Shown here piece by piece: positions 1-64,000 of a DNA stretch of 64,000 nucleotides. The notes beneath the pieces were generated by a model, which had not been told where the DNA came from, ran no database searches, and worked only from the letters and a program-made list of their open reading frames with translations. Made by a program: the position numbers and the translations under genes. Position 1 is the stretch's first letter; every line of letters starts with the position of its first letter. This DNA comes from Dysgonomonas sp. BGC7 (GTDB lineage Bacteria; Bacteroidota; Bacteroidia; Bacteroidales; Dysgonomonadaceae). Location of the stretch: assembly GCF_001261735.1 (NCBI RefSeq), contig NZ_CVRP01000010.1:186001-250000 (forward strand), written 5' to 3'.

Positions 1-148
1 TAAATTTAGTATGACTTGCAGCGAAAATTATCCGGCACAAACACTATCTCAACTACCGATTCACTTTAACAATTAACTGTATAAAGATAAGGATTCACCA
101 CCTTATACATCTATTTAATATATGATTTTTCTTTGAGTCTTTATTTTC

Positions 149-1615
149 TTAAAATTTCTTCAAGGATTCTCCCGAAAAATCCTCTTTGGAAGATGCTTTT
201 GATACGGTTGCTGAATAAAGTTTATTGTATCCCCGTTCGTTATCCCAAATACCCTCATTTGCCAACTGTATGCTATACTCAGGACGAGAGGCAATCGTTG
301 GTTTCGGATCGGGCAAATTCAAGAATATATCATAATCTCCTGTTGGCATAGATTCGGGTAATGCAAACTTCGATTTGATGGAAACTTTATCTCCGGAAAA
401 CCAAAATCGGGGATCATCTTTTAGTTTTATTTTATATTTATTGCTCTTATCATTTTTAGCAACAAATATTATTTCTACATCCCGAGGATTGAAGGGAGCA
501 GCCCAACCTATATTCTGCAACTGTAAATCAATTTCGAACGGATTACCGATTTGTCCTGTTTTAGAAAACACACCTTCGGTAAGAACAAAACGATAACCCA
601 GCCTCTTTTTTATTTCGTCCATACAGTATTCTTGTCCCCATTGACCTATAACCGCCGGATGATAGTCAGTATTAATATAAGACCAGTGATATTTAGCAAG
701 ATCTACAACAGCATTATCACATGTAGAATATGTCGACTTAGCACAAGTTTCTCCACCCATAGCAACATATTTAGATTCCCACTCCCAGTATTTCCGATAG
801 TTACGATTCCCTCCAAATGTACCTCTATCGTCGGAATCGGCAAGGAAGCAATCATTGTGAAAAGAAACTCTCGATATATCAGATTCATTATATGCTTTCT
901 GACGAGTGATAGTATCTGTATATGCCAGTCCCATAGTAAATAATTTGGCAGCAGGATATCGTACCGAAACCATTCGTTCTTTAGGTAATGCTTTTAAGAG
1001 AGCATCTAATACCTGACGTCTGGGAGCATACTCTTCAATGTTTTGCGACGGCTGATAGTTATAGTTATCAGTATAGTACCATTCGCCCCATACACCTACA
1101 AATCCGGCTTCGAGTACGCATATTACATCCGAAAATTCTTCCAGTATTGGTTTTAGTTGTCCAATATGTTGTTCTGTAAGATTCCAAGGAGCATCCCACG
1201 GCTTCTGCGACTCGGAATGCGTATACGCAAACCGCAATACAGACTTAGATCCCCCTTCGCGAAGTGCAAGCATATTGGTTCTGATGCGTTGCAAATAATC
1301 TGCCGAAATAAGTTTGTCTCTAAAATCCATCATATAGTAAATGGTTAATATAAGGCTTACTCCCTGATCTCTATAGCCTTTTACAAACTGAGCAGTCAAT
1401 GCGTTAGTGTCGTCTGTCGCATATTGGCGGTGAGTATAAAACCCTCTCTCGGGATTGACGATTACTTTATCTGATTGGGTATATTCGATTTTCTCATATT
1501 TTTCTGTTGGTTGTGGTGCCGGCGGATCAATCTCATCTTGTTTGTCGCTTTTGCTACAAGCTGCCAAAAGAAGGGTTGGTATAATGACAAGGAATAATAG
1601 GGAAATTTTTCTCAT
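149..1615 (-). CDS. DUF4874/DUF4832-type lipoprotein, putative glycoside hydrolase fold
   Basis: The 488-residue product has a lipoprotein signal (lipobox LLAAC, Cys20) and is probably surface or periplasmic. The N-terminal half (NPERGFYTH, then a barrel-like region with VCVLEAGFVGVWGEWYYTDN) resembles the DUF4874 domain; the C-terminal part, after YRFVLTEG, is a beta-sandwich like DUF4832. These domains are known from Bacteroidota PULs and look like a TIM barrel plus accessory domain, but I know of no established activity. It is the last gene of the ten-gene leftward operon, 137 bp after the PKD lipoprotein with a strong hairpin in between. The position suggests initial attack on, or binding of, the glycan. 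The domain assignment is from memory of the motifs; the glycosidase role is inference. Confidence 0.7.
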   Translation of the reverse strand: MRKISLLFLVIIPTLLLAACSKSDKQDEIDPPAPQPTEKYEKIEYTQSDKVIVNPERGFYTHRQYATDDTNALTAQFVKGYRDQGVSLILTIYYMMDFRDKLISADYLQRIRTNMLALREGGSKSVLRFAYTHSESQKPWDAPWNLTEQHIGQLKPILEEFSDVICVLEAGFVGVWGEWYYTDNYNYQPSQNIEEYAPRRQVLDALLKALPKERMVSVRYPAAKLFTMGLAYTDTITRQKAYNESDISRVSFHNDCFLADSDDRGTFGGNRNYRKYWEWESKYVAMGGETCAKSTYSTCDNAVVDLAKYHWSYINTDYHPAVIGQWGQEYCMDEIKKRLGYRFVLTEGVFSKTGQIGNPFEIDLQLQNIGWAAPFNPRDVEIIFVAKNDKSNKYKIKLKDDPRFWFSGDKVSIKSKFALPESMPTGDYDIFLNLPDPKPTIASRPEYSIQLANEGIWDNERGYNKLYSATVSKASSKEDFSGESLKKF

Positions 1616-1667
1616 TTTCTATAGATTTTAAGTTTACAGGTTATTTTATATATATAAGTAAAATAAG

Positions 1668-1733
1668 ATATATTCCCGGATATAGTTTGTATTCTTAGAG
1701 AGAACCCTTCAACACAAACTATTCCGGGATATT
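1668..1733 (-). other. intra-operon hairpin between PKD lipoprotein and DUF4874 gene
   Basis: Arms at about 1668-1690 and 1713-1733 pair over some 18 bp (core CCCGGA / TCCGGG, flanked by TAGTTTGT / ACAAACTA) with a loop of about 22 nt. No long T-run follows in the leftward direction, so it is not a clean intrinsic terminator. It may stabilise or partially terminate the upstream susCD part of the transcript, which would lower expression of the last gene. Confidence 0.55.
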
Positions 1734-1752
1734 TTAATTGCTCTGAATTTTA

Positions 1753-2697
1753 TTATTGCAGCTTAACCACTAACGATTTGTTTTTGTCTCCTGCTGATGG
1801 TACTGTAGGCAGACCACCCGATGTAGACCATGCATCGCCAGGAAGGCCGGAATGTCCTACAGATATCCATACTTCTTTTTTCAGATTTGGAATCATTTCT
1901 CTGATAATTTGTCCTTCAAATTCGATAATAGTTCCTTCAACTGTTTTCATCTCCGAAATAGTAAACAACCCTGATCCTTCCGGAACCAGATCCGGTTCTA
2001 ACCAGCCCCATCCGCCGCCTTTGCTCTCATCGTAACGTGCCAATCTCATATCATACTTGTCGGCATAAAAACCTTGCATCAAATATTCTGCATTCAGTTT
2101 ATCCCACATCCAGCCGTTATATCCGTTTTCTTCCGCACCATCTATATTAATATACATATCCATAGCATTGGCATTGGCTGCATCCATCTTCACATACATA
2201 AATATATAAGTATCGTTGGCACACATCTTTATTTCTTTAAGAGATTTCAGTTCTGTTACTGCTGGATCGAGTGTAGCAACAGCCAGTCTGCTTTCGGGTA
2301 CTTCAGCCCAGTCTGCAAAGTTTCCATCAATTTTGATTTCTACTTTCACACCCGGATCAGGGCCGGTACCGCCATCAAAGTCTATTGTTTCTTTCTTTGA
2401 ACTGGTCTTTCCATTTTCACCTGTCACTGTCAACTCTGCAGTATACGTTCCTTTACTCTTGTAAGTATGTGAAGGATTTTGCTCGGTAGATGTTTCTCCG
2501 TCTCCAAAATTCCAAAAGTAGCTTTTTACATTCTGCGATTTGTCTGTAAATATAACATTCAGTTCACTTATTGTATAAGAGAAATCGGCAGAAGGAAGAT
2601 TGAGCGTTATTTTTCTTGGTTCGTCGTCTTCGCAAGCATAGGAAAATAATACTATTGCGATGGCGAACATTAATTTGACTAATAGATTCTTTTTCAT
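1753..2697 (-). CDS. PKD-domain lipoprotein with C-terminal carbohydrate-binding-like domain
   Basis: A 314-residue product with a lipobox ending at about Cys22 (SYAC). Residues about 35-105 form a PKD domain, shown by the pattern FTDKSQNVKSYFWNFGDGE and the following SHTY. From about 118 (IKIDGNFADWAEVPES) to the end runs a beta-rich domain of the DOMON/CBM9-like type often seen in secreted glycan-binding proteins. The gene lies 12 bp after susD, in the position where Bacteroidota PULs encode surface glycan-binding proteins (SusE/SusF-like). I infer an outer-membrane lipoprotein that helps bind the substrate. No catalytic motif was seen. Confidence 0.75.
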   Translation of the reverse strand: MKKNLLVKLMFAIAIVLFSYACEDDEPRKITLNLPSADFSYTISELNVIFTDKSQNVKSYFWNFGDGETSTEQNPSHTYKSKGTYTAELTVTGENGKTSSKKETIDFDGGTGPDPGVKVEIKIDGNFADWAEVPESRLAVATLDPAVTELKSLKEIKMCANDTYIFMYVKMDAANANAMDMYINIDGAEENGYNGWMWDKLNAEYLMQGFYADKYDMRLARYDESKGGGWGWLEPDLVPEGSGLFTISEMKTVEGTIIEFEGQIIREMIPNLKKEVWISVGHSGLPGDAWSTSGGLPTVPSAGDKNKSLVVKLQ

Positions 2698-2709
2698 AAT
2701 TGTATATTT

Positions 2710-4377
2710 TTAAGGATTTTGTGGAATTCCACTTACTGAAATTTCATCTTGAGGTATAAGGTATTGTATTTTATTGTTGGTATATTCTATTGTTTCCCAC
2801 GGCTGTGCACCGGAGTATCTCCTATCGAGACTTCTCTTGTTGCGATATACATCGAATGCACGATGCCCTTCGAATGATAGTTCGAGGCGACGCTCATCTA
2901 AAACAATATCCAACACATTCGTATAACCTAACATATTTGTTTTACTAAAAAGCTCATTTCCTGACAAACCGGCTCTTTTGCGTATAACATTTACATCATC
3001 CAATGCTTTATCTGTTTCTCCTTCTTTTGCATAAGCTTCTGCCCTATTCAGTATTACTTCCGCCCAGCGTAGCATAACCGGAGAACTCAACATTGGATCT
3101 CCACCCTGATATGAGAATTTAGTTACATAATATTTAGGCCACCCATAACGGTCATACATTTGCAAGGTTACCCTTGCACGATGCTTCTCTCCCTTATAGC
3201 TTATATAATTGAGCGGATAGCCGTTAATCATTTCCGTTTCTACATATATTTTAGTTCCTGCATCTGTAAAGAAATATTTATTATTGTCGGTATCGAGTGA
3301 AACCTCACGCACATCGTTTTCATAGAAATCATCATCATTGGCTATTGCCCACCTAACGACATGCTTATCTGTGGAAGAGTATTGCGGTTTTACAAATTGA
3401 TTGCGAACATCTGCGGAATATCGCCCGTACAAATCATTCAATGGGTCTGATGAGTATATTTCGCCCCAGCCTACTCCGTCAGTCAGGTACATCGAGGCAA
3501 GAGAAGAAGCCCCTCTGGATTCTCTTTCGGTGTGAGCAACTGCCCATAGTGTTTCAGAAGATTCAAGGGCTCTTGCAAAATAGGTAGGGAATGTCGCTGT
3601 AGGTTCTAATTTCGACTCAGGAGTGGCACCGGCCAGCATATCGTTTGCCAGTTTTATTACTTCATCGTTCTTATCCATATACAGATAGACTCTGGTAAGT
3701 AAGCCCTGAGCAGCCTCTTTAGAAACATATCCGGCATTACCTCTTCTTGTTCCTTTCTCCATAAGGCGAATTGCATTCTTAAGATCATCTACAATCTGAT
3801 CATATACCACGCCTACAGTAGAACGCTGTGTAGTGCTTACATTTGCACTTGTGCGAAGTATTATTCCCATATTGTCTCTGCCCAATACATAAGGTTTAGA
3901 CCATAGAGTAGAGAGTTGAAAATGAACCAATGCTCTTAAGAAATAGTTTTCTCCTTTTATATGATCTATTTCTGCATCAACCCCATCATTTACAGTTTCT
4001 ATTACAGAATTTGCCCCGTTTATAATTTTATATCCACACCACCACAGGTATGTTATATTACGAAGTTCTGCACTTCTTTTATATGTTAGAGCCTCATATA
4101 GCGGATCGCTCGTACGACCTGCAAGACAAACATTATCTCCTATAAATTCTGCCATCTGAAAATAGTGGCGAACATAAGTGCTGCCTGAATATGAAACTCC
4201 TCTGTACTCTAATTGCTCTTTAAACATGGCATAGTTACCATTTGTAGCATAAAGTGCTCCAGAAGGATCTTTCTCAAGACCTTCCGATGTTATTTTATCG
4301 TTTGGAAAATAGTCTAAATCACAAGATGTGAGTATAAACAGCCCTGCGAATACTATTGTAAAAAATATCTTTTTCAT
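2710..4377 (-). CDS. SusD/RagB family nutrient-binding outer membrane lipoprotein
   Basis: A 555-residue product with a lipobox (LTSC, Cys19). It has the SusD-like helical TPR scaffold: NYFLRALVHFQL near residue 145, ARALESSETLWAV, and the C-terminal RAEAYAKEGETDKALDDVNVIRKRAGL followed by ERRLELSFEGHRAFDVYR, all typical of RagB/SusD proteins. It captures oligosaccharide at the cell surface and forms the lid on its partner SusC, encoded 15 bp upstream in the same operon. Length and start are normal for the family. The specific ligand cannot be read from the sequence; the operon suggests an alpha-linked galacto- or galactosamine-containing glycan. Confidence 0.95.
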   Translation of the reverse strand: MKKIFFTIVFAGLFILTSCDLDYFPNDKITSEGLEKDPSGALYATNGNYAMFKEQLEYRGVSYSGSTYVRHYFQMAEFIGDNVCLAGRTSDPLYEALTYKRSAELRNITYLWWCGYKIINGANSVIETVNDGVDAEIDHIKGENYFLRALVHFQLSTLWSKPYVLGRDNMGIILRTSANVSTTQRSTVGVVYDQIVDDLKNAIRLMEKGTRRGNAGYVSKEAAQGLLTRVYLYMDKNDEVIKLANDMLAGATPESKLEPTATFPTYFARALESSETLWAVAHTERESRGASSLASMYLTDGVGWGEIYSSDPLNDLYGRYSADVRNQFVKPQYSSTDKHVVRWAIANDDDFYENDVREVSLDTDNNKYFFTDAGTKIYVETEMINGYPLNYISYKGEKHRARVTLQMYDRYGWPKYYVTKFSYQGGDPMLSSPVMLRWAEVILNRAEAYAKEGETDKALDDVNVIRKRAGLSGNELFSKTNMLGYTNVLDIVLDERRLELSFEGHRAFDVYRNKRSLDRRYSGAQPWETIEYTNNKIQYLIPQDEISVSGIPQNP

Positions 4378-4392
4378 AGTTTCTCTCTTTTT

Positions 4393-7380
4393 TTAAAATC
4401 GAATATCAATACCAATTAAGAATTGTCTGCTGATAGGATAGCTGTAATTATATACTCCCGCCAAAGACCATGTAGTACTCTTGAGGCTTACTTCAGGATC
4501 CATTCCTGAAAAGTTGGTGAAAGTAAACAGATTATCTCCTGATACGTAAACCTTACAGGCTTTCATCTTTACCACATCCAGCCATCTTTGAGGAAGGTCG
4601 TATGAAAGAGTAATGTTTCTTATGCGTAAGAAACTGCCGTCTTCGAGATAACGGGACGATGTCTTGTTAGAATTCTTATTACCGTTCATTGCTAATTTGG
4701 GATGAGTAGCTATATCTCCCGGTTCAGTCCAACGATTCCAGCCGCTTTTCAATTTCATCATATTATATCCCAAATACGCTCCGTCAGAATCATATTGCTC
4801 GCGGGATGTATTATAAATATCACTTCCATAAACAAAATTTGCTGTCATATGTAGTCCCACTCCTTTATATTTCAATGTATTGGTAAAACCTCCGCTAAAT
4901 TTAGGAGTAGCTTTACCCACTACCTGCAAATCTGCTTGTGCATAATCACTAGTAGCCTCTTTTCCTATTACGTTCCCATTTGCATCCTTAATTAGCTTTT
5001 CCCACAAAGGATCTCCGTTTTCGTAATCTACTCCGAGCCATTTAGGCATGTACCAACTATATATATCCTGTCCTTCTTTTACTTGTTGATAAATGCTACT
5101 GCTACCCGACACTTGTATAAAAGGATTATGATCGGGAAGTGATACTACTTTGTTTTTATTAAATCCTATATTGAAGGTTGTATTCCAAAGAAAGTCTTTA
5201 GTTTTGATATTATCCGAACTTATTTGAACCTCTAGTCCCTGATTGCGAACACTACCTGCATTTTCTGTTCTGTCAAAGAAACCTGTACTAGGCGATTTAG
5301 GCACAGCCAATAGAAGGTCTTTGTTTTCTATATTATATAAGTCAAAATTTAGATGGAAACGATTCAGAAAACTAATATCGAAACCTAAACCTGTCATATG
5401 CGCACTTTCCCATGTTAACTGAGGGTTTGCTAATCTCTCAGGATATGCTCCCACTAGATTTTGATAAGATGAGTTCAGGTCATAAGTAGCCAGCGATCGA
5501 AAAGATCCTATACTTGAATTACCTGTTACCCCATAGCTGGCTCTCAGTTTCAGAAAAGAGATATACTTCAAATTCTTCAAGAACTCTTCATTAGAAATGA
5601 GCCATGAACCGGCTACAGAAGGGAAATAACCTGTACGGTTTTCTTTACCAAATGTAGATGAAGCATCGGCTCTAATAGAAGCTGTCAGGAAATATCTATC
5701 CAGAAAATTATATTGAGCCTGAGAGAAAAGAGACCATCCTCCTCCATCATACGAATAACCATCTATTTTATGTGGAGTGGCTGCCCCCAAGGCATCTATA
5801 CCATTAGGCATACCTGTACCCGATGTACTTGTATATTCATTGTTGTGCGTTCCGTATTCCCAACCTATAAGTCCGCTCAAGCTATGTTTGCCAAATGTAT
5901 GATTCGCTTTCAAGAGGTTAGATGTATTCCACGAAGCTGACTCACCTATATTTTGCAGTAGATATCCGTTAGAGAATTCAGGATCGTATGTTCTGGGATC
6001 GACATATCTGGTATACTTATATCCTCCGGTCGAAAAACGATTGGAAGTGGTAAACATTAACCAGTCCAAGATGTTCCAGTTGATCTGAAAATCAGCAACT
6101 AATTCTTTCGACTTATTTTTCGCATAATTATACTCTTCGCTGTGTAAGAAATTGCGTTTGTCCTGTGTATACCATTTCTCTCCATTATCGGGGCGGATAT
6201 CACTATCTATTTTGATAATATTCCCCTCTGCATCGTATGGTATATCCCAAGGTATGTTACTATATCCACCTTCGGAAGTCATGTAGCTAGAGGCTTCTCT
6301 GTTTTTAGACTGAGAATAATTAACACGGATACTCATATCCACATTACTAGCCAGCTTTGTATTCAGATTCAATCGGGAAGATATCTTATCGAAGTTGGTA
6401 TTTATAAGAGTACCGTCTTCTTTGTAATAATCGACGCTCGCAAAATAGTTCATCTTGTCGGAGCTACCGGATGCAGAAATATAATAATTCTGTAAATATC
6501 CTGTATCGAAAGCAGCATCTAGCCAATCGAAATTACGACTGCGCAATACTTCGGGGCGTTGAAGCGGAAATAATGTGGGGCTGAATATCTGCTTGTGCGT
6601 ATCGTAGAGTTCAGCTCCTGACATCATTTTGTAATTACCTTGTAAAGCTTTTTTCTGACCATAAGTGGCTTTCAGATTTATCTGTGTCGGTTGGTTTCGG
6701 GCAGCCTGCTTTGTAGTAACAATAATAACACCTCCTGCGGCAGCAGATCCATACAGTGCAGTAGCTCCGGCATCTTTGAGTACAGTTATGGTTTCAACAT
6801 CATTCGGGTTGAACGAGCCGTAAGGAATACCATCTACAACATATAAAGGATCGGCCTGAGCAGTGATAGAACCTGTACCTCTAATGCGAATTTCAGCAGC
6901 AGCTCCGGGCTGCCCCGATGCATTAGAAATCATAACTCCGGCCGCTTTTCCTTGTAGCATATTCCCTATATCGGATGTAGTAACATCGTTAAGTTCATCT
7001 GCTTTTAGTGTCACCAAAGAACTTGACAACTCAGATTTCTTCTGACTGGAATATCCCATGACAACAACTTCTTCGAAAGTGTTCTCTTGGCCAATAAGTT
7101 CAATATTGATATTAGTACGATTTCTGACTGATTCTTCTTTAGGATTGTACCCTATATAAGAGAATGTCAGCACATCGTCAGGTTTTACTACGATAGAGTA
7201 TTTTCCGTCAATGTCGGTTATTACACCTTGTGTAGCACCTTTGACTTTAATACTTACGCCGATTAGCGGCTCCTTGTCTTCGCTCGAGGTCACAGTGCCC
7301 TGTACCTGAATGCTCTGGGCATAGACTACAGAAGTAGTTACTAATGCCAAACAGAGAAAAATGAGTCTAATGTAATTCAT
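4393..7380 (-). CDS. SusC/RagA family TonB-dependent outer membrane transporter
   Basis: A 995-residue product with a signal peptide ending near AYAQ (residue 22), then a CarboxypepD-regulatory-like domain (VQGTVTSSEDKEPLIGVSIKVKGA), a TonB-box-like stretch around EEVVVMGYSSQKK, a plug domain (LQGKAAGVMISNASGQPG, DPLYVVDGIPYG) and a beta-barrel ending in an aromatic residue (IDIRF). It imports oligosaccharides through the outer membrane using TonB energy, in complex with the downstream SusD protein. It lies 36 bp after the GH36-like gene, so the glycosidase and transporter are co-transcribed. No anti-sigma/sigma pair is encoded; regulation appears to depend on the DeoR-family protein. Confidence 0.95.
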   Translation of the reverse strand: MNYIRLIFLCLALVTTSVVYAQSIQVQGTVTSSEDKEPLIGVSIKVKGATQGVITDIDGKYSIVVKPDDVLTFSYIGYNPKEESVRNRTNINIELIGQENTFEEVVVMGYSSQKKSELSSSLVTLKADELNDVTTSDIGNMLQGKAAGVMISNASGQPGAAAEIRIRGTGSITAQADPLYVVDGIPYGSFNPNDVETITVLKDAGATALYGSAAAGGVIIVTTKQAARNQPTQINLKATYGQKKALQGNYKMMSGAELYDTHKQIFSPTLFPLQRPEVLRSRNFDWLDAAFDTGYLQNYYISASGSSDKMNYFASVDYYKEDGTLINTNFDKISSRLNLNTKLASNVDMSIRVNYSQSKNREASSYMTSEGGYSNIPWDIPYDAEGNIIKIDSDIRPDNGEKWYTQDKRNFLHSEEYNYAKNKSKELVADFQINWNILDWLMFTTSNRFSTGGYKYTRYVDPRTYDPEFSNGYLLQNIGESASWNTSNLLKANHTFGKHSLSGLIGWEYGTHNNEYTSTSGTGMPNGIDALGAATPHKIDGYSYDGGGWSLFSQAQYNFLDRYFLTASIRADASSTFGKENRTGYFPSVAGSWLISNEEFLKNLKYISFLKLRASYGVTGNSSIGSFRSLATYDLNSSYQNLVGAYPERLANPQLTWESAHMTGLGFDISFLNRFHLNFDLYNIENKDLLLAVPKSPSTGFFDRTENAGSVRNQGLEVQISSDNIKTKDFLWNTTFNIGFNKNKVVSLPDHNPFIQVSGSSSIYQQVKEGQDIYSWYMPKWLGVDYENGDPLWEKLIKDANGNVIGKEATSDYAQADLQVVGKATPKFSGGFTNTLKYKGVGLHMTANFVYGSDIYNTSREQYDSDGAYLGYNMMKLKSGWNRWTEPGDIATHPKLAMNGNKNSNKTSSRYLEDGSFLRIRNITLSYDLPQRWLDVVKMKACKVYVSGDNLFTFTNFSGMDPEVSLKSTTWSLAGVYNYSYPISRQFLIGIDIRF

Positions 7381-7416
7381 AAGTAAGATAGATTTTTATT
7401 TATAATCAGTTATTTA

Positions 7417-9450
7417 TCAGTAAACCTCTATTAGATAACTTCCTTCGAACGAAGGAGTTATTACAGGATTACTCCCATCCAGTGTATATGTTTTCATGTC
7501 ATCGCCTGTATATTCGCATACTGTATATTTTTTGTTTTCCAAGCCTTTCAGAGTGATAGAACCACCATTCCATTTGTCAGCATAAAAGGCATAATAAAGT
7601 CTGTTATCTTTGCGTACTACATGCGTTTCGGGTTTATCGAAAGCCAGATCGTATAGATTTAAATATTCTCCTTTCGACAACATTTTTTCGTTGTAAATAC
7701 CAACCCATTTTTTATACAATTTTTCTTTTTCGGGTGTCAGTAGGTACGATGTTTTTACATTTGGGTTATCTTTCGGATATGTGAATTTTGATCCTACAAC
7801 AGCTCCAATACCTATTTGTGTAGGAAAATCATTTCCGTTATCACTCAATTCCACATGATCAGCATAGTATGCTATTTTGTCGAATATGGCTTTGTAGACT
7901 TTTCCTTTCAGTCTTATTTGCCAACTAGACAATGGGTCTGACGACACAGCTTGATTCATATATGGCATATTGAAAAAATTCATAGCGTCGCCGCAAGGAC
8001 AGTTTTGAACTACAGCATTGGGCTTGTATTTACGTGCTGTTTCAAAGATATTCTGATAGAAGCTAGGCAATAACTCTATGGCCTGTTCAGGATATTCAAG
8101 CTTACTTGCCGGATTATAGTCGGGAGGACAACAATTAAGGTGATGTCCGTCCAATTTGAGTCCATCGAAGTCCCATGTATCAATAAACCGTTTTACAAGA
8201 TCGGATGTATATTCTGCTGTAACAGGATTTACCGGAGATAGATAGTAGCTGTCCCACCATGTAATATACTGAGGTGTACCATCTTTTGTCAGCAACTGCA
8301 TTTCAGGTTTCTGTTTTAATATATTAGATTCAGGATCAGCTGCCAGCGGTGCCCACCAGAGTTTTGCTTTTAGTCCGTGCTGGTGTATAACATCGGCTAT
8401 GTGTCGCATATCTTTATCTCCACCGGGGAATCGGCTATTAGTTTCCCAATCGCCTTCACATATCTGAAAACCATCGTCAACATCAACCCACTTAAAACCA
8501 ATTTCTTTCACTTTTGGAAGAGTACCCAATATTTCATTTATTGTAAATGAGCGTTCATATCCCCATGCACACCAAACGGCTTCGAAGGCTTCATCTTCCG
8601 GCTCGGCAAACTTTATGCCCTGCGATTGCATATATTTCGAAAACTGTTTCAACGGATCGAAGAAGTCGCCCTTATGAACACTTATAAAAGAACTATAGGT
8701 CTGGAGGGTATCATTTTGCTTGAGAGTAACAGGATATTCATATTCGTAGTTAATACCTGTAGTAGCAAATTTTTCATATTTACCCATACTAACAGGTAGG
8801 CTAACCAATTTCAATGTTTTTTCAGTGAGACCTATTGCAAAACCTCCATCGCTTCTCCACAAGTCAGAAACCGGTATGCCCCCTCCATAATCGGAGTTGT
8901 TCATACCCATATAGTTTTTTTGATAGAATCCTTTGCCAACAGGCAATATCCAGTCTTTGCGTGCATTTGTCGAACTTGTTTGCAAAGACCATATTGTATC
9001 CGATGATATGGGGCTATCCATACGTAATTCATGGCTAACCCACGATGTAATTGTAGGTTCTTTAGTCCCTTTGTTTATATACTTGATATCGAATAATAAC
9101 ATTCCTTTGAGTGTGTCGCAAGCTGAAATTGTCATTACTTTCTCTATAACATATCCATCGTTACTGTAAATCCCTGATAATTTATACTCTATAGTATTTC
9201 CATTTTTGTGCTGAGAAGTATTAGACAGTCTAAAATCTTTAGCAGTAAACTCCCTTGCAACCAAATAATCGGCAGGAACAAATGTATTGTGATATATCTC
9301 TGTATTTTCGTTCAGAGATGCCAGTTTAATGTGCATCTTATGATCTACCATAAGAGAAATATCACCATTCTCTATTGTAACAGAATTGCTACAGGAAGAG
9401 AAGAGTATTAGTACTAATCCTAATAATACATACTGAATGTCTTTCATCAT
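7417..9450 (-). CDS. GH36-like (clan GH-D) alpha-galactosidase / alpha-N-acetylgalactosaminidase lipoprotein
   Basis: A 677-residue lipoprotein (FSSC, Cys20). Residues about 25-280 form a beta-sandwich domain like the GH36 N-terminal supersandwich, followed by a TIM barrel with WVDVDDGFQ (about 321-329), KLWWAP (363-368) and FDGLKLDGHH (428-437), and then SSDP (503-506). Asp434 in LKLDGH matches the GH36 nucleophile position and Asp505 the acid/base. The enzyme should remove alpha-galactosyl or alpha-N-acetylgalactosaminyl residues in the periplasm or at the surface. Its ATG overlaps the stop of the amidohydrolase gene (ATGA), so the two are translationally coupled; a second ATG follows directly (MMKD). 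The neighbouring tagatose-pathway genes favour a galactosamine or galactose substrate. Subfamily is uncertain. Confidence 0.75.
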   Translation of the reverse strand: MMKDIQYVLLGLVLILFSSCSNSVTIENGDISLMVDHKMHIKLASLNENTEIYHNTFVPADYLVAREFTAKDFRLSNTSQHKNGNTIEYKLSGIYSNDGYVIEKVMTISACDTLKGMLLFDIKYINKGTKEPTITSWVSHELRMDSPISSDTIWSLQTSSTNARKDWILPVGKGFYQKNYMGMNNSDYGGGIPVSDLWRSDGGFAIGLTEKTLKLVSLPVSMGKYEKFATTGINYEYEYPVTLKQNDTLQTYSSFISVHKGDFFDPLKQFSKYMQSQGIKFAEPEDEAFEAVWCAWGYERSFTINEILGTLPKVKEIGFKWVDVDDGFQICEGDWETNSRFPGGDKDMRHIADVIHQHGLKAKLWWAPLAADPESNILKQKPEMQLLTKDGTPQYITWWDSYYLSPVNPVTAEYTSDLVKRFIDTWDFDGLKLDGHHLNCCPPDYNPASKLEYPEQAIELLPSFYQNIFETARKYKPNAVVQNCPCGDAMNFFNMPYMNQAVSSDPLSSWQIRLKGKVYKAIFDKIAYYADHVELSDNGNDFPTQIGIGAVVGSKFTYPKDNPNVKTSYLLTPEKEKLYKKWVGIYNEKMLSKGEYLNLYDLAFDKPETHVVRKDNRLYYAFYADKWNGGSITLKGLENKKYTVCEYTGDDMKTYTLDGSNPVITPSFEGSYLIEVY

Positions 9451-10517
9451 TTATAGATTTTTTTAGCGGTTTCATAATATATTTTCTTTAGCACTTCATC
9501 CGGCAGGTCAAACCCGCTATAGCTCCAATGGTAACCAAAGCCGGGCACATAGAAATGCTCATCGTCTGTTTCCATAAACCTGAAGGTGGTGTGGTACATA
9601 TCGCTCGAAAAGCCGTTGTCTGTACCATAAAGAATGCGGTCAGCATACTTTGTCAGGAATCTTTTCATATAGCGGGGAATACTTCCCGATTCTCCAAATC
9701 TTGCGGAAATGTCTGCATATAGATTAGGATGCTCATCAAATAACTTAGATAGAATGCTCAGATCGTGGTTGCAATTGAGCAGGTGACAGGCTATGAAAGT
9801 GGTACGCGGATGATTTCTCACTGCATTCGAAAAATCATCTATCAGTTCATCAAAACTCTGTATTGCATCTGCGGAGAGATCAATACCCCACGTAGCTGCA
9901 TTTATCAAACCATCATTTATTGTATCATTTGACAGATACATCCAATAAGGCTCTGCAACATGTATGTTCAATGGCATATTCAGTTCTGCACACTTTTCAT
10001 ATATGGGAGTCATTAGAGGGTTATCCAGATGCAGACCTTCTGCCCTATTATTCTGAAAAGCAATATAAACTCCCTGTCCTTTGTCGGTTATTTCCCCTAC
10101 CCCTTTAGCTCCTGCTTTGTGGCAACGTTCGAGCTCAGATAAGACTGTCTTTGTAAAGGATGGCTTACCATAGTCGGAAAGATCTAAACCACACCACAAT
10201 TCGAATCTAGAATCATACTTAGAATATACAGAGACTAGAGAATCGAAACTATGCCCGGTATATCCAGATAGTAGTATTGTTCTTTCAATTCCGGCAGCAT
10301 CCATATTCTTCACCCATTCCTCCACTTCTGAAATAGATGTGGGGTATATGTGAGAATGCATATCTACTACAGGATATTTTGCCTTTTCTATATTAGATAC
10401 AGGTATATTATATATAGAAACAGGGGCATGATCTTTTAACTTAATTTGGGTTGATCTTTGGGCATATACTGAAAGAGAGAATAGCAATAGGTTTAGTAAT
10501 ATAAATGTGTTCTTCAT
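9447..10517 (-). CDS. exported amidohydrolase-family (COG2159-like) protein
   Basis: A 356-residue product with a cleavable signal peptide (cleavage near VYAQ, residue 20). After it, VVDMHSHIYPTS near residue 50 supplies the HxH metal site of amidohydrolases; later NIHVAEPYW, FIACHLLNCNHDL and ILYGTDNGF supply the remaining His and Asp positions. This is the amidohydrolase-2 type TIM barrel, whose members include hydrolases, lactonases and decarboxylases. It is translationally coupled to the GH36-like gene. A periplasmic metal-dependent hydrolase acting on a decorated sugar is a reasonable inference; it is not a NagA/AgaA-type deacetylase by its visible motifs. The substrate is unknown. Confidence 0.75.
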   Translation of the reverse strand: MKNTFILLNLLLFSLSVYAQRSTQIKLKDHAPVSIYNIPVSNIEKAKYPVVDMHSHIYPTSISEVEEWVKNMDAAGIERTILLSGYTGHSFDSLVSVYSKYDSRFELWCGLDLSDYGKPSFTKTVLSELERCHKAGAKGVGEITDKGQGVYIAFQNNRAEGLHLDNPLMTPIYEKCAELNMPLNIHVAEPYWMYLSNDTINDGLINAATWGIDLSADAIQSFDELIDDFSNAVRNHPRTTFIACHLLNCNHDLSILSKLFDEHPNLYADISARFGESGSIPRYMKRFLTKYADRILYGTDNGFSSDMYHTTFRFMETDDEHFYVPGFGYHWSYSGFDLPDEVLKKIYYETAKKIYK

Positions 10518-10599
10518 TTGCTATATTTTACGAATTAAAAAATTTCTACATAAATACGTTAGCTATTTTAGGTTGAATGATACGGAAAACTCAGTTTGT

Positions 10600-11421
10600 T
10601 TATGCCTGAACTATATTATACTTGTTGCGAAGAAGATCTATAACAGAATTCGTTGCTTTAGGAAATACCTTTCTCAGATCTATTTCATCTGTTGTCATAA
10701 GCGTTTCCTTCAGATTCTTCATAAAAGTATCTTTGATCTCTGTTGCCAAATTCACCTTCGATATTCCGTTTCTGATGGCATCTTTAATCATATCGTCGGG
10801 GATGCCCGAACTGCCATGCAACACTAATATTGCATCTGTAGCATTGTGTATTTCAGATAATCTTTTTATATCGAGCTTGGGGGTTGCTTTATAGAAACCA
10901 TGAGCAGAACCTATTGCTATAGCTAAAGCGTCTACTCCAGTTTGATGTACAAAGCTTACGGCATCTTCTACAGTTGTATAATTGTATTCCTGTTGTTGTC
11001 CGAGTTTTGCTATATAGCCCAATTCTGCTTCTACGTTGGCATTGTAGGCTTTTGCCATCTCTACCACTTGTGCTGTTATCTCTACATTTTCCTGAAATGG
11101 TTTTTCGCTGGCATCTATCATTACAGAATCGAATCCACTGTCGAGACATTTGTGTACCAAATCAACAGACTGACCATGATCTAAATGAATCCAACCTGTA
11201 AGTCCATAATCTTTTAATCCCTGACGAGCCATAGATACAGCTACATCGAGTCCGATGTAGTCTATAGAGCTTTGTGTCAATTGTAAAATAATAGGAACGT
11301 TCTCTTCTGCAGCAGCTTTAAATATCGCCAAAAGAGTTTCTAAGTTATAGAAATTGGTCGCCAGAAGCGCCGTATGTGAATGTTGACAGTTTTTTAACTG
11401 TTCTTTGATATTCAAAGCCAT
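10600..11421 (-). CDS. class II ketose-bisphosphate aldolase, GatY/KbaY-like (tagatose-1,6-bisphosphate)
   Basis: A 273-residue cytoplasmic protein with the hallmarks of class II zinc aldolases: HLDHG (79-83), EAELG (131-135), GSAHG (171-175), LHGSSGIPDD (201-210) and NLATEI (224-229). His82, His174 and His202 are the predicted zinc ligands and Asp81 the catalytic acid. With the GatZ/KbaZ-like protein encoded two genes upstream it should cleave D-tagatose-1,6-bisphosphate into dihydroxyacetone phosphate and glyceraldehyde-3-phosphate. It overlaps the pfkB-like gene by 10 bp. The exact sugar (tagatose or fructose bisphosphate) is inferred from the presence of the GatZ-like partner. Confidence 0.88.
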   Translation of the reverse strand: MALNIKEQLKNCQHSHTALLATNFYNLETLLAIFKAAAEENVPIILQLTQSSIDYIGLDVAVSMARQGLKDYGLTGWIHLDHGQSVDLVHKCLDSGFDSVMIDASEKPFQENVEITAQVVEMAKAYNANVEAELGYIAKLGQQQEYNYTTVEDAVSFVHQTGVDALAIAIGSAHGFYKATPKLDIKRLSEIHNATDAILVLHGSSGIPDDMIKDAIRNGISKVNLATEIKDTFMKNLKETLMTTDEIDLRKVFPKATNSVIDLLRNKYNIVQA

Positions 11422-12368
11422 GAGATATCCTGATTAAATTTTTCTTTTGCTGTTTTCTTTATTTTTTCTTTAGAACAGAAAGCTCCTGTACCTCCCGATG
11501 CTGTAGTATTTAATGCTCCTGTAAGATTTCCAAACTGCTGGCATTCTATATTATTAAGTCCCTTAACAAACTGATATATGAATCCCGAGTTGAAGCTATC
11601 TCCTGCCCCAATAGCGTCTACTACCTCTTTGTTCAATAATGCAGTTTGCTCATTTGTTTCTCCATTTTGAGAGATTAACAAAGAGCCTTTACTTCCACGC
11701 TTGATAATACATGTATTTATAAAAGGCTTGACTTTTTCAATGGCTTCTTCCAGTGAAGCTGATCGGGTGAGTAGCTTTAATTCTTTTTCGTTAGGCAGGA
11801 AAGCCGAAACCAATGGTAATATCTGTTTATAGTCAAAATCCCATTCTTCGAGAGGGTCCCATTGAGTATCTAATGATGTAGTTACATTTTTCAACTTTGC
11901 AAATTCCAATATTTCTATCAGATCCCGTTTTATTCCGGATTGCATAAAGATGGACGAAATATGAATATGTTTTGTCTTATCAAAGATTGATTTGTCTATA
12001 TCGGAGAAAGACATAATATCCATTGTACCCTGATAGGTTACATTTGCTCTGTCTTCGTTATAGTTTAAGACTATTGTTGCACCAGACGGAGCAGTCGAAT
12101 GCTGTATAAGCATGCTAGTATCTACCCCCTTCTCGGTCAGGCTATTTGTAATTAATTGTCCAAAACTGTCTTTTCCTATCATCCCAACAAAGCCTGTTTT
12201 GGCACCTAAAGCTGCAATATTTGCGGCAAAAATTGCAGTAGAACTACCTAATGTGAGTATCATATCTTTGGCAAATTTTTCTTTACCAACTTCGGGTTCT
12301 CCGTTGATACGATTCATTATTACATCTACATTCAATTCGCCAATGGCAACTACATCATAAATTTTCAT
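11412..12368 (-). CDS. PfkB-family sugar kinase, probable tagatose-6-phosphate kinase
   Basis: A 318-residue ribokinase-fold protein. It starts with the typical DVVAIGELNVDVIMNR and carries the PfkB signature DAIGAGDSFNSGFIY near residue 235, where the Asp of GAGD is the catalytic base. GSSTAIFAANIAALGAKTGFVGMIG is the first PfkB signature. In the context of AgaS-like, GatZ-like and GatY-like proteins, phosphorylation of tagatose-6-phosphate to the 1,6-bisphosphate is the most economical role. A free-sugar kinase (for example for galactosamine) is the main alternative, and would matter because no other kinase is in the operon. It overlaps its neighbours on both sides (4 bp and 10 bp). Confidence 0.82.
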   Translation of the reverse strand: MKIYDVVAIGELNVDVIMNRINGEPEVGKEKFAKDMILTLGSSTAIFAANIAALGAKTGFVGMIGKDSFGQLITNSLTEKGVDTSMLIQHSTAPSGATIVLNYNEDRANVTYQGTMDIMSFSDIDKSIFDKTKHIHISSIFMQSGIKRDLIEILEFAKLKNVTTSLDTQWDPLEEWDFDYKQILPLVSAFLPNEKELKLLTRSASLEEAIEKVKPFINTCIIKRGSKGSLLISQNGETNEQTALLNKEVVDAIGAGDSFNSGFIYQFVKGLNNIECQQFGNLTGALNTTASGGTGAFCSKEKIKKTAKEKFNQDISWL

Positions 12369-13618
12369 GAAATATAATCGTTTAAGTTAACTAGATTAAA
12401 TGCATAGAAATACTTGTCCATATCATGCTCTATACGCCCGAGGACGACTTCTTCGGCATTGATACCGGACTTATTCAAATTTTCATATAATCTATATCTG
12501 GCAGCTAATGCCTGAGGATGCTGCCAGATATAGCGACAACCAGTTTGAATCAACCAATTCTGCCTATCCTCGGATAGTTCTTCGAATTTTTTACCTTTTT
12601 CATCATTTTGTAACCACTTGATCCACCGGTTAGAATCTAATACCAATTGCCATAATGTATTTTTCATATTTGACAGCAAAGCGACTTTTCCTTCTGCTTG
12701 TAGCTGCTTTTCTATCTTTTCAAGTTCAATAAGCGCATTATATTCGCTTATAGTAAATTCGGGCCCTACGTTAGCAGCCCCCATTCCTGTGCGTGGATAG
12801 TCTTCAGGATTAGTTACACCATCGGTATAATGTCCTTTTATATAACTTCCGAATGTTTTTACTTTTTCTGTCAGTTTTTTTGCAACATCCTTGTCAAAAA
12901 GAGTTGTATGTAAATCTGTTCCTACCTTACCTACTATAAAACAAGGCCATACATCTGCCATGCCCTCTTTTGTCAAACCTTCTTTGAGCAGGGAAATAAA
13001 TAAATCGAACGTATCATCGTCTGCCAAGCCACCGTGCACTTCTTCTGTTCCTACTTCATACGATATAGGAGGCAGATTGTGATTTCTTCTAAAATCTTCC
13101 ACATATTTTATAAGCTCTACAGTACGTTTAGCAACTATCTTTATATCAATAATTTCTCCATCAGCAACGAATATATCTACAGTAGGATCTACATGTAAAA
13201 GGTCATAGCCGGCTGCAATAGAATCTACGAGGGATTTTTTCACGCCGTTCATCGCTTTTTCTGTATCCCATTTTTCTATAGATTGTACATCTTTGAGCCA
13301 AGGGCCTCCATGATCTACAGCAACAATGTAGGGCCCCGTATAATTTACCGATGCAGCTTCTATCTGAAGCATTTTAGTAAATTCGTACTGAGTTAATCCC
13401 GTATAACCACCATCTCCATCTACCTGATTTAATGTTGCTGCAAACTTGATTGGGGCATTATTTCTTTTGGCAGCTCTAAATGCAGCTTTTATTACTGATA
13501 ATGAGTTTGGGCATACTGCTAACAATGTGCGCTTTACACCTGTTTTAGATTCAGATTCTTTTATTATTTGTAATATTTTTTCAGTCTTAGCTTTTGTTAC
13601 AATGTCTTTACTTGCCAT
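12365..13618 (-). CDS. GatZ/KbaZ-like D-tagatose-1,6-bisphosphate aldolase non-catalytic subunit
   Basis: A 417-residue cytoplasmic protein. FAATLNQVDGDGGYTGL (about 79-95), YIVAVDHGGPWL (about 118-129), GYDLLHVDPTVD (about 157-168), YEVGTEEVHGG and MGAANVGPEFT follow the GatZ/KbaZ family pattern. In enterobacteria this subunit stabilises and activates the GatY/KbaY aldolase for tagatose-1,6-bisphosphate. It lies 46 bp after the SIS gene and overlaps pfkB by 4 bp. Presence of a GatZ homologue is the best evidence that the pathway runs through tagatose rather than fructose phosphates. Confidence 0.87.
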   Translation of the reverse strand: MASKDIVTKAKTEKILQIIKESESKTGVKRTLLAVCPNSLSVIKAAFRAAKRNNAPIKFAATLNQVDGDGGYTGLTQYEFTKMLQIEAASVNYTGPYIVAVDHGGPWLKDVQSIEKWDTEKAMNGVKKSLVDSIAAGYDLLHVDPTVDIFVADGEIIDIKIVAKRTVELIKYVEDFRRNHNLPPISYEVGTEEVHGGLADDDTFDLFISLLKEGLTKEGMADVWPCFIVGKVGTDLHTTLFDKDVAKKLTEKVKTFGSYIKGHYTDGVTNPEDYPRTGMGAANVGPEFTISEYNALIELEKIEKQLQAEGKVALLSNMKNTLWQLVLDSNRWIKWLQNDEKGKKFEELSEDRQNWLIQTGCRYIWQHPQALAARYRLYENLNKSGINAEEVVLGRIEHDMDKYFYAFNLVNLNDYIS

Positions 13619-13664
13619 TATTTTTTCAATTTAATAATTATATACTATCCAGTACTATTTTTAT

Positions 13665-14801
13665 TTACTTTTTATAATCATATATTTCCACTCCCTCTAC
13701 AATACGAGCAATATTTCCTGATACAGATGGAGAATCAGGATTGAATTTTAGATCCAAAGATTTGAAAAATGCTAATAATTGCCCGACTAAAACATGAAGG
13801 ATGAAACTGTATTCATTATGTTCGCAGGTTATAATTTCCAAATCAAATTTCACAGAAGATATGTCTACGTTTTTGGGTGACACTACTATCTGACCGACAA
13901 CTTTATTGTTTGTATTGATTTGTTTTACAAGGTCTTTTTCATAAGCAGAAATATATTCATCATCCGAAAGCAAATAGATAAGTAAGGTTTCTTCATTTAT
14001 AGCAGCCTTAGGCCCATGACGGAATCCTAGAAAAGAATCGTATTTGCAGATAACTTTGCCGTCAGTCATTTCTTGTAGCTTCAAATGACATTCTTGCGCT
14101 ATTCCTTTGAGCTCTCCCGATCCGAGAAAAATAGCTCTTGTAAAAGATCGTTTACTAATTTCTTCTATCTTACTAAAATACTGGTCTAGAATATTTCGGG
14201 CACTTTTACATAACTCATCAATACTCGGCCTCTTTTGTTCAATATTATTAATATCAATTAGCAACAAGCCGGCTAACAGCATAGTAGAAAAACTACTTGT
14301 CATAGCCAAACTCTTATCATTAGTTTCAGGAGGCAGTAATAGCAGTAAATCTTCAGATGATATGCCGGACGCTAATACGCCATCTTTGTTACAAGTAATA
14401 ATTATATGTACTACTTCTTTGCATATTTTATTAGCCAACTTTACTGTAGCAATACTTTCGGGACTATTCCCTGAGCGGGCAAAAGATATTAGGACAACTT
14501 TCTTATCTACAGGAAGGAATGCTTTAGGATGTGTTATTATATCGGTTGTTGATATAGATTTACAATTTGTGTAACCCTTTTGCGCATATAAGATCGAAAG
14601 TATATCTCCTATATATGCCGATGTTCCGGCACCGGACAATATTATTTCGAAACTATCGGATCCGAAATGTTTTGAAACAAATTTACCTATTGCTTCTTTA
14701 TGCTGTAATAAAAGATCATACTCCTTCTTCCAAACTAAAGGTTGTTGGAATATTTCGCGATATGTATCTGTATTATACATATTCAATTCATTATTTGACA
14801 T
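13665..14801 (-). CDS. AgaS-like SIS-domain sugar-phosphate isomerase/deaminase
   Basis: Two SIS domains are visible: EIILSGAGTSAYIGDI and ISFARSGNSPESIATV in the first, and FLGSGELKGIAQECHLKLQEMTDG with FRHGPKAAI in the second, as in AgaS and GlmS-type isomerases. AgaS converts galactosamine-6-phosphate to tagatose-6-phosphate plus ammonia. I place the start at ATG 14799-14801 (MSNNEL), because the predicted -7 box (14866-14873) and start of transcription near 14859 lie inside the longer open frame that begins at 14879; this gives a 378-residue product. It is the first gene of the operon and sits directly under the putative operator. Substrate is inferred from family and neighbours. Confidence 0.82.
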   Translation of the reverse strand: MSNNELNMYNTDTYREIFQQPLVWKKEYDLLLQHKEAIGKFVSKHFGSDSFEIILSGAGTSAYIGDILSILYAQKGYTNCKSISTTDIITHPKAFLPVDKKVVLISFARSGNSPESIATVKLANKICKEVVHIIITCNKDGVLASGISSEDLLLLLPPETNDKSLAMTSSFSTMLLAGLLLIDINNIEQKRPSIDELCKSARNILDQYFSKIEEISKRSFTRAIFLGSGELKGIAQECHLKLQEMTDGKVICKYDSFLGFRHGPKAAINEETLLIYLLSDDEYISAYEKDLVKQINTNNKVVGQIVVSPKNVDISSVKFDLEIITCEHNEYSFILHVLVGQLLAFFKSLDLKFNPDSPSVSGNIARIVEGVEIYDYKK

Positions 14802-14865
14802 ATTAGTTATATTTATTTTTTGATATTTGCACATGATCATTTGCAACTCTCGAGGTGATCTTTTA

Positions 14866-14896
14866 CAAAAGTATACCATTGAGAAACGTTTCGAAA
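14866..14896 (-). promoter_or_regulatory. operon promoter with GAAACGTTTC operator between -33 and -7
   Basis: Read leftward, 14866-14873 is TACTTTTG, a perfect Bacteroidota -7 box (TAnnTTTG). A TTTC resembling the -33 TTTG lies at 14893-14896, 19 bp upstream. The palindrome GAAACGTTTC (14883-14892) fills the spacer between them, a position where a bound repressor would block RNA polymerase. Transcription would start near 14859, leaving a leader of about 58 nt before the SIS gene. Confidence 0.65.
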
Positions 14897-14985
14897 ACTA
14901 TTTACACTCTGATTTGTAACAATAAATATATCATAAATTACAATTAACTGATTATAAGTATATTGATATTAAATAACACATAATT

Positions 14986-14997
14986 CGAAACGTTTCG
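14986..14997. promoter_or_regulatory. second operator copy, CGAAACGTTTCG palindrome
   Basis: A perfect 12-bp palindrome whose 10-bp core is identical to the site at 14883-14892, 104 bp away centre to centre (about ten helical turns). A further partial copy (CGTTTT) follows at 15001. The two copies flank the regulatory region between the SIS operon and the divergent DeoR gene, so looping by a multimeric repressor is possible. Confidence 0.6.
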
Positions 14998-15111
14998 TAA
15001 CGTTTTATTATACTTCATATATTAAATAATAAAGTTGTTTATACAAACGATAGAATTAAATCATTACTTTTGTTGTAAATATATTCGCCACCATAAACAA
15101 CTATATATCAA

Positions 15112-15903
15112 ATGGATTTTAATTATACAGCTAAAGAGAGAAGGGCACATATTTTACATAAGCTCGAAAGCAATCCTAATGTAAGTGTTTCGCAGCTCAG
15201 TAAAGAGTTTTTAGTTTCGGAAGTTACGATACGCAAAGATTTAAACGAACTGAAAAGAAGGAACCTTTTGACGAGAGTCCGTGGAGGTGCAATAAAGCAT
15301 CCAGACAAGGGTGATATGGTAGATGTGGAAATAGATAGGAAGAGCCTGTTTCATTATAAAGAAAAACAAGCTATAGGGCGTTTAGCCGCTTCCCTCATCA
15401 ACGAGAACGAAACTATTCTGATAGACTCGGGTAGTACGACACTCGAAATAGCTAAAAATCTGGACAGTTTCAAAAACCTAACAATAATAACTAATGCTGT
15501 TAATATTGCAATAGAACTGGCAAAATATAAGAGATTTAATATTATAATGCTTGGTGGTTTTATCAGAGATTCTTCACTTTCTACAGTAGGATCTATAGCT
15601 GAGTCTATATTGAAAATATTCTATTGTGATAAATTATTCTTAGGTGTAGATAGTATAAGTATCGACAAAGGACTATCGACAACAAACATAGAAGAAGCGA
15701 ATATAAATCAGACTATGATGTCTATTTCGAAACAAACAATAGCGGTATTTGATTCATCGAAATTTAACAAAAGAAATTTTGCTTTTATTGCTCCTATGGA
15801 CAAGATAGATACTATTGTTACTGATGACAATATAAATAGAGAGCAACGTAGCCAAATTAAGGCAATGAACATACAATTACACACAACTAATGTGCATAGA
15901 TAG
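15112..15903 (+). CDS. DeoR-family transcriptional regulator (AgaR-like)
   Basis: A 263-residue protein. Residues 8-60 form the DeoR winged helix (RRAHILHKLESNPNVSVSQLS, VSEVTIRKDLNELKRRNLLTRVRGGA). The DeoRC sensor domain follows, with INENETILIDSGSTTLEIAKNL, TIITNAVNIAIEL, IIMLGGFIR and DKLFLGVDSIS, the phosphosugar-binding pattern of the family. DeoR proteins of this type usually repress sugar-phosphate catabolic operons and are released by a phosphorylated intermediate; AgaR is the relevant relative. It is divergent from the SIS operon and a TACTTTTG -7 box lies at 15065-15072. Having a DeoR regulator rather than a hybrid two-component system or ECF sigma factor control a susCD operon is uncommon. 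Confidence 0.9.
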   Translation: MDFNYTAKERRAHILHKLESNPNVSVSQLSKEFLVSEVTIRKDLNELKRRNLLTRVRGGAIKHPDKGDMVDVEIDRKSLFHYKEKQAIGRLAASLINENETILIDSGSTTLEIAKNLDSFKNLTIITNAVNIAIELAKYKRFNIIMLGGFIRDSSLSTVGSIAESILKIFYCDKLFLGVDSISIDKGLSTTNIEEANINQTMMSISKQTIAVFDSSKFNKRNFAFIAPMDKIDTIVTDDNINREQRSQIKAMNIQLHTTNVHR

Positions 15904-15936
15904 TCCGTTGTAGTTTATTATAACAAGTTATATTGC

Positions 15937-16119
15937 CTATTCCTGATCTGTGATACTTTCGATCATGCTATCTTCTAAATCTGCTCTGACTTGCCTTAAT
16001 TCGTTAGGTGTCATTCCAAACTTTTCTTTAAACAATCGGAAGAAAGTAGCATGAGATAAGAATCCCGAGTCATTTATTAGTTTATCTGAATATATTTTAC
16101 CTTTTGCAGCTTCTCCATA
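15937..16119 (-). pseudogene. AraC-family regulator remnant (C-terminal HTH only)
   Basis: The leftward frame ending with TAG at 15937-15939 encodes about 60 residues including LSHATFFRLFKEKFGMTPN followed by ELRQVRADLEDS, the second helix-turn-helix and C-terminus of an AraC/XylS protein. An in-frame TGA at 16120-16122 closes the frame upstream, no suitable ATG precedes the HTH part, and I could not find the N-terminal half. I read it as the decayed end of a deleted regulator. Confidence 0.75.
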
Positions 16120-16280
16120 TCAATGTAATTATAGGCATAGAATGAATATTGCATGGTCACTAAAAAATGCACCTATTTATTGTTATCAATATTAGTGCTC
16201 AAGTAAGTCATTCATACAATTTAAAATATAATCTTTTTAGCATTTGTTGCGAAAAGGATAGTTTGTAAGTAGTTTTATTA

Positions 16281-16314
16281 ACAAAGGCTGGGTTTAGCTA
16301 AACCCAGCCTTTGT
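16281..16314. terminator. perfect 17-bp-arm palindrome, terminator downstream of mdh
   Basis: Arms 16281-16297 and 16298-16314 are exact reverse complements (core AAGGCTGGGTTT / AAACCCAGCCTT) with essentially no spacer, followed rightward by TTTTA. It lies 67 bp beyond the mdh stop. T-runs on either side are short, so it may act as a bidirectional or processing-type terminator. Confidence 0.65.
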
Positions 16315-16380
16315 GTTTTATACAATTCAATTACTCATTACTTACAGCTTTTAAGTTATTTTTTATGAGTTATAAAATGA

Positions 16381-17391
16381 TTATATATTCGAGTTTATAG
16401 AGTTCCATTCTTCAATAGAAGGTATAACTCCGGAATCTATTAACTGATCTCTCAACTCGCACAAATGTATATAACTTTCTTGCAGGTCTTTATGTTCGCT
16501 ATCTGTACCTTTTATTTCTTTATAGTGGGCTCCATTAGCGTCTAAGGTGGTTTCCATAGCCATCATAATATTAGGAAACTCTTTGCTATTAGAAAGATAT
16601 ACACCTACAGGCCAGTCAAATTTTTCACCTCCCATAGCAGCTTGTATCATTTCTAGAGACAAATATGCCGGACTCTGAAACGAAGAACGCCCTCTTAGCT
16701 CTATGATTCTTTTTCCTCCTTGTATTACTCTTTCTTTAATGTCTGCCCATTGTTTATCAGTCAGAGCCGGAGTTCCTATAAGCTTATTCAACGGACTTCC
16801 GTCTACTTTAGCTGTCGAAGAAAATACAGCCATTTGCTCTCCATGTCCTCCATAAGTTCTACAATTGACTACTTTATCAGGATGAATATTAAAATGTTTA
16901 GCTAATTCGTTGCGCAGTCTTGTACTATCCAGAGCGGCAAGAGTAGACACCTGAGAGGGCTTTAAGCCTGAATAAAGCAAAACTAACAAACCTGTTATAT
17001 CGGCAGGATTAAATATTACAACAACATGCTTAACATCTGGACAATACCTTTTTATATCTTTTCCAAACTGAATAGCAATTTCGGCATTTCCCTTCAGTAA
17101 ATCCTCTCTGGTCATACCGTCTTTTCGTGCTGCACCGCCCGAAGTTATAATATATTTACTATCTTTCAGTGCTTCCTCTACATTGTTTGTATATGATATA
17201 TTTATGCCTTTAAAACCACATTGCAGCAGTTCCTCGGCAACACCTTCCAGTCCCTTAGAATAAGGATCATACAAACAGATATTAGATGAAAGTTTCATCA
17301 GAATAGCAGACTGAGCCATATTGGAACCTATCATTCCACCAGCTCCTACTATTGTTAATTTTTCGGATGTAAGAGTTTTCATATTCTTCAT
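16381..17391 (-). CDS. mdh: malate dehydrogenase
   Basis: A 336-residue NAD-dependent dehydrogenase interconverting malate and oxaloacetate. It has the Rossmann motif VGAGGMIG (about 15-22), IFNPADITG with the conserved Asn, LDSTRLRNEL, and RTYGGHGEQMAVF with the catalytic His of the Bacteroidota-type enzyme. Two starts are possible (MKNM or MKTL, three codons apart). A TAACTTTG -7 box at 17411-17418 implies a very short leader. It is monocistronic, between a terminator and the LysR gene. A LysR-type dyad lies upstream (17453-17468), so it may be controlled by the neighbouring regulator. Confidence 0.93.
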   Translation of the reverse strand: MKNMKTLTSEKLTIVGAGGMIGSNMAQSAILMKLSSNICLYDPYSKGLEGVAEELLQCGFKGINISYTNNVEEALKDSKYIITSGGAARKDGMTREDLLKGNAEIAIQFGKDIKRYCPDVKHVVVIFNPADITGLLVLLYSGLKPSQVSTLAALDSTRLRNELAKHFNIHPDKVVNCRTYGGHGEQMAVFSSTAKVDGSPLNKLIGTPALTDKQWADIKERVIQGGKRIIELRGRSSFQSPAYLSLEMIQAAMGGEKFDWPVGVYLSNSKEFPNIMMAMETTLDANGAHYKEIKGTDSEHKDLQESYIHLCELRDQLIDSGVIPSIEEWNSINSNI

Positions 17392-17410
17392 TATTTTACT
17401 ATTACAAATA

Positions 17411-17468
17411 CAAAGTTATTACACTTGCGCCAATACTATATATTCTTAATTATTATGGGGTATAATTA
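17411..17468 (-). promoter_or_regulatory. mdh promoter with LysR-type dyad
   Basis: Leftward -7 box TAACTTTG at 17411-17418. The sequence TTATGGGGTATAATTA at 17453-17468 matches 15 of 16 bases of a site upstream of yeiH (18434-18449). Its inner dyad is TTATG-GGG-YATAA. It ends 34 bp upstream of the -7 box, the usual placement of a LysR activator site. Confidence 0.6.
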
Positions 17469-17485
17469 GAAATTATAAGATCAGA

Positions 17486-18376
17486 TTATTGTTTCTGATT
17501 CAGACAGAAATTAATAAACTTATCTGTTAGTCCACTATGCTGCCCCTGAGGATAAATAAAATTAAATGTACGGATAATATCCAAACCATCAATATCTATT
17601 ATCTGAAACTCACCTTGTACAACATCTTTACTGATTGCATGTATTGATACAAAACTAATACAATTCGTATTTCGGATAAAGGACTTTATACTTTCTGTAC
17701 TCCCCAGATGCATCTTTATATTCATATCTCTCAGTCTTATCTTGTGTTTTTGCAATTCGGAGACAATGACATCCAATGTACCTGAACCGATTTCACGCAA
17801 GACAAGAGGGGTTTTCTTTAATTCCTCTAAAGAGATTTGCGACTTCTGAGCCAAAGGTTGTGACGTGTGAGCAACAGCCACTATTTCATCTTTCATAAAA
17901 GGAATATATCTAAACTCCATTTGTCCCGTATTTCCTTCTATTATACCTAAATCAATCTTATGAGACAGAACGTCTTTTTCTACATTCATAGTATTATTAT
18001 TGAATAACAATATTTCGATGTCAGGATTCTTCTCATTGAATTTGGATAATATAAGTGGCAGGATATATTGTTCTATAGTTGTGCTTGCTCCTATCCGTAG
18101 TTTACCCGAAAACGAATTTTTCAACAGGCCTATTTCATATTCCATTTTCTTATATTCTTCTATAGCATGCTCTGTATATTCTAATAGAATATCTCCGGCC
18201 TTGGTCAAAGATATTTTATTTTGCTCCCGTTCAAAAAGACTCATGCCTAATGAGTTTTCTAACTCTTTTATATTATTAGTAACGGCAGGTTGTGTAATAT
18301 GCAACTCTTTAGCAGCCCTGGTAAAACTAAGGTTGACTGCAACAGCATGAAATACTTGTAATCTGAAATTAAACAT
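17486..18376 (-). CDS. LysR-family transcriptional regulator
   Basis: A product of about 296 residues starting at MFNFRLQVFHAVA (ATG 18374-18376; a longer form begins six codons earlier). The N-terminal winged helix contains SFTRAAKELHITQPAVTNNIKELENSLGMSLFERE, followed by a linker helix and a substrate-binding domain (LRIGASTTIEQYILP, LGIIEGNT, VLREIGSGT). It is divergent from the YeiH-type gene, the same arrangement as yeiE-yeiH in enterobacteria, where YeiE is a LysR regulator. It probably controls that gene and perhaps mdh, whose promoters share a dyad. The effector is unknown. Confidence 0.9.
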   Translation of the reverse strand: MFNFRLQVFHAVAVNLSFTRAAKELHITQPAVTNNIKELENSLGMSLFEREQNKISLTKAGDILLEYTEHAIEEYKKMEYEIGLLKNSFSGKLRIGASTTIEQYILPLILSKFNEKNPDIEILLFNNNTMNVEKDVLSHKIDLGIIEGNTGQMEFRYIPFMKDEIVAVAHTSQPLAQKSQISLEELKKTPLVLREIGSGTLDVIVSELQKHKIRLRDMNIKMHLGSTESIKSFIRNTNCISFVSIHAISKDVVQGEFQIIDIDGLDIIRTFNFIYPQGQHSGLTDKFINFCLNQKQ

Positions 18377-18433
18377 GGCAATGCTATTTAGCAACTAAGA
18401 TAAGAAAAGTATAATAGTTATCATAATTTTTTC

Positions 18434-18488
18434 TTATGGGGCATAATTATAATAAAACGGCAATAGATCTCAATCTATTATACCTTTG
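18434..18488 (+). promoter_or_regulatory. yeiH-type gene promoter with LysR-type dyad
   Basis: TTATGGGGCATAATTA at 18434-18449 contains the perfect dyad TTATG-GGG-CATAA. A -7 box TACCTTTG lies at 18481-18488, 31 bp downstream of the site. The ATG at 18518 follows with a short leader. See the matching site upstream of mdh. Confidence 0.62.
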
Positions 18489-18517
18489 ATACATCAATTA
18501 ATCAAAATATAACAATC

Positions 18518-19546
18518 ATGATTGAAGAAAAAAGAATACATATTATACATGGAGTTTTGTTTGTCGCACTATTTGCATGCGCGTCATTTTATATTTCAGA
18601 ATTTCACTTATTGAAGTATTTATCTCTAAGTCCACTTATTATAGGTATAATATTGGGGATGATATATGGTAATACTTTAAAAAAGAATATGCCCGAAGAA
18701 TGGCTTCCCGGTATAACCTTTTCGTCAAAAAAGATTTTACGATTGGCTATTATTCTATATGGTTTTCGTCTCACCTTTCAGGATGTATTATCAGTCGGCT
18801 TTTCTGCTGTTATTATTGATATTATTATCATTACTGGAACTCTTGGTTTAGGATTACTTATCGGGAAATTACTTAATATAGATAAGGAGACATCATTATT
18901 GACTACTACAGGAAGTGCCATATGTGGAGCGGCTGCCATTCTGGGGATGGAACCCGTATTAAATAATAAACCACATAAGACTGCTATTGCTGTATCTACA
19001 GTTGTTATTTTTGGAACCATAGCGATGTTTCTATATCCGATGTTATATAGATCGGGTTCATTAGACTTAACTCCTGAACAATGGGGTTTATATACTGGTG
19101 CTACGATACACGAAGTAGCCCATGTAGTAGGTGCAGGAAATGCTATGCAAGAAAGTATCTCGGAGGTTGCTGTTATTGTAAAGATGATAAGAGTCATGTT
19201 TCTTGCCCCCATACTCTTAGCCTGTGCACTTCTTGTTGCAAAACAAAGAAATAAAACAGAACATAGATCTAGTTCTTCTGTAAAAATAACAATACCATGG
19301 TTTGCTTTTGGTTTCATTGCTATTATAGGTTTCAACTCATTAGATATTCTGCCTCAACCTGTTGTGGATGGTATTAATTATGTCGATACGTTTTTGTTGA
19401 CAATGGCAATGACAGCTCTTGGTATGGAAACTCATTTAAAAAAGTTTAAGGAAGCAGGTATAAAGCCATTTTTTCAGGCTTTTATTCTATTCATGTGGTT
19501 AATGCTGGGAGGGTACTTTATCGTTAAATATATATCCTCGATTTGA
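18518..19546 (+). CDS. YeiH/UPF0324 family inner membrane protein, putative sulfate/sulfite-type exporter
   Basis: A 342-residue polytopic membrane protein with about ten hydrophobic helices. The conserved family stretches GSAICGAAAILGMEPV (about 130-145) and YTGATIHEVAHVVGAG (about 190-206) are present. Members of this family (PF03601) are annotated as putative sulfate exporters, and the enterobacterial homologue sits beside the sulfite-responsive LysR regulator YeiE. Transport of a small anion is plausible but unproven. The divergent LysR gene and the shared dyad indicate regulation by that protein. Confidence 0.85.
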   Translation: MIEEKRIHIIHGVLFVALFACASFYISEFHLLKYLSLSPLIIGIILGMIYGNTLKKNMPEEWLPGITFSSKKILRLAIILYGFRLTFQDVLSVGFSAVIIDIIIITGTLGLGLLIGKLLNIDKETSLLTTTGSAICGAAAILGMEPVLNNKPHKTAIAVSTVVIFGTIAMFLYPMLYRSGSLDLTPEQWGLYTGATIHEVAHVVGAGNAMQESISEVAVIVKMIRVMFLAPILLACALLVAKQRNKTEHRSSSSVKITIPWFAFGFIAIIGFNSLDILPQPVVDGINYVDTFLLTMAMTALGMETHLKKFKEAGIKPFFQAFILFMWLMLGGYFIVKYISSI

Positions 19547-19686
19547 TAATAGATTTACAATATTATTTCTAATTAGCTTTTGATTCTTAAACTTACTTGT
19601 ATTTAAGAAACTATCTTCAATAAATAACCACTATCTTTATACTATCTATACTACAAACAGGAATTATAGATTTTATAAAAGAAACG

Positions 19687-20532
19687 ATGAATCGAAAGGA
19701 AAAAATTAAGACTCTTACTTTTAACAACTTACCAGTTGAAATAGAGATCAAAGATTTATCTTTTATAAAAGAATTACCTTTTCTTTTAGGGAAGCCACAC
19801 AAAGTTTCTTTTTACCAATTGATTTGGATCAGTAAAGGAGAAGCTAAACATAGGATAGACTTTCGTAACATCACGATTAAGGCTAATGAAATTTTAGTCA
19901 TATCTCCCGGACAGGTTTGTGCATTTGATATAGTATCTGATTATTCAGGTAAAATGATATTATTTACAGACTCTTTTTTCTCTGTATCTGAAGCTGATTC
20001 TAAGTTTTTATATACCTCTCAGATACTCAATCTTATCAAACAGAATAAAGTTGTTCCTATCTGCCCATTGCTAATAAAAAATTTGGCTACATTACTGGAA
20101 GAGGAGATGAAGGTTCCAGCAGATAAATTTCAAGCAGGTATATCGCAAAGTATTTTACGAATAATACTATTCGAAGCCGAGCGAAATCTGAATACACTAC
20201 ATATTTCGAACAATCAAAGTATTGCAAGTGATTTCTATAATGAAGTAGAAAAACATTTCAAAGAAAACAAAAAAGTAGAGTACTACACTAATCTATTGGC
20301 AGTAGGAGAGAAAATATTATCAAAAGAAATAAAAGAACTTACAGGAGAAACACCTAAAGCATATATAGATAGACGCATAATATTAGAAGCCAAAAGGCTA
20401 TTGGTTTACAGCGAGTTATCAGTAAAAGAGATTGGATTCTCTCTTGGCTTTGAGGAACCTGCTAATTTCAATAATTACTTCCGTAAACATACCAATCTTA
20501 CCCCTGTACAGTTCAGAGAATCCATAAAATAA
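19687..20532 (+). CDS. AraC-family transcriptional regulator
   Basis: A 281-residue protein with an N-terminal cupin-like sensor (HKVSFYQLIWISKGEAKHRI, ANEILVISPGQVCAF) and a C-terminal AraC HTH pair: LLAVGEKILSKEIKELTG then LSVKEIGFSLGFEEPANFNNYFRKHTNLTP. It is followed after 101 bp by the NAD(P)-binding gene on the same strand, which is its likely target together with the small lipoprotein. The inducer is unknown. Confidence 0.87.
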   Translation: MNRKEKIKTLTFNNLPVEIEIKDLSFIKELPFLLGKPHKVSFYQLIWISKGEAKHRIDFRNITIKANEILVISPGQVCAFDIVSDYSGKMILFTDSFFSVSEADSKFLYTSQILNLIKQNKVVPICPLLIKNLATLLEEEMKVPADKFQAGISQSILRIILFEAERNLNTLHISNNQSIASDFYNEVEKHFKENKKVEYYTNLLAVGEKILSKEIKELTGETPKAYIDRRIILEAKRLLVYSELSVKEIGFSLGFEEPANFNNYFRKHTNLTPVQFRESIK

Positions 20533-20633
20533 TCTTTTATCGGATTTTTATAATTCAAAGTCGTTTATTTATAATCAGTTTGCTTGTATTAAGCTATATT
20601 TTTGTATTGTAAACAAATAATAATAAAAAGAAT

Positions 20634-21284
20634 ATGAAAAAAATAGTTTTAATAGGAGCTAGTGGATTTGTCGGATCTGCTATACTCAATGAGGTGCTTA
20701 GCCGAGATATTAAAGTAACTGCCGTTGTTCGCAACCCTGAAAAAATAAAAATATCGAATCCAAATCTAACTATTATTAAAGCAGATGTTTCCTCCGCTTC
20801 AGAAGTTACTGAATTTTCGAAAAGATCAGATGCTGTTATCAGTGCTTATAATCCGGGCTGGCACAATCCTGATATGTATAATGAGACATTAAGGGTTTAT
20901 CCTGAAATATTGAAAGGTGTAAAAAATGCTGATGTAAAGAGATTATTAATAGTTGGTGGGGCGGGAACGCTATTTGTTGCACCGGGAAAACGGGTAGTAG
21001 ATACAGGAGCTATTCCCGAAGAGATTATTGGCGGAGTTAAATCTCTCGGAGAGTTTTACCTGAATACATTGACTAATGAGAAAAGTATAGATTGGGTGTT
21101 TTTCTCTCCGGCAGGAAATATTTCCCCGGGTAAACGCACTGGAAATTATCGTTTAGGGAAAGACGACCTGATTATTGATGAAAAGGGAGAGAGTAATATT
21201 TCAGTTCAGGATTATGCTAAGGCTATGATTGATGAACTAGAAAACCCACAACATCATCAAGAGCGTTTCACTATTGGATATTAA
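20634..21284 (+). CDS. NAD(P)H-binding atypical SDR-family protein
   Basis: A 216-residue cytoplasmic protein with an N-terminal dinucleotide-binding motif IGASGFVGSAIL (residues 7-18), VRNPEKI after beta-2 and LLIVGGAGTLFV in mid-protein. This matches short atypical SDRs of the NmrA/YwnB type, which bind NAD(P) and act as reductases or redox sensors. No classical YxxxK active site is seen. It is 14 bp upstream of the small lipoprotein gene, forming a two-gene unit behind the AraC regulator. Confidence 0.82.
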   Translation: MKKIVLIGASGFVGSAILNEVLSRDIKVTAVVRNPEKIKISNPNLTIIKADVSSASEVTEFSKRSDAVISAYNPGWHNPDMYNETLRVYPEILKGVKNADVKRLLIVGGAGTLFVAPGKRVVDTGAIPEEIIGGVKSLGEFYLNTLTNEKSIDWVFFSPAGNISPGKRTGNYRLGKDDLIIDEKGESNISVQDYAKAMIDELENPQHHQERFTIGY

Positions 21285-21298
21285 AAAAAAGATCTACA

Positions 21299-21739
21299 AT
21301 GAGAATTATAAATAGCCTATCTGTTTTAATTATTGTATTATTGTCTATCTCTTCATGTACAAATAAAGCAGATATTCAAAACACACCGAATCAAGATAAA
21401 GCTCCGATAACAGAATATTCTATTGCAGGAAAACAAGTAACTGTCACTTATCCTGAAATGAAAGCAGAAATCACTTATAAATCAGATTCTACCTTACATT
21501 GGAAGACTACAACTCTAGATAATCAAATATCTGAAGGCGATGAAAAAATGAATTATAAGCAGATCGGAGATAGTTTGTTTTTTATAAACTGGATTGAGAA
21601 AGATGGAATAACAGTCAGCCAGGTTGTTGATTTTAAGCTGAACAAGGTAACAGTATTCTTAAGCCTACATGACGAAAACAGTGATCGTGGACAAAGAGGA
21701 AGTACATTCTTTGAAGGCAAACTAAAAGAAAACAATTAA
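21299..21739 (+). CDS. small lipoprotein, possibly MoaF-like calycin fold
   Basis: A 146-residue product with a lipobox (ISSC, about Cys20). The mature part is a run of beta strands with YSIAGKQVTVTYPEMKAEIT, LHWKTTT, FFINWIEKDGITVSQVVDF and TVFLSL, reminiscent of the lipocalin-like MoaF family, where the WIEKDG...VVDF pattern is typical. The assignment is tentative and no enzymatic role can be named. It forms a unit with the upstream SDR gene and ends before a terminator. Confidence 0.72.
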   Translation: MRIINSLSVLIIVLLSISSCTNKADIQNTPNQDKAPITEYSIAGKQVTVTYPEMKAEITYKSDSTLHWKTTTLDNQISEGDEKMNYKQIGDSLFFINWIEKDGITVSQVVDFKLNKVTVFLSLHDENSDRGQRGSTFFEGKLKENN

Positions 21740-21773
21740 AACTGACTCAGACATAAGACTTTGGTTTCTATAG

Positions 21774-21817
21774 AAAGAACAATCACTCTATCCCAATAGT
21801 ATGGTTGTTCTTTTATT
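21774..21817 (+). terminator. intrinsic terminator after the lipoprotein gene
   Basis: AAAGAACAA (21774-21782) pairs with TTGTTCTTT (21805-21813), followed by further T residues. It lies 35 bp after the lipoprotein stop on the + strand. Confidence 0.7.
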
Positions 21818-21846
21818 CTATAAAAGAATTTAATTCAAGATCACAT

Positions 21847-21860
21847 CTTATAATTATAAG
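21847..21860. promoter_or_regulatory. 14-bp AT-rich palindrome upstream of His-rich protein gene
   Basis: CTTATAATTATAAG is a perfect palindrome about 87 bp upstream of the His-rich membrane protein gene. A near-consensus -7 box (TACCTTTA) lies at about 21912-21919. It could be an operator for a metalloregulator, but the sequence alone does not identify one. Confidence 0.35.
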
Positions 21861-21946
21861 TTGTAACAAAATAATAATAAATAGTGATTGATCTATATAA
21901 AAATAAATAATTACCTTTACAACTTAATAAATACAGACAATAAAGT

Positions 21947-22303
21947 ATGTTGAATAGAAGAATAAAAGGAGTAATAAAGATTGCCTTACCGGTAATCTTC
22001 ATTATGTATGCTTCTTGTATTACATTCTTTACACATACACATATAGTCAATGGGGTAACAATTGTTCACTCCCACCCCTACTCTACAGACGATTCCGGAA
22101 AGCCCAGTCATGAACACTCCGGCGCCGAGATACAATTAATCCATAATTTATCTACCTTTTTTGTTGCAGGTGCTATTGTTCTTGCAATTCTGCTGAACCT
22201 ATTTCGAAAAAAGGAAACAATACTCACCCCCAAAACTATTGCACCTTTATTCAGCAGAGGTGTACTGTCAACTTACAGGCTACGCCCACCTCCCGCTTTG
22301 TAA
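21947..22303 (+). CDS. small His-rich membrane protein linked to TonB receptor
   Basis: A 118-residue protein with an N-terminal membrane segment (ALPVIFIMYASCITFF), a short exported region rich in His (THTHIVN, HSHPY, SHEHSGAE, HNL), a second membrane segment (FFVAGAIVLAILLNLF) and a basic, proline-rich tail (LRPPPAL). The His clusters suggest divalent metal binding at the periplasmic face. It is 95 bp upstream of a TonB-dependent receptor gene on the same strand. I do not recognise a named family; small proteins of this layout recur beside receptors in Bacteroidota. A role in zinc, copper or iron handling is inference. Confidence 0.75.
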   Translation: MLNRRIKGVIKIALPVIFIMYASCITFFTHTHIVNGVTIVHSHPYSTDDSGKPSHEHSGAEIQLIHNLSTFFVAGAIVLAILLNLFRKKETILTPKTIAPLFSRGVLSTYRLRPPPAL

Positions 22304-22398
22304 TACATTATTATTAAAATCTTCAATCAATTTATCACTTTCTTTCAGGGAGGGCTATATTGATATATAATCATTGTATTACTAATAAAACAAATTGA

Positions 22399-24765
22399 AT
22401 GAAAAAATATATACTTTTTTTATTGTGCCAACTATTCTTAATGAATGTGATGGCAGAATCGCCCGTATTGCAAAAAACTGACGCAAATGTTATTGGACAC
22501 GTTATTGACAAAAAAACCAGAGAACACCTTCCTTACATTACTATCTCGCTAAAAGGTACTACTATTGGAACCACAACAGATGCGACAGGACATTATTTCC
22601 TCAAAAACCTACCGGAAGGAAAGTTTATTATAGAAGCTAAATTTGTAGGCTATCAATCGCAACAGTTTGATATAGTATTAAAAAAAGGGAAAACGCTTGA
22701 AATAGATTTTGAACTGGAAGAAAGCACCATCTCTCTGAATGAGGTAGTCGTTTCTGCAAACCGAAACGAAACATCGCGTCGTCTGGCTCCTACTCTTGTG
22801 AGTATACTCGATGTGAAAACATTTGAGAGAACCAATTCTCCGACAATTGCAGATGGGTTAAATTTTCAACCCGGCTTGAGAGTCGAAAATAACTGTCAAA
22901 ATTGTGGTTTTACACAAGTACGCATGAATGGTTTAGAGGGAGCTTATTCTCAGATCCTTATCGACTCTCGTCCTATATTTAGCGCTCTTACCGGAGTATA
23001 TGGGCTGGAACAAATACCTGCCACAATGGTAGAACGTATAGAAGTTGTCAGAGGTGGAGGATCGGCACTATTCGGATCGTCAGCCATAGCCGGTACAATT
23101 AATATTATAACAAAAGAACCTACAAGAAATTCTGCACAATTATCACATACTATAACATCTATAGGAGGGAAAAGCGATTTTGATAACAATACCAGTTTTA
23201 ATGCGTCTCTTATATCCGACGATCAGAAAATGGGAATAATGGTTTTTGGTCAAAAACGTAACAGATCGGCTTATGACAATGATGGTGACGGCTTTTCGGA
23301 AGTTCCTAATCTGAATAGTCGCACTTTGGGATTTCGGTCTTTTATCAAAACCGGAACATATTCGAAGATGACATTCGAATACCATAATATGAATGAATTT
23401 AGAAGAGGGGGTGACAGAATGAATGAAGAACCTCACAATGCTTACATCGCAGAGCAGATAGAATCTAATATCGACGGTGGTAACATCAAATACGATATGT
23501 TTTCGCCGGATAGTAAACATCGCTTTAGTGTTTACACAGCAGCACAGCTTACCAAACGCAAAAGCTACTATGGCGGAGGTACACCTGTTTCTGAAATTAT
23601 ATCGGACGCAAGTATGACAGATGCAGAAAAACTAGAAGAGATAGAAGGCCGCATGAATTCTTATGGAAGAACCAAAGGTGTAACTTACTCTATCGGAGGA
23701 CAATATTCTTATGATTTCGACCAACTTTTATTTATGCCATCATCGCTTACTACAGGTATTGAATATACAGCCGATGACCTAAACGATAAGAGTGGTTACA
23801 GAGAAAATCCAATAGAACAGAAAGTAAATACTAAAAGTCTGTTCGCTCAGAATGAATGGAAAGACGAAAAATGGAGTTTTCTTATTGGAGGACGTTTAGA
23901 TAAGCACAAACTGCTTAAGAATGCCATTGTTAGTCCTCGTGCAAATGTACGTTACAACCCAACAGAAGACATAAATATACGGGTTAGTTATGGTCAGGGA
24001 TTCCGTGCACCTCAGTTGTTCGACGAAGATTTACATGTAGATATAGCTGGTGGAGATGTTATAATACGAAAACTTGATCCCAACCTAAAGGAAGAACGCT
24101 CTCATAGTATTAGCGGTTCTGTGGACTGGTATCATCGGATAGGCAGTGCCGAGCTAAACTTTCTCATAGAAGGATTTTACACAAAACTAAATGATCCTTT
24201 TACATCCATATCAGAAGAACAGGAAGATGGATCTACAATAAAAAGAATAGTCAATGCTTCGGGAGCTAAAGTATATGGTGTTAATCTGGAAGCCAGAACA
24301 GCTTTTGGTACACTATTACAATTTCAGCTTGGAGCTACAATTCAAAAAAGCCGCTACGACGAAGCCCGTAAATGGTCGGGGGATGAAAATGACAATGTTA
24401 CGCTCGAAAAGAGAATGATGCGTACCCCTGATGTATATGGATATTTTGTAGCAACGTTAACTCCTTTCAAACGATTCAGCACTAATCTTTCAGGAAAATA
24501 CACCGGTAACATGTTAGTTCCTTATGAAGGTGGTGGAGATAAAAATAGAACCGTGAAAACTTCCGATTTCTTCGAACTTGGCTGGAAAGCTGCTTATGAA
24601 ATACCTTTCTACAAAGGAACCATATTTGAGATAAATGGAGGTATTCAAAATATCTTCAATTCCTATCAAGACGATTTTGATAAAGGCCCCGATAGAGTAT
24701 CCAGCTATATCTATGGTCCTTCGATGCCACGAAGCTATTTCCTTGGAGGTAAATTAAGCTTTTAA
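22399..24765 (+). CDS. TonB-dependent receptor with carboxypeptidase-regulatory-like domain
   Basis: A 788-residue outer membrane receptor with a signal peptide (to about residue 19, NVMA), a CarboxypepD-regulatory-like domain (IGHVIDKKTREHLPYITISLKG), a TonB box region (LNEVVVSANRNE), a plug (LNFQPGLRVENNCQNCGFTQ, MVERIEVVRGGGSALFGSSA) and a barrel ending LGGKLSF. It is of the BtuB/CirA type rather than SusC: no SusD gene follows. The CQNC pair in the plug and the His-rich upstream protein favour a metal or metal-complex ligand. A terminator follows at 24832-24867. Confidence 0.9.
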   Translation: MKKYILFLLCQLFLMNVMAESPVLQKTDANVIGHVIDKKTREHLPYITISLKGTTIGTTTDATGHYFLKNLPEGKFIIEAKFVGYQSQQFDIVLKKGKTLEIDFELEESTISLNEVVVSANRNETSRRLAPTLVSILDVKTFERTNSPTIADGLNFQPGLRVENNCQNCGFTQVRMNGLEGAYSQILIDSRPIFSALTGVYGLEQIPATMVERIEVVRGGGSALFGSSAIAGTINIITKEPTRNSAQLSHTITSIGGKSDFDNNTSFNASLISDDQKMGIMVFGQKRNRSAYDNDGDGFSEVPNLNSRTLGFRSFIKTGTYSKMTFEYHNMNEFRRGGDRMNEEPHNAYIAEQIESNIDGGNIKYDMFSPDSKHRFSVYTAAQLTKRKSYYGGGTPVSEIISDASMTDAEKLEEIEGRMNSYGRTKGVTYSIGGQYSYDFDQLLFMPSSLTTGIEYTADDLNDKSGYRENPIEQKVNTKSLFAQNEWKDEKWSFLIGGRLDKHKLLKNAIVSPRANVRYNPTEDINIRVSYGQGFRAPQLFDEDLHVDIAGGDVIIRKLDPNLKEERSHSISGSVDWYHRIGSAELNFLIEGFYTKLNDPFTSISEEQEDGSTIKRIVNASGAKVYGVNLEARTAFGTLLQFQLGATIQKSRYDEARKWSGDENDNVTLEKRMMRTPDVYGYFVATLTPFKRFSTNLSGKYTGNMLVPYEGGGDKNRTVKTSDFFELGWKAAYEIPFYKGTIFEINGGIQNIFNSYQDDFDKGPDRVSSYIYGPSMPRSYFLGGKLSF

Positions 24766-24791
24766 GTTGTAAAAATAGTTTGCTGTTGTAT

Positions 24792-24820
24792 CTGTAGGGG
24801 CTCGACTTATGCCTATACAG
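24792..24820. repeat. imperfect hairpin beginning CTGTAGGGGC
   Basis: CTGTAGGGGC (24792-24801) pairs imperfectly (8 of 10) with GCCTATACAG (24811-24820). The TGTAGGGG start is shared with the 61-bp inverted-repeat element at 54717-54777, so this may be a degraded relative. Confidence 0.35.
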
Positions 24821-24831
24821 GTTTATAGTAT

Positions 24832-24867
24832 AAAAAAAGGTTTTCAGATAACTGAAAGCCTTTTTTT
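24832..24867. terminator. bidirectional intrinsic terminator
   Basis: Arms 24832-24847 and 24852-24867 (A7-GG-TTTTCAG against CTGAAAG-CC-T7) with an ATAA loop. It has a T-run in both directions and serves the TonB receptor gene from the left and the small hypothetical gene from the right. Confidence 0.88.
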
Positions 24868-24899
24868 AATTATATTTCAATAAGTATATTCCCCAAAAA

Positions 24900-25208
24900 T
24901 CAGTTTGGATCAGTATTAAATTTCCATTCTTTGTTTACAAAATCAAATACTATTAAAAACTCATTTACAGATGGTAGCTTTAAAAATTTGTATTGTTCGT
25001 TTAAGGCTAATCTAGCTCCCTGTAAGTTAGATACACGATCGTTCCATTCAGAAACCTTATTGAAATGGAAGTTAATATTTTCTATATCAGACAATGAAAT
25101 AGCTTTGTTGATATTGTTTACTAAAGATACAATGTTAAGACTCTTATAAGAATCTACAAGTTTACTGTATTCTTTCATGTAACGATCTTTTACTATTGTG
25201 ATATCCAT
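24900..25208 (-). CDS. hypothetical protein, 102 residues
   Basis: A short charged, mostly helical cytoplasmic protein (MDITIVKDRYMKEYSKLV at the start). It has no signal peptide, membrane segment or motif I recognise. The gene is monocistronic, ends 33 bp before the bidirectional terminator, and sits between the TonB receptor and the esterase. Composition is like that of its neighbours and the coding direction agrees with the terminator. Function is unknown. Confidence 0.6.
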   Translation of the reverse strand: MDITIVKDRYMKEYSKLVDSYKSLNIVSLVNNINKAISLSDIENINFHFNKVSEWNDRVSNLQGARLALNEQYKFLKLPSVNEFLIVFDFVNKEWKFNTDPN

Positions 25209-25273
25209 AACATTAAGTATTATTTGTTTATATTTATAACACTTATCAAGCTAAAAAGTTAAAATTAATTTCA

Positions 25274-26974
25274 TTAAGGTTTTTTATTAAAGCTATTTTC
25301 TAAAACTGTACGACCTTCCTTATCCTGATCATTCTTTACTTCGCAAATATCATTTAAAATCATTGTTTCACCATTTTCTACTGTAAATTTAGGCCAATAA
25401 GGCAATGAAGAACAGTTAGGGTCGCCCGTACGAACAAAATTCAACAGAGAATCTCCCATTTTTTTCGACAAGATACGTGGTCTTGCTCCGCCTCCCGAAT
25501 GAGTTAGCATAAGATCAGTATTCATAAGCCAAAAAGAAATGTCTAAACAATGAAAGGCCCGTATTCTTCCATCAAACAGAGGCGGTTCGAACCCAAACCA
25601 AGCCATATAAACCGGCGACTTTTGCTGACTCTTTGCTATAGCCGATTCTACAATAGACATACGGTTCGAATATATCAGAATAAGAATATCAATAGGTCTT
25701 GCATTGGGGAAGTTCTGTGCATAAGCATCATAGATAAGCTGAGCATTTCTACCATACCTTTCCGATAATTTTTCCACAGCTTGCTTCGCATCTATTTTAT
25801 CTTGTGCAGGATTATCCCTTTCTACACCCCATTCGTGGAAAGTGGTACAAAATATCATTGGTATGTCCGGAGATTGCAGATTACTGAAAAACTCTTCTTC
25901 TGGTAAATATACCCCATCTCCTATAGGCCCGAAACTCCCTCTGACCATCCCCGAGCCTTCTGTTGTCTTTTCTATACGTTCAGCCGCACGATAAGCAAGT
26001 TTCATATAATCTGTCCATGACATTTGTTGAAGTTTGTCTATTTCCAATGCCGACAAGCCTGCTTCCTCCACAATGTATTCTCCTAAAAGCCTCGAATAGC
26101 TTTTATTATTCCCTTTTATTGCCGATCCACTCAATGAAACACCTTTGTGAATGAGTCCCTTCATTTGTGGCATAGTTGCAAGCTGACAGACTTTTGCGCC
26201 ACCTCCCGATTGACCAATAATCGTTACATTATCCGGATCTCCTCCAAAATTCTCGATATTATCATGTACCCATTGCAAAGCTGCTACCATATCCAACAAG
26301 CCTGCATTTCCCGAATCCTTATATTTATCACCAAAGGCAGACAGATCGGAAAAGCCAAGGACTCCGAGTCTGTGATTTACCGAACAGAATACAACATCTC
26401 CATAGCGAACAATATTTTCTCCATGATAGCCATCTTGTTCTATTCCATTACCACGGGTAAACCCACCACCATGTAACCAAACTATTACAGGACGCTTTTT
26501 GTTGTCTGCAATTCCATTTGTCCATATATTAAGAGTCAGACAATCTTCACTGATCTCATCATAATTCCAATGATCAACAAACATATCGTAAGAAGTAGAT
26601 GACCTATTATATACTTCTTGCGGAGCACTGTTCCCATAAAAAACAGCGGGACGTACCCCACTCCACTTTTCTCGTTTTTGCGGAGGCATAAAACGGTTTT
26701 TCCCTGATGTGTCAGCAGCGTAGGGTATACCCAGAAAAGTATAGACTCCTCGCATTATATAACCTCTTACCTTTCCGTATTCAGTATTGGCTATAGCTAT
26801 ATTTTCACCGATTTGTATTTGAGGCTCATCTTCATTTACACGAATATACTCTTTCAAGTTTTTACTGTTACTTATAGAATCATTTTCTGCTGCCGATAAG
26901 ACGATAGCGTATATATTGAATAAAGCTATTCCTATTAGTATTGTTTTAAAGAATCTGACAGGTCTTTTCATCAT
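25274..26974 (-). CDS. exported type-B carboxylesterase
   Basis: A carboxylesterase/lipase family B protein of about 566 residues with an N-terminal signal peptide. It shows EDCLTLNIWTN (the EDCLxLN signature), VIVWLHGGGFTRGNG (oxyanion hole), the nucleophile motif GQSGGGAKVC, and IGDGVYLPEEE, with HSGGGARPR near the C-terminus. I prefer an ATG at 26972-26974 or 26969-26971 because the longer frame uses a TTG inside the end of the GH30 gene. It is 14-17 bp downstream of GH30, so it shares that promoter and the mannan-regulon site. De-esterification of a decorated hemicellulose is a fair inference. Confidence 0.85.
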   Translation of the reverse strand: MMKRPVRFFKTILIGIALFNIYAIVLSAAENDSISNSKNLKEYIRVNEDEPQIQIGENIAIANTEYGKVRGYIMRGVYTFLGIPYAADTSGKNRFMPPQKREKWSGVRPAVFYGNSAPQEVYNRSSTSYDMFVDHWNYDEISEDCLTLNIWTNGIADNKKRPVIVWLHGGGFTRGNGIEQDGYHGENIVRYGDVVFCSVNHRLGVLGFSDLSAFGDKYKDSGNAGLLDMVAALQWVHDNIENFGGDPDNVTIIGQSGGGAKVCQLATMPQMKGLIHKGVSLSGSAIKGNNKSYSRLLGEYIVEEAGLSALEIDKLQQMSWTDYMKLAYRAAERIEKTTEGSGMVRGSFGPIGDGVYLPEEEFFSNLQSPDIPMIFCTTFHEWGVERDNPAQDKIDAKQAVEKLSERYGRNAQLIYDAYAQNFPNARPIDILILIYSNRMSIVESAIAKSQQKSPVYMAWFGFEPPLFDGRIRAFHCLDISFWLMNTDLMLTHSGGGARPRILSKKMGDSLLNFVRTGDPNCSSLPYWPKFTVENGETMILNDICEVKNDQDKEGRTVLENSFNKKP

Positions 26975-26988
26975 AATCTTTTTTGAGG

Positions 26989-28470
26989 TTACCAAATATA
27001 TGTTCCTACAGCTCCGGGGGCAAGCGGCAAATTGGCAAAGCGCCCGTTAAACTGTATTTTTACAGAATTTTCAGAATAACTATCATTAGCAACAATCAGT
27101 ACAATTCTACCTTCCGGAGTTTTGAAAGCTACATTCGGCAACACGTTGCTATGTTCTACAACTGTAGCGCGATGTACTTCTGCTCTTTCTTCATCTTCGG
27201 TAATATCTATGCCCGGATCGAACGGATGAGTAGAAGATATACGAACAGAACCCGGACGAACCAGCTTCGAAGCATGTGCTATTGTGTAATATGCTATATT
27301 TCGGGTTATATTATTTCCATCAATAGTTATAGCTCCCTGACACATAGAACATCCTCCATTATCGGTATGAGGATCATTTAACGGATCAGCCGCATAATTC
27401 CAAAGAATAACATTTTTACTCCAGTTTCTTGTTACATCTATCAATAATCGTTTAACTGAAGCAGCGATATTTATTGTTTCACTTTCAGGATTCTCGGTCA
27501 GCATCTGTTCTGTAAAGTAAATATTTTTATCAGGTCTTGCACGGTGTACAATACTCATACCACTCAAATATCCCCGATAATGATGAAATGCCGATCCATC
27601 AACATATTGCGAAGTAACTGCATCGTTTAATATTGCTAAAGGATAATCGGGACGATCGCAATTATGATCGAAAATAATTATTTTAGTTTTTATATCGGCA
27701 GTTTTGAATGCCGGGCCTAGATAGTCTCTTACAAATTCATTATGCTCTTGCCAATACCATGGCATACTTGGAGTATTACGTGAGTTTAATGGCTCATTTT
27801 GTATAGTAACAGCATCTATATTTATGCCCACTTTTGCCATTTGTTGAATATACTTTACAAAGTAATTTGCATATACACTATAATATTCTTTTTTAAGAGA
27901 ACCATCCTGTACTTTATTGTTCGCCTTCATCCATGTAGGAGCAGACCAAGGTGATGCCATTATTTTAATATCAGGAATAATTTTTAGAATCTCCTTCATT
28001 ATAGGAATTACATCATCGTAATCGTGCCCGAGGCTGAATTTCTTTAATTCTGTATCTTTTTCGCCTTGAGGTAGATCATTATATGAATAAACAAAATTAT
28101 TGAGATCCGATGCACCTAATGTTAACCTGACATAGCTGAAACCTACGTTTTCCGAATCGCTTCTGAACATTTCGTTTAATATCTGTTCCCGTGCTGCCGA
28201 ACTCATTCTATTGAGATGGAACGCACTTCCTTCAGTCAGGGCAAAACCGAAGCCATCCATTGTTTGATATTCCTGCCGATCGTCTATAATTATCGGTAAT
28301 CCCCTACCCTGTTCGTCTCCAAAGGTTATTTTTTCAGTTTGTCTCTGAAACAGATCTAAACGGTTGGGTGAAGTAATCCATGATTCAATTTGTTGTGCAC
28401 TTAGTATTAGTATATTTAAAGATAATACCAGCCCCAATAATAGTCTTTTACATTCAATTAGATTTTGCAT
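26989..28470 (-). CDS. GH30-family glycoside hydrolase, secreted
   Basis: A product of about 493 residues from MQNLIECKRLL, with a signal peptide ending near ILSAQ. The barrel contains MDGFGFALTEGSAF, MASPWSAPTWMK, TIQNEPLN (acid/base Glu226) and IYFTEQML (nucleophile Glu321), the GH30 glucosylceramidase/endo-beta-1,6-glucanase pattern, followed by a C-terminal beta domain. The start at 28470 is preferred because transcription from the -7 box at 28502-28509 would begin at about 28496. The promoter carries the 27-bp site shared with the mannan genes, so its substrate is probably part of the same plant polymer. Activity could be beta-glucosidase, beta-1,6-glucanase or beta-xylosidase. Confidence 0.88.
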   Translation of the reverse strand: MQNLIECKRLLLGLVLSLNILILSAQQIESWITSPNRLDLFQRQTEKITFGDEQGRGLPIIIDDRQEYQTMDGFGFALTEGSAFHLNRMSSAAREQILNEMFRSDSENVGFSYVRLTLGASDLNNFVYSYNDLPQGEKDTELKKFSLGHDYDDVIPIMKEILKIIPDIKIMASPWSAPTWMKANNKVQDGSLKKEYYSVYANYFVKYIQQMAKVGINIDAVTIQNEPLNSRNTPSMPWYWQEHNEFVRDYLGPAFKTADIKTKIIIFDHNCDRPDYPLAILNDAVTSQYVDGSAFHHYRGYLSGMSIVHRARPDKNIYFTEQMLTENPESETINIAASVKRLLIDVTRNWSKNVILWNYAADPLNDPHTDNGGCSMCQGAITIDGNNITRNIAYYTIAHASKLVRPGSVRISSTHPFDPGIDITEDEERAEVHRATVVEHSNVLPNVAFKTPEGRIVLIVANDSYSENSVKIQFNGRFANLPLAPGAVGTYIW

Positions 28471-28501
28471 TGTGATTTTGTATAGAAGATTTAACATACA
28501 A

Positions 28502-28557
28502 CAAATTTAGTTTTGTATGCTAACCGATTGTTATACAATGCGACTGATTTGCTATAC
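28502..28557 (-). promoter_or_regulatory. GH30-esterase promoter with 27-bp mannan-regulon site
   Basis: Leftward -7 box TAAATTTG at 28502-28509, then 21 bp, then the site at 28531-28557, which on the + strand contains TTATACAAT (28531-28539), ACTGATT (28543-28549) and ATAC (28554-28557). The same site at the same spacing occurs at four other promoters of the region. Confidence 0.8.
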
Positions 28558-28570
28558 TATTATGAAGACT

Positions 28571-29437
28571 TTAATATTTAATCAACATTTGTTCAATCAA
28601 AGTACGGTATTCACTAGGAGTAGTGCCTTTTTTCTTCTTGAAAATCCGAATGAAGTTAGACAAATTATTAAATCCGCACAGAAAGCATACTTCTGCTATA
28701 GAATGAGTTGTTTCTGATAACATTTGGCAAGCTTTGGCTATTCTAAGGTTGATCACATAGTCAATAAATGTACAGCGAGTCTTCTTTTTAAAGAAGTGAC
28801 TAAATGCAGATTCAGACATATTTACCATTTCTGCTACTTCGCTAAGTTTTATCTGATTTTCATAATTTCTTTCAATATAATCACAAACCTTAGCTATACG
28901 ACGGCTTTTTGACACCCTTACTATTGCCTGCGAATCGTACTTATTGTCCATCAAGACACTTCTGTCTGAAATGGAAAGTTCATGTAAAATAGAGAAAAAT
29001 TCGAGTACAGTCTGGAAACCTTGCATCTTGGTCAGTCTTAATATACGCTCCTTCATCTCTACTCTGGTTTTCTCAGAAAAACATATACCTCGCTGAGCCT
29101 CATATAATAAGTCTTTTATTTGTACAAACAATCGCTTCTCTAATATAGGAAAATTAAGTAGCTTCTCCGAAAACTGAATAGTTACAACATGATTCCCGTC
29201 TACAATTTCACCTTGCCACGCATGCGGAATGTTAGGGCCTATCATCACAAGATCAAGTGTAGAAAAATTCTCTTCAGAATCTCCAACAATACGTTTACCA
29301 TAAGTATCCATTACCAGATTAATCTCATAATCGGAATGATGATGTACCGGATAATCGAATTTTGCAGACGGATGATTTAATACTATGAATAAATCATTAT
29401 CCGACAACGGCGTTATTTCCTTTTGAATCTCTCTCAT
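28571..29437 (-). CDS. AraC-family regulator, predicted activator of the mannan regulon
   Basis: A 288-residue protein. Residues about 10-100 form a cupin-type sugar sensor (VHHHSDYEINLVMDTYGKR, LVMIGPNIPHAWQGE). Residues about 185-285 carry the two AraC HTH motifs (LSEVAEMVNMSESAFSHFFKK and IAEVCFLCGFNNLSNFIRIFKKKKG). A TAAATTTG -7 box lies at 29472-29479. It lies between the GH30 and symporter promoters, each carrying a copy of the 27-bp site, which makes it the natural candidate for the protein that binds all of them. It has no export signal, so it must sense an intracellular sugar, consistent with a nearby symporter and GH130. Confidence 0.9.
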   Translation of the reverse strand: MREIQKEITPLSDNDLFIVLNHPSAKFDYPVHHHSDYEINLVMDTYGKRIVGDSEENFSTLDLVMIGPNIPHAWQGEIVDGNHVVTIQFSEKLLNFPILEKRLFVQIKDLLYEAQRGICFSEKTRVEMKERILRLTKMQGFQTVLEFFSILHELSISDRSVLMDNKYDSQAIVRVSKSRRIAKVCDYIERNYENQIKLSEVAEMVNMSESAFSHFFKKKTRCTFIDYVINLRIAKACQMLSETTHSIAEVCFLCGFNNLSNFIRIFKKKKGTTPSEYRTLIEQMLIKY

Positions 29438-29516
29438 AATGAAATTAATATTATCGTTTTTATTCTATATACAAATTTAGAAATAAAATAAAAAAAGCAA
29501 TAGTTAATTCAAAAAA

Positions 29517-29572
29517 GTACAACATTTCAGTCAGATTGTATAATCACTAATTCAACTTAACGCATATTTTTG
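29517..29572 (+). promoter_or_regulatory. symporter-GH130 promoter with 27-bp mannan-regulon site
   Basis: The site at 29517-29543 (reverse strand TTATACAAT ... ACTGA ... GTAC) ends 21 bp before the -7 box TATTTTTG at 29565-29572. Transcription would start near 29579, 18 nt before the ATG at 29597. This excludes a TTG start at 29570, which lies within the -7 box. Confidence 0.8.
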
Positions 29573-29596
29573 TATCATGAATATAAATTAATACTC

Positions 29597-31174
29597 ATGG
29601 AAAATTTTTCAATCAGTACAATCGACTTAGTTATAGTAGTCTTATACATTGTATTTATAATATGGTGGGGACTAAAAAACGGGAAAAGTTCAGACTCCCA
29701 ATCTTACTTTCTTGCCGGACGCTCCATGCCCTGGTGGATTGTCGGACTATCATTATTTGCGGCCAGTATCTCCAGCACTACTCTTATAGGACAGTCGGGA
29801 GACGCATATGATACAGGACTTGCTGTATTCAATTATAACCTGACAGGAATAGTAGTTATGGTGTTTTTTGCCGTGTTTCTTTTACCTTTATATATAAGAT
29901 CCAAGGTATTCACTATACCTGAATTTTTAGAAAAACGCTTCGACAAACGATCTAGGTTCTATTTTTCTGCTATTTGTATTATAGGGAATATATTTTTAGA
30001 TGCAGCCGGAGCATTATATGCAGCAGCTCTTATTATCAAACTAATATATCCGGCAGCAGATCTGCAACTAATCATAATCATTTTTGCAGCCATAGCAGCC
30101 TCATACACTATTCCCGGTGGACTATCGTCTGTAATAAAAACAGAATTGATTCAGGCTATTATATTAATTATAGGCTCAGTAATTCTAACAATCTTCTGTT
30201 TTCAGCAGGGAGGCGATTACTTTATCGACATTTATAAAAATGGAGATATATTAGCTAAACTGATACGGCCAATGGATGATCCTGCAACCCCATGGTTGGG
30301 TTTGATAGTCGGTATGCCTATTCTGGGAATCTATTTTTGGGCTAATAACCAGACAATGGTACAACGCGTATTAAGTGCTAAGACTGTAGATGAAGGACGA
30401 AAAGGAGTTATGCTGAACGGCTTCTTAACAATGGCAACTCTATTTATCATTGCCATTCCCGGACTTATAGCCCGAGGCCTATTCCCGGGATTAGACCGAC
30501 CCGATATGGTGTATCCCACAATGGTTATTAATCTGATGCCAATAGGTCTGTTAGCTATTATATTAGCTGCGTTGTTGTCTGCTCTCACATCGGCACTGAG
30601 TGCCATTCTGAATTCTACATCTACATTGTTTACAATGGACTTTTATTCTCATTTCAATAAAGATGCAGATTCCAAGAAATTGGTAAGAGTTGGTAAGATA
30701 GCTTCCTTAGTCATTATCATATTAGCTGCACTATGGGCACCTCAAATTGGTAAATTTGGTTCATTATTAAAGTATTATCAAGAGATGCTATCCTATATAT
30801 CACCTCCTATTGTAGCAGCTTTTCTTTTAGGTATATTCAGTAAAAGAATAAACGGAAAAGGAGCATTTATTGGTCTGATTAGCGGATTGGCTATTGCTAT
30901 ACTAATGCTATTCTTTAGACAAGAGATTTTTGGAAATATGCATTTTCTGCTTGTAGTTCCATTCTTACTTGGTACAAGTATGTTAATCATGTATCTCACA
31001 AGTCTTTTAGCTCCTGCTCCAACCTATGAGAAACTAGCCGACACCACATTCCGCAAAAACGATCTGATAACAGAGTTTAAAGATCTGAAAGGTGGGGCCT
31101 GGTACAAAAGCTATCTAGGATGGGCTATATTACTTTTAGGACTAAGTGGTCTCCTTTGGATTGTATTCAGCTAA
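29597..31174 (+). CDS. sodium:solute symporter (SSS family), predicted oligosaccharide/sugar importer
   Basis: A 525-residue inner membrane protein with about 13-14 helices, starting MENFSISTIDLVIVVLY. Family stretches: YFLAGRSMPWWIVGLSLFAA, SISSTTLIGQSGDAYDTGLA, IPEFLEKRFDKRSRFY, YTIPGGLSSVIKTEL, and FWANNQTMVQRVLSAKTVDE. These are the SGLT/SSS pattern for sodium-coupled sugar uptake. It is 37 bp upstream of GH130, so import and intracellular phosphorolysis are coupled, comparable to the Bacteroides mannobiose symporter-phosphorylase pair. Beta-mannobiose or a mannosyl-glucose disaccharide is the likely cargo (inference). Confidence 0.9.
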   Translation: MENFSISTIDLVIVVLYIVFIIWWGLKNGKSSDSQSYFLAGRSMPWWIVGLSLFAASISSTTLIGQSGDAYDTGLAVFNYNLTGIVVMVFFAVFLLPLYIRSKVFTIPEFLEKRFDKRSRFYFSAICIIGNIFLDAAGALYAAALIIKLIYPAADLQLIIIIFAAIAASYTIPGGLSSVIKTELIQAIILIIGSVILTIFCFQQGGDYFIDIYKNGDILAKLIRPMDDPATPWLGLIVGMPILGIYFWANNQTMVQRVLSAKTVDEGRKGVMLNGFLTMATLFIIAIPGLIARGLFPGLDRPDMVYPTMVINLMPIGLLAIILAALLSALTSALSAILNSTSTLFTMDFYSHFNKDADSKKLVRVGKIASLVIIILAALWAPQIGKFGSLLKYYQEMLSYISPPIVAAFLLGIFSKRINGKGAFIGLISGLAIAILMLFFRQEIFGNMHFLLVVPFLLGTSMLIMYLTSLLAPAPTYEKLADTTFRKNDLITEFKDLKGGAWYKSYLGWAILLLGLSGLLWIVFS

Positions 31175-31211
31175 TAATCAACTAGAAATAAATATAATAA
31201 AACTTGAGCTT

Positions 31212-32228
31212 ATGAAATTAGAAAAATTTCAGGGAAATCCTATTGTGTCTCCCAATGAGAAAAACGATTGGGAATCATTAGTAACATGCAATCCGGGGGT
31301 ATTCTACGATAATGGAATATTTTACATGCTTTATCGTGCCGCAGGAAATGATGACGAGCACGTTATACGGCTCGGATTGGCAACGAGTAAAGATGGTTTC
31401 CATTTCGAAAGAATATCAGATCAACCTGTTTTTGGTCCGGAAGCAAATAACTTTGACTCAGGTTGTGTGGAAGACCCACGTATTGTAAAATTCGACAGTG
31501 AATATTATGTAACATATGCCTACAGGCCTTTTCCTCCGGGACAATATTGGAAGTTTGCACATGATGTAGTGAAAGTTCCCGAGGTAGGAGCAGATGCTCC
31601 GGCAGCTATTGCTAAGAACTTAGGGAATACAGGATTGGCAGTTACTACCGATTTTAAAAACTTTCGTCGTTTGGGACGTTTAACGTCTCCTGTTCTGGAC
31701 GACAGAGATGTAATTTTATTCCCTGAAAAAATAAATGGTCAGTATGTACTTATGCATCGTCCCAAGCAATATATTGGAGAAAAGTACGGTGTTAAATATC
31801 CTTCTATCTGGCTTAAGTTCTCAGACGACTTGTTGAACTGGGAAGATAAAGAAAGCCACTTGTTATTGACAGGTATTGAAGGATCGTGGGAAGAGAAAAT
31901 CGGAGGAAGCACCCCTCCCCTAAAAACAGATTACGGTTGGTTGGTTATCTATCATGGTGTAGAAAACGGAGGCTTGGGATATTATAGAGCGGGTGCGATC
32001 CTTCTGGACTTAGAAAACCCATTAAAAATAATATCTAAAGCTCCGGATTTCATCCTCGAACCCGAATATGATTACGAAATAGAGGGGTATTACAAAGGGT
32101 GTGTATTTCCTACCGGAAATGTAATTATAAACGACACATTATATGTCTATTATGGTGGAGCGGATAAATATATAGGTGTTGCAACTTGCAATATCCACGA
32201 ACTTATCAAAAGTTTCAAAAAAGTATAA
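31212..32228 (+). CDS. GH130-family beta-mannoside phosphorylase-type enzyme
   Basis: A 338-residue cytoplasmic protein (no signal) forming a five-bladed propeller: FQGNPIVSP, CNPGVFYDNGIFYMLYRA, CVEDPRIVKF (Asp88 is the expected general acid), DDRDVILFPEKI, VLMHRPK, GGSTPPLKT, LVIYHGVENG and GYYKGCVFPTGN. These are the GH130 positions; the Arg, His and Lys residues that bind phosphate in the phosphorolytic members seem present, but subgroup assignment needs an alignment. It should cleave short beta-mannosides with phosphate to give mannose-1-phosphate. I place the start at 31212 (MKLEKF), avoiding overlap with the symporter. Its stop codon overlaps the weaker susC site. Confidence 0.88.
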   Translation: MKLEKFQGNPIVSPNEKNDWESLVTCNPGVFYDNGIFYMLYRAAGNDDEHVIRLGLATSKDGFHFERISDQPVFGPEANNFDSGCVEDPRIVKFDSEYYVTYAYRPFPPGQYWKFAHDVVKVPEVGADAPAAIAKNLGNTGLAVTTDFKNFRRLGRLTSPVLDDRDVILFPEKINGQYVLMHRPKQYIGEKYGVKYPSIWLKFSDDLLNWEDKESHLLLTGIEGSWEEKIGGSTPPLKTDYGWLVIYHGVENGGLGYYRAGAILLDLENPLKIISKAPDFILEPEYDYEIEGYYKGCVFPTGNVIINDTLYVYYGGADKYIGVATCNIHELIKSFKKV

Positions 32229-32278
32229 CAAATCAGCAGAAAAGGTAAATTTATATTACTCCTTTCCTTCTACTTTTG
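32223..32278 (+). promoter_or_regulatory. susC promoter with weaker copy of the 27-bp site
   Basis: A TACTTTTG -7 box lies at 32271-32278. Exactly 21 bp upstream, 32223-32249 matches the promoter-distal half of the GH30 site in 13 of 14 bases (GTATA-n-CAAATCAG) but poorly in the proximal half. The site covers the GH130 stop codon. It would give the susC operon its own promoter. Confidence 0.55.
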
Positions 32279-32321
32279 TTTTGTTAACAGTTCGTAAAAT
32301 AAATTCAATAAAGCTAATCAC

Positions 32322-35300
32322 ATGAAGAATCCTAAAGTCAAGAAAATGTCTATGGGTCTTTTATCCCTTAAAATGTTATTTGTATATTTTTTGTTAGGGA
32401 GTTTATGTGCAGTAAATGCTGCCGTAAATCAAGATCCTGTAAAAATAACGGTCTCCGGGACTGTTAGTGATACTAAAGGAGAACCACTTATCGGTGTATC
32501 TGTTGTGCTCAAAAATGCCTCTGTACATACAGGAACTATTACAGATATAGATGGTAAATATTCATTATCGTCTGTTCCTGCAAATGGAATTCTCGAATTT
32601 TCCAATGTAGGTATGGCCAAGCAGGAAGTTACCATTAATGGCAAAACTTCTATTAATGTAGTTATGAAAGATGATGCAGTTCTACTAGGTGAAACTGTTG
32701 TTATCGGCTATGGATCAGTAAAAAAAAGTGACTTAACAGGTTCTGTAGCAAGTATCAAAACGGATGTAATAAGTGATATTCCGGCCAATTCTGTCGAAGG
32801 TCTTTTGCAAGGACGTGCAGCAGGAGTTCAAGTTATCAATTCTTCGCAAGATCCAGGTTCCGGAGCTACTGTTCGCATCCGTGGAAACAGCTCGTTACGA
32901 GGATCGAATTCTCCTCTGATTGTGGTTGATGGATTTCCCTTAGGCGATGCCGGAGATCTTAAACAAATCAACACGGACGATATCGTTTCCATGGAGGTAT
33001 TGAAAGATGCTTCCGCTTCTGCTATCTATGGTTCACGAGGAGCAAACGGCGTTATTATAGTAACTACACGAAGAGCGAAGAAAGGAACAACAACGGTTTC
33101 CGTTAAGCAACAACTAACTTTTTCTGAGTTTTCCACTAAGCTCGATTTGTGGCGCGACCCTGTACTAATGGCTATGCTAAATAATGAAAGTCGTATCAAT
33201 GGCGGAGAGCAACCTCTCTATGTGGGTGCAAACAATTCTGCCGGAGTTTATTACCCTTCGATAGAAGAACTGCAAACTACATGGGCTACCAATACACGAT
33301 GGGATGATCTGGTATTCAGAAACACTCCAATGTCCAACAATACCACAATCTCTGTAGCTAGCTCGAATGAAAAGACAAGTTTCAATCTGAGTGCAAACTA
33401 CTATACTGATATGGGTATGTACAAAGACGATAATTACACTAAAGGTGGGTATAATCTGAATGTAGACCACAATATCTTCGACAATTTCAAGATACGTGCT
33501 TCAAATATTCTTTATTTAGGAAACAGAGACAACAATGGATGGACTGCCTATTGGAGAAATCCAATTTATCCTGTATATAATGAAGATGGTTCTTACTGGC
33601 AGGCAAACAATACAGACTACGATCATCCGATTGCTTTGCGTGAATTAAAAGAAAATAAGACAAAAATGCTAGATGTAATTTCATCAGCAGCATTGGAGTG
33701 GCAGATTCTTCCTGTACTTAAATTGACCAGTCAGATGAATTATAAATATGGTAAATCGACTAACGATCAGTATTTCCCTAAAAAATACACACAGGCTGGA
33801 AATGAAAATGGAGGAAGGGGTATTATTGGTAATACAGAAAGCCAGAACTTTGTCTCAGAAACATTTGCCAATTATTCCCAGACATTTAATGAGAAACACG
33901 AAATAGGCATCATGGCCGGTCATTCTTACGAATGGTATCAATATAGAGACTCGTACCTCACAGCCAGTGGTTTTGTAAACGAAGCCTTAGGTAATGAAAA
34001 TATGGGAGCCGGAGAGCAAGCGAAGAATTTATTATCAAACGGATTCTCAAAAAGTCAGCTACTCTCTTACATGGGACGTTTAAACTATACTTTTGACAAT
34101 AGATACTTAGCTACTTTGACTTTCCGCGCCGATGGTTCATCTAAATTTGGGAAAAACAACAAATGGGCTTACTTCCCTTCAGGAGCATTAAGTTGGAAAG
34201 CCCATGAAGAAGAATTTGTAAAAAACTGGAAGGTATTTGACGAATTGAAGTTTCGTTTAAGTTATGGCATTTCGGGAAATCAGGGAATTAGCCCTTATCA
34301 AACATTAAGCCGCTATGGAACAACTAAATATTACAACGAAGGACAATGGGTTACTGCTATAGGCCCGGGCTATGTGTCAGGCAATACCGGACAAGACGGA
34401 ATCTATAAAGTATGGAGTGGTATACCCAATCCTGACTTGAAATGGGAAACAACCTCGCAGTGGAATCTGGGTGTCGATATGGCTTTTTTCAATAGAAGAT
34501 TGACAACTACTCTCGATGTATATAACAAGGAAACTTCAGACCTTCTACGCGAACGAAACTTAGCTTTATCGTCAGGATATGACCGTATGTGGGTGAATGA
34601 TGGGAAAATACGTAACCGTGGGTTTGAAGCAACATTTAATGGTATAATTATAGATACTAAAGACTGGGGACTTGATGCTACTTTTATTTTCTCTATGAAT
34701 CGTAATAAAGTTTTGGATCTGGGCAGCAGTCTCGAGTCGGGATTAATTACAGATCCACGTACAGGTATGGAGTATGAAGTTATAGGCAACCTTAGAGAAC
34801 AATATAGAGCTTACACCAATATTCTGGCAATAGGACAGCCTATCAATGTTTTCTATGGATATAAAACAAATGGTATTATACAGAGTTTGCAAGAAGGGCT
34901 TGACGCCGGACTTACAGGAGATTATGCACAACCGGGAGAATTCAAATATGTAAACATTTACGATGGGGACGGAACTGTGGGTGTTATCAATGAAAATGAC
35001 AGATGTATTATCGGCGATCCTAATCCCGATTTCACAACCAGTTTAAATCTAGCCTTCCGCTGGAAAAATCTTGATGCAAGTATATTCCTTAATGGTGTAT
35101 TTGGCAACGATGTACTGAATACGAAAATGTTTGGAGATCCACACAATGCCGCTTTTCGTTGGACACCTGATAACCCGACCAATAAATATCCAAGATTGAG
35201 AAGTAATCGTCAAACTATGTTATCTGATTACTGGATCGAAGATGGTTCTTTTGTACGCATTCAGAACCTTTCTGTAGGGTATACATTTAAGCTACCGAAA

Positions 35301-35465
35301 CAAAAAGTCTTTGCCGAAAGAGTTCGTTTATATATGAATGCTTCCAATCTATATACATTTTCCAAATTCGATGGTTACGATCCTGAAGTTGATCAAACAG
35401 GAATATATACAGGAGGTTATCCGCGCCTGAGAAAATGGACTGTAGGTTTTGATATAACATTCTAA
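32322..35465 (+). CDS. SusC/RagA family TonB-dependent transporter (mannan PUL)
   Basis: A 1047-residue outer membrane transporter. A signal peptide ends near CAVNAA; a CarboxypepD-like domain follows (VSGTVSDTKGEPLIGVSVVLKN), then a TonB-box-like segment (ETVVIGYGSVKKSD), a plug (EGLLQGRAAGVQVINSSQDPG, LIVVDGFPLG) and a barrel ending VGFDITF. It forms the import channel for mannan oligosaccharides with SusD, encoded 12 bp downstream. It begins the operon susC-susD-glycan-binding protein-GH-A-GH-A-GH26, with its own candidate promoter at 32223-32278. Confidence 0.95.
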   Translation: MKNPKVKKMSMGLLSLKMLFVYFLLGSLCAVNAAVNQDPVKITVSGTVSDTKGEPLIGVSVVLKNASVHTGTITDIDGKYSLSSVPANGILEFSNVGMAKQEVTINGKTSINVVMKDDAVLLGETVVIGYGSVKKSDLTGSVASIKTDVISDIPANSVEGLLQGRAAGVQVINSSQDPGSGATVRIRGNSSLRGSNSPLIVVDGFPLGDAGDLKQINTDDIVSMEVLKDASASAIYGSRGANGVIIVTTRRAKKGTTTVSVKQQLTFSEFSTKLDLWRDPVLMAMLNNESRINGGEQPLYVGANNSAGVYYPSIEELQTTWATNTRWDDLVFRNTPMSNNTTISVASSNEKTSFNLSANYYTDMGMYKDDNYTKGGYNLNVDHNIFDNFKIRASNILYLGNRDNNGWTAYWRNPIYPVYNEDGSYWQANNTDYDHPIALRELKENKTKMLDVISSAALEWQILPVLKLTSQMNYKYGKSTNDQYFPKKYTQAGNENGGRGIIGNTESQNFVSETFANYSQTFNEKHEIGIMAGHSYEWYQYRDSYLTASGFVNEALGNENMGAGEQAKNLLSNGFSKSQLLSYMGRLNYTFDNRYLATLTFRADGSSKFGKNNKWAYFPSGALSWKAHEEEFVKNWKVFDELKFRLSYGISGNQGISPYQTLSRYGTTKYYNEGQWVTAIGPGYVSGNTGQDGIYKVWSGIPNPDLKWETTSQWNLGVDMAFFNRRLTTTLDVYNKETSDLLRERNLALSSGYDRMWVNDGKIRNRGFEATFNGIIIDTKDWGLDATFIFSMNRNKVLDLGSSLESGLITDPRTGMEYEVIGNLREQYRAYTNILAIGQPINVFYGYKTNGIIQSLQEGLDAGLTGDYAQPGEFKYVNIYDGDGTVGVINENDRCIIGDPNPDFTTSLNLAFRWKNLDASIFLNGVFGNDVLNTKMFGDPHNAAFRWTPDNPTNKYPRLRSNRQTMLSDYWIEDGSFVRIQNLSVGYTFKLPKQKVFAERVRLYMNASNLYTFSKFDGYDPEVDQTGIYTGGYPRLRKWTVGFDITF

Positions 35466-35477
35466 AAACTAATAATC

Positions 35478-37016
35478 ATGAAAAAGAAAATATACTTATT
35501 ATTATTGATTAGCGGTATTCTCGGATTTACAGCCTGCAATCTGGATGAAGAACCCTATGGATTCTATTCGGAAGATAATTTTTACAAAAGCCCGGAAGAC
35601 GCTAAAGCCGCTATTAATTATGCATATGCAACATTAACGTACCTCGAATATTCCCGTGCTCTTGTATTCTTGGGAGACATGCCTACAGAAATATTGACTA
35701 CCAAATCGGATGCTGCAACAGACAATCAGGCTCTGAATTTGTGGAAGACTGATAATTTCAAGACTAACGGTACATTGATGAACTTTTTTAAGTATTCCTA
35801 TATAGCCATCAATCGTGCCAATGCCGTGATAAAAAAGTTACCCGGTACAGATATGCCCGAAGCATTAAGAAACCAGTATATGGGAGAGGCTTACTTTCTA
35901 AGAGCATATAATTACTATTACTTATCATGTAATTTTGGACTTGTACCCATTCATAAGGGTGTTGTAGAAACCTTAGAGCAAACTTCGGCTCCGCTTGCTT
36001 CTAATATGGACGAGCTCTACGAGATGATTATAGGTGATTTGAAATTAGCAGAAGAGTTAATGCCTGTATATTCTACACCAACAATGGGACGAGTAGATAA
36101 AGTTGCAGCACAGGCTTTATTAGCAAAAGCATATCTCACTATTGCTACCGGTAAAGAGAAAGGAGTATTATTATTTAAAGATATGAATAAGGATGTAAGC
36201 ACAATGTACAATGAAGCAAAGAAGTATGCAGAACGTGTTATGGGGCTTGATCCGGCATATCCGCAAAACACTTATGGTTTCGAAAATGATTTGCTTAAGA
36301 TCTATGATGTAGAAAATTTTAAAGGTAAAGAAAATATCTTTTTGATGTCTATGGATAGAACCGGAGAAAGCGAAGGTCAATATTCTAAAATATCGAAAAT
36401 GTATATTCCATATATCGACGGTGCAACTATTTGGCTCAAGCAAGGCGATGCTAACCAGTTTATCAAATCTCATGATGGTTGGGGCGAATATCGTACACAG
36501 ACAGTATTTTACAACAGTTATGAAAATAACGACAAGCGAAAAACTCATTTAATTGTCGATAAGATATACAATGAAGATGGAACTGTAAAAGCAGAATGGA
36601 CTCCAACAGGAGGTAAAATTCCATACCCTTTCTGTCGTAAATTTATAGACCCTCAATTTGATGGAGATAAAACAAGTACACGCCCTTATCTGATCCGTTA
36701 CTCGGATATAGCATTAGTGTATGCTGAAGCTACCGGACCTACTACAGAAGCATATAAAGCTATAAATTTCATACGAACCCGTGCAGGACTTGGCGATCTG
36801 GCTCCGGGACTGAATATAACAGATTTCAGAGAAGCTGTTTACAAAGAGCGCAAATATGAGATGGCTTTCGAAGGAGTATATTTATATGATTTGAGACGTC
36901 TGAATCGCATAAAAGATATTCAGGAAGTAAAAGATATGGGACTAAACGAAAGCCAATATACGTTCTATCCTATTCCTCAATCTGAAATTAATTTGAATCC
37001 AAGTTTAAGACCTTAA
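35478..37016 (+). CDS. SusD/RagB family lipoprotein (mannan PUL)
   Basis: A 512-residue lipoprotein (FTAC, Cys20). The TPR-like scaffold is clear: YMGEAYFLRAYNYYYLSCNFG near residue 135, RVDKVAAQALLAKAYL near 200, and a C-terminal IALVYAEATGPTTEAYKAINFIRTRAGL with KERKYEMAFEGVYLYDLRR. It binds the imported oligosaccharide and closes the partner SusC barrel, encoded 12 bp upstream. The ligand is inferred to be a beta-mannan fragment from the co-transcribed mannanase. Confidence 0.95.
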   Translation: MKKKIYLLLLISGILGFTACNLDEEPYGFYSEDNFYKSPEDAKAAINYAYATLTYLEYSRALVFLGDMPTEILTTKSDAATDNQALNLWKTDNFKTNGTLMNFFKYSYIAINRANAVIKKLPGTDMPEALRNQYMGEAYFLRAYNYYYLSCNFGLVPIHKGVVETLEQTSAPLASNMDELYEMIIGDLKLAEELMPVYSTPTMGRVDKVAAQALLAKAYLTIATGKEKGVLLFKDMNKDVSTMYNEAKKYAERVMGLDPAYPQNTYGFENDLLKIYDVENFKGKENIFLMSMDRTGESEGQYSKISKMYIPYIDGATIWLKQGDANQFIKSHDGWGEYRTQTVFYNSYENNDKRKTHLIVDKIYNEDGTVKAEWTPTGGKIPYPFCRKFIDPQFDGDKTSTRPYLIRYSDIALVYAEATGPTTEAYKAINFIRTRAGLGDLAPGLNITDFREAVYKERKYEMAFEGVYLYDLRRLNRIKDIQEVKDMGLNESQYTFYPIPQSEINLNPSLRP

Positions 37017-37032
37017 TTAAATTTTAGATATC

Positions 37033-37995
37033 ATGAATAAAATTTTAAAATATAGTTTATTTATAGTTTCGGTGCTGCTTTTACAATCATGCGTAAAAGA
37101 CATGCAAGACGACCTGAATGATGGTGGCTGGAGCCACGATCGGATGATCTTAGATATAAAACTAAAAAATCAGGTAGGAAAAGCAGAAATTGAAAGAATA
37201 GATGATGTGTCGGGAGAAATAGAGTTATCCCTCAATATAGATGCAATAAATGATCTGTCGAAGGTTGAACTGGAAAAACTACAATTATCTTATGATGCAA
37301 AATCATCTGTAAGTATTGGAAGTATTTTAGACTTCAGCAATTCTGACCGAACAGCCAACATTACAATAACTTCAGCTACAGGTCAAGTCCGTGAATACAA
37401 AGTATATGCTAAAGAATTCAGAGAAACTGTTACAGGAACATGGTCTATCAACGACTTAACAGTATATGGAGGTACAGGTGCCGAATACGGAGGGGCTGCT
37501 GTTCTTCAACTACAAAGCAAATCTTGGTGTTGGTACGATGATTACGCTCCAAAAGTAGAATTTGACAATATACTTACTTTCACAATGGATCAGATTACAG
37601 AGGAAGGTAATACTTCAGGAATATGTATAAATAATGCAGGAGCCGATGGTAAATATGCAGACTTTATCTTCAAAGGCACAATGAATGCAGACAATCCGGG
37701 AGTGGATCTCGATCTGAAGCACTTCTATCGTCAAATACCTGAAGGAGAAAGTCGCTGGATACGCAATTATAGTCTGGGTACAATTTCTTTTACAGATAAG
37801 AATGGAAAAGTCACATCAGGAGTATTAGAAAATCCGGGAACTTACGATTTAGGTAACGGGAAATCTATCACTATAGCTAATAATGCGTTTTCTTTCGCTT
37901 TGAGTGGAAAAGATGATTGGGATCATATTTATAGCGATTTTGATAAGTTTGCGAAAAAAGCACGCAAATACTATATAATGGTAACCAAACAATAG
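37033..37995 (+). CDS. surface glycan-binding-type lipoprotein
   Basis: A 320-residue lipoprotein (LLQSC, Cys19) with no catalytic motif. Residues about 35-130 form one beta domain (DRMILDIKLKNQVGKAEIER ... EYKVYAKEF), similar to the N-terminal domain common in SusE-position proteins; the remainder is a second, aromatic-rich beta domain (SKSWCWYDDYAPKVEF, KHFYRQIPEGESRW, GKDDWDHIYSDFDKF). It sits 16 bp after susD, where Bacteroidota PULs encode surface glycan-binding proteins. The Trp/Tyr-rich second domain is a plausible mannan-binding platform. The specific family is not recognised. Confidence 0.78.
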   Translation: MNKILKYSLFIVSVLLLQSCVKDMQDDLNDGGWSHDRMILDIKLKNQVGKAEIERIDDVSGEIELSLNIDAINDLSKVELEKLQLSYDAKSSVSIGSILDFSNSDRTANITITSATGQVREYKVYAKEFRETVTGTWSINDLTVYGGTGAEYGGAAVLQLQSKSWCWYDDYAPKVEFDNILTFTMDQITEEGNTSGICINNAGADGKYADFIFKGTMNADNPGVDLDLKHFYRQIPEGESRWIRNYSLGTISFTDKNGKVTSGVLENPGTYDLGNGKSITIANNAFSFALSGKDDWDHIYSDFDKFAKKARKYYIMVTKQ

Positions 37996-38006
37996 TATGT
38001 AGAAAC

Positions 38007-38036
38007 GGGTAGTTGGGGCTCTGCTTCCAGCTACCC
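38007..38036 (+). other. intra-operon hairpin before the first GH-A gene
   Basis: GGGTAGTTGG (38007-38016) pairs with CCAGCTACCC (38027-38036), one G-U pair, 10-nt loop, no T-run. It separates the binding-protein genes from the glycosidase genes and may protect or tune the upstream susCD message. Confidence 0.55.
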
Positions 38037-38050
38037 ATAATATATAAACA

Positions 38051-39511
38051 ATGAAGAAACTACTCTTTCTCCTTTTATCGGTATTTATAGTTTCATGTTC
38101 ACATAAAGAGCCTGATGCTATTGTTTCGATAGACTTAGATACTGTAATAAATGATTCATATATAGGTAATGGTGCTCAATGGGATCCCTACCAGCTAGAC
38201 TATGGCAAAGGAAAATTGAAGATTTCCGATTCCGATTGGGAAAAGCTCTACAAACGGCTCGATTTTATGCGTCCTCAGTTTATTCGCATTATGATCAATA
38301 CTTCCTCTTTTTTGGATAATGGGAAGTTTACACCCGAAAAAGGCATGGAGACATTATCTAAAATGCTCGATTATTGCCAGAGCCGTAACGTAACAGTAAT
38401 GTTCGGCGACTGGGGATGGAGCTTGCTTAACGTCCGTGAGGCAACAATAAACGAAAAAAACATGAAACATGCTGCGGAGTTAGTCGATTATCTGGTAAAT
38501 ACAAAAGGGTATTCATGTATCAAATATTATAATCTGATCAATGAGCCCAACGGCGATTGGTCTGCAACAAACACAAGCTATCCTCTTTGGGCTTCATCTA
38601 TCAGCCAATTCCATAAGAATACGGGTGATTTAGGGTTGAATGAAAAGGTTGGTATCGTAGGCCCGGATATAGCTATCTGGGGCAAAGATGAAGCCTGGTG
38701 GATAGATAGTTGTGCTGCACAGATGAGTGATATTATACAACTATACGACATTCATACCTATCCGTCCAAAATAACTGTTAACTCAGGAGAATATGCAGAG
38801 ATAATCTCAGCTTATAAGAAAAGTGTGCCTGAAGGTAAGAAGATAGTAATGGGAGAGATCGGATTTAAATTTGTTGAAGAAGCTGATTCACTCTATCTGC
38901 GGGAGAATAACCGAAGGGCAAAAGAGAAAAAACATGCATCTCTTCAAGATTCTCAGATGTTTGTGTATGACTATATGTACGGTACAGATATGGCAGATGC
39001 TTTATTTCAAACTGTCAATAGCGGCTATTCGGGTTCGGTAGTATGGATGCTCGATGATGCTATGCACTCGAACGAATCGCCTGACAAACTCAAAATATGG
39101 GGATTTTGGAATATATTTGGAGAAGAGCAATTCGGTGCAGAAGAAGAGAATGTACGTCCATGGTATTATGCTTGGTCATTAGTAACCAAATACATGCCTT
39201 CCGGATCTAAAATTTATAAGACCGAAGTCTCGGCAGATAACAATATAAAAGCCATTATTTCCGAAAAAGAAGGTAAATATATGCTGGCTATTGTCAATGT
39301 CTCGAAAGAAATAAAAGGAGTAAGGTTAGAAAGCTCAAATATGCCAAAACTAACAGGATGTAAGAAGTTTATATATTCAGACAGTACATTGAAAAAGGAA
39401 GGCGATCATAAACTTTTACCAAATGAAGAAAACCTGACCTTGACTTTGTCAAAAGGAGAACAATTTACAATGCCGGCAGAGTCACTCATTGTTTATACAA
39501 ATTTTGAATAA
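38051..39511 (+). CDS. clan GH-A glycoside hydrolase lipoprotein, family uncertain (paralogue 1)
   Basis: A 486-residue lipoprotein (IVSC, Cys16). The TIM barrel shows IGNGAQWDPYQ near residue 38, a beta-4 motif NLINEPNGDWSA with acid/base Glu165, LYDIHTYPS, and a beta-7 nucleophile IVMGEIGF (Glu269), then VWMLDDAMHSNE and a C-terminal beta domain. These are clan GH-A features, closest to GH5/GH39-like enzymes, but not a subfamily I can name. It is clearly paralogous to the next gene, which starts 8 bp downstream. It is probably a surface endo-acting enzyme on mannan or a linked glucan. Confidence 0.78.
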   Translation: MKKLLFLLLSVFIVSCSHKEPDAIVSIDLDTVINDSYIGNGAQWDPYQLDYGKGKLKISDSDWEKLYKRLDFMRPQFIRIMINTSSFLDNGKFTPEKGMETLSKMLDYCQSRNVTVMFGDWGWSLLNVREATINEKNMKHAAELVDYLVNTKGYSCIKYYNLINEPNGDWSATNTSYPLWASSISQFHKNTGDLGLNEKVGIVGPDIAIWGKDEAWWIDSCAAQMSDIIQLYDIHTYPSKITVNSGEYAEIISAYKKSVPEGKKIVMGEIGFKFVEEADSLYLRENNRRAKEKKHASLQDSQMFVYDYMYGTDMADALFQTVNSGYSGSVVWMLDDAMHSNESPDKLKIWGFWNIFGEEQFGAEEENVRPWYYAWSLVTKYMPSGSKIYKTEVSADNNIKAIISEKEGKYMLAIVNVSKEIKGVRLESSNMPKLTGCKKFIYSDSTLKKEGDHKLLPNEENLTLTLSKGEQFTMPAESLIVYTNFE

Positions 39512-39519
39512 TTAATAAT

Positions 39520-41004
39520 ATGAATATAAGAAATATAATAGGAACTATTTTACTGGGTATGCTAGCATTTTCTTGCTCTACGCCAAAGGATGAGCTGCAA
39601 ATAACGGTAAGTTCAGACATTATCAATGCAGGATATATCGGTAACGGTGTCGAATGGGATCCATATGATGAAGCAGAAGCATGGGGTTCTTCTATCTCGG
39701 AAGCAGATTGGCAAAAGCTATTCAAACGCCTCGACTTTATGCGTATGGGCTATGTACGATGCATGATAAATAGTCCGTTCCGCTATTATGATGCCAAAAC
39801 GGGGAAGTACGATAAAACAAGGAATATAGAATCTATATCTCGTGTATTGCAATATTGTACAGACAATAATATTACCGTTATGTATGGCGAATACAATCCT
39901 CCTACATGGAATATGAAAGCCGATCAGAAATGGGTGGATATGTCTGTGGATTACCTTAATTATCTGGTAAACGATCTGGGATTCTCTTGTGTCAAATATT
40001 TTGTGATATTTAATGAGCCGGATGGTGACTGGGCATCTACAAATGGTGATTATGAGCTTTGGAAATCTATGTTGCTTCGCTTCAATGAGAAGATAAAAGA
40101 ATATCCTGGATTAAGTGAAAAAGTGAAATTTGCTGCTCCTGATGTCGTTGTTGATTATAAAAACCCGGCATCAGCTTACGATGCAGCCGGATGGGTTAAA
40201 CAAACAGCTAATGATCTGGATTCAATAATAGGGTTGTATGATCTTCATGCCTATCCCGGGCAGCACGAAGTACGTTCGGGACAATATGCAGATATTTTGG
40301 CACGACACAAAGAGTTTGTTCCTAAAGACAAAAAGGTTGTACTGGGAGAAGCCGGTTATAAATACTGGAGAGAGGCTGATTCGCTATTGATGAAAGAGTA
40401 TAATCGCCGAACTGAAGGACATCCTTTTACCAAAGGAAGCGATTCTAATATGCTGGTTTACGATTATTTCTATGGTTTAGATATGCCTCTTCTCTGTATG
40501 GAGGTGATGAACGCAGGATACTCAGGCATTGCTGCATGGATGCTCGACGATGCAATGCATAGCAGTGGTGATTCGGGTAAGACAGAAGACATCAAGTTGT
40601 GGGGGATGTGGAATATCTTGGGAGAAGAAGTGTTTAACGACCCTACACAGGAAGAAATACGCCCTTGGTATTACACATGGGCACTTATGTGCCGTTACTT
40701 TCCTTCAGGAACGAATATACTGAAAACCACAATAGATCGTACTCAAGGCGTTTACATGGCTACAGGTGAACACAACGGTAATTATGTTATAGCTGCTGTA
40801 AACATTGGCGATACTGATAGAAATCTGAATATTTCTTTTCCTACAGAATTAAGTAATGTTTCGAAATATGTGTATGAGGAAAATAATATGAAGAAAAATC
40901 AAGATGGACATCCACTTCCTGTAGAAACAGGGTTGAATATTTCTAAACAGTATAAGATAGCCCTTAAGGCTCAAAGCTTTATTTTATTAACGAATATGGA
41001 TTAA
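39520..41004 (+). CDS. clan GH-A glycoside hydrolase lipoprotein, family uncertain (paralogue 2)
   Basis: A 494-residue lipoprotein (AFSC, Cys19) with the same layout as the upstream protein: YIGNGVEWDPYD, FKRLDFMRMGYVR, VIFNEPDGDWAST (acid/base Glu166), LYDLHAYPG, KVVLGEAGYKYW (nucleophile Glu277), AAWMLDDAMHSSGD, RPWYYTWALMCRYFPSG. Local differences around the predicted subsites (MYGEYNPPTW here against MFGDWGWSLL in paralogue 1) suggest that the pair have diverged in specificity. It arose by tandem duplication and is co-transcribed with GH26 11 bp downstream. The family remains to be assigned. Confidence 0.78.
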   Translation: MNIRNIIGTILLGMLAFSCSTPKDELQITVSSDIINAGYIGNGVEWDPYDEAEAWGSSISEADWQKLFKRLDFMRMGYVRCMINSPFRYYDAKTGKYDKTRNIESISRVLQYCTDNNITVMYGEYNPPTWNMKADQKWVDMSVDYLNYLVNDLGFSCVKYFVIFNEPDGDWASTNGDYELWKSMLLRFNEKIKEYPGLSEKVKFAAPDVVVDYKNPASAYDAAGWVKQTANDLDSIIGLYDLHAYPGQHEVRSGQYADILARHKEFVPKDKKVVLGEAGYKYWREADSLLMKEYNRRTEGHPFTKGSDSNMLVYDYFYGLDMPLLCMEVMNAGYSGIAAWMLDDAMHSSGDSGKTEDIKLWGMWNILGEEVFNDPTQEEIRPWYYTWALMCRYFPSGTNILKTTIDRTQGVYMATGEHNGNYVIAAVNIGDTDRNLNISFPTELSNVSKYVYEENNMKKNQDGHPLPVETGLNISKQYKIALKAQSFILLTNMD

Positions 41005-41014
41005 ACAAAATATC

Positions 41015-42199
41015 ATGAAAACAAAATATAATTATTTATTTGCAATCTTAGCTTTAATACTATCCGGTTGCACAGATGTAGATGATGTATCGGCACTTTA
41101 TCCCGAGATAAAAGATATTAAAGAATTGTCTATTGTGGATAAGAATGCCACAACCGAAACAAAAGCATTGTATTCAAATCTGTGGGCAATACAGTCTAAA
41201 GGATTTATGTTTGGTCATCACGACGACCTCTGGTATGGTCGGAAATGGTATAATGAAGCAGGACGGTCAGACACAAAAGATGTCTGTGGTGATTATCCGG
41301 CAGTATTCAGTTTCGACGTAGCTGAGATCATGGACAACCGTTACAATAGTGAAGCAAATATAATACGCAAAAGAGTAGCTATCGAAGCCTACAACAGAGG
41401 CGAGGTTCTTACAGCATGTGCCCATTTGAATAATCCAAAGACAGGAGGAGACTCGTGGGACAATTCCAGCAATCAGGTAGTAAAGGAAATTTTGACAGAG
41501 GGAAGTGCTACAAATATTAAGTTCAAATTGTGGCTCGACCGATTGGCAGATTTTGCTCTAAATCTAAAGGGTGCCGATGGCAAGAATATTCCAATCATTT
41601 TCCGTCCGTTCCACGAACATACACAAAGTTGGTCGTGGTGGGGCAGCTCATGCACTACACAAAACGAATTCATTGCGCTATGGAAATTTACAGTAAACTA
41701 TCTTCGTGATACAAAAGGTGTTCACAACCTGATATATGCCATATCGCCACAAATTGATTCTGTTCAGGGGCGCGACAGTTTCCTATTCAGATGGCCGGGG
41801 AATGATTATGTAGACTTTCTTGGAATGGATGCTTATCACGGCCTCAATCCAAATACATTTACAACAAATATCTATACTTTATCACGCCTTTCGAAAGAAT
41901 TAAGAAAGCCATGTGGAGTAACCGAAACAGGAGTAGAAGGCATACAACGTAGTGGCGTGCCGGAAAAAAATTACTGGACACAACAAATACTTACTCCTGC
42001 TACAGGCCAATTTATTAGTATGATAGTATTGTGGCGTAATGCATACGATCCTAGTGAAGGCGGAAATCATTTCTATTCTGTATTTAAAGGACATGCTTCG
42101 GAGAAGAATTTTATTAAGATGTACGAAAGCCCTGTTTCGTTCTTCTCTAAAGATTTGCCAAAGATGTACCAAATGGCAGAAGGGTTGACAATAAAATAA
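41015..42199 (+). CDS. GH26 endo-beta-1,4-mannanase lipoprotein
   Basis: A 394-residue lipoprotein (LSGC, Cys19). GH26 signatures are intact: FMFGHHDDLWYGR (about 64-76), FSFDVAEI, IIFRPFHEHTQSWSWWG with acid/base Glu201, FLGMDAYHG, and CGVTETGVEG with nucleophile Glu304. It hydrolyses beta-1,4-mannan at the surface or in the periplasm to mannobiose and short oligosaccharides, which the symporter and GH130 then process. Length is normal for a single-domain GH26. It is the last glycosidase of the susC operon before a hairpin and the esterase gene. Confidence 0.94.
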   Translation: MKTKYNYLFAILALILSGCTDVDDVSALYPEIKDIKELSIVDKNATTETKALYSNLWAIQSKGFMFGHHDDLWYGRKWYNEAGRSDTKDVCGDYPAVFSFDVAEIMDNRYNSEANIIRKRVAIEAYNRGEVLTACAHLNNPKTGGDSWDNSSNQVVKEILTEGSATNIKFKLWLDRLADFALNLKGADGKNIPIIFRPFHEHTQSWSWWGSSCTTQNEFIALWKFTVNYLRDTKGVHNLIYAISPQIDSVQGRDSFLFRWPGNDYVDFLGMDAYHGLNPNTFTTNIYTLSRLSKELRKPCGVTETGVEGIQRSGVPEKNYWTQQILTPATGQFISMIVLWRNAYDPSEGGNHFYSVFKGHASEKNFIKMYESPVSFFSKDLPKMYQMAEGLTIK

Positions 42200-42220
42200 T
42201 TCGGAAGAATATATATAGAA

Positions 42221-42255
42221 AAGGTTTGCATAACAAAAAAAGTTATGCAAACTTT
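42221..42255 (+). other. 14-bp hairpin with A7 loop between GH26 and esterase genes
   Basis: AAGGTTTGCATAAC (42221-42234) pairs with GTTATGCAAACTTT (42242-42255), one G-U pair, loop of seven A. No T-run follows on the + strand, so it is more likely an mRNA-stabilising or partial termination structure than a full terminator. It covers an upstream in-frame ATG at 42245 and so argues for the esterase start at 42278. Confidence 0.65.
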
Positions 42256-42277
42256 GTCATTTAGCATATCAAAATTT

Positions 42278-43093
42278 ATGAAAAAATTTATCAGCACCAT
42301 TGTTTTATTCAGTTTGTATCTCAGTTCTATTTATTGTCAGAACTATATACTAAAAGAGAATGTTTCTTATATTCCGGCAGAGGATACGGATGCATACAAG
42401 AAAGAGCGTTGCAAGCTGGATATCTATTATCCGAACGGAAAAACAGATTACACTACAGTAGTTTGGTTTCATGGCGGAGGACTGGAAGGTGGAGAAAAGG
42501 GAATTCCTGACGAATTGAAAAACAAAGGCATTGCCGTAGTTTCTGTTAATTACCGATTAAGCCCCAAAGCAAAAAATCCGGCGTATATAGAAGATGCGGC
42601 TCAATCCATTGCATGGGTATTTAATAATATTTCATCTTTTGGTGGAAATACTGAAAAGATATTTGTATCGGGACATTCGGCAGGAGGCTATCTGGCATTA
42701 ATGGTTGCACTGGACAAATCATATTTACAGAAGTATAATATTGATGCGGACAAAATTAAAGGTACAATTCCCATTAGCGGACAAACTAATACGCACTATA
42801 CAATCAAAAAAGAAAGGAACTTAGCATTCGACATTCCGTATATAGATGAATATGCACCTATCAGTCATGCAAGAAAAGACGCCTCTCCCATGCTTCTTGT
42901 TACAGGAGATAAAAGGATGGAACTTACAGCGCGTTACGAAGAGAATGCACAACTCAATGCTATAATGAAAGCTGTAGGGCATAAGAATATTGAGTTTTAC
43001 GAATTACAGGGATTTGATCATGGAAATGTATATGCGCCAGCCTGCCTTTTGATGTTAAACTGGATAAATAAGATAAATAAAGACAAGAAATAA
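42278..43093 (+). CDS. exported alpha/beta-hydrolase esterase (acetylesterase-like)
   Basis: A product of about 271 residues from MKKFISTIVLF, with a cleavable signal peptide ending at YCQ. Features: VVWFHGGGLEGG (oxyanion HGG), VSVNYRLSP, and the nucleophile motif VSGHSAGGYLALM (Ser134), with FDHGN supplying the His near the C-terminus. This is the hormone-sensitive-lipase/BD-FAE-like fold often found as deacetylase in hemicellulose PULs. Removal of acetyl groups from acetylated glucomannan or galactomannan fits its place at the end of the mannan operon. The terminator at 43113-43154 follows. Confidence 0.83.
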   Translation: MKKFISTIVLFSLYLSSIYCQNYILKENVSYIPAEDTDAYKKERCKLDIYYPNGKTDYTTVVWFHGGGLEGGEKGIPDELKNKGIAVVSVNYRLSPKAKNPAYIEDAAQSIAWVFNNISSFGGNTEKIFVSGHSAGGYLALMVALDKSYLQKYNIDADKIKGTIPISGQTNTHYTIKKERNLAFDIPYIDEYAPISHARKDASPMLLVTGDKRMELTARYEENAQLNAIMKAVGHKNIEFYELQGFDHGNVYAPACLLMLNWINKINKDKK

Positions 43094-43112
43094 GAAGAGA
43101 GAATCAAAAAAT

Positions 43113-43154
43113 AAAAGTCCGTCTCGTTTTTTCTTTTCGAGGCGGATTTTTTTT
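43113..43154. terminator. bidirectional terminator between esterase and GH2 genes
   Basis: TCCGTCTCG (43118-43126) pairs with CGAGGCGGA (43138-43146), extended by A and T runs on both sides. It lies between convergent genes (esterase on +, GH2 on -). Confidence 0.87.
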
Positions 43155-43175
43155 ATATTCTATACTATGAGAAAG

Positions 43176-45767
43176 CTACTGTAAGCAATCTCGGAGAGAT
43201 ACAATAGTAAACTGCTTTTCGAAATCAGCGAATGATAATTCTGATTGTACATTTACAACTTTCTTCTTATTTGGCAACAAATCGAAATAATTGTCGCCAA
43301 AGAAATTATTAATTCCATCAATAGACAAATATACAGCTCTGGCAAATTTATCGCTCTGTAAAGTAATTTCAAAGCCACTCTCTATTGTTCTGATACTGTA
43401 TATTATGTTTGCTTGAGGGAGATTTATTTGTTTCTGATTTAATAGAAAGTAATTATTAGAGTATTGCTTCCCTTTTTCATCAGTAAAGCTTACGGTGACT
43501 ACTACATTACTTTTCTCTTCATTTAAGATTAGCTTATTTATTGATTCAGAATAAAGTCTTGTACTTGCATTAGCAGGTATGCTTGAGTTGTTAGTTATTT
43601 CTGAAACAATTTTTCCATCTAATGTCAAAACAGAAACATTTAGTTTTCCCCTCGTACTCGTCAAGCGATCAGAAACAGTAAATATGTCAACTCTATCGCC
43701 ATTAACAATCGGTGATATTAATATATCCTTAAATGCCTCACGTGTAAAATAGTGCTGAGCTTTCCAACGTCCATAATAATCGCGGCTAGCCCACGATGCC
43801 ACAGGCCAGCAATCGTTATGTTGCCAAAACAGTGATCCCATACAATACCCCATATCGCGGCGATGAGCTTCCATTGCTATCTTCATAGCATCACCTTGCA
43901 AAACCTGACTCAGATAAAGAAACGATTTGAAGTCTTTAGGTTTTCCATATTCATTTGTAAGACATTTCTCGATCGTTTTATTGGCTTCTGCCCCACCCCT
44001 TTGGTGCGACATCATCACTTCAGAGGTTATATTCCAATCCTTTTCATCAGGTGCATATAATAGAATGGTAGACCATTCGGGAAACGACTGAAATCCATAT
44101 TCACTAAAGTAACGGCTTTTTTCATCATTATAAGTACTTATAGGCAATCCTTTCTGCCATGTACTCCAATAGTGCATATCCCCGTCGGTGTGATCTCTTC
44201 GTCCATCTATATCGGTAAATGGAGAAGATGGTGTATAGCATGCCATCGGATCATACTCTTTTACCACCTCGGGCAAAACAACAAAATACTGATCGTAAAA
44301 CTGTTTCCATATTTTATCGGCTATTTTAGGGTCTTTTGCAGTATAGTCTCGCTTCCAGCCCCAAATAGCCCATGCATCGAGACACTCATTGTTTCCACAC
44401 CAGATAGCAATAGAGGGATGATTCCTCAATCTTTCTACATTATCTATAGCTTCTTGTCGGATATTCTCCAACAATTCTCCCTCTGCCGGATATAAACTAC
44501 ATGCATACATGAAATCTTGCCATACCATGATTCCTGACTCGTCACATAGTTGGTAGAAATAATCGTCTTCATATATTCCACCTCCCCATACACGAAGCAT
44601 ATTCATGTTAGCATCTACTGCATCTTGGATAGTTTTCCTATAAATATCTTTAGTAACACGAGGAAGGAACATATCGCACGGAATATAATTCGCACCTTTA
44701 GAAAATACAGGTATACCATTCAGTTCGAAGTAAAAGCTTTTTCCAAATTTATCCGGTTGCCTTACCAGTTTTACTGAACGTATTCCTATTCTCTCTTTCT
44801 TGTTATCAATGATACTATTATCAGCAGTTACTTTGGCATTAAACGTATAAAGATGAGGCTCTCCCAATCCGTTTGACCACCATAATTTAGGATTCTTTAT
44901 GGAGAAATTCACCTGTACTTTATTTACTCCTTTTTTTATATCAACAATAGTTGATGCCAATCGGTTACCGGATTGCTCATCAGTTATTTCTACTTTTACT
45001 CCGACAAGATCTTTATTTCCAACAATTTCAAGTACTGTTTCAATGTCAGCATTTCTTGCAGATACATTTTTTTGTATATAATGAACATTATCTATACGAA
45101 GCCCGTCCCATGCTTCCACGAACAGAGGACGCCAAATGCCTGAGGTAACTAACCTTGGCCCCCAGTCCCAGCCATAGTGATAACCTGCTTTTCGGGCAAA
45201 TACACTTAACCTTCTATCGAAGACACCGCCATTTTCAGATTGATCGTTTATTGCTTCATACTGAAAAGGCAAAGCTTCCCATTTAGGCGTATCTACTTTG
45301 ATAGGCGAATGGAAATATATTCTAAGATGGTTATCATTTTGTTTGATTATTTTTTTCACATCTACCCTCCACTCTCTGAACATGTTGTTTGCCTCTAGTA
45401 TTTTATTGCCGTTCAGATATACATCTGCATAAGTATCCAACCCCTTGAAATATAAATCGAGATTCTCTTTATTGAAAGAAACTTTATCCAGATCGAAGGT
45501 TGTTTCATAAATCCAGTCCTCTTTATCAACCCATTGAGCACCTCTTTCATTCAGTCTGAAAAATGGATCTTCCAATATGCCATTATTCATTAGATCAGTA
45601 TGTACTACTCCGGGAACAGTTGCCGGGTACCAATTAGTTAATCGGGCTTGCTTAAATTTCCATCCCGATTTTATTTCTGTAAAAACAGGAGAAGCACTGA
45701 TACGACTCGAACTGAATATTGTACACATTATTAATATTATTACTTTTATTCTACTTCCTATATTCAT
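43176..45767 (-). CDS. GH2 beta-mannosidase, exported
   Basis: An 863-residue protein with a signal peptide (cleavage near RISAS, about residue 26). It has the GH2 sugar-binding domain (about 30-215), a beta-sandwich, and the barrel with NMNMLRVWGGGIYEDDYFY, IAIWCGNNECLDAW (acid/base Glu461), and SEYGFQSFPEW (nucleophile Glu556). The W-C-G-N-N-E pattern is the beta-mannosidase type rather than the beta-galactosidase type. It removes terminal mannose from beta-mannosides. It is monocistronic, but its promoter carries the regulon site at 45851-45877, placing it under the same control as the susC side of the locus. Confidence 0.93.
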   Translation of the reverse strand: MNIGSRIKVIILIMCTIFSSSRISASPVFTEIKSGWKFKQARLTNWYPATVPGVVHTDLMNNGILEDPFFRLNERGAQWVDKEDWIYETTFDLDKVSFNKENLDLYFKGLDTYADVYLNGNKILEANNMFREWRVDVKKIIKQNDNHLRIYFHSPIKVDTPKWEALPFQYEAINDQSENGGVFDRRLSVFARKAGYHYGWDWGPRLVTSGIWRPLFVEAWDGLRIDNVHYIQKNVSARNADIETVLEIVGNKDLVGVKVEITDEQSGNRLASTIVDIKKGVNKVQVNFSIKNPKLWWSNGLGEPHLYTFNAKVTADNSIIDNKKERIGIRSVKLVRQPDKFGKSFYFELNGIPVFSKGANYIPCDMFLPRVTKDIYRKTIQDAVDANMNMLRVWGGGIYEDDYFYQLCDESGIMVWQDFMYACSLYPAEGELLENIRQEAIDNVERLRNHPSIAIWCGNNECLDAWAIWGWKRDYTAKDPKIADKIWKQFYDQYFVVLPEVVKEYDPMACYTPSSPFTDIDGRRDHTDGDMHYWSTWQKGLPISTYNDEKSRYFSEYGFQSFPEWSTILLYAPDEKDWNITSEVMMSHQRGGAEANKTIEKCLTNEYGKPKDFKSFLYLSQVLQGDAMKIAMEAHRRDMGYCMGSLFWQHNDCWPVASWASRDYYGRWKAQHYFTREAFKDILISPIVNGDRVDIFTVSDRLTSTRGKLNVSVLTLDGKIVSEITNNSSIPANASTRLYSESINKLILNEEKSNVVVTVSFTDEKGKQYSNNYFLLNQKQINLPQANIIYSIRTIESGFEITLQSDKFARAVYLSIDGINNFFGDNYFDLLPNKKKVVNVQSELSFADFEKQFTIVSLRDCLQ

Positions 45768-45821
45768 TCGTATATATTTTAATTGGTTGCATCATATATT
45801 GATTTCTCGATAGTAATAACA

Positions 45822-45877
45822 CAAAACTATTTATAACTAACGATGAAAAGTTATACAATACAATTAAAGGATTATAC
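45822..45877 (-). promoter_or_regulatory. GH2 promoter with 27-bp mannan-regulon site
   Basis: Leftward -7 box TAGTTTTG at 45822-45829, 21-bp spacer, then the site at 45851-45877 with TTATACAAT at the promoter-proximal end and ATAC at the distal end. The middle part (AATTAAAGGATT) is the most divergent of the four good copies. Confidence 0.72.
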
Positions 45878-45905
45878 TATTTTGAATATAGCCTCATAAA
45901 GATAA

Positions 45906-45935
45906 AAAGCAAAGCCGATATATCAGCTTTGCTTT
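45906..45935 (-). terminator. terminator after GH5-like gene
   Basis: AAAGCAAAGC (45906-45915) pairs perfectly with GCTTTGCTTT (45926-45935); leftward it is followed by a T-run. It lies 24 bp after the GH5-like stop. Confidence 0.85.
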
Positions 45936-45959
45936 CATTTTTTCAGTAAAAAAATTAGA

Positions 45960-47849
45960 TTATCTTACATAAAACTTTTTTGAAACCGTATCGCCACCTC
46001 TTACTATTTTCACCGCTATGATCTTATTATTTCCAACATTGTGAAGATCAAATTCAGAATATTGATTTCTGATTTTCTGAGTAGATATTATACGGCTTGT
46101 AGAAACATCTACGATTTGTATAGTTGCATTATTATAATTATTCTCAATACTCACTCTAAGAGTATATTCATTGACGATAGAAATATCAATATCACTTACG
46201 GTTGCACTTTCTTTCTCCAACTGATTATCTGTTATTGAAAAATCTGTAGCCATAAAGGTTTGTCTTTTCCCATTCGGATATACTAATTGAGGATAATTTT
46301 GATAAAAATTATTTGTAGCAGGTGTTATTCCTGCAAAAGTTCCGTATCCGTCATTTTCCCAAGGGCTTTTCCAAGCACATACGCCACTGTAACCGTTCCA
46401 GTACGCATTCAGGTAAGCATTAGCCAAAGTCATATTCCAACCCGATTCGTTTACGTTATATCCGGGTGTTTCGCCAATAACTACAGGCTTATAACCATCG
46501 TCCATCCATTCTCCGATAGTAGTATTGAAAAAGGCTCCTGACGATTGCCACTGATACCAGTGTGGTGAATAAAAATCGAGATACGCATCTGCGTCATTGT
46601 ATCTTGCTCTTAATGAGGTTTCGCTGTAGTTATTACCCGCATATGTATCAGCCCATGTCCAGCTGCTATATTTACTGCTATTACAGATTATCCACATTGA
46701 TCCAGAGGTAACAGGTTTATTTGTATGCTTGTGTATATAAGAAGCGCAAATAGCTATAAACCTCATAACATTGTTACGAGATAAATTTCCACAGTTACCA
46801 TCTCTCCACATATGTTCTATCTCGTTACATATATCATACCCCATAATATATGGCTCGTTATTATATCTTTTCACAAATGGAACTAGAAAATATTCACAAT
46901 ACCATTTAGTCTTATTCTCGTCATTAATTATTTGCCGAAACTGGCTCCAACGAGTAGCGTTGTAATTATTGATTACCATATCGAAAGACCAGAAAGTAGG
47001 CATAATGTATATTTGTCTCTCTTTTGATAATGCAACAAGTTTATCCATATCAGTCCAAAATTGATTCGTAACACCTGTTACCACTCCATCTCCATTCAAA
47101 GAAGGACTCGTATTTCCCCCTCCATGTATCCATATTCGTGCAAGGTTAATATTATTTTGTTCATATCTAGTAAATTCCTGCTGCCACCACTCCTGATTAT
47201 AGTTTCTACCTAAAAAATCTAATCGGTAATCATTATTCCATTGCCATGCGGTATTTATCCCATTAAAAAATATTTGTTTATTATAAGCATAAAATTTATT
47301 ACCACTAATCGTAATTGTCGGACTGCTGGAATTGACATTTTTATCAACAAGGGCAATTTCATCAATATAGAATGAAAAAGCCGATTTATATTCATAAGCA
47401 GCAGGCACTAATGTAATTCTATTAAATTGCCCATCCTGAAGCTTATCCATAGGTAATATAACTTCTTGCCATTGTCCATTCGCATTATATTTAGGATATG
47501 TCTCCCAATCGGAAGATGAAGCTCCTGTTAATGTATTTTCAAGTTTATAAACAAAAGAGAATGTTCCCATATTACTAGATTTAACTCTCAGTTTAATACC
47601 CGAATAGACCGATTTTGTAAATGGATTGTTAAGATTAAAATAAACTCCATCCCCTTCATTGTTAGCAGGAACAGAAATCAAACCGGTTTTGCCAAGGCTA
47701 CCGTCTGTTGAAGACTGAACATTGATAGATACATTTCCCCACGAATTATAATTAGAGGAGATGTAATTGAAATTACATACAATTTTATTCTGTGAATAGC
47801 CATTGATTGTAATTAACAATAATACAAAATAAAGTATTAATCTTTTCAT
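45960..47849 (-). CDS. multidomain GH5-like endo-mannanase with N-terminal CBM and sorting-type C-terminus
   Basis: A 629-residue secreted protein with a type I signal (NGYSQ, about residue 20) and no lipobox. Residues about 25-170 are a beta-sandwich CBM-like domain (GIKLRVKSSNMGTFSFVYK, FYIDEIALVDK). Residues about 178-540 are a GH5-type barrel: FFNGINTAWQWNN, LARIWIHGGG, GYDICNEIEHMW (acid/base Glu343), FYSPHWYQW, PVVIGETPGYN (nucleophile Glu460). The last 80 residues form a beta domain ending KKFYVR that resembles a type IX secretion sorting domain. It carries the regulon site, so mannan is the expected substrate. The barrel resembles GH5 mannanases; the subfamily is unassigned. Confidence 0.83.
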   Translation of the reverse strand: MKRLILYFVLLLITINGYSQNKIVCNFNYISSNYNSWGNVSINVQSSTDGSLGKTGLISVPANNEGDGVYFNLNNPFTKSVYSGIKLRVKSSNMGTFSFVYKLENTLTGASSSDWETYPKYNANGQWQEVILPMDKLQDGQFNRITLVPAAYEYKSAFSFYIDEIALVDKNVNSSSPTITISGNKFYAYNKQIFFNGINTAWQWNNDYRLDFLGRNYNQEWWQQEFTRYEQNNINLARIWIHGGGNTSPSLNGDGVVTGVTNQFWTDMDKLVALSKERQIYIMPTFWSFDMVINNYNATRWSQFRQIINDENKTKWYCEYFLVPFVKRYNNEPYIMGYDICNEIEHMWRDGNCGNLSRNNVMRFIAICASYIHKHTNKPVTSGSMWIICNSSKYSSWTWADTYAGNNYSETSLRARYNDADAYLDFYSPHWYQWQSSGAFFNTTIGEWMDDGYKPVVIGETPGYNVNESGWNMTLANAYLNAYWNGYSGVCAWKSPWENDGYGTFAGITPATNNFYQNYPQLVYPNGKRQTFMATDFSITDNQLEKESATVSDIDISIVNEYTLRVSIENNYNNATIQIVDVSTSRIISTQKIRNQYSEFDLHNVGNNKIIAVKIVRGGDTVSKKFYVR

Positions 47850-47877
47850 GGTTATATTTGTTAAAATTAGTATAAAT

Positions 47878-47933
47878 CAAAACTAAACATACTTATTGAC
47901 AACTAATTATACAATATAACTGATTGTTGATAC
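47878..47933 (-). promoter_or_regulatory. GH5-like gene promoter with 27-bp mannan-regulon site
   Basis: Leftward -7 box TAGTTTTG at 47878-47885, 21-bp spacer, site at 47907-47933 with TTATACAAT, ACTGATT and ATAC. Box and spacing are identical to those of the GH2 promoter, and the leader is about 22 nt. Confidence 0.8.
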
Positions 47934-48000
47934 TTTTCTGAATAATTAAAATATTCTATTATATTATTTTGAAATCAGAGTTTGATACTTGCGATTAAGT

Positions 48001-48033
48001 AAAAAAAACGAAAGATTGAGATCTCTCGTTTTT
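48001..48033 (-). terminator. terminator downstream of the YD-repeat-like gene
   Basis: AAAACGAAAGAT (48005-48016) pairs with ATCTCTCGTTTT (48021-48032), one mismatch; leftward it is followed by a run of T. It is about 130 bp past the stop of the leftward gene that ends at 48162 and isolates the GH5 promoter. Confidence 0.78.
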
Positions 48034-48161
48034 GTATCAAGTACCTCATATTGATATATTAATGATGTATTTTTAGGGATACCTTTCGTAGTTAACACAT
48101 TGGTAGGATAAGAGGAAGTCCCTCTAAACGGCAAAGCATATCAATAAATGCTTTGTATTAC

Positions 48162-48926
48162 TTATTTAAGTGTCTTATATTCAAATTCACAAACAAGTTC
48201 TCCATTATAAAATTGTTTTATAGGATATCCTTCTGCATCATAATCGTAAGTAACAGCTATGGGAGGTGTATCTACATGTGGATTTTCAGTATTCGAATAC
48301 TTCAGGCTATTAGTTCCGGTAAAGCCATTACACCACTGCATACTATTGAGGTGTATTGCCCAGAACCATGCAGGCAACCCTACTATATTAGTGAAAATAG
48401 ACTTATCGTCTCCATATTCATTTGTTGTCACTATATCTCCATTTCCTAAAACTGCGTGTTGTGTATATATCACTATATTATGCTTGTCGTCATATTTGAA
48501 CTCTTCCCACAACTTACCGTCATCAAACGTTGTTTTTATCAAACATCCCTCGCCATCAGTATAAATATTGTTATAATCGGTAGTTTTCTCTTTAACCTGT
48601 TTTCCACTACTCTTCTGCTCTTCGATTACATAGCCTGCATTAGAATAGTTATAGCTAGAGTTTAACACAAGCTCTCCCCTATCCTTATTCATCTGAACCT
48701 CAGATAAAACATTTGTTTTATTATCATACTTTAGCTTAAATTCGCAGTATGTAGCCACCCCCTTTTCGTCAAAATATATAAGGCGATTACTATTATCATA
48801 CTTAAAGGTTATGACCTCTTTCGTTTTTATTGAATTAATTTTAATCAATAATTTTTTGTCTTGGGCTAACAAAGAAATATTAAATAAGAAAAGGAGCAAA
48901 AGGGAAAATGACAAAGCCTTTTTCAT
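48162..48926 (-). CDS. secreted protein with YD/DUF4595-like repeats
   Basis: A 254-residue product with a cleavable signal peptide (cleavage near SLLAQ, about residue 22). The mature part is built of short repeated strands with YD-type motifs (FKYDNSNRLIYFDEKG, FKYDDKHNIVIY, VTYDYDAEGYPIKQFYNGELVCEFEY), as in DUF4595-like proteins common in Bacteroidales and distantly like RHS repeats. The role is unknown; such proteins are usually exported and orphan. It is monocistronic, lies between the mannan locus and carB, and has no copy of the regulon site upstream. Confidence 0.72.
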   Translation of the reverse strand: MKKALSFSLLLLFLFNISLLAQDKKLLIKINSIKTKEVITFKYDNSNRLIYFDEKGVATYCEFKLKYDNKTNVLSEVQMNKDRGELVLNSSYNYSNAGYVIEEQKSSGKQVKEKTTDYNNIYTDGEGCLIKTTFDDGKLWEEFKYDDKHNIVIYTQHAVLGNGDIVTTNEYGDDKSIFTNIVGLPAWFWAIHLNSMQWCNGFTGTNSLKYSNTENPHVDTPPIAVTYDYDAEGYPIKQFYNGELVCEFEYKTLK

Positions 48927-49100
48927 ACAATGTTGATTTTAAGTTCTCTGAACTATTTATTATCTATTCTAGTATAATTGTTACTATTAGCAGTTACTTC
49001 AGAAGTATATCATAATATAACTTCTTTTACATATTATGTTGTATAGAACTACAATATAACGACAATAAAAGCCATATTATTATTTTTTAGGTAAAAAAAC

Positions 49101-49139
49101 AAAAAAAAAGAACCATCCAACATTATGGATGGTTCTTTT
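49101..49139 (-). terminator. intrinsic terminator after carB
   Basis: AAAAGAACCATCCA (49106-49119) pairs with TGGATGGTTCTTTT (49126-49139), 6-nt loop; leftward it is followed by nine T. It is 25 bp past the carB stop. Confidence 0.92.
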
Positions 49140-49164
49140 CTCTCGTTAGTTGATATAATATTTA

Positions 49165-52100
49165 TTAATCATATTCATTCCATGCTTTGATTTCAAGCTC
49201 ATCTACATTCATTTTGCAAAATGCCTGTATGAAAGCTGAAGCCAGACGTGAATTAGTTAATAAAGGAATATTGAAGTCGATAGCCGCACGCCTTATCTTA
49301 TAACCGTTGTCAAGTTCACTTGTTGTGAAGTTTTTTGGTATATTCACCACAAGGTCTATTTGCTTATTATGAATCATTTCCAGAGCATTTGGCTTCTGAT
49401 TATCGCTTGGCCAGAATACCTGAGTTGTAGGCACTCCGTTATCAGCCAGAAACCTTTGTGATCCTCCGGTAGCATACAATTCATATCCTTTCTTGTGCAA
49501 CAGTCTTGCAGCCTCCAGTAGTTCAACCTTCGATTTTGCCGGTCCTGTCGAGAACAATACTGTCTTCTTTGGTATTCGATATCCTACCGACAACATGGAC
49601 TTAAGCATGGCATCATAAAAGTTGTCACCAATGCAACCTACTTCGCCCGTAGAGGCCATATCTACTCCGAGTACAGGGTCTGCCTTTTGTAAGCGGGAGA
49701 ATGAGAATTGGGAAGCTTTTATACCCACATAGTCCAGATCGAAATCATTTTTATTTGGTTTTTCCACATCTTTGCCCAGCATCACCTGTGTAGCCAATTC
49801 AATGAAATTTATTTTCAGCACCTTAGATACGAACGGGAATGAACGGGATGCTCTCAAGTTACATTCTATCACCCGTATGCTATTGTCTTTTGCAAGAAAC
49901 TGCATATTGAAGGGCCCTGATATTTGGAGTTCGGCAGCCACCTTGCGGGCTACTTTCTTTATTCTTCTCACAGTCTCTATATACAAACGCTGCGCAGGAA
50001 ACTGTATGGTAGCATCGCCGGAGTGAACTCCAGCAAACTCTACGTGCTCGGAGATGGCATACATCACGATCTCGCCTTTGTTGGCTACGGCATCTATCTC
50101 TATCTCTTTTGCATTTTCTATAAAGTCGCTTACTACTACAGGGTGTTTTTTAGATACCTCTGCTGCCAACCCTAAGAAGTTTTCCAACTCCTGATCGTTG
50201 GAGCAAACATTCATTGCTGCACCCGACAACACGTAAGACGGACGGATAAGCACAGGATAACCTACTTCTTCCACAAATCCTTTTATGTCGTTCAGCGAAG
50301 TCAACTCTTTCCAGCGAGGCTGATCTACTCCTATGCGGTCGAGCATGCTGGAAAACTTATGACGGTCTTCCGCATTATCTATAAACTGAGCTTTAGTACC
50401 CAGAATATTCACATTGGCAGCATCGAGACGCATTGCCAGATTGTTTGGTATTTGTCCTCCCACCGATAATATTACCCCGTGAGGATTCTCCAGTTCGATG
50501 ATATCCATCACACGCTCATATGTCAACTCGTCAAAGTAGAGACGATCACACATATCGTAGTCGGTAGATACAGTTTCGGGATTATAGTTTATCATTACCG
50601 AACGATATCCTTCTTTGCGTATGGTTTGCAAAGCGTTAACCGAACACCAGTCAAATTCTACCGAAGAACCGATACGGTAAGCACCCGATCCCAAGACTAT
50701 AACAGAGCGATGGTCGCCGAGATACTTCACATCGTTCTCGTGTCCGTTGTATGTTATATACAGATAGTTGGTCTGAGCCGGATATTCCGCTGCTAAAGTA
50801 TCTATTTGTTTTACACATGGTACGATTCCATTCTTTTTACGGATACGGCGTACTTCATGCTGAATATTTTCTATCAATGCAGGCTCTTTGCATACAATCT
50901 TAGCAATCTGGAAGTCAGAAAAACCTTTTTGTTTTGCAGAGCGCAACAAATCAAGCGGTAAAGACTGTATATCATCATATCTTTCAAGCTCTTTCGAACA
51001 TTCGAAAATATATTGTAGCTTTTGTAAAAACCAACGGTCTATTTTGGTGAGGTCGTGTATGCGATCGACAGTATATCCTCTTTTAAATGCTTCTTCGATA
51101 CAGAAGATACGCTTATCGGTAGGATTGCTCAAAGACTCGTCAAGGTTATCTACCTCAAGAGACTTATTGGCTGCAAATCCGTGCATACCTATATTTATCA
51201 TACGGAGGCCTTTCTGGATTGTTTCCTCAAAAGTACGTCCGATAGCCATAATCTCTCCTACCGACTTCATGCTGGAGCCGATTTCTTTAGATACTCCGTG
51301 GAATTTACCCAAGTCCCAACGAGGAATCTTAACTACCACATAGTCCAATGCAGGTTCGAAGAATGCGCAAGTAGATTTCGTTACCGAGTTTTTCAGTTCG
51401 AACAAGCCATAGCCTAATCCCAGTTTAGCAGCTACAAAGGCAAGCGGATAGCCCGTAGCTTTGGATGCCAATGCCGACGAGCGACTCAGACGAGCATTTA
51501 CTTCAATTACACGATAATCTTCCGACTCGGGGTCGAAAGCATACTGAACATTACACTCGCCCACGATACCTATATGTTTTACTATACGGATCGACAGCTC
51601 GCGCAGTTTATGGAATTCATTATTAGTAAGTGTCTGAGATGGAGCTACTACAATACTTTCGCCGGTATGGATGCCCAGAGGGTCGAAGTTTTCCATGTTA
51701 CATACCGTCATACAATTGTCGTATTTGTCTCTAACAACTTCGTATTCTATTTCCTTCCAACCTTTAAGTGATTTTTCAACCAATAGCTGAGAAGAGTAAG
51801 ACAGTGCTTTTTCGGCAAGTACCCGAAGCTCTTCTTCATTGTCGCAAAAACCTGAACCAAGTCCGCCCAGAGCATACGCAGCACGTATAATAATAGGATA
51901 GCCTAGTTCTGCGGCAGCTTTTACAGCATCTTCGATAGAGCCTACAGCATTGCTCTTTATGGTCTTAACGTCTATCTCGTCCAGCTTCTTTACAAAAAGC
52001 TCACGGTCTTCGGTATCCATAATAGCTTGTACAGGAGTACCCAGTACACGCAGGTTATATTTTTCGAGTACACCACTTTCGAATAGTTGTACACCACAGT

Positions 52101-52383
52101 TCAATGCAGTTTGTCCCCCAAAGGCAAGTAGTATGCCATCAGGTTTTTCTTTCTGTATTACCTTTTCTACGAAGTATGGGGTAATAGGCAGAAAGTATAT
52201 TTTATCGGCACTACCCTCCGAGGTTTGTACCGTTGCAATATTGGGGTTGATCAGTACAGTTTCAATGCCTTCTTCTTTCAGGGCTTTTAGCGCTTGCGAA
52301 CCCGAATAGTCAAATTCTCCGGCCTCACCGATCTTCAATGCTCCCGAACCTAATACTAATACTTTTTTTACATCTATATCCAT
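49165..52383 (-). CDS. carB: carbamoyl-phosphate synthase large subunit
   Basis: A 1072-residue protein, normal for CarB. It has two homologous ATP-grasp halves (the first from SGALKIGEAGEFDYSGSQAL with GGQTALNCGVQL; the second from LGSGAYRIGSSVEFDWCSVN with VGGQIPNNLAM), an oligomerisation segment between them, and a C-terminal MGS-like regulatory domain (FSTGPAKSKVELLEAARLLHKKGYELYATGGS). It makes carbamoyl phosphate from bicarbonate, ATP and ammonia supplied by CarA, for pyrimidine and arginine synthesis. The gene is 22 bp downstream of the DUF6492-type gene that separates it from carA. Confidence 0.97.
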   Translation of the reverse strand: MDIDVKKVLVLGSGALKIGEAGEFDYSGSQALKALKEEGIETVLINPNIATVQTSEGSADKIYFLPITPYFVEKVIQKEKPDGILLAFGGQTALNCGVQLFESGVLEKYNLRVLGTPVQAIMDTEDRELFVKKLDEIDVKTIKSNAVGSIEDAVKAAAELGYPIIIRAAYALGGLGSGFCDNEEELRVLAEKALSYSSQLLVEKSLKGWKEIEYEVVRDKYDNCMTVCNMENFDPLGIHTGESIVVAPSQTLTNNEFHKLRELSIRIVKHIGIVGECNVQYAFDPESEDYRVIEVNARLSRSSALASKATGYPLAFVAAKLGLGYGLFELKNSVTKSTCAFFEPALDYVVVKIPRWDLGKFHGVSKEIGSSMKSVGEIMAIGRTFEETIQKGLRMINIGMHGFAANKSLEVDNLDESLSNPTDKRIFCIEEAFKRGYTVDRIHDLTKIDRWFLQKLQYIFECSKELERYDDIQSLPLDLLRSAKQKGFSDFQIAKIVCKEPALIENIQHEVRRIRKKNGIVPCVKQIDTLAAEYPAQTNYLYITYNGHENDVKYLGDHRSVIVLGSGAYRIGSSVEFDWCSVNALQTIRKEGYRSVMINYNPETVSTDYDMCDRLYFDELTYERVMDIIELENPHGVILSVGGQIPNNLAMRLDAANVNILGTKAQFIDNAEDRHKFSSMLDRIGVDQPRWKELTSLNDIKGFVEEVGYPVLIRPSYVLSGAAMNVCSNDQELENFLGLAAEVSKKHPVVVSDFIENAKEIEIDAVANKGEIVMYAISEHVEFAGVHSGDATIQFPAQRLYIETVRRIKKVARKVAAELQISGPFNMQFLAKDNSIRVIECNLRASRSFPFVSKVLKINFIELATQVMLGKDVEKPNKNDFDLDYVGIKASQFSFSRLQKADPVLGVDMASTGEVGCIGDNFYDAMLKSMLSVGYRIPKKTVLFSTGPAKSKVELLEAARLLHKKGYELYATGGSQRFLADNGVPTTQVFWPSDNQKPNALEMIHNKQIDLVVNIPKNFTTSELDNGYKIRRAAIDFNIPLLTNSRLASAFIQAFCKMNVDELEIKAWNEYD

Positions 52384-52405
52384 TATTTATATGTTTTTTC
52401 AGAGT

Positions 52406-53266
52406 TTACCATTCTATCAATTTAAAATTCTTTTTTCTCTCAAGCGTATCCTTATAGAATCTCTTAAATCTTCTCAGTTTTATTTCAGACTGTGCCCAAA
52501 CTTCAAAACTGGAAGTATCGAAAATATCAGAAATAAATTTCTTATATAGTCTGATTGATATCTTTTTCGAATCATATCTGTTATGCCAAAAATATCGAGG
52601 TTTGTACCTATCCTTATAATTATGGAACACATATGTGCCGTAAGTTTCAAACTCGCTAAAACCAGAATGACCAATAAACTCATCGTCAACTGCATCCATT
52701 CCATTAACAAGCCAATGCTTAGCCAGATCAACATTTTGTAACTTCACAACTATTTCTTTCATAATATCTCGATCTATCATTAAATGCTCTGCAATAAATG
52801 ATTTAGAAAAAGACTTATGCATATTGAAAAGCCTCTTCATAGTATCGAAATATGGCACATGATACTCATCTGTATATGAAAACAAGATTTTCTCCTCATC
52901 AAAAAAAGAAAGAGGTCTGTGAGGTATTGTATCTATATCCCACGTCAAATACAATGGCGTTTGGCTTTTGAAAGCATAGACCATCTTTATGAATTGCTGC
53001 ATGTATGATCCTGCACGGTTAGATACACCTATACGATTTTGCAAATAATCGCGTAGAAATCGCATATTTATAGTATCATCCAACTCGTCTTCATTCATAA
53101 AATGTATATGAGGATATTTATTTTTCACCTCTCCGATAAATGCTCCATTTGCAATAACTGTAGTGCGAACAGGATTCACATACTTTATTATTTGTCCGAT
53201 ATGTTTATCAAACAAATTAATATGCGCAGGAGCAACAGGAATGACTAATTCAAAATCCATAATCAA
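52406..53266 (-). CDS. DUF6492-type putative glycosyltransferase between carA and carB
   Basis: A 286-residue cytoplasmic protein. FELVIPVAPAHINLF at the start, YLTWDIDTIPHRPLSFF with an acidic D-I-D motif like the DxD of GT-A transferases, and FSYTDEYHVPYFDTMKRLF match the DUF6492 family of putative glycosyltransferases. It lies 31 bp after carA and 22 bp before carB on the same strand, so it is co-transcribed with both. No functional link to carbamoyl phosphate is known to me. It may be a cell-envelope sugar transferase that inserted into the operon. Confidence 0.75.
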   Translation of the reverse strand: MIMDFELVIPVAPAHINLFDKHIGQIIKYVNPVRTTVIANGAFIGEVKNKYPHIHFMNEDELDDTINMRFLRDYLQNRIGVSNRAGSYMQQFIKMVYAFKSQTPLYLTWDIDTIPHRPLSFFDEEKILFSYTDEYHVPYFDTMKRLFNMHKSFSKSFIAEHLMIDRDIMKEIVVKLQNVDLAKHWLVNGMDAVDDEFIGHSGFSEFETYGTYVFHNYKDRYKPRYFWHNRYDSKKISIRLYKKFISDIFDTSSFEVWAQSEIKLRRFKRFYKDTLERKKNFKLIEW

Positions 53267-53297
53267 ATGAGACTAAATCTGATAGAAATTTTAATAT

Positions 53298-54368
53298 CTA
53301 TAATTTTTCTACAAAATAATCGAACAAGAAACCAGTATCGGTAGGCCCACTTGCCGCTTCGGGATGAAACTGAGCCGAAAAAAAAGGCTTGGTTTTGTGT
53401 TTGATTCCTTCATTAGTTCCATCATTCAAGTTGATGAATAATGGCTCCCAGTCTGCTCCTAAAGAGGCATTTGCCACAGCAAACCCGTGATTTTGCGATG
53501 TGATGAAGCATTTAGGCGAATCTACCATTTTCACAGGTTGATTATGGCTACGATGCCCATACTTTAATTTGTATATAGTTGCTCCTCCGGCTTTCGACAA
53601 CAGTTGATTTCCCATACATATACCACAGATCGGTTTATCGCCTTCCATTGCTTTACGTATATTCTTCACTGTCTCGTCACAGAAATCAGGATTGCCGGGA
53701 CCATTTGAAATAAACAAACCATCCCATTCCAGTTGATTAAAATCATAGTTCCATGGAACACGGATAACCGTAACATTTCTCTTCAACAAACTGCGGATTA
53801 TATTGTGTTTTACTCCACAATCGACTAAAACAACCTTCTTCTGTCCATTGCCATATGTTATAACTTCTTTACAACTGGCTTTTGCTACCTGATTCTCAAT
53901 ATTAGGATCGTAGAAATCAATTTCGTCTGCTCCTTTAAAGACAATTTTACCTTTCATCGAACCTTTTTCTCGCAAAAGCTTTGTCAGTTCTCGGGTATCG
54001 ATACCATAAACACCAGGTACATTGTGCTCCTTCAGCCACTCTCCCAAACTTTTCTTCGCATTCCAATGCGAGTACTCATGAGAATAGTCCGAAACAATGA
54101 GTCCGTTTACCTGCACCTTCTCCGATTCGTAGAAGTCAGATATACCATCTGTAAAACCATCTTCGGGAACTCCATAATTGCCTACAAGAGGAAAGGTAAC
54201 AACCAGTATTTGCCCCAGGTACGAAGGGTCTGTAAGACTTTCTGTATAACCTACCATCGCAGTGCTGAATACTACTTCGCCCGCATTAGCTGTTTCGGCT
54301 CCAAAAGACTTTCCTTCAAAGATTGTTCCGTCGTCAAGAATTAATTGAACTGTTTTGTCTGAATGCAT
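53298..54368 (-). CDS. carA: carbamoyl-phosphate synthase small (glutamine amidotransferase) subunit
   Basis: A 356-residue protein. The N-terminal CarA domain (LILDDGTIFEGKSFGA, EVVFSTAMVGYTESLTDPSY) is followed by a class I amidotransferase with FISNGPGNPDFC, nucleophile Cys in PICGICMGNQLLS, YGHRSHNQPV, and FHPEAASGP supplying the His and Glu. It hydrolyses glutamine and passes ammonia to CarB. The gene heads the operon carA-DUF6492-carB. A terminator-like hairpin lies in the leader 43 bp upstream of its ATG. Confidence 0.96.
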   Translation of the reverse strand: MHSDKTVQLILDDGTIFEGKSFGAETANAGEVVFSTAMVGYTESLTDPSYLGQILVVTFPLVGNYGVPEDGFTDGISDFYESEKVQVNGLIVSDYSHEYSHWNAKKSLGEWLKEHNVPGVYGIDTRELTKLLREKGSMKGKIVFKGADEIDFYDPNIENQVAKASCKEVITYGNGQKKVVLVDCGVKHNIIRSLLKRNVTVIRVPWNYDFNQLEWDGLFISNGPGNPDFCDETVKNIRKAMEGDKPICGICMGNQLLSKAGGATIYKLKYGHRSHNQPVKMVDSPKCFITSQNHGFAVANASLGADWEPLFINLNDGTNEGIKHKTKPFFSAQFHPEAASGPTDTGFLFDYFVEKL

Positions 54369-54411
54369 TTTTGCTAGAAATATAATGTGAGTAATTACTA
54401 TTTACAAAGGT

Positions 54412-54455
54412 AAAAAAAAAGGAACGGGATATTAATATATCTGTTCCTTTTAGCT
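54412..54455 (-). terminator. terminator-like hairpin in the carA leader (candidate attenuator)
   Basis: AAAAGGAAC (54417-54425) pairs with GTTCCTTTT (54447-54455) and GATAT pairs with ATATC inside; leftward a run of eight to nine T follows (54412-54420). It sits between the candidate promoter at 54524-54531 and carA, so it looks like a regulated terminator rather than the end of another gene. Confidence 0.6.
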
Positions 54456-54523
54456 TATAATAAATTGTTTCTTCTTTTTTCTCATTTCAAATATCCGAAA
54501 TTCTAATATGAATATCTGAGGTG

Positions 54524-54531
54524 CAAAGTTA
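54524..54531 (-). promoter_or_regulatory. -7 box of the carA promoter
   Basis: TAACTTTG read leftward, a perfect TAnnTTTG. Transcription would start near 54517 and give a leader of about 150 nt that includes the hairpin at 54412-54455. No good -33 TTTG is seen. Confidence 0.5.
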
Positions 54532-54716
54532 GAAATAAAAAATGACATTCTTGTTATTTTAAGTTGCAAAAAGAATTTAATATTCTATTTCTCTTTTATC
54601 TTTAATTGAAACCACAGGGAGAATATTTGCCTACTATAATCAACAGGCGAAAGTTTCTTCGCCCCTAAAATATTTCAAAAATTATTTCCATATAAGTAAT
54701 ACAAAGCATTCTTTGA

Positions 54717-54777
54717 TTGTAGGGGTAACCCTGTGGCTACCCGAATTAACGGGCAGGGACAAGCCCAACCCCTACAA
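54717..54777. repeat. 61-bp element with 10-bp terminal inverted repeats
   Basis: TTGTAGGGGT (54717-54726) and ACCCCTACAA (54768-54777) are exact inverted repeats. Inside are further GGGTAACCC, GGCTACCCG and GGGCAGGGACAAGCCC hairpin segments. The GC-rich block contrasts with the AT-rich surroundings. Elements beginning TGTAGGGG and ending CCCCTACA resemble non-coding palindromic repeats seen in several bacterial genomes; mobility is inference. The rest of 54456-54716 and 54778-54873 holds only AT-rich sequence. Confidence 0.65.
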
Positions 54778-54873
54778 GTATCGCAGACAAATGAGACATT
54801 AATTGTTATCGTTTAATTAAAAGGATAAACATATCAAAAGATCTTTATCTATATAAAGAAAACTTTTTAGATT

Positions 54874-55443
54874 ATGGCAAAATACAATGAGCGTTTGGTT
54901 GAGAAAATTGTAAGACTAATAGAAGAAGATACTTACACAGTAGGAGAAATCTGTGATGCACTGAAAATAAGCCGCAATACATTTTATGAGTGGAAAAATT
55001 CCAAGTCCGAATTTTATCAGGCATTGGAAGAAGCCGAAAATCGCCGCGACGCTTCTCTGGCAATTCTTGCACGTCGTTCGTTGCGCGAACAATTGGATTC
55101 GTACATTGTGACAACTGAAAAGATCGTGTACACCGACAATGGTTATGGAGAGGAAACTATAAAATCGAAAACTGTAACCAAAAGAAAAGTGGCTGCAAAA
55201 GCTTCAATCATAAAATTAGCATTAGTGCGCAGCGACAGAAAACAAGAAAAGAAAGAAGCTACAGCTCTACCTCAGCGTCAGGACAATCCTATTATATTAC
55301 GGTTTCCGAAAGAAGTGAGCCAAACCGAAGCTGTGAAAATGATGACCGACTTCAGGAATGTAATCAGCAGGAACGACTTTACACAAAACAGTGATAACTA
55401 TGAGACAGCAAATATCAATGATTATATTTCGATAAAAGTGTAA
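54874..55443 (+). CDS. orphan terminase-small-subunit-like HTH protein
   Basis: A 189-residue protein. Residues about 5-60 (NERLVEKIVRLIEEDTYTVG, then EICDALKISRNTFYEWKNSKSEF) form a helix-turn-helix like those of phage terminase small subunits, followed by a helical segment (AEENRRDASLAILARRSLREQL in essence), a basic linker (KSKTVTKRKVAAKASIIKLAL) and a charged tail. No other phage gene is near, so it is an orphan or domesticated protein. It is followed by tilS after 120 bp. Function is unknown; DNA binding is likely. Confidence 0.65.
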   Translation: MAKYNERLVEKIVRLIEEDTYTVGEICDALKISRNTFYEWKNSKSEFYQALEEAENRRDASLAILARRSLREQLDSYIVTTEKIVYTDNGYGEETIKSKTVTKRKVAAKASIIKLALVRSDRKQEKKEATALPQRQDNPIILRFPKEVSQTEAVKMMTDFRNVISRNDFTQNSDNYETANINDYISIKV

Positions 55444-55563
55444 CGGTCTGTCAGGTTTTAGTTAAAAACTGATGTTATTTTTATCAAATATCTATATTCG
55501 GATTGAAGTAATTAGACAAGTAAGAATTATCTTTAATGTTTCATTAAAATATATGTTCAGATT

Positions 55564-56883
55564 ATGAATCTTTCGACCGTAGAAGAGTATATTGTAAGAA
55601 ACGGACTGCTGCAAGGTGGAGAAAAAGTAATAGTAGGTGTAAGCGGAGGGGCTGACTCTGTAGCTTTGCTCGATATATTGCATAGTTTTAAAATAGAGTG
55701 TGTAGTGGCTCATTGCAACTTCCATCTACGTGGACAAGAATCGAATAGAGATGCTTTCTTTGTAGAAGAACTATGTCAGAAATACAATCTTAAGTTTGAG
55801 CGTATAGATTTCGATACGGAAGCACATGCAGCTATCAATTCTATATCTATAGAAATGGCTGCCCGGGAGTTGCGTTACAACTGGTTTGAGCAACTAAGGG
55901 TTATACACTTAGCTGACAAAATTGCTATAGCACATCATCGCGACGATTCGGTAGAAACTATTTTACTCAACCTGATCAGAGGAACAGGAATACGAGGGCT
56001 GACGGGAATTGCTCCTATGAATGGGTATATTATTCGTCCTCTTCTGTGTATCAGCAGAGAAGACATATTGCAATACCTCGAAGAACGGGGACTAAAATAC
56101 GTGGATGACAGCACCAATAGTGAGGATTTATATACTCGTAACAAAATCAGATTGAATATATTGCCTTTGCTAGAGTCGATTAATCCTTCGGTAAAGGATG
56201 CCATTTTGCGTTCAGCCGAAAATCTGTCGCAAGTGAATAATATATATAAGATGTATATAGAGCAAGTAAAGAATGAGATATTTAAAGAAAACAAAATAAG
56301 TATAGCAATCTTGATACAATACATGGAACCGGAAGCTATATTATTTGAACTGCTTTCACCATTCGGATTCAACAGGGCTACAATACATCAGATACTGCAA
56401 TCGCTGGTAAGCCAGCCGGGAAAAGTTTTCTATTCTGAAACTCATGAACTACTGAAAGACAGAGGATATTTTATATTGAAAAAGAAAAATACTCTATCGG
56501 TTGACAGTTTCAGTATAAAAAGCGAAGATAAACTATTGTCGCACCCAATAGATCTGAAAATAGAAGAGGTACAAAAAGCAGAGAATTTTGAAATCGAAAA
56601 AAATCATAATATTATTTATATCGATAAAGGAAAATTGAGTTATCCGTTAACTTTGCGTAAATGGCGTCAGGGAGACAAGTTTGTCCCATTTGGCATGAAA
56701 GGAAAGAAGAAAGTAAGTGACTATTTTTCTGACAGTAAATTTAGTCTCTTCGACAAAGAAAAAACATGGTTGCTATGCTCAGGCAATGATATCGTTTGGA
56801 TTGTGGGACACCGTGCCGATGATAGATTCAGAATATCGACTGCTACTTCAAATATTATAAAAATAACCTATTTATATAAATAA
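55564..56883 (+). CDS. tilS: tRNA(Ile)-lysidine synthetase
   Basis: A 439-residue protein. The PP-loop motif GVSGGADSVALLDIL (about 25-39) is intact, followed by VAHCNFHLRGQESNRD, IAIAHHRDDSVETILLNLIRGTG and IRPLLCISREDI, and a C-terminal TilS domain (TLRKWRQGDKFVPFGMKGKKKVSDYF). It converts the wobble cytidine of the CAU-anticodon isoleucine tRNA to lysidine, which is essential for AUA decoding. The nitroreductase gene begins 5 bp after its stop, indicating co-transcription. Confidence 0.95.
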   Translation: MNLSTVEEYIVRNGLLQGGEKVIVGVSGGADSVALLDILHSFKIECVVAHCNFHLRGQESNRDAFFVEELCQKYNLKFERIDFDTEAHAAINSISIEMAARELRYNWFEQLRVIHLADKIAIAHHRDDSVETILLNLIRGTGIRGLTGIAPMNGYIIRPLLCISREDILQYLEERGLKYVDDSTNSEDLYTRNKIRLNILPLLESINPSVKDAILRSAENLSQVNNIYKMYIEQVKNEIFKENKISIAILIQYMEPEAILFELLSPFGFNRATIHQILQSLVSQPGKVFYSETHELLKDRGYFILKKKNTLSVDSFSIKSEDKLLSHPIDLKIEEVQKAENFEIEKNHNIIYIDKGKLSYPLTLRKWRQGDKFVPFGMKGKKKVSDYFSDSKFSLFDKEKTWLLCSGNDIVWIVGHRADDRFRISTATSNIIKITYLYK

Positions 56884-56888
56884 ACCGT

Positions 56889-57542
56889 ATGACAAGAAAA
56901 GTATTAATAACAGCTATGGCGTGTATAACACTTTTAGCCTGCGACAATCAGAAGAAAGAAATGAAAGACAGTAGTACAGAACAAGGGAATGTAGTAGTAG
57001 AGACTATTATGAACCGCAGAAGCATCCGTTCATATATGCCCGAACAGGTGAAACAAGAACAACTGGATACTATTATACAATGTGCCATCAATGCACCGAG
57101 TGCACTTAACAGACAGTCGTGGGAAGTAAGAGTTATCCAAAATGCCGACTTGCTAAACCGAATCAATGCAAGCTTTGTAGAAAAGGCTAAAGGTAAGAAA
57201 TTGCAAGGAAGTGCTGCACGTGCTCAAGAGCCGGGGTTCAGTGTATTTCACAATGCGCCTACTCTTATAGTTGTGGCCAAAGACAAGGCAAATCCATATA
57301 GCGCTGTCGACTGCGGACTACTTGCTCAAAACATACTGCTCAGTGCTCAGTCTATGAATATAGGAACGTGTGTGGTAGGGAATACGGCAAGTATACTAAA
57401 CGATCCTGATTCGAAAGCTTTCCTGGAAGAGATGGATATACCCGATACTCACGAGGTTGCTTTTGGCATCACAATGGGATATAAGAACGAGTCCCCTGAC
57501 GCCAAGCCCAGAGATATAAACAAAGTACAAGTGATAAAGTAA
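56889..57542 (+). CDS. nitroreductase-family lipoprotein
   Basis: A 217-residue FMN-dependent nitroreductase-like protein: MNRRSIRSYMPEQVKQEQLD (FMN contact), NAPSALNRQSWEV, TLIVVAKD, and AVDCGLLAQNILLSAQSMNIGTCVVGN. The N-terminus is a lipoprotein signal (ITLLACDNQ, Cys18), so the protein should be anchored outside the cytoplasm, where reduced pyridine nucleotide is not available. Similar lipobox-bearing members are known in Bacteroidales. It is coupled to tilS by a 5-bp gap and ends at the terminator at 57549. The physiological electron donor is unclear. Confidence 0.88.
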   Translation: MTRKVLITAMACITLLACDNQKKEMKDSSTEQGNVVVETIMNRRSIRSYMPEQVKQEQLDTIIQCAINAPSALNRQSWEVRVIQNADLLNRINASFVEKAKGKKLQGSAARAQEPGFSVFHNAPTLIVVAKDKANPYSAVDCGLLAQNILLSAQSMNIGTCVVGNTASILNDPDSKAFLEEMDIPDTHEVAFGITMGYKNESPDAKPRDINKVQVIK

Positions 57543-57548
57543 AGACAG

Positions 57549-57580
57549 AAAAAAGGTTGTCTTCAAAGACAACCTTTTTT
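57549..57580. terminator. bidirectional terminator between nitroreductase and trxA
   Basis: AAAAAAGGTTGTC (57549-57561) pairs perfectly with GACAACCTTTTTT (57568-57580), loop of six. It serves the convergent nitroreductase and thioredoxin genes. Confidence 0.93.
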
Positions 57581-57624
57581 CTACTCTATATTATTATGAC
57601 AGATAACTATCTATATATGATCAA

Positions 57625-57942
57625 TTATTTCAATAGATTTTCCACTTTTTCTGTCAGAACAGATTTCTGTGCGGCTCCAACTTGTTTGTCTACAACTTCT
57701 CCGTTTTTGATAAACAGGATTGTAGGTATATTGCGAATACCGTATTTAGATGTAATTTCATCATTATTATCTACGTCTACTTTTCCTATGGTTACTTTTC
57801 CTGCATATTCATCAGCAAGTTCTTCTACGATAGGACCTACCATACGACATGGACCACACCATTCTGCCCAAAAGTCTATAACAAGAGGTTTTTCAGACTT
57901 TAATAAGTCTTCAAAGCTCGCATCTGTAATTTCTAAAGCCAT
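57625..57942 (-). CDS. trxA: thioredoxin
   Basis: A 105-residue cytoplasmic thioredoxin with the active site WAEWCGPCRMVGP (about residues 26-38), the cis-Pro segment IRNIPTILFIKNGE, and the usual length for TrxA. It keeps cytoplasmic disulfides reduced. The gene is 93 bp downstream of dnaE on the same strand; the dnaE-trxA adjacency is a common arrangement in Bacteroidales. Confidence 0.96.
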   Translation of the reverse strand: MALEITDASFEDLLKSEKPLVIDFWAEWCGPCRMVGPIVEELADEYAGKVTIGKVDVDNNDEITSKYGIRNIPTILFIKNGEVVDKQVGAAQKSVLTEKVENLLK

Positions 57943-58035
57943 AATTTTTATTTATTAATATGTTGTTTTTATTACTTATGTCTATAAATTATTTTGTAAT
58001 ACAAAGGTAAATAATCTATTTTAAATATCGAAATT

Positions 58036-61000
58036 TCAATTTACCTTAAACAATAAATTATCATTTTCAGTCAGATAATCAATGAGTTCCTTCTTTACAT
58101 TTATTTTCATACTGCGAGAAAAGAGGTCTACTTTCATGTTCCGCTCTCCATCGACTATCTGAAAATATAACAATGAATTGCCGGGATTGTTCTTAGTTAG
58201 AGTAGACAGTTCTTCTATCATCTGATTATTCATATCGTGCAATGGTAAGGTGATTGTAATCTTCTCTATCAGGTGATCCTTTACATCGGGTAGAAGCTGA
58301 ATAGAGTTAATCCGAAGTTCTAACTGGGTAGGATCAAACTTTCGACCTTGAACCCGGCCTTTTATGAAAAGATAAAGACCTTGTCTTCCGTATTTACTAA
58401 AGTTTATATAGTCATCGCCAAACAGCGCGATTTCTCCACTTCCGGTAAAGTCTTCGATACGGATAATCATATATGGCTTATTGGTTCGGGATATACCTTC
58501 CCTGATAGTTGATACTAATCCGCCGAAAGTAACCTCCTTGTTTTTAAGAGCGTCTTTATCTTCTATTTCAGCCATACCGACATTGCATACATAATCTAAA
58601 ACAATTCTGTAATCGTCGAGAGGATGAGCTGAAAGATAGATACCAATAAGTTCACGTTCTTTATTTAAGAGCTCCAAATCAGACCATTTAGGTACTATAG
58701 GGATATCTGGATGAGCAATATCGAAAGAAGAATCATCTCCAAACAGAGAGTTTACTGCCTGATCTTTATCTAGCTGATACTTATTTCCATAACGAATCAA
58801 CAGGTCAATAAACGCTTCATTTTTACTATTAACACCAAAGAATTGCTCTCTGCTGATCTCTGGAAATGCATCGAATGCCCCTGCCAAAGCCAGTGATTCT
58901 ATATTCTTCTTATTGCACGAACTCAAGTTTACACGCTCTACAAAATCAAAGACATCTTTGAATGGCCCATTTTTTTCTCTTTCTTCTATTATATTCATCA
59001 CAGCTCCCTCTCCTACTCCTTTTATAGCAGCCAATCCGAAGCGAATATCTCCTACCTTGTTTACTGAAAATTTAAGGAACGATTCATTTACGTCAGGCCC
59101 GAGTACATTCATGCTCATGGCTCTGCATTCGTCCATAAATTTAGTGATTTCAGTTATATTAGACAAGTTACGAGACAAAACAGCCGCCATATACTCTGAC
59201 GGATAATTAGCTTTTAACCATGCTGTCTGGTATGCAACCCAAGAATAACATGTGGCGTGAGACTTATTGAAAGCATACGATGCAAACTTTTCCCAGTCCG
59301 CCCATATTTTCTCTAATGTCTTTTTCTCATGTCCTCGCTCTTTTCCACCTGATAAGAATTTCTCTTTTAGGGCATTCATCTTATCTATCAATTTCTTACC
59401 CATAGCCTTACGCAGCTCATCGGATTGCCCACGAGTAAACCCTGCCAGCAGTCGGGAAAGAAGCATGACCTGTTCCTGATAAACCGTAATACCGTATGTA
59501 TCGTTCAGGTACTTTTCCATTTCAGGTATATCGTAGCTTATTTCTTCCTCACCATGTTTGCGAGCGATGAAAGATGGAATATAATCCATAGGTCCGGGAC
59601 GATATAAGGCATTCATTGCTATCAGGTCTTCAAACTTGGAGGGCTGCAACTCTTTCAAATATTTCTGCATACCGGCTGACTCAAATTGGAATGTACCGGT
59701 AGTCTTACCCAAGCTGTATAGCTCATAAGTCTTAGGATCTTCAAGAGAAATAGTGTCAATATTTACAGTTTCTCCTGTTGTATGCTTTATATTCTCCAAG
59801 GCCTCTTTTATGATAGAGAGTGTCTTCAATCCAAGAAAGTCCATCTTGATCAAGCCGGTTTCTTCTATCACAGTCCCTTCATACTGAGTCACAAGAATCG
59901 TTTCACCGGTTTCTTTATCTTCAGCAGTTCCTACCGGAACAGTATCGGATATATCTTGTTGTCCTATGATAATACCACAAGCATGCACTCCTACATTTCG
60001 CACATTACCTTCAAGCATCTGTGCATATTTAATTGTGTCGCGCATGGTAGGATCGAGACTATTAGCTGCTTCTTTCAGCTCGGGTACAAATTCTATAGCA
60101 TCCCTAAGCGTCACCTTTTTCTTATCCGGTATACGATCGGGTACAAATTTGGCCAGTCTATTCGAATCCGACAATGGTAATTTTTGCACACGGGCAACAT
60201 CCTTTATAGCAGATTTAGTAGCCATTGTACCATAAGTAATAATATGAGCTACACGTTCCTGACCATATTTTTGAGTCACCCATTTCAGAACTTTTCCACG
60301 TCCATCGTCATCGAAATCGATATCTATATCGGGCATAGATATACGATCGGGGTTGAGAAAACGTTCAAAAAGGAGATCATATTTGATAGGGTCAATATCT
60401 GTAATTCCTAAACAAAAAGCAACAGCAGATCCAGCAGCAGATCCTCTACCGGGCCCTACAGCAACGCCCATTTCGCGAGCTGCAGCTATAAAATCCTGTA
60501 CAATAAGGAAATATCCAGGAAAACCCATGGTCTTCATTGTATTTAGTTCGAACTCTAACCGTTCAGAAACTTCTTCATCCAAATCCTTACCATAACGTTT
60601 TTCTGCCCCAATCATCGTTAAGTGAGCCAGATAATCAGATTCCAATTTGATCCGGATGACTTTATTATAGCCGCCAAGACGCTTGTATTCTTTTTCTCCG
60701 AACTCTTTTATAAGGTCTTCTTCCGAATACATTATCTTATAACCCTCTTCTGTCCCAAAAGAAGCATCTATATCAAAGAAAGGCATCAACGCATCAGAGT
60801 CTATAGAGTAGAATTCTACTTTATCTGCAATCTCCAATGTATTGTTAAGTACCTGTGGTATATCGCCGAATATTTGATTCATCTCGGCTGTTGTTTTCAG
60901 CCACTCCTGTTTTGTATAACGCATACGATTAGGATCGTCGAAATCACGACCAGTACTCAGGCAGATAAGTCTGTCATGTGCTTCGGCATCTTCTTCGTTT

Positions 61001-61785
61001 ACAAAGTGGACATCATTAGTTGCAATAACCTTAACACCTAGTTTTTCGCCCAAAACTAATAGTTCTTTATTTACTCTTTCTTGTAAAGGATATGCTTCTT
61101 TATTCGCATCGGGACGATTTGTTTTGTGACGTTGAAGCTCGAGATAAAAATCATCACCAAACAGTTTTTTAAACCAAAGGATAGATTTTTCTGCTTCTTC
61201 TATTTCTCCTGCAGTTATTTTTTTAGGGATTTCGCCTCCCAGACATGCTGTGGAAACAATAAGACCTTCATGGTATTTCTCAAGTAGTTCCTTATCTATT
61301 CTCGGACGAGCATAAAAACCTTCAGTCCATCCATGTGAAACCAGCTTTATAAGATTCTTATATCCTTTTAAATTCTTGGCGAGCACAACCAAGTGCCAAC
61401 CACTCATATCAGGTTTACCTTCTTTCTTATATCTTCCTCTTCGGGCAACATAACATTCACAACCAATGATAGGCTTAAATTTCTTTGAAGTTAGTTCTTG
61501 TATTTTTGCTTGTAATTCTACAATTTTAGTAGAATTGTCGACTTCAGTTTCTTCTTTCAGTTTCTTTAGCTCTGATTTCAATCCTTTAATTTCAGAGTCG
61601 AACTTAGAATTTTTCTTCTTCACACAATTGAAGAATTCTTTAACCCCATACATTGCTCCATGATCGGTAAGAGCAATAGCTTTCATTCCATCACCGATAG
61701 CTTTTTCTACCAAATTAGAGATGCTGGCTTGCCCATCAAGCAACGAATACTGGGAGTGGACGTGTAGATGCACAAAATTATTCAT
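58036..61785 (-). CDS. dnaE: DNA polymerase III alpha subunit
   Basis: A product of about 1249 residues starting MNNFVHLHVHSQYSLLDG, the first strand of the PHP domain. A charged coiled-coil insertion (about residues 58-100, KGLKSELKKLKEETE and following) interrupts the PHP domain before FKPIIGCECYVARRGR. The palm has GPGRGSAAGSAVAFCLG and the catalytic PDIDIDF near residues 485-491; an OB-fold (KPYMIIRIEDFTGSGEIALFG) lies near the C-terminus. It is the replicative polymerase. I take the ATG at 61783-61785 because the six extra residues upstream lack homology to the family. Confidence 0.96.
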   Translation of the reverse strand: MNNFVHLHVHSQYSLLDGQASISNLVEKAIGDGMKAIALTDHGAMYGVKEFFNCVKKKNSKFDSEIKGLKSELKKLKEETEVDNSTKIVELQAKIQELTSKKFKPIIGCECYVARRGRYKKEGKPDMSGWHLVVLAKNLKGYKNLIKLVSHGWTEGFYARPRIDKELLEKYHEGLIVSTACLGGEIPKKITAGEIEEAEKSILWFKKLFGDDFYLELQRHKTNRPDANKEAYPLQERVNKELLVLGEKLGVKVIATNDVHFVNEEDAEAHDRLICLSTGRDFDDPNRMRYTKQEWLKTTAEMNQIFGDIPQVLNNTLEIADKVEFYSIDSDALMPFFDIDASFGTEEGYKIMYSEEDLIKEFGEKEYKRLGGYNKVIRIKLESDYLAHLTMIGAEKRYGKDLDEEVSERLEFELNTMKTMGFPGYFLIVQDFIAAAREMGVAVGPGRGSAAGSAVAFCLGITDIDPIKYDLLFERFLNPDRISMPDIDIDFDDDGRGKVLKWVTQKYGQERVAHIITYGTMATKSAIKDVARVQKLPLSDSNRLAKFVPDRIPDKKKVTLRDAIEFVPELKEAANSLDPTMRDTIKYAQMLEGNVRNVGVHACGIIIGQQDISDTVPVGTAEDKETGETILVTQYEGTVIEETGLIKMDFLGLKTLSIIKEALENIKHTTGETVNIDTISLEDPKTYELYSLGKTTGTFQFESAGMQKYLKELQPSKFEDLIAMNALYRPGPMDYIPSFIARKHGEEEISYDIPEMEKYLNDTYGITVYQEQVMLLSRLLAGFTRGQSDELRKAMGKKLIDKMNALKEKFLSGGKERGHEKKTLEKIWADWEKFASYAFNKSHATCYSWVAYQTAWLKANYPSEYMAAVLSRNLSNITEITKFMDECRAMSMNVLGPDVNESFLKFSVNKVGDIRFGLAAIKGVGEGAVMNIIEEREKNGPFKDVFDFVERVNLSSCNKKNIESLALAGAFDAFPEISREQFFGVNSKNEAFIDLLIRYGNKYQLDKDQAVNSLFGDDSSFDIAHPDIPIVPKWSDLELLNKERELIGIYLSAHPLDDYRIVLDYVCNVGMAEIEDKDALKNKEVTFGGLVSTIREGISRTNKPYMIIRIEDFTGSGEIALFGDDYINFSKYGRQGLYLFIKGRVQGRKFDPTQLELRINSIQLLPDVKDHLIEKITITLPLHDMNNQMIEELSTLTKNNPGNSLLYFQIVDGERNMKVDLFSRSMKINVKKELIDYLTENDNLLFKVN

Positions 61786-61961
61786 GTCTTTATCTTTTCT
61801 CAATTTGTAAAGTTACTATAAATACTATCTAAACCGAAAGAATATATTTTCAGTTATCAACAAGTAAGGTTTTTTAATGTTTAGGGGAATAAGAAAAATA
61901 GTAGTAAATGCAACAATAAATTATTTTTACTATCCGAAATAAATCCGATTTTAACTAAAAC

Positions 61962-62004
61962 ATGACAAAGTTGTACACTTTACTTCTGTATTTTACTTTG
62001 TCAT
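61962..62004. other. inverted repeat between the Fpg-like gene and dnaE
   Basis: ATGACAAAGT (61962-61971) and ACTTTGTCAT (61995-62004) are exact inverted repeats separated by 23 nt. They lie in the 291-bp gap between the Fpg-like stop and the dnaE start. This may be a regulatory dyad for dnaE or a weak terminator; there is no leftward T-run. I see nothing else in the gap. Confidence 0.4.
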
Positions 62005-62076
62005 CTTTTCTTTTTTCTGTCAGTCTATTCACCAATATATAGATAAACTTCTATTGTTATTACAGCAAATATTTAT

Positions 62077-62904
62077 TTACTTCTCAGACTGACACTCTCT
62101 ACAATAGTATATTGTACCACCCAGATAAGCTTCTTTCACAATAGTACCACCACAATTAGGACACGGATTTTTATATGTATTCCTCGACAATAGACATTTA
62201 TATCCGCCAAAGTTTCCATAAAAATCTTTCTCCGTATTACGTCCACCATTGTTTATCATGCTGCGTAAAGTTACTTTTAGGGAATGAAATAAATCTTCTT
62301 TTTGCAGATCAGAAATTGTAGAAATTTTTCTCTTAGGGTGAATTCCTGCATTGAATAGAATATCTTGTAAAACTCCATTTCCTAATCCGGGTATTCGCTG
62401 TTCGGTAGCAAGAAGAGCTTTTATTGACATATCTTTTTTTACGCTCGTAAATATGTGTTCGAAATAAGTTTTATTGAATGTCTCATCGAGAGGAGATAAG
62501 CGTTGTAGACTGTTCTGGTAATAAAAATTATCAATAGCTCCATTATAAACATATATTGCACCATACATCGACACTGTAAATGCAAGAAAACTTTTATCTT
62601 CAAAAAGAATCAATAGTTGATGTTTGACAGGATATTTTTCAATAGCCGGGTAGAACTTCATGTTTACTCCATCACTTATTGATATTCTAACATTTCCATC
62701 AAGCAAAATATCAATAAATGATCCGTGCCCCGCTAAAGCTTCTACTCTATGCCCTACCAACAAATTGCGGTATAGTATAGGATCGCCACTATACCAAGTG
62801 AATCTATGAGGACTGGATGCCTGAACAACATCTACAATCTGTTTATCAATTAGTATTGTTTCAGCTTGACGACTTATGACAGTCGACTCGGGAATCTCTA
62901 TCAT
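62077..62904 (-). CDS. Fpg/Nei-family DNA glycosylase-like protein lacking the catalytic proline
   Basis: A 275-residue protein. The H2TH region (LATEQRIPGLGNGVLQDILF then NAGIHPKR) and a C-terminal zinc finger (CPNC ... CREC) are intact, so DNA binding is expected. The N-terminus is MIEIPES, where active Fpg and Nei have Met-Pro-Glu: Glu3 is kept, but the Pro2 nucleophile is replaced by Ile, and the usual beta-hairpin Lys (in GKyL) is replaced by Ser in AGHGSFID. A lesion-binding or altered-chemistry protein is possible. Homologues starting MIELPE exist in other bacteria as I recall, so the substitution may define a subfamily. It is 6 bp downstream of the antiporter gene. Confidence 0.85.
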   Translation of the reverse strand: MIEIPESTVISRQAETILIDKQIVDVVQASSPHRFTWYSGDPILYRNLLVGHRVEALAGHGSFIDILLDGNVRISISDGVNMKFYPAIEKYPVKHQLLILFEDKSFLAFTVSMYGAIYVYNGAIDNFYYQNSLQRLSPLDETFNKTYFEHIFTSVKKDMSIKALLATEQRIPGLGNGVLQDILFNAGIHPKRKISTISDLQKEDLFHSLKVTLRSMINNGGRNTEKDFYGNFGGYKCLLSRNTYKNPCPNCGGTIVKEAYLGGTIYYCRECQSEK

Positions 62905-62910
62905 AACTAC

Positions 62911-64000
62911 TTATGGAATTATAGGTTCCAAGTCTGATATATTACTTTCAAAAGAGTTTAATTTATCTTTTTCTCCAGCCAACCAAATGATATCGCCTTC
63001 CTGAAAGACAAAACTGACAGGACTAAAATTTATTATAGATTCTTCTCCGCGGTCGATACCGATTACCATACATTCTGTTTTTTCCCTTATACCTGCACCT
63101 GCAATAGTTTTATCGACAAGAGAACTTCCTTCTTCTATCAGAAACTGAGAAAGGCATATATGATGCTGTGCTTCCTCTTCTACTTGTGAATTTTGAGCCC
63201 TTTTATCAATCAAGTACTGAGAGAGTTTTTGCATCTCCTCGTCCGAGCCTGAAACAACAAGTTTATCGAAAGGATAAAGACGTTCATTACCATCCGGAAT
63301 ATTTATTTTTTTACTTCCTCTTATAATAGTAACAATGTTAACTCCGGTTTTCTGTCTAAAATTAAGTTCTCTCAATGTATATCCTACGCTAGAAGAAGAC
63401 TGTGATATTTCGAACTCTTCTATGTGAATATTTTTTGATCTTAAATCGTTAGCCACTGTTGGTAGAATTGCAGCTTTCTTCTCATCCATTTTTTGTTTAA
63501 GATTCAGATTCTCTAGAAAGCGAGCTTCCATTTTACGCGATTGTGCTTTAAATCCTTGAGAAAATATAATGAATGTAACAACTACAAGAGAAATTATAAC
63601 CATCAACACAGTCAATCGTGGAAATAATGGTATTAAAACCATGAGAACCAAAATTATACATATAATTATACGGAATGCAACGAGAGAAATAAGAGCCCCT
63701 CTGTTGAGCCTGTTGTCCTGCCATAAATTTTTGAATTCTGTAGAACGGTTTTTCTTCATCATAATAGCCCTCAAAAATGGAGCCATAGCCACTAATGTTA
63801 TAATCGCCGACAGAATAGGCCCCCACGTGCTTCCCGGCATATATTCTACAATATAAGGGGTTATAAAACTTTGAAAAATAAGTAAAATACCAACTGCAAT
63901 AGTGAAATATACTGCAACAAGAGTAAGGATACTTTTCAATAATTTCTTCCAGTCGTTTTGCTTATTTACAGTATTATACCCCGAAGCGCTGTAGCCCTCT
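62911..64000 (-). CDS. cation:proton antiporter C-terminal part with two TrkA-C domains (5' end outside window)
   Basis: The leftward reading frame stays open to the window edge, so only the C-terminal part (about 363 residues) is present. It begins with a hydrophilic linker (GYNTVNKQNDWKKLL) followed by about four or five membrane helices (LTLVAVYFTIAVGILLIF, GPILSAIITLVAMAPFL, IIICIILVLMVLI, LVVVTFIIF). A coiled segment follows, then two RCK_C/TrkA-C domains (SVGYTLRELNFRQKTGVNIV and LVDKTIAGAGIREKTECMVI). No TrkA-N NAD-binding domain lies between. The pattern matches Bacteroidota CPA2/KefB-like antiporters. A TTG at 63937-63939 could look like a start but is internal. Confidence 0.83.
   Translation of the reverse strand, partial: EGYSASGYNTVNKQNDWKKLLKSILTLVAVYFTIAVGILLIFQSFITPYIVEYMPGSTWGPILSAIITLVAMAPFLRAIMMKKNRSTEFKNLWQDNRLNRGALISLVAFRIIICIILVLMVLIPLFPRLTVLMVIISLVVVTFIIFSQGFKAQSRKMEARFLENLNLKQKMDEKKAAILPTVANDLRSKNIHIEEFEISQSSSSVGYTLRELNFRQKTGVNIVTIIRGSKKINIPDGNERLYPFDKLVVSGSDEEMQKLSQYLIDKRAQNSQVEEEAQHHICLSQFLIEEGSSLVDKTIAGAGIREKTECMVIGIDRGEESIINFSPVSFVFQEGDIIWLAGEKDKLNSFESNISDLEPIIP

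What the first reader, a model, noticed from the sequence alone, without database searches (positions are those of the whole stretch)
28502..47933. A 27-bp site at exactly 21 bp from the -7 box defines a mannan regulon of the AraC protein
Sites at 28531-28557 (GH30-esterase), 29517-29543 (symporter-GH130), 45851-45877 (GH2 mannosidase) and 47907-47933 (GH5-like) share TTATACAAT at the promoter-proximal end and (A/T/G)TAC at the distal end; three of them also share ACTGA in the middle. Each ends exactly 21 bp before a perfect TAnnTTTG box. Identical spacing at four promoters on both strands over 19 kb is hard to explain by chance. The AraC gene at 28571-29437 lies between two of the sites. The site covers the -33 region, as expected for a class II-type activator. 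This joins GH2 and GH5, which are not in the susC operon, to the same system.
Basis: partly seen in the sequence, partly recalled or inferred. Interest (0 to 1): 0.9.

Follow-up and report, generated by a model that had tools for sequence, protein, structure and literature searches.

The report
Mannan regulon operators of an AraC regulator
Five promoters of a mannan-degrading gene cluster in a Dysgonomonas-type gut bacterium carry the same docking site at a fixed distance from the transcription signal, most likely for the AraC-type switch protein encoded among them.

Summary
The four sites and the 21-bp spacing are as described and not chance; with up to 3 mismatches the full pattern occurs nowhere else in the 4.3-Mb genome. 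Two corrections. (1) A fifth site lies before susC (32214-32249, +), same 21-bp gap, with a degenerate promoter-proximal half. (2) The site is about 36 bp, not 27: nine further upstream bases (TTCAnAAnA) are among its best-conserved. Its GTATAA ends repeat directly at 21 bp, as expected for AraC-type dimers; the full half-sites repeat only weakly. The site tracks the AraC gene: in Dysgonomonas, 5 of 5 genomes with a >=91% AraC ortholog (own genome included) against 0 of 20 others. An exact scan of 393 Bacteroidales genomes hit 6, all with a >=50% AraC homolog; two of these, in other families, were not used to define the pattern. In 11 of 21 AraC-homolog loci a site stands exactly 21 bp before a perfect -7 box in the gap upstream of araC; four show none. 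Some PUL-linked paralogs (9 of 23 loci) show a related repeat at the same gap. Best reading: a stand-alone AraC-family activator over the -33 region switches on five units of a beta-mannan PUL. Binding, activation and ligand are untested.

The parts
28531..28566 (-).
28502..28509 (-). -7 box TAAATTTG, 21 bp from operator A
29508..29543 (+).
29565..29572 (+). -7 box TATTTTTG, 21 bp from operator B
32214..32249 (+).
   Evidence: orthologs
32271..32278 (+). -7 box TACTTTTG, 21 bp from operator S
45851..45886 (-).
45822..45829 (-). -7 box TAGTTTTG, 21 bp from operator C
47907..47942 (-).
47878..47885 (-). -7 box TAGTTTTG, 21 bp from operator D
28571..29437 (-). AraC-family regulator, 288 aa: N-terminal beta-rich domain and C-terminal double HTH; the presumed binder
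   Evidence: co-occurrence
29472..29479 (-). Candidate -7 box (TAAATTTG) of the araC gene itself, with TTG 18 bp and TTTG 30 bp upstream; no operator at the 21-bp gap
26989..28470 (-). GH30 enzyme (start inferred at the ATG at 28470, since the -7 box lies at 28502-28509)
   Evidence: start by inspection
25274..26995 (-). Carboxylesterase-family protein downstream of GH30
29598..31174 (+). Sodium:solute symporter (SSF) (start inferred at the ATG at 29598)
   Evidence: start by inspection
31146..32228 (+). GH130 phosphorylase
32322..35465 (+). SusC-like TonB-dependent transporter
35478..37016 (+). SusD-like protein
39520..41004 (+). Weakly GH5-like protein of the susC unit (below Pfam's cut-off; no PDB relative at E <= 0.01)
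41015..42199 (+). GH26 enzyme (family that includes beta-mannanases)
43176..45767 (-). GH2 beta-mannosidase
45960..47849 (-). GH5-type protein similar to beta-1,4-mannanases (PDB sequence matches; no Pfam match)

Best explanation
The AraC-family protein at 28571-29437 is a stand-alone, probably cytoplasmic, activator of a beta-mannan utilisation locus. It binds, most likely as a dimer, an operator of about 36 bp, TTCAnAAnA-GTAYAAYnnnTYAGTnnnATTGTATAA, in which GTATAA recurs directly at 21 bp, so that both protomers lie on one DNA face. The proximal end lies 21 bp before the TAnnTTTG -7 box and takes the place of the -33 element, where the activator can touch RNA polymerase (class II type). With an inducer, probably a manno-oligosaccharide or its breakdown product in the cytoplasm, five promoters are switched on together: GH30-esterase, symporter-GH130, susCD and the following genes, GH2, and GH5. 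Shown here: the sites, their fixed geometry, exclusivity in this genome, conservation, and co-occurrence with the AraC gene. Inferred: that this protein binds them, dimer binding, activation, the class II contact, and the ligand.
For: Exclusivity: the distal core plus -7 box at the fixed gap, 1 mismatch allowed, gives exactly 5 matches in the genome, all exact and all in this locus; control 0. Genus: the 27-bp pattern is in 5 of 5 genomes with a >=91% AraC ortholog and in 0 of 20 others (Fisher 2e-5, 9e-5 without the own genome). Family: the same window-derived pattern (up to 3 mismatches) hits 9 of 101 genomes, 8 of them with the AraC homolog or its fragment; leaving out the own genome and G033, 6 of 13 against 1 of 86 (Fisher 1e-5). 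Order: exact hits in 6 of 393 genomes, all 6 with a >=50% AraC homolog, control 0; the two in other families were unknown to me beforehand, one site directly beside the AraC gene, the other about 24 kb away on the same contig. Repeat: within the 27 bp the best direct shift is 21 (six overlapping columns), 0 of 2000 column permutations as good. Conservation window to D. mossii over five promoters: site 120/135, box 37/40, spacer 75/105, downstream 74/105. In 11 of 21 AraC-homolog loci a site stands 21 bp before a perfect box in the gap upstream of araC; G025 and G092 add the extended core there with 1 mismatch. No TTTG within 40 bp upstream of the five boxes.
Against: No binding, expression or transcription-start data exist for this locus. 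Four of the 21 AraC-homolog loci show no clear site (L073 and L074 at 72-74%, L078 at 53%, the second G019 homolog at 48%), and G070/G077 have a 22-bp gap; two of the 11 counted sites score weakly (UW62 3.3 bits, G005 4.3 bits) and were accepted by eye on GTAYAA plus the gap. The repeat is strong only for the six end bases: over the full 36 bp, shift 21 is matched by 7 of 1000 permutations for five sites and 54 of 1000 for four, and a weak inverted alignment (35-54 of 1000) cannot be excluded. The susC operator has a poor proximal half in the relatives seen too. Two exact core hits in the family (G017, G030) lie in genomes whose best AraC homolog is only 41%. The family count with the extended core (10 of 15 against 2 of 86) is partly circular, since most of those genomes helped define the core. 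The closest genomes are near relatives; the 40 bp upstream are also well conserved (149/200).
Confidence: 0.85

Rival explanations
1. The AraC protein binds these operators but acts as a repressor (or as both repressor and activator) by covering the -33 region until an inducer releases it.
For: The operator lies over the -33 position, where a bound protein could block polymerase. AraC of E. coli is a dual regulator (recalled).
Against: No TTTG lies within 40 bp upstream of the five -7 boxes, so the promoters look activator-dependent; the candidate araC promoter has a TTG 18 bp upstream. The rigid 21-bp gap suggests a contact with polymerase, which a repressor would not need (inference).
Confidence: 0.09
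2. Another DNA-binding protein, such as a hybrid two-component system elsewhere in the genome, binds these operators, and the neighbouring AraC gene is a passenger.
For: HTCS regulators have AraC-type domains and direct-repeat motifs on average 21 bp apart (PMC3878776); a marine mannan PUL has both an HTCS and an AraC-type regulator (PMC9860051).
Against: The site tracks this AraC gene across genomes. No HTCS appears among the 19 window proteins scanned with Pfam. In G010 a 75% GH30 ortholog next to a different AraC (39%) has no such site at up to 2 core mismatches, although G010 also holds a 55% homolog on another, 3-kb contig.
Confidence: 0.05
3. The sites are copies of a dispersed repeat or chance AT-rich resemblance without regulatory meaning.
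For: AT-rich region (63% A+T); the word TTGTATAA alone occurs 14 times in the window.
Against: Shuffles, genome-wide searches, leave-one-out scans, the fixed gap, and unalike flanks between sites.
Confidence: 0.01

Closest known systems
HTCS (hybrid two-component) regulons of Bacteroides thetaiotaomicron, including HTCS_Man (PMC3878776; passages read)
   Same: AraC-type DNA-binding domain; direct-repeat motif with an average of 21 bp between tandem sites; targets include PUL operons with SusC/SusD; mannan among the substrates
   Different: HTCSs are membrane sensor kinases with a periplasmic sensor; this is a 288-aa stand-alone AraC protein. Their HTCS_Man regulons concern alpha-mannan; this locus looks like beta-mannan. 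The passages read state no fixed distance to the -7 box.
Enterobacterial AraC and class II AraC-family activators (recalled)
   Same: N-terminal ligand domain plus C-terminal double HTH; two half-sites in direct repeat at 21 bp; proximal half-site over the -35 region
   Different: Bacteroidota promoter (TAnnTTTG) instead of sigma-70; other half-site sequence; repeat here clear only for the GTATAA ends; five promoters of one PUL
AraC-type regulator of the Muricauda beta-mannan PUL (PMC9860051; passages read)
   Same: AraC-type factor in a beta-mannan PUL with GH26, GH130, symporter and SusC/D
   Different: The passages read give no operator or regulon there, and that PUL also has an HTCS
RhaR (BT3768), AraC-family rhamnose regulator of B. 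thetaiotaomicron (named in a passage of PMC3878776)
   Same: AraC-family regulator in Bacteroides listed apart from the HTCSs
   Different: Monosaccharide regulator; its motif was not compared here

Membership tests
AraC/XylS family regulator | C-terminal double helix-turn-helix DNA-binding domain | tested here: met
   Pfam HTH_18 9e-24 and HTH_AraC 3e-16; similar to AraC 2k9s, XylR and Rns chains; helices in the predicted model
AraC/XylS family regulator | N-terminal cupin-like ligand domain | tested here: inconclusive
   No Pfam match to the N-terminal part; the model shows strands between residues 17 and 89; the fold search was never accepted because the machine was busy
AraC-type operator | Two direct-repeat half-sites about 21 bp apart | tested here: inconclusive
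   Met for the six-base GTATAA ends (0 of 2000 permutations); over the full 36 bp weak (7 of 1000 for five sites, 54 of 1000 for four)
Class II activator-dependent promoter | Operator overlaps the -35/-33 element at a fixed distance from the -10/-7 box | tested here: met
   21 bp at 5 of 5 promoters in the window and in 11 of 21 AraC-homolog loci; no TTTG within 40 bp upstream of the five boxes
Class II activator-dependent promoter | Transcription depends on the activator | not testable with these tools
   Needs deletion and RNA data
HTCS | Periplasmic sensor, kinase and receiver domains in the same chain | tested here: not met
   288 aa, only the HTH matched
Regulon in the comparative-genomics sense | Site conserved upstream of orthologous genes in genomes carrying the orthologous regulator | tested here: met
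beta-mannan PUL | SusC/D pair with beta-mannan enzymes | tested here: met
   SusC/D; GH26; GH5-type mannanase relatives; GH2 beta-mannosidase; GH130. By sequence only

The most novel reading that the evidence does not exclude
A general promoter grammar for stand-alone AraC regulators of PULs in Bacteroidales: a roughly 36-bp operator whose GTAT anchors, 21 bp apart, are shared by paralogs of about 39-43% identity and may be read by the near-constant second HTH; whose 5' box (TTCA in this group, GATA in a sister group) changes together with the first HTH; and which ends 21 bp from the -7 box, mostly before susC. Regulator-to-operon maps could then be read from sequence.
Probability: 0.45. Interest if true: 0.65.

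Novelty: new member of a known kind. Interest (0 to 1): 0.5.

Why it matters
The PUL regulation described in the papers seen here concerns mainly membrane sensors (HTCS, SusR-like) and ECF sigma factors. This is a compact, well-bounded example of a stand-alone AraC regulator that appears to hold five scattered units of one PUL together, with an operator precise enough to find targets by search. If the geometry holds for its paralogs, operators and target operons of many unstudied PUL regulators become predictable and directly testable.

Tried and rejected
Repeat-family or chance explanation: rejected by shuffles, genome-wide searches and unalike flanks. A sixth target elsewhere in the genome: the distal half-site plus -7 box with up to 2 mismatches gave 22 matches: 5 in this locus at 0-1 mismatch, one elsewhere at 1 mismatch (C4:39665) and 16 at 2 mismatches, against 11 reversed-control matches, so nothing beyond the five is claimed. 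The fifth exact TTGTATAA-N21-TAnnTTTG match (C10:412015) lies inside a 546-aa frame of the opposite strand and lacks the rest of the motif. An inverted-repeat reading is not excluded: it is weaker than the direct repeat of the GTATAA ends but, over 36 bp, about as good as the direct reading. One search misplaced the susC site by one base and is superseded; one search used a pattern with one N too many and is superseded. With the spacer included (48 columns), a shift of 41 scores higher per column than 21 for the window sites. Homologs without a clear site: L073, L074, L078 and the 48% homolog of G019. Literature: seven term searches listed no title or abstract start describing this operator; some listings were cut, passages of only five papers were read, and most subscription papers are not held.
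Full report
WHAT WAS CLAIMED AND CHECKED. The four 27-bp sites and their boxes are present at the stated coordinates. In transcription orientation they read GTATAGCAAATCAGTCGCATTGTATAA (A), GTACAACATTTCAGTCAGATTGTATAA (B), GTATAATCCTTTAATTGTATTGTATAA (C) and GTATCAACAATCAGTTATATTGTATAA (D), each followed by 21 bp and TAnnTTTG. The window has 80 TAnnTTTG boxes and 14 TTGTATAA words on both strands. Over all 8-mers and gaps of 5-35 bp, no other combination occurs more than twice except the overlapping ATTGTATA at 22; 0 of 200 dinucleotide shuffles reach 4. Leave-one-out matrices put the held-out site directly behind the training sites in 4 of 4 cases; the margin is smallest for site C (18.3 bits against 13.6 for the next).

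WHOLE GENOME. The window lies in a 4.32-Mb assembly of 38 contigs. The full pattern with up to 3 mismatches matches only the four sites, control 0. G015, placed in the same genus too, corresponds to a MAG record titled Prevotella sp.

A FIFTH SITE. In D. mossii the matrix found an extra site between GH130 and susC, again 21 bp before TACTTTTG. The same place in the window carries GTATAACAAATCAGCAGAAAAGGTAAA (32223-32249), 21 bp before TACTTTTG at 32271-32278. Its distal half matches a half-site pattern with zero mismatches in a genome-wide search; its proximal half is degenerate. It overlaps the GH130 stop codon.

THE SITE IS LONGER. These sites had been chosen by the 27-bp core, mostly together with the gap, not by these bases. 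TTCANAANAGTAY-N44-TANNTTTG with up to 1 mismatch gives exactly five matches in the genome, all exact, all in this locus, control 0. The operator is therefore about 36 bp.

ARCHITECTURE. Within the 27 bp the best direct self-match is a shift of 21 bp (GTATAA at 1-6 against 22-27); 0 of 2000 column permutations reach it, for the five window sites and for a set of 14 that adds nine relatives. Over the full 36 bp the 21-bp repeat is weak: 7 of 1000 permutations reach it for the five sites, 54 of 1000 for the four, and inverted alignments do about as well. The direct-repeat reading thus rests on the GTATAA ends, on the clearer repeat of the paralogs, and on what is known of AraC-type domains. Conserved blocks at about -8, +2, +12 and +23 are roughly one helical turn apart (by inspection), as two protomers with two HTHs each would need. 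No TTTG lies within 40 bp upstream of the five -7 boxes; the proximal GTATAA stands where it would be (the expected place is my estimate from the -7 and -33 centres). The promoter elements (TAnnTTTG at -7, TTTG near -33) are taken from PMC7366714 (passages).

CO-OCCURRENCE. In 25 Dysgonomonas genomes the 27-bp pattern plus box (up to 3 mismatches) is found in the 5 with a >=91% AraC ortholog, the own genome included, and in none of the other 20. In 101 family genomes it is found in 9; 7 of these have an AraC homolog, G033 has a fragment at a contig end, and G042 has none above 41%. The extended core, exact, is found in 10 of 15 AraC-carrying genomes (G033 counted by its fragment) and in 2 of 86 others; this count is partly circular, because sites of seven of the ten genomes had helped to define the core and those of G012 are near copies of such sites, while G025 and G092 had no part in it. 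Of its 27 exact matches 25 lie at AraC-linked or orthologous mannan genes and 2 (G017, G030) do not. With one mismatch allowed there are 74 matches in 43 of 101 genomes against 27 in the reversed control (my count of the tables). In 393 genomes of the order a slightly longer exact pattern gave 18 matches in 6 genomes, control 0: three Dysgonomonas with five each, G092 (AraC 71%), G397 and G208. The last two belong to other families and were not known to me beforehand. In G397 the site lies between a 51% AraC homolog and a susC. In G208 it lies about 24 kb from a 56% homolog on the same contig; that homolog stands divergent to GH130 and the symporter and has a second site (one mismatch, 21-bp gap) in that divergent gap. 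How many of the 393 genomes carry an AraC homolog was not counted.

GAP UPSTREAM OF ARAC IN HOMOLOGS. Of 21 loci examined, 11 have a site exactly 21 bp before a perfect -7 box; nine score 12.5 bits or more, two (UW62 3.3, G005 4.3) were accepted by eye. G025 and G092 score below zero with the 27-bp matrix but have the extended core there with one mismatch. The 80% homolog has the site (7.1 bits) with an imperfect box; G070 and G077 have 22 bp; the G010 contig ends too early; four show nothing clear (L073, L074, L078, and the 48% homolog of G019).

LOSS WITH THE GENE. G006 and G015 have no GH30 beside araC in the fetched stretches and no operator A; G015 is only 55% complete and the G006 contig ends soon after GH26, so GH2 and GH5 cannot be judged there. 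In G010 a 75% GH30 ortholog sits beside a different AraC (39%) and has no such operator at up to 2 core mismatches; G010 also holds a 55% AraC homolog on a separate 3-kb contig.

PARALOGS. In 23 loci (410,482 bases; AraC homologs mostly of 35-43%, with L066, L160, L162 and L164 included), GTAT-N17-GTAT with CA upstream (up to 1 mismatch in all) before TAnnTTTG gave 10 matches at a gap of 21, in 9 of the 23 loci, and none at the other 18 gaps from 12 to 30; 8 of the 10 stand directly before a susC. The rule was set after seeing some of these sites, and 14 of 23 loci have no match. Without the CA condition and with both period and gap varied in 21 of the loci, the 21/21 cell has 14 matches against a mean of 0.52 over 380 cells, next best 6; in the window it has 4, next best 3. 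The runner-up cells 16/26 and 28/14 share the same first half-site, 48 bp before the box (arithmetic). The sister motif reads about GATAAnAnA-GTATTA...GATAATAnAGTATTT. In an alignment of 29 proteins the second HTH is nearly constant (NNLSNFIRIFKKKKG or NNLSNFNRIFKKKKG in many) while the first differs (SESAFSHFFKK against TEVAFSRFIKQ). That the second HTH reads GTAT and the first reads the 5' box is my inference.

GENES. GH26, a GH5-type protein most similar to beta-1,4-mannanases, a GH2 beta-mannosidase, GH30, esterases, SSF symporter and GH130 make a beta-mannan PUL by sequence. The regulator has a double HTH and strands in its N-terminal part in the predicted model (mean pLDDT 83); the fold search could not be run.

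MECHANISM AND STATUS. Shown: sites, spacing, exclusivity, conservation, co-occurrence. Inferred: binding by this AraC protein, dimer binding, activation, class II contact, cytoplasmic manno-oligosaccharide as inducer. A repressor role is less likely because the promoters lack a -33 TTTG and the gap is rigid. The weak proximal half before susC, seen also in D. mossii, G006 and G012, may set a different strength or order of induction; untested.

KNOWN OR NEW. Direct-repeat motifs with an average distance of 21 bp are known for HTCS regulators of B. thetaiotaomicron (PMC3878776, passages), and an AraC-type factor is known in a marine beta-mannan PUL (PMC9860051, passages). I saw no description of this operator in the listings. 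It is a new regulon of a known kind; the shared geometry across paralogs is the more novel part.

Confidence went from 0.87 to 0.85 because the repeat over the full site proved weak, with 0.01 moved to the repressor rival; the novel reading went from 0.5 to 0.45 because only 9 of 23 paralog loci show it.

Noticed in passing
31146-32228: The GH130 protein is closer by sequence to beta-1,2-(oligo)mannan phosphorylases of the PDB (9fj8 1e-61, 7fip 2e-51) than to a beta-1,4-mannooligosaccharide phosphorylase (5ayd 9e-26), although its neighbours look like beta-1,4-mannan enzymes; its specificity may be unusual.
   Followed up: no
38051-39511 and 39520-41004: Two neighbouring proteins of the susC unit resemble each other (38-39% in cross-matches with D. 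mossii copies); the first has no Pfam match, the second only a weak GH5-like one and no PDB match.
   Followed up: partly
29437-29543: Operator B lies close behind the candidate araC promoter. The distance from the araC -7 box (29472-29479) to the 27-bp site is 37 bp in the window and four close relatives and 38-39 bp in some distant ones, but not in others; operator B may also serve autoregulation.
   Followed up: partly
L145:1563-1627 and L145:4250-4314 (also L147, L148, L149, L154, L155, L156, L067): A sister operator (about GATAAnAnA-GTATTA ... GATAATAnAGTATTT) with the same 21-bp period and 21-bp gap stands mostly before susC next to AraC paralogs of about 39-43% identity.
   Followed up: partly
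L160:49-113 and L160:1296-1360; L161:9448-9512: A third variant (ATCAAAAnA-GTATCA...) at the same 21-bp gap, near susC homologs; also matched in G025, G028 and G092.
   Followed up: no
L183:18016 (- strand): An exact operator match in G208 stands before a 333-aa frame (L183:16708-17709) whose function was not determined by a family search; the AraC homolog is about 24 kb away.
   Followed up: no
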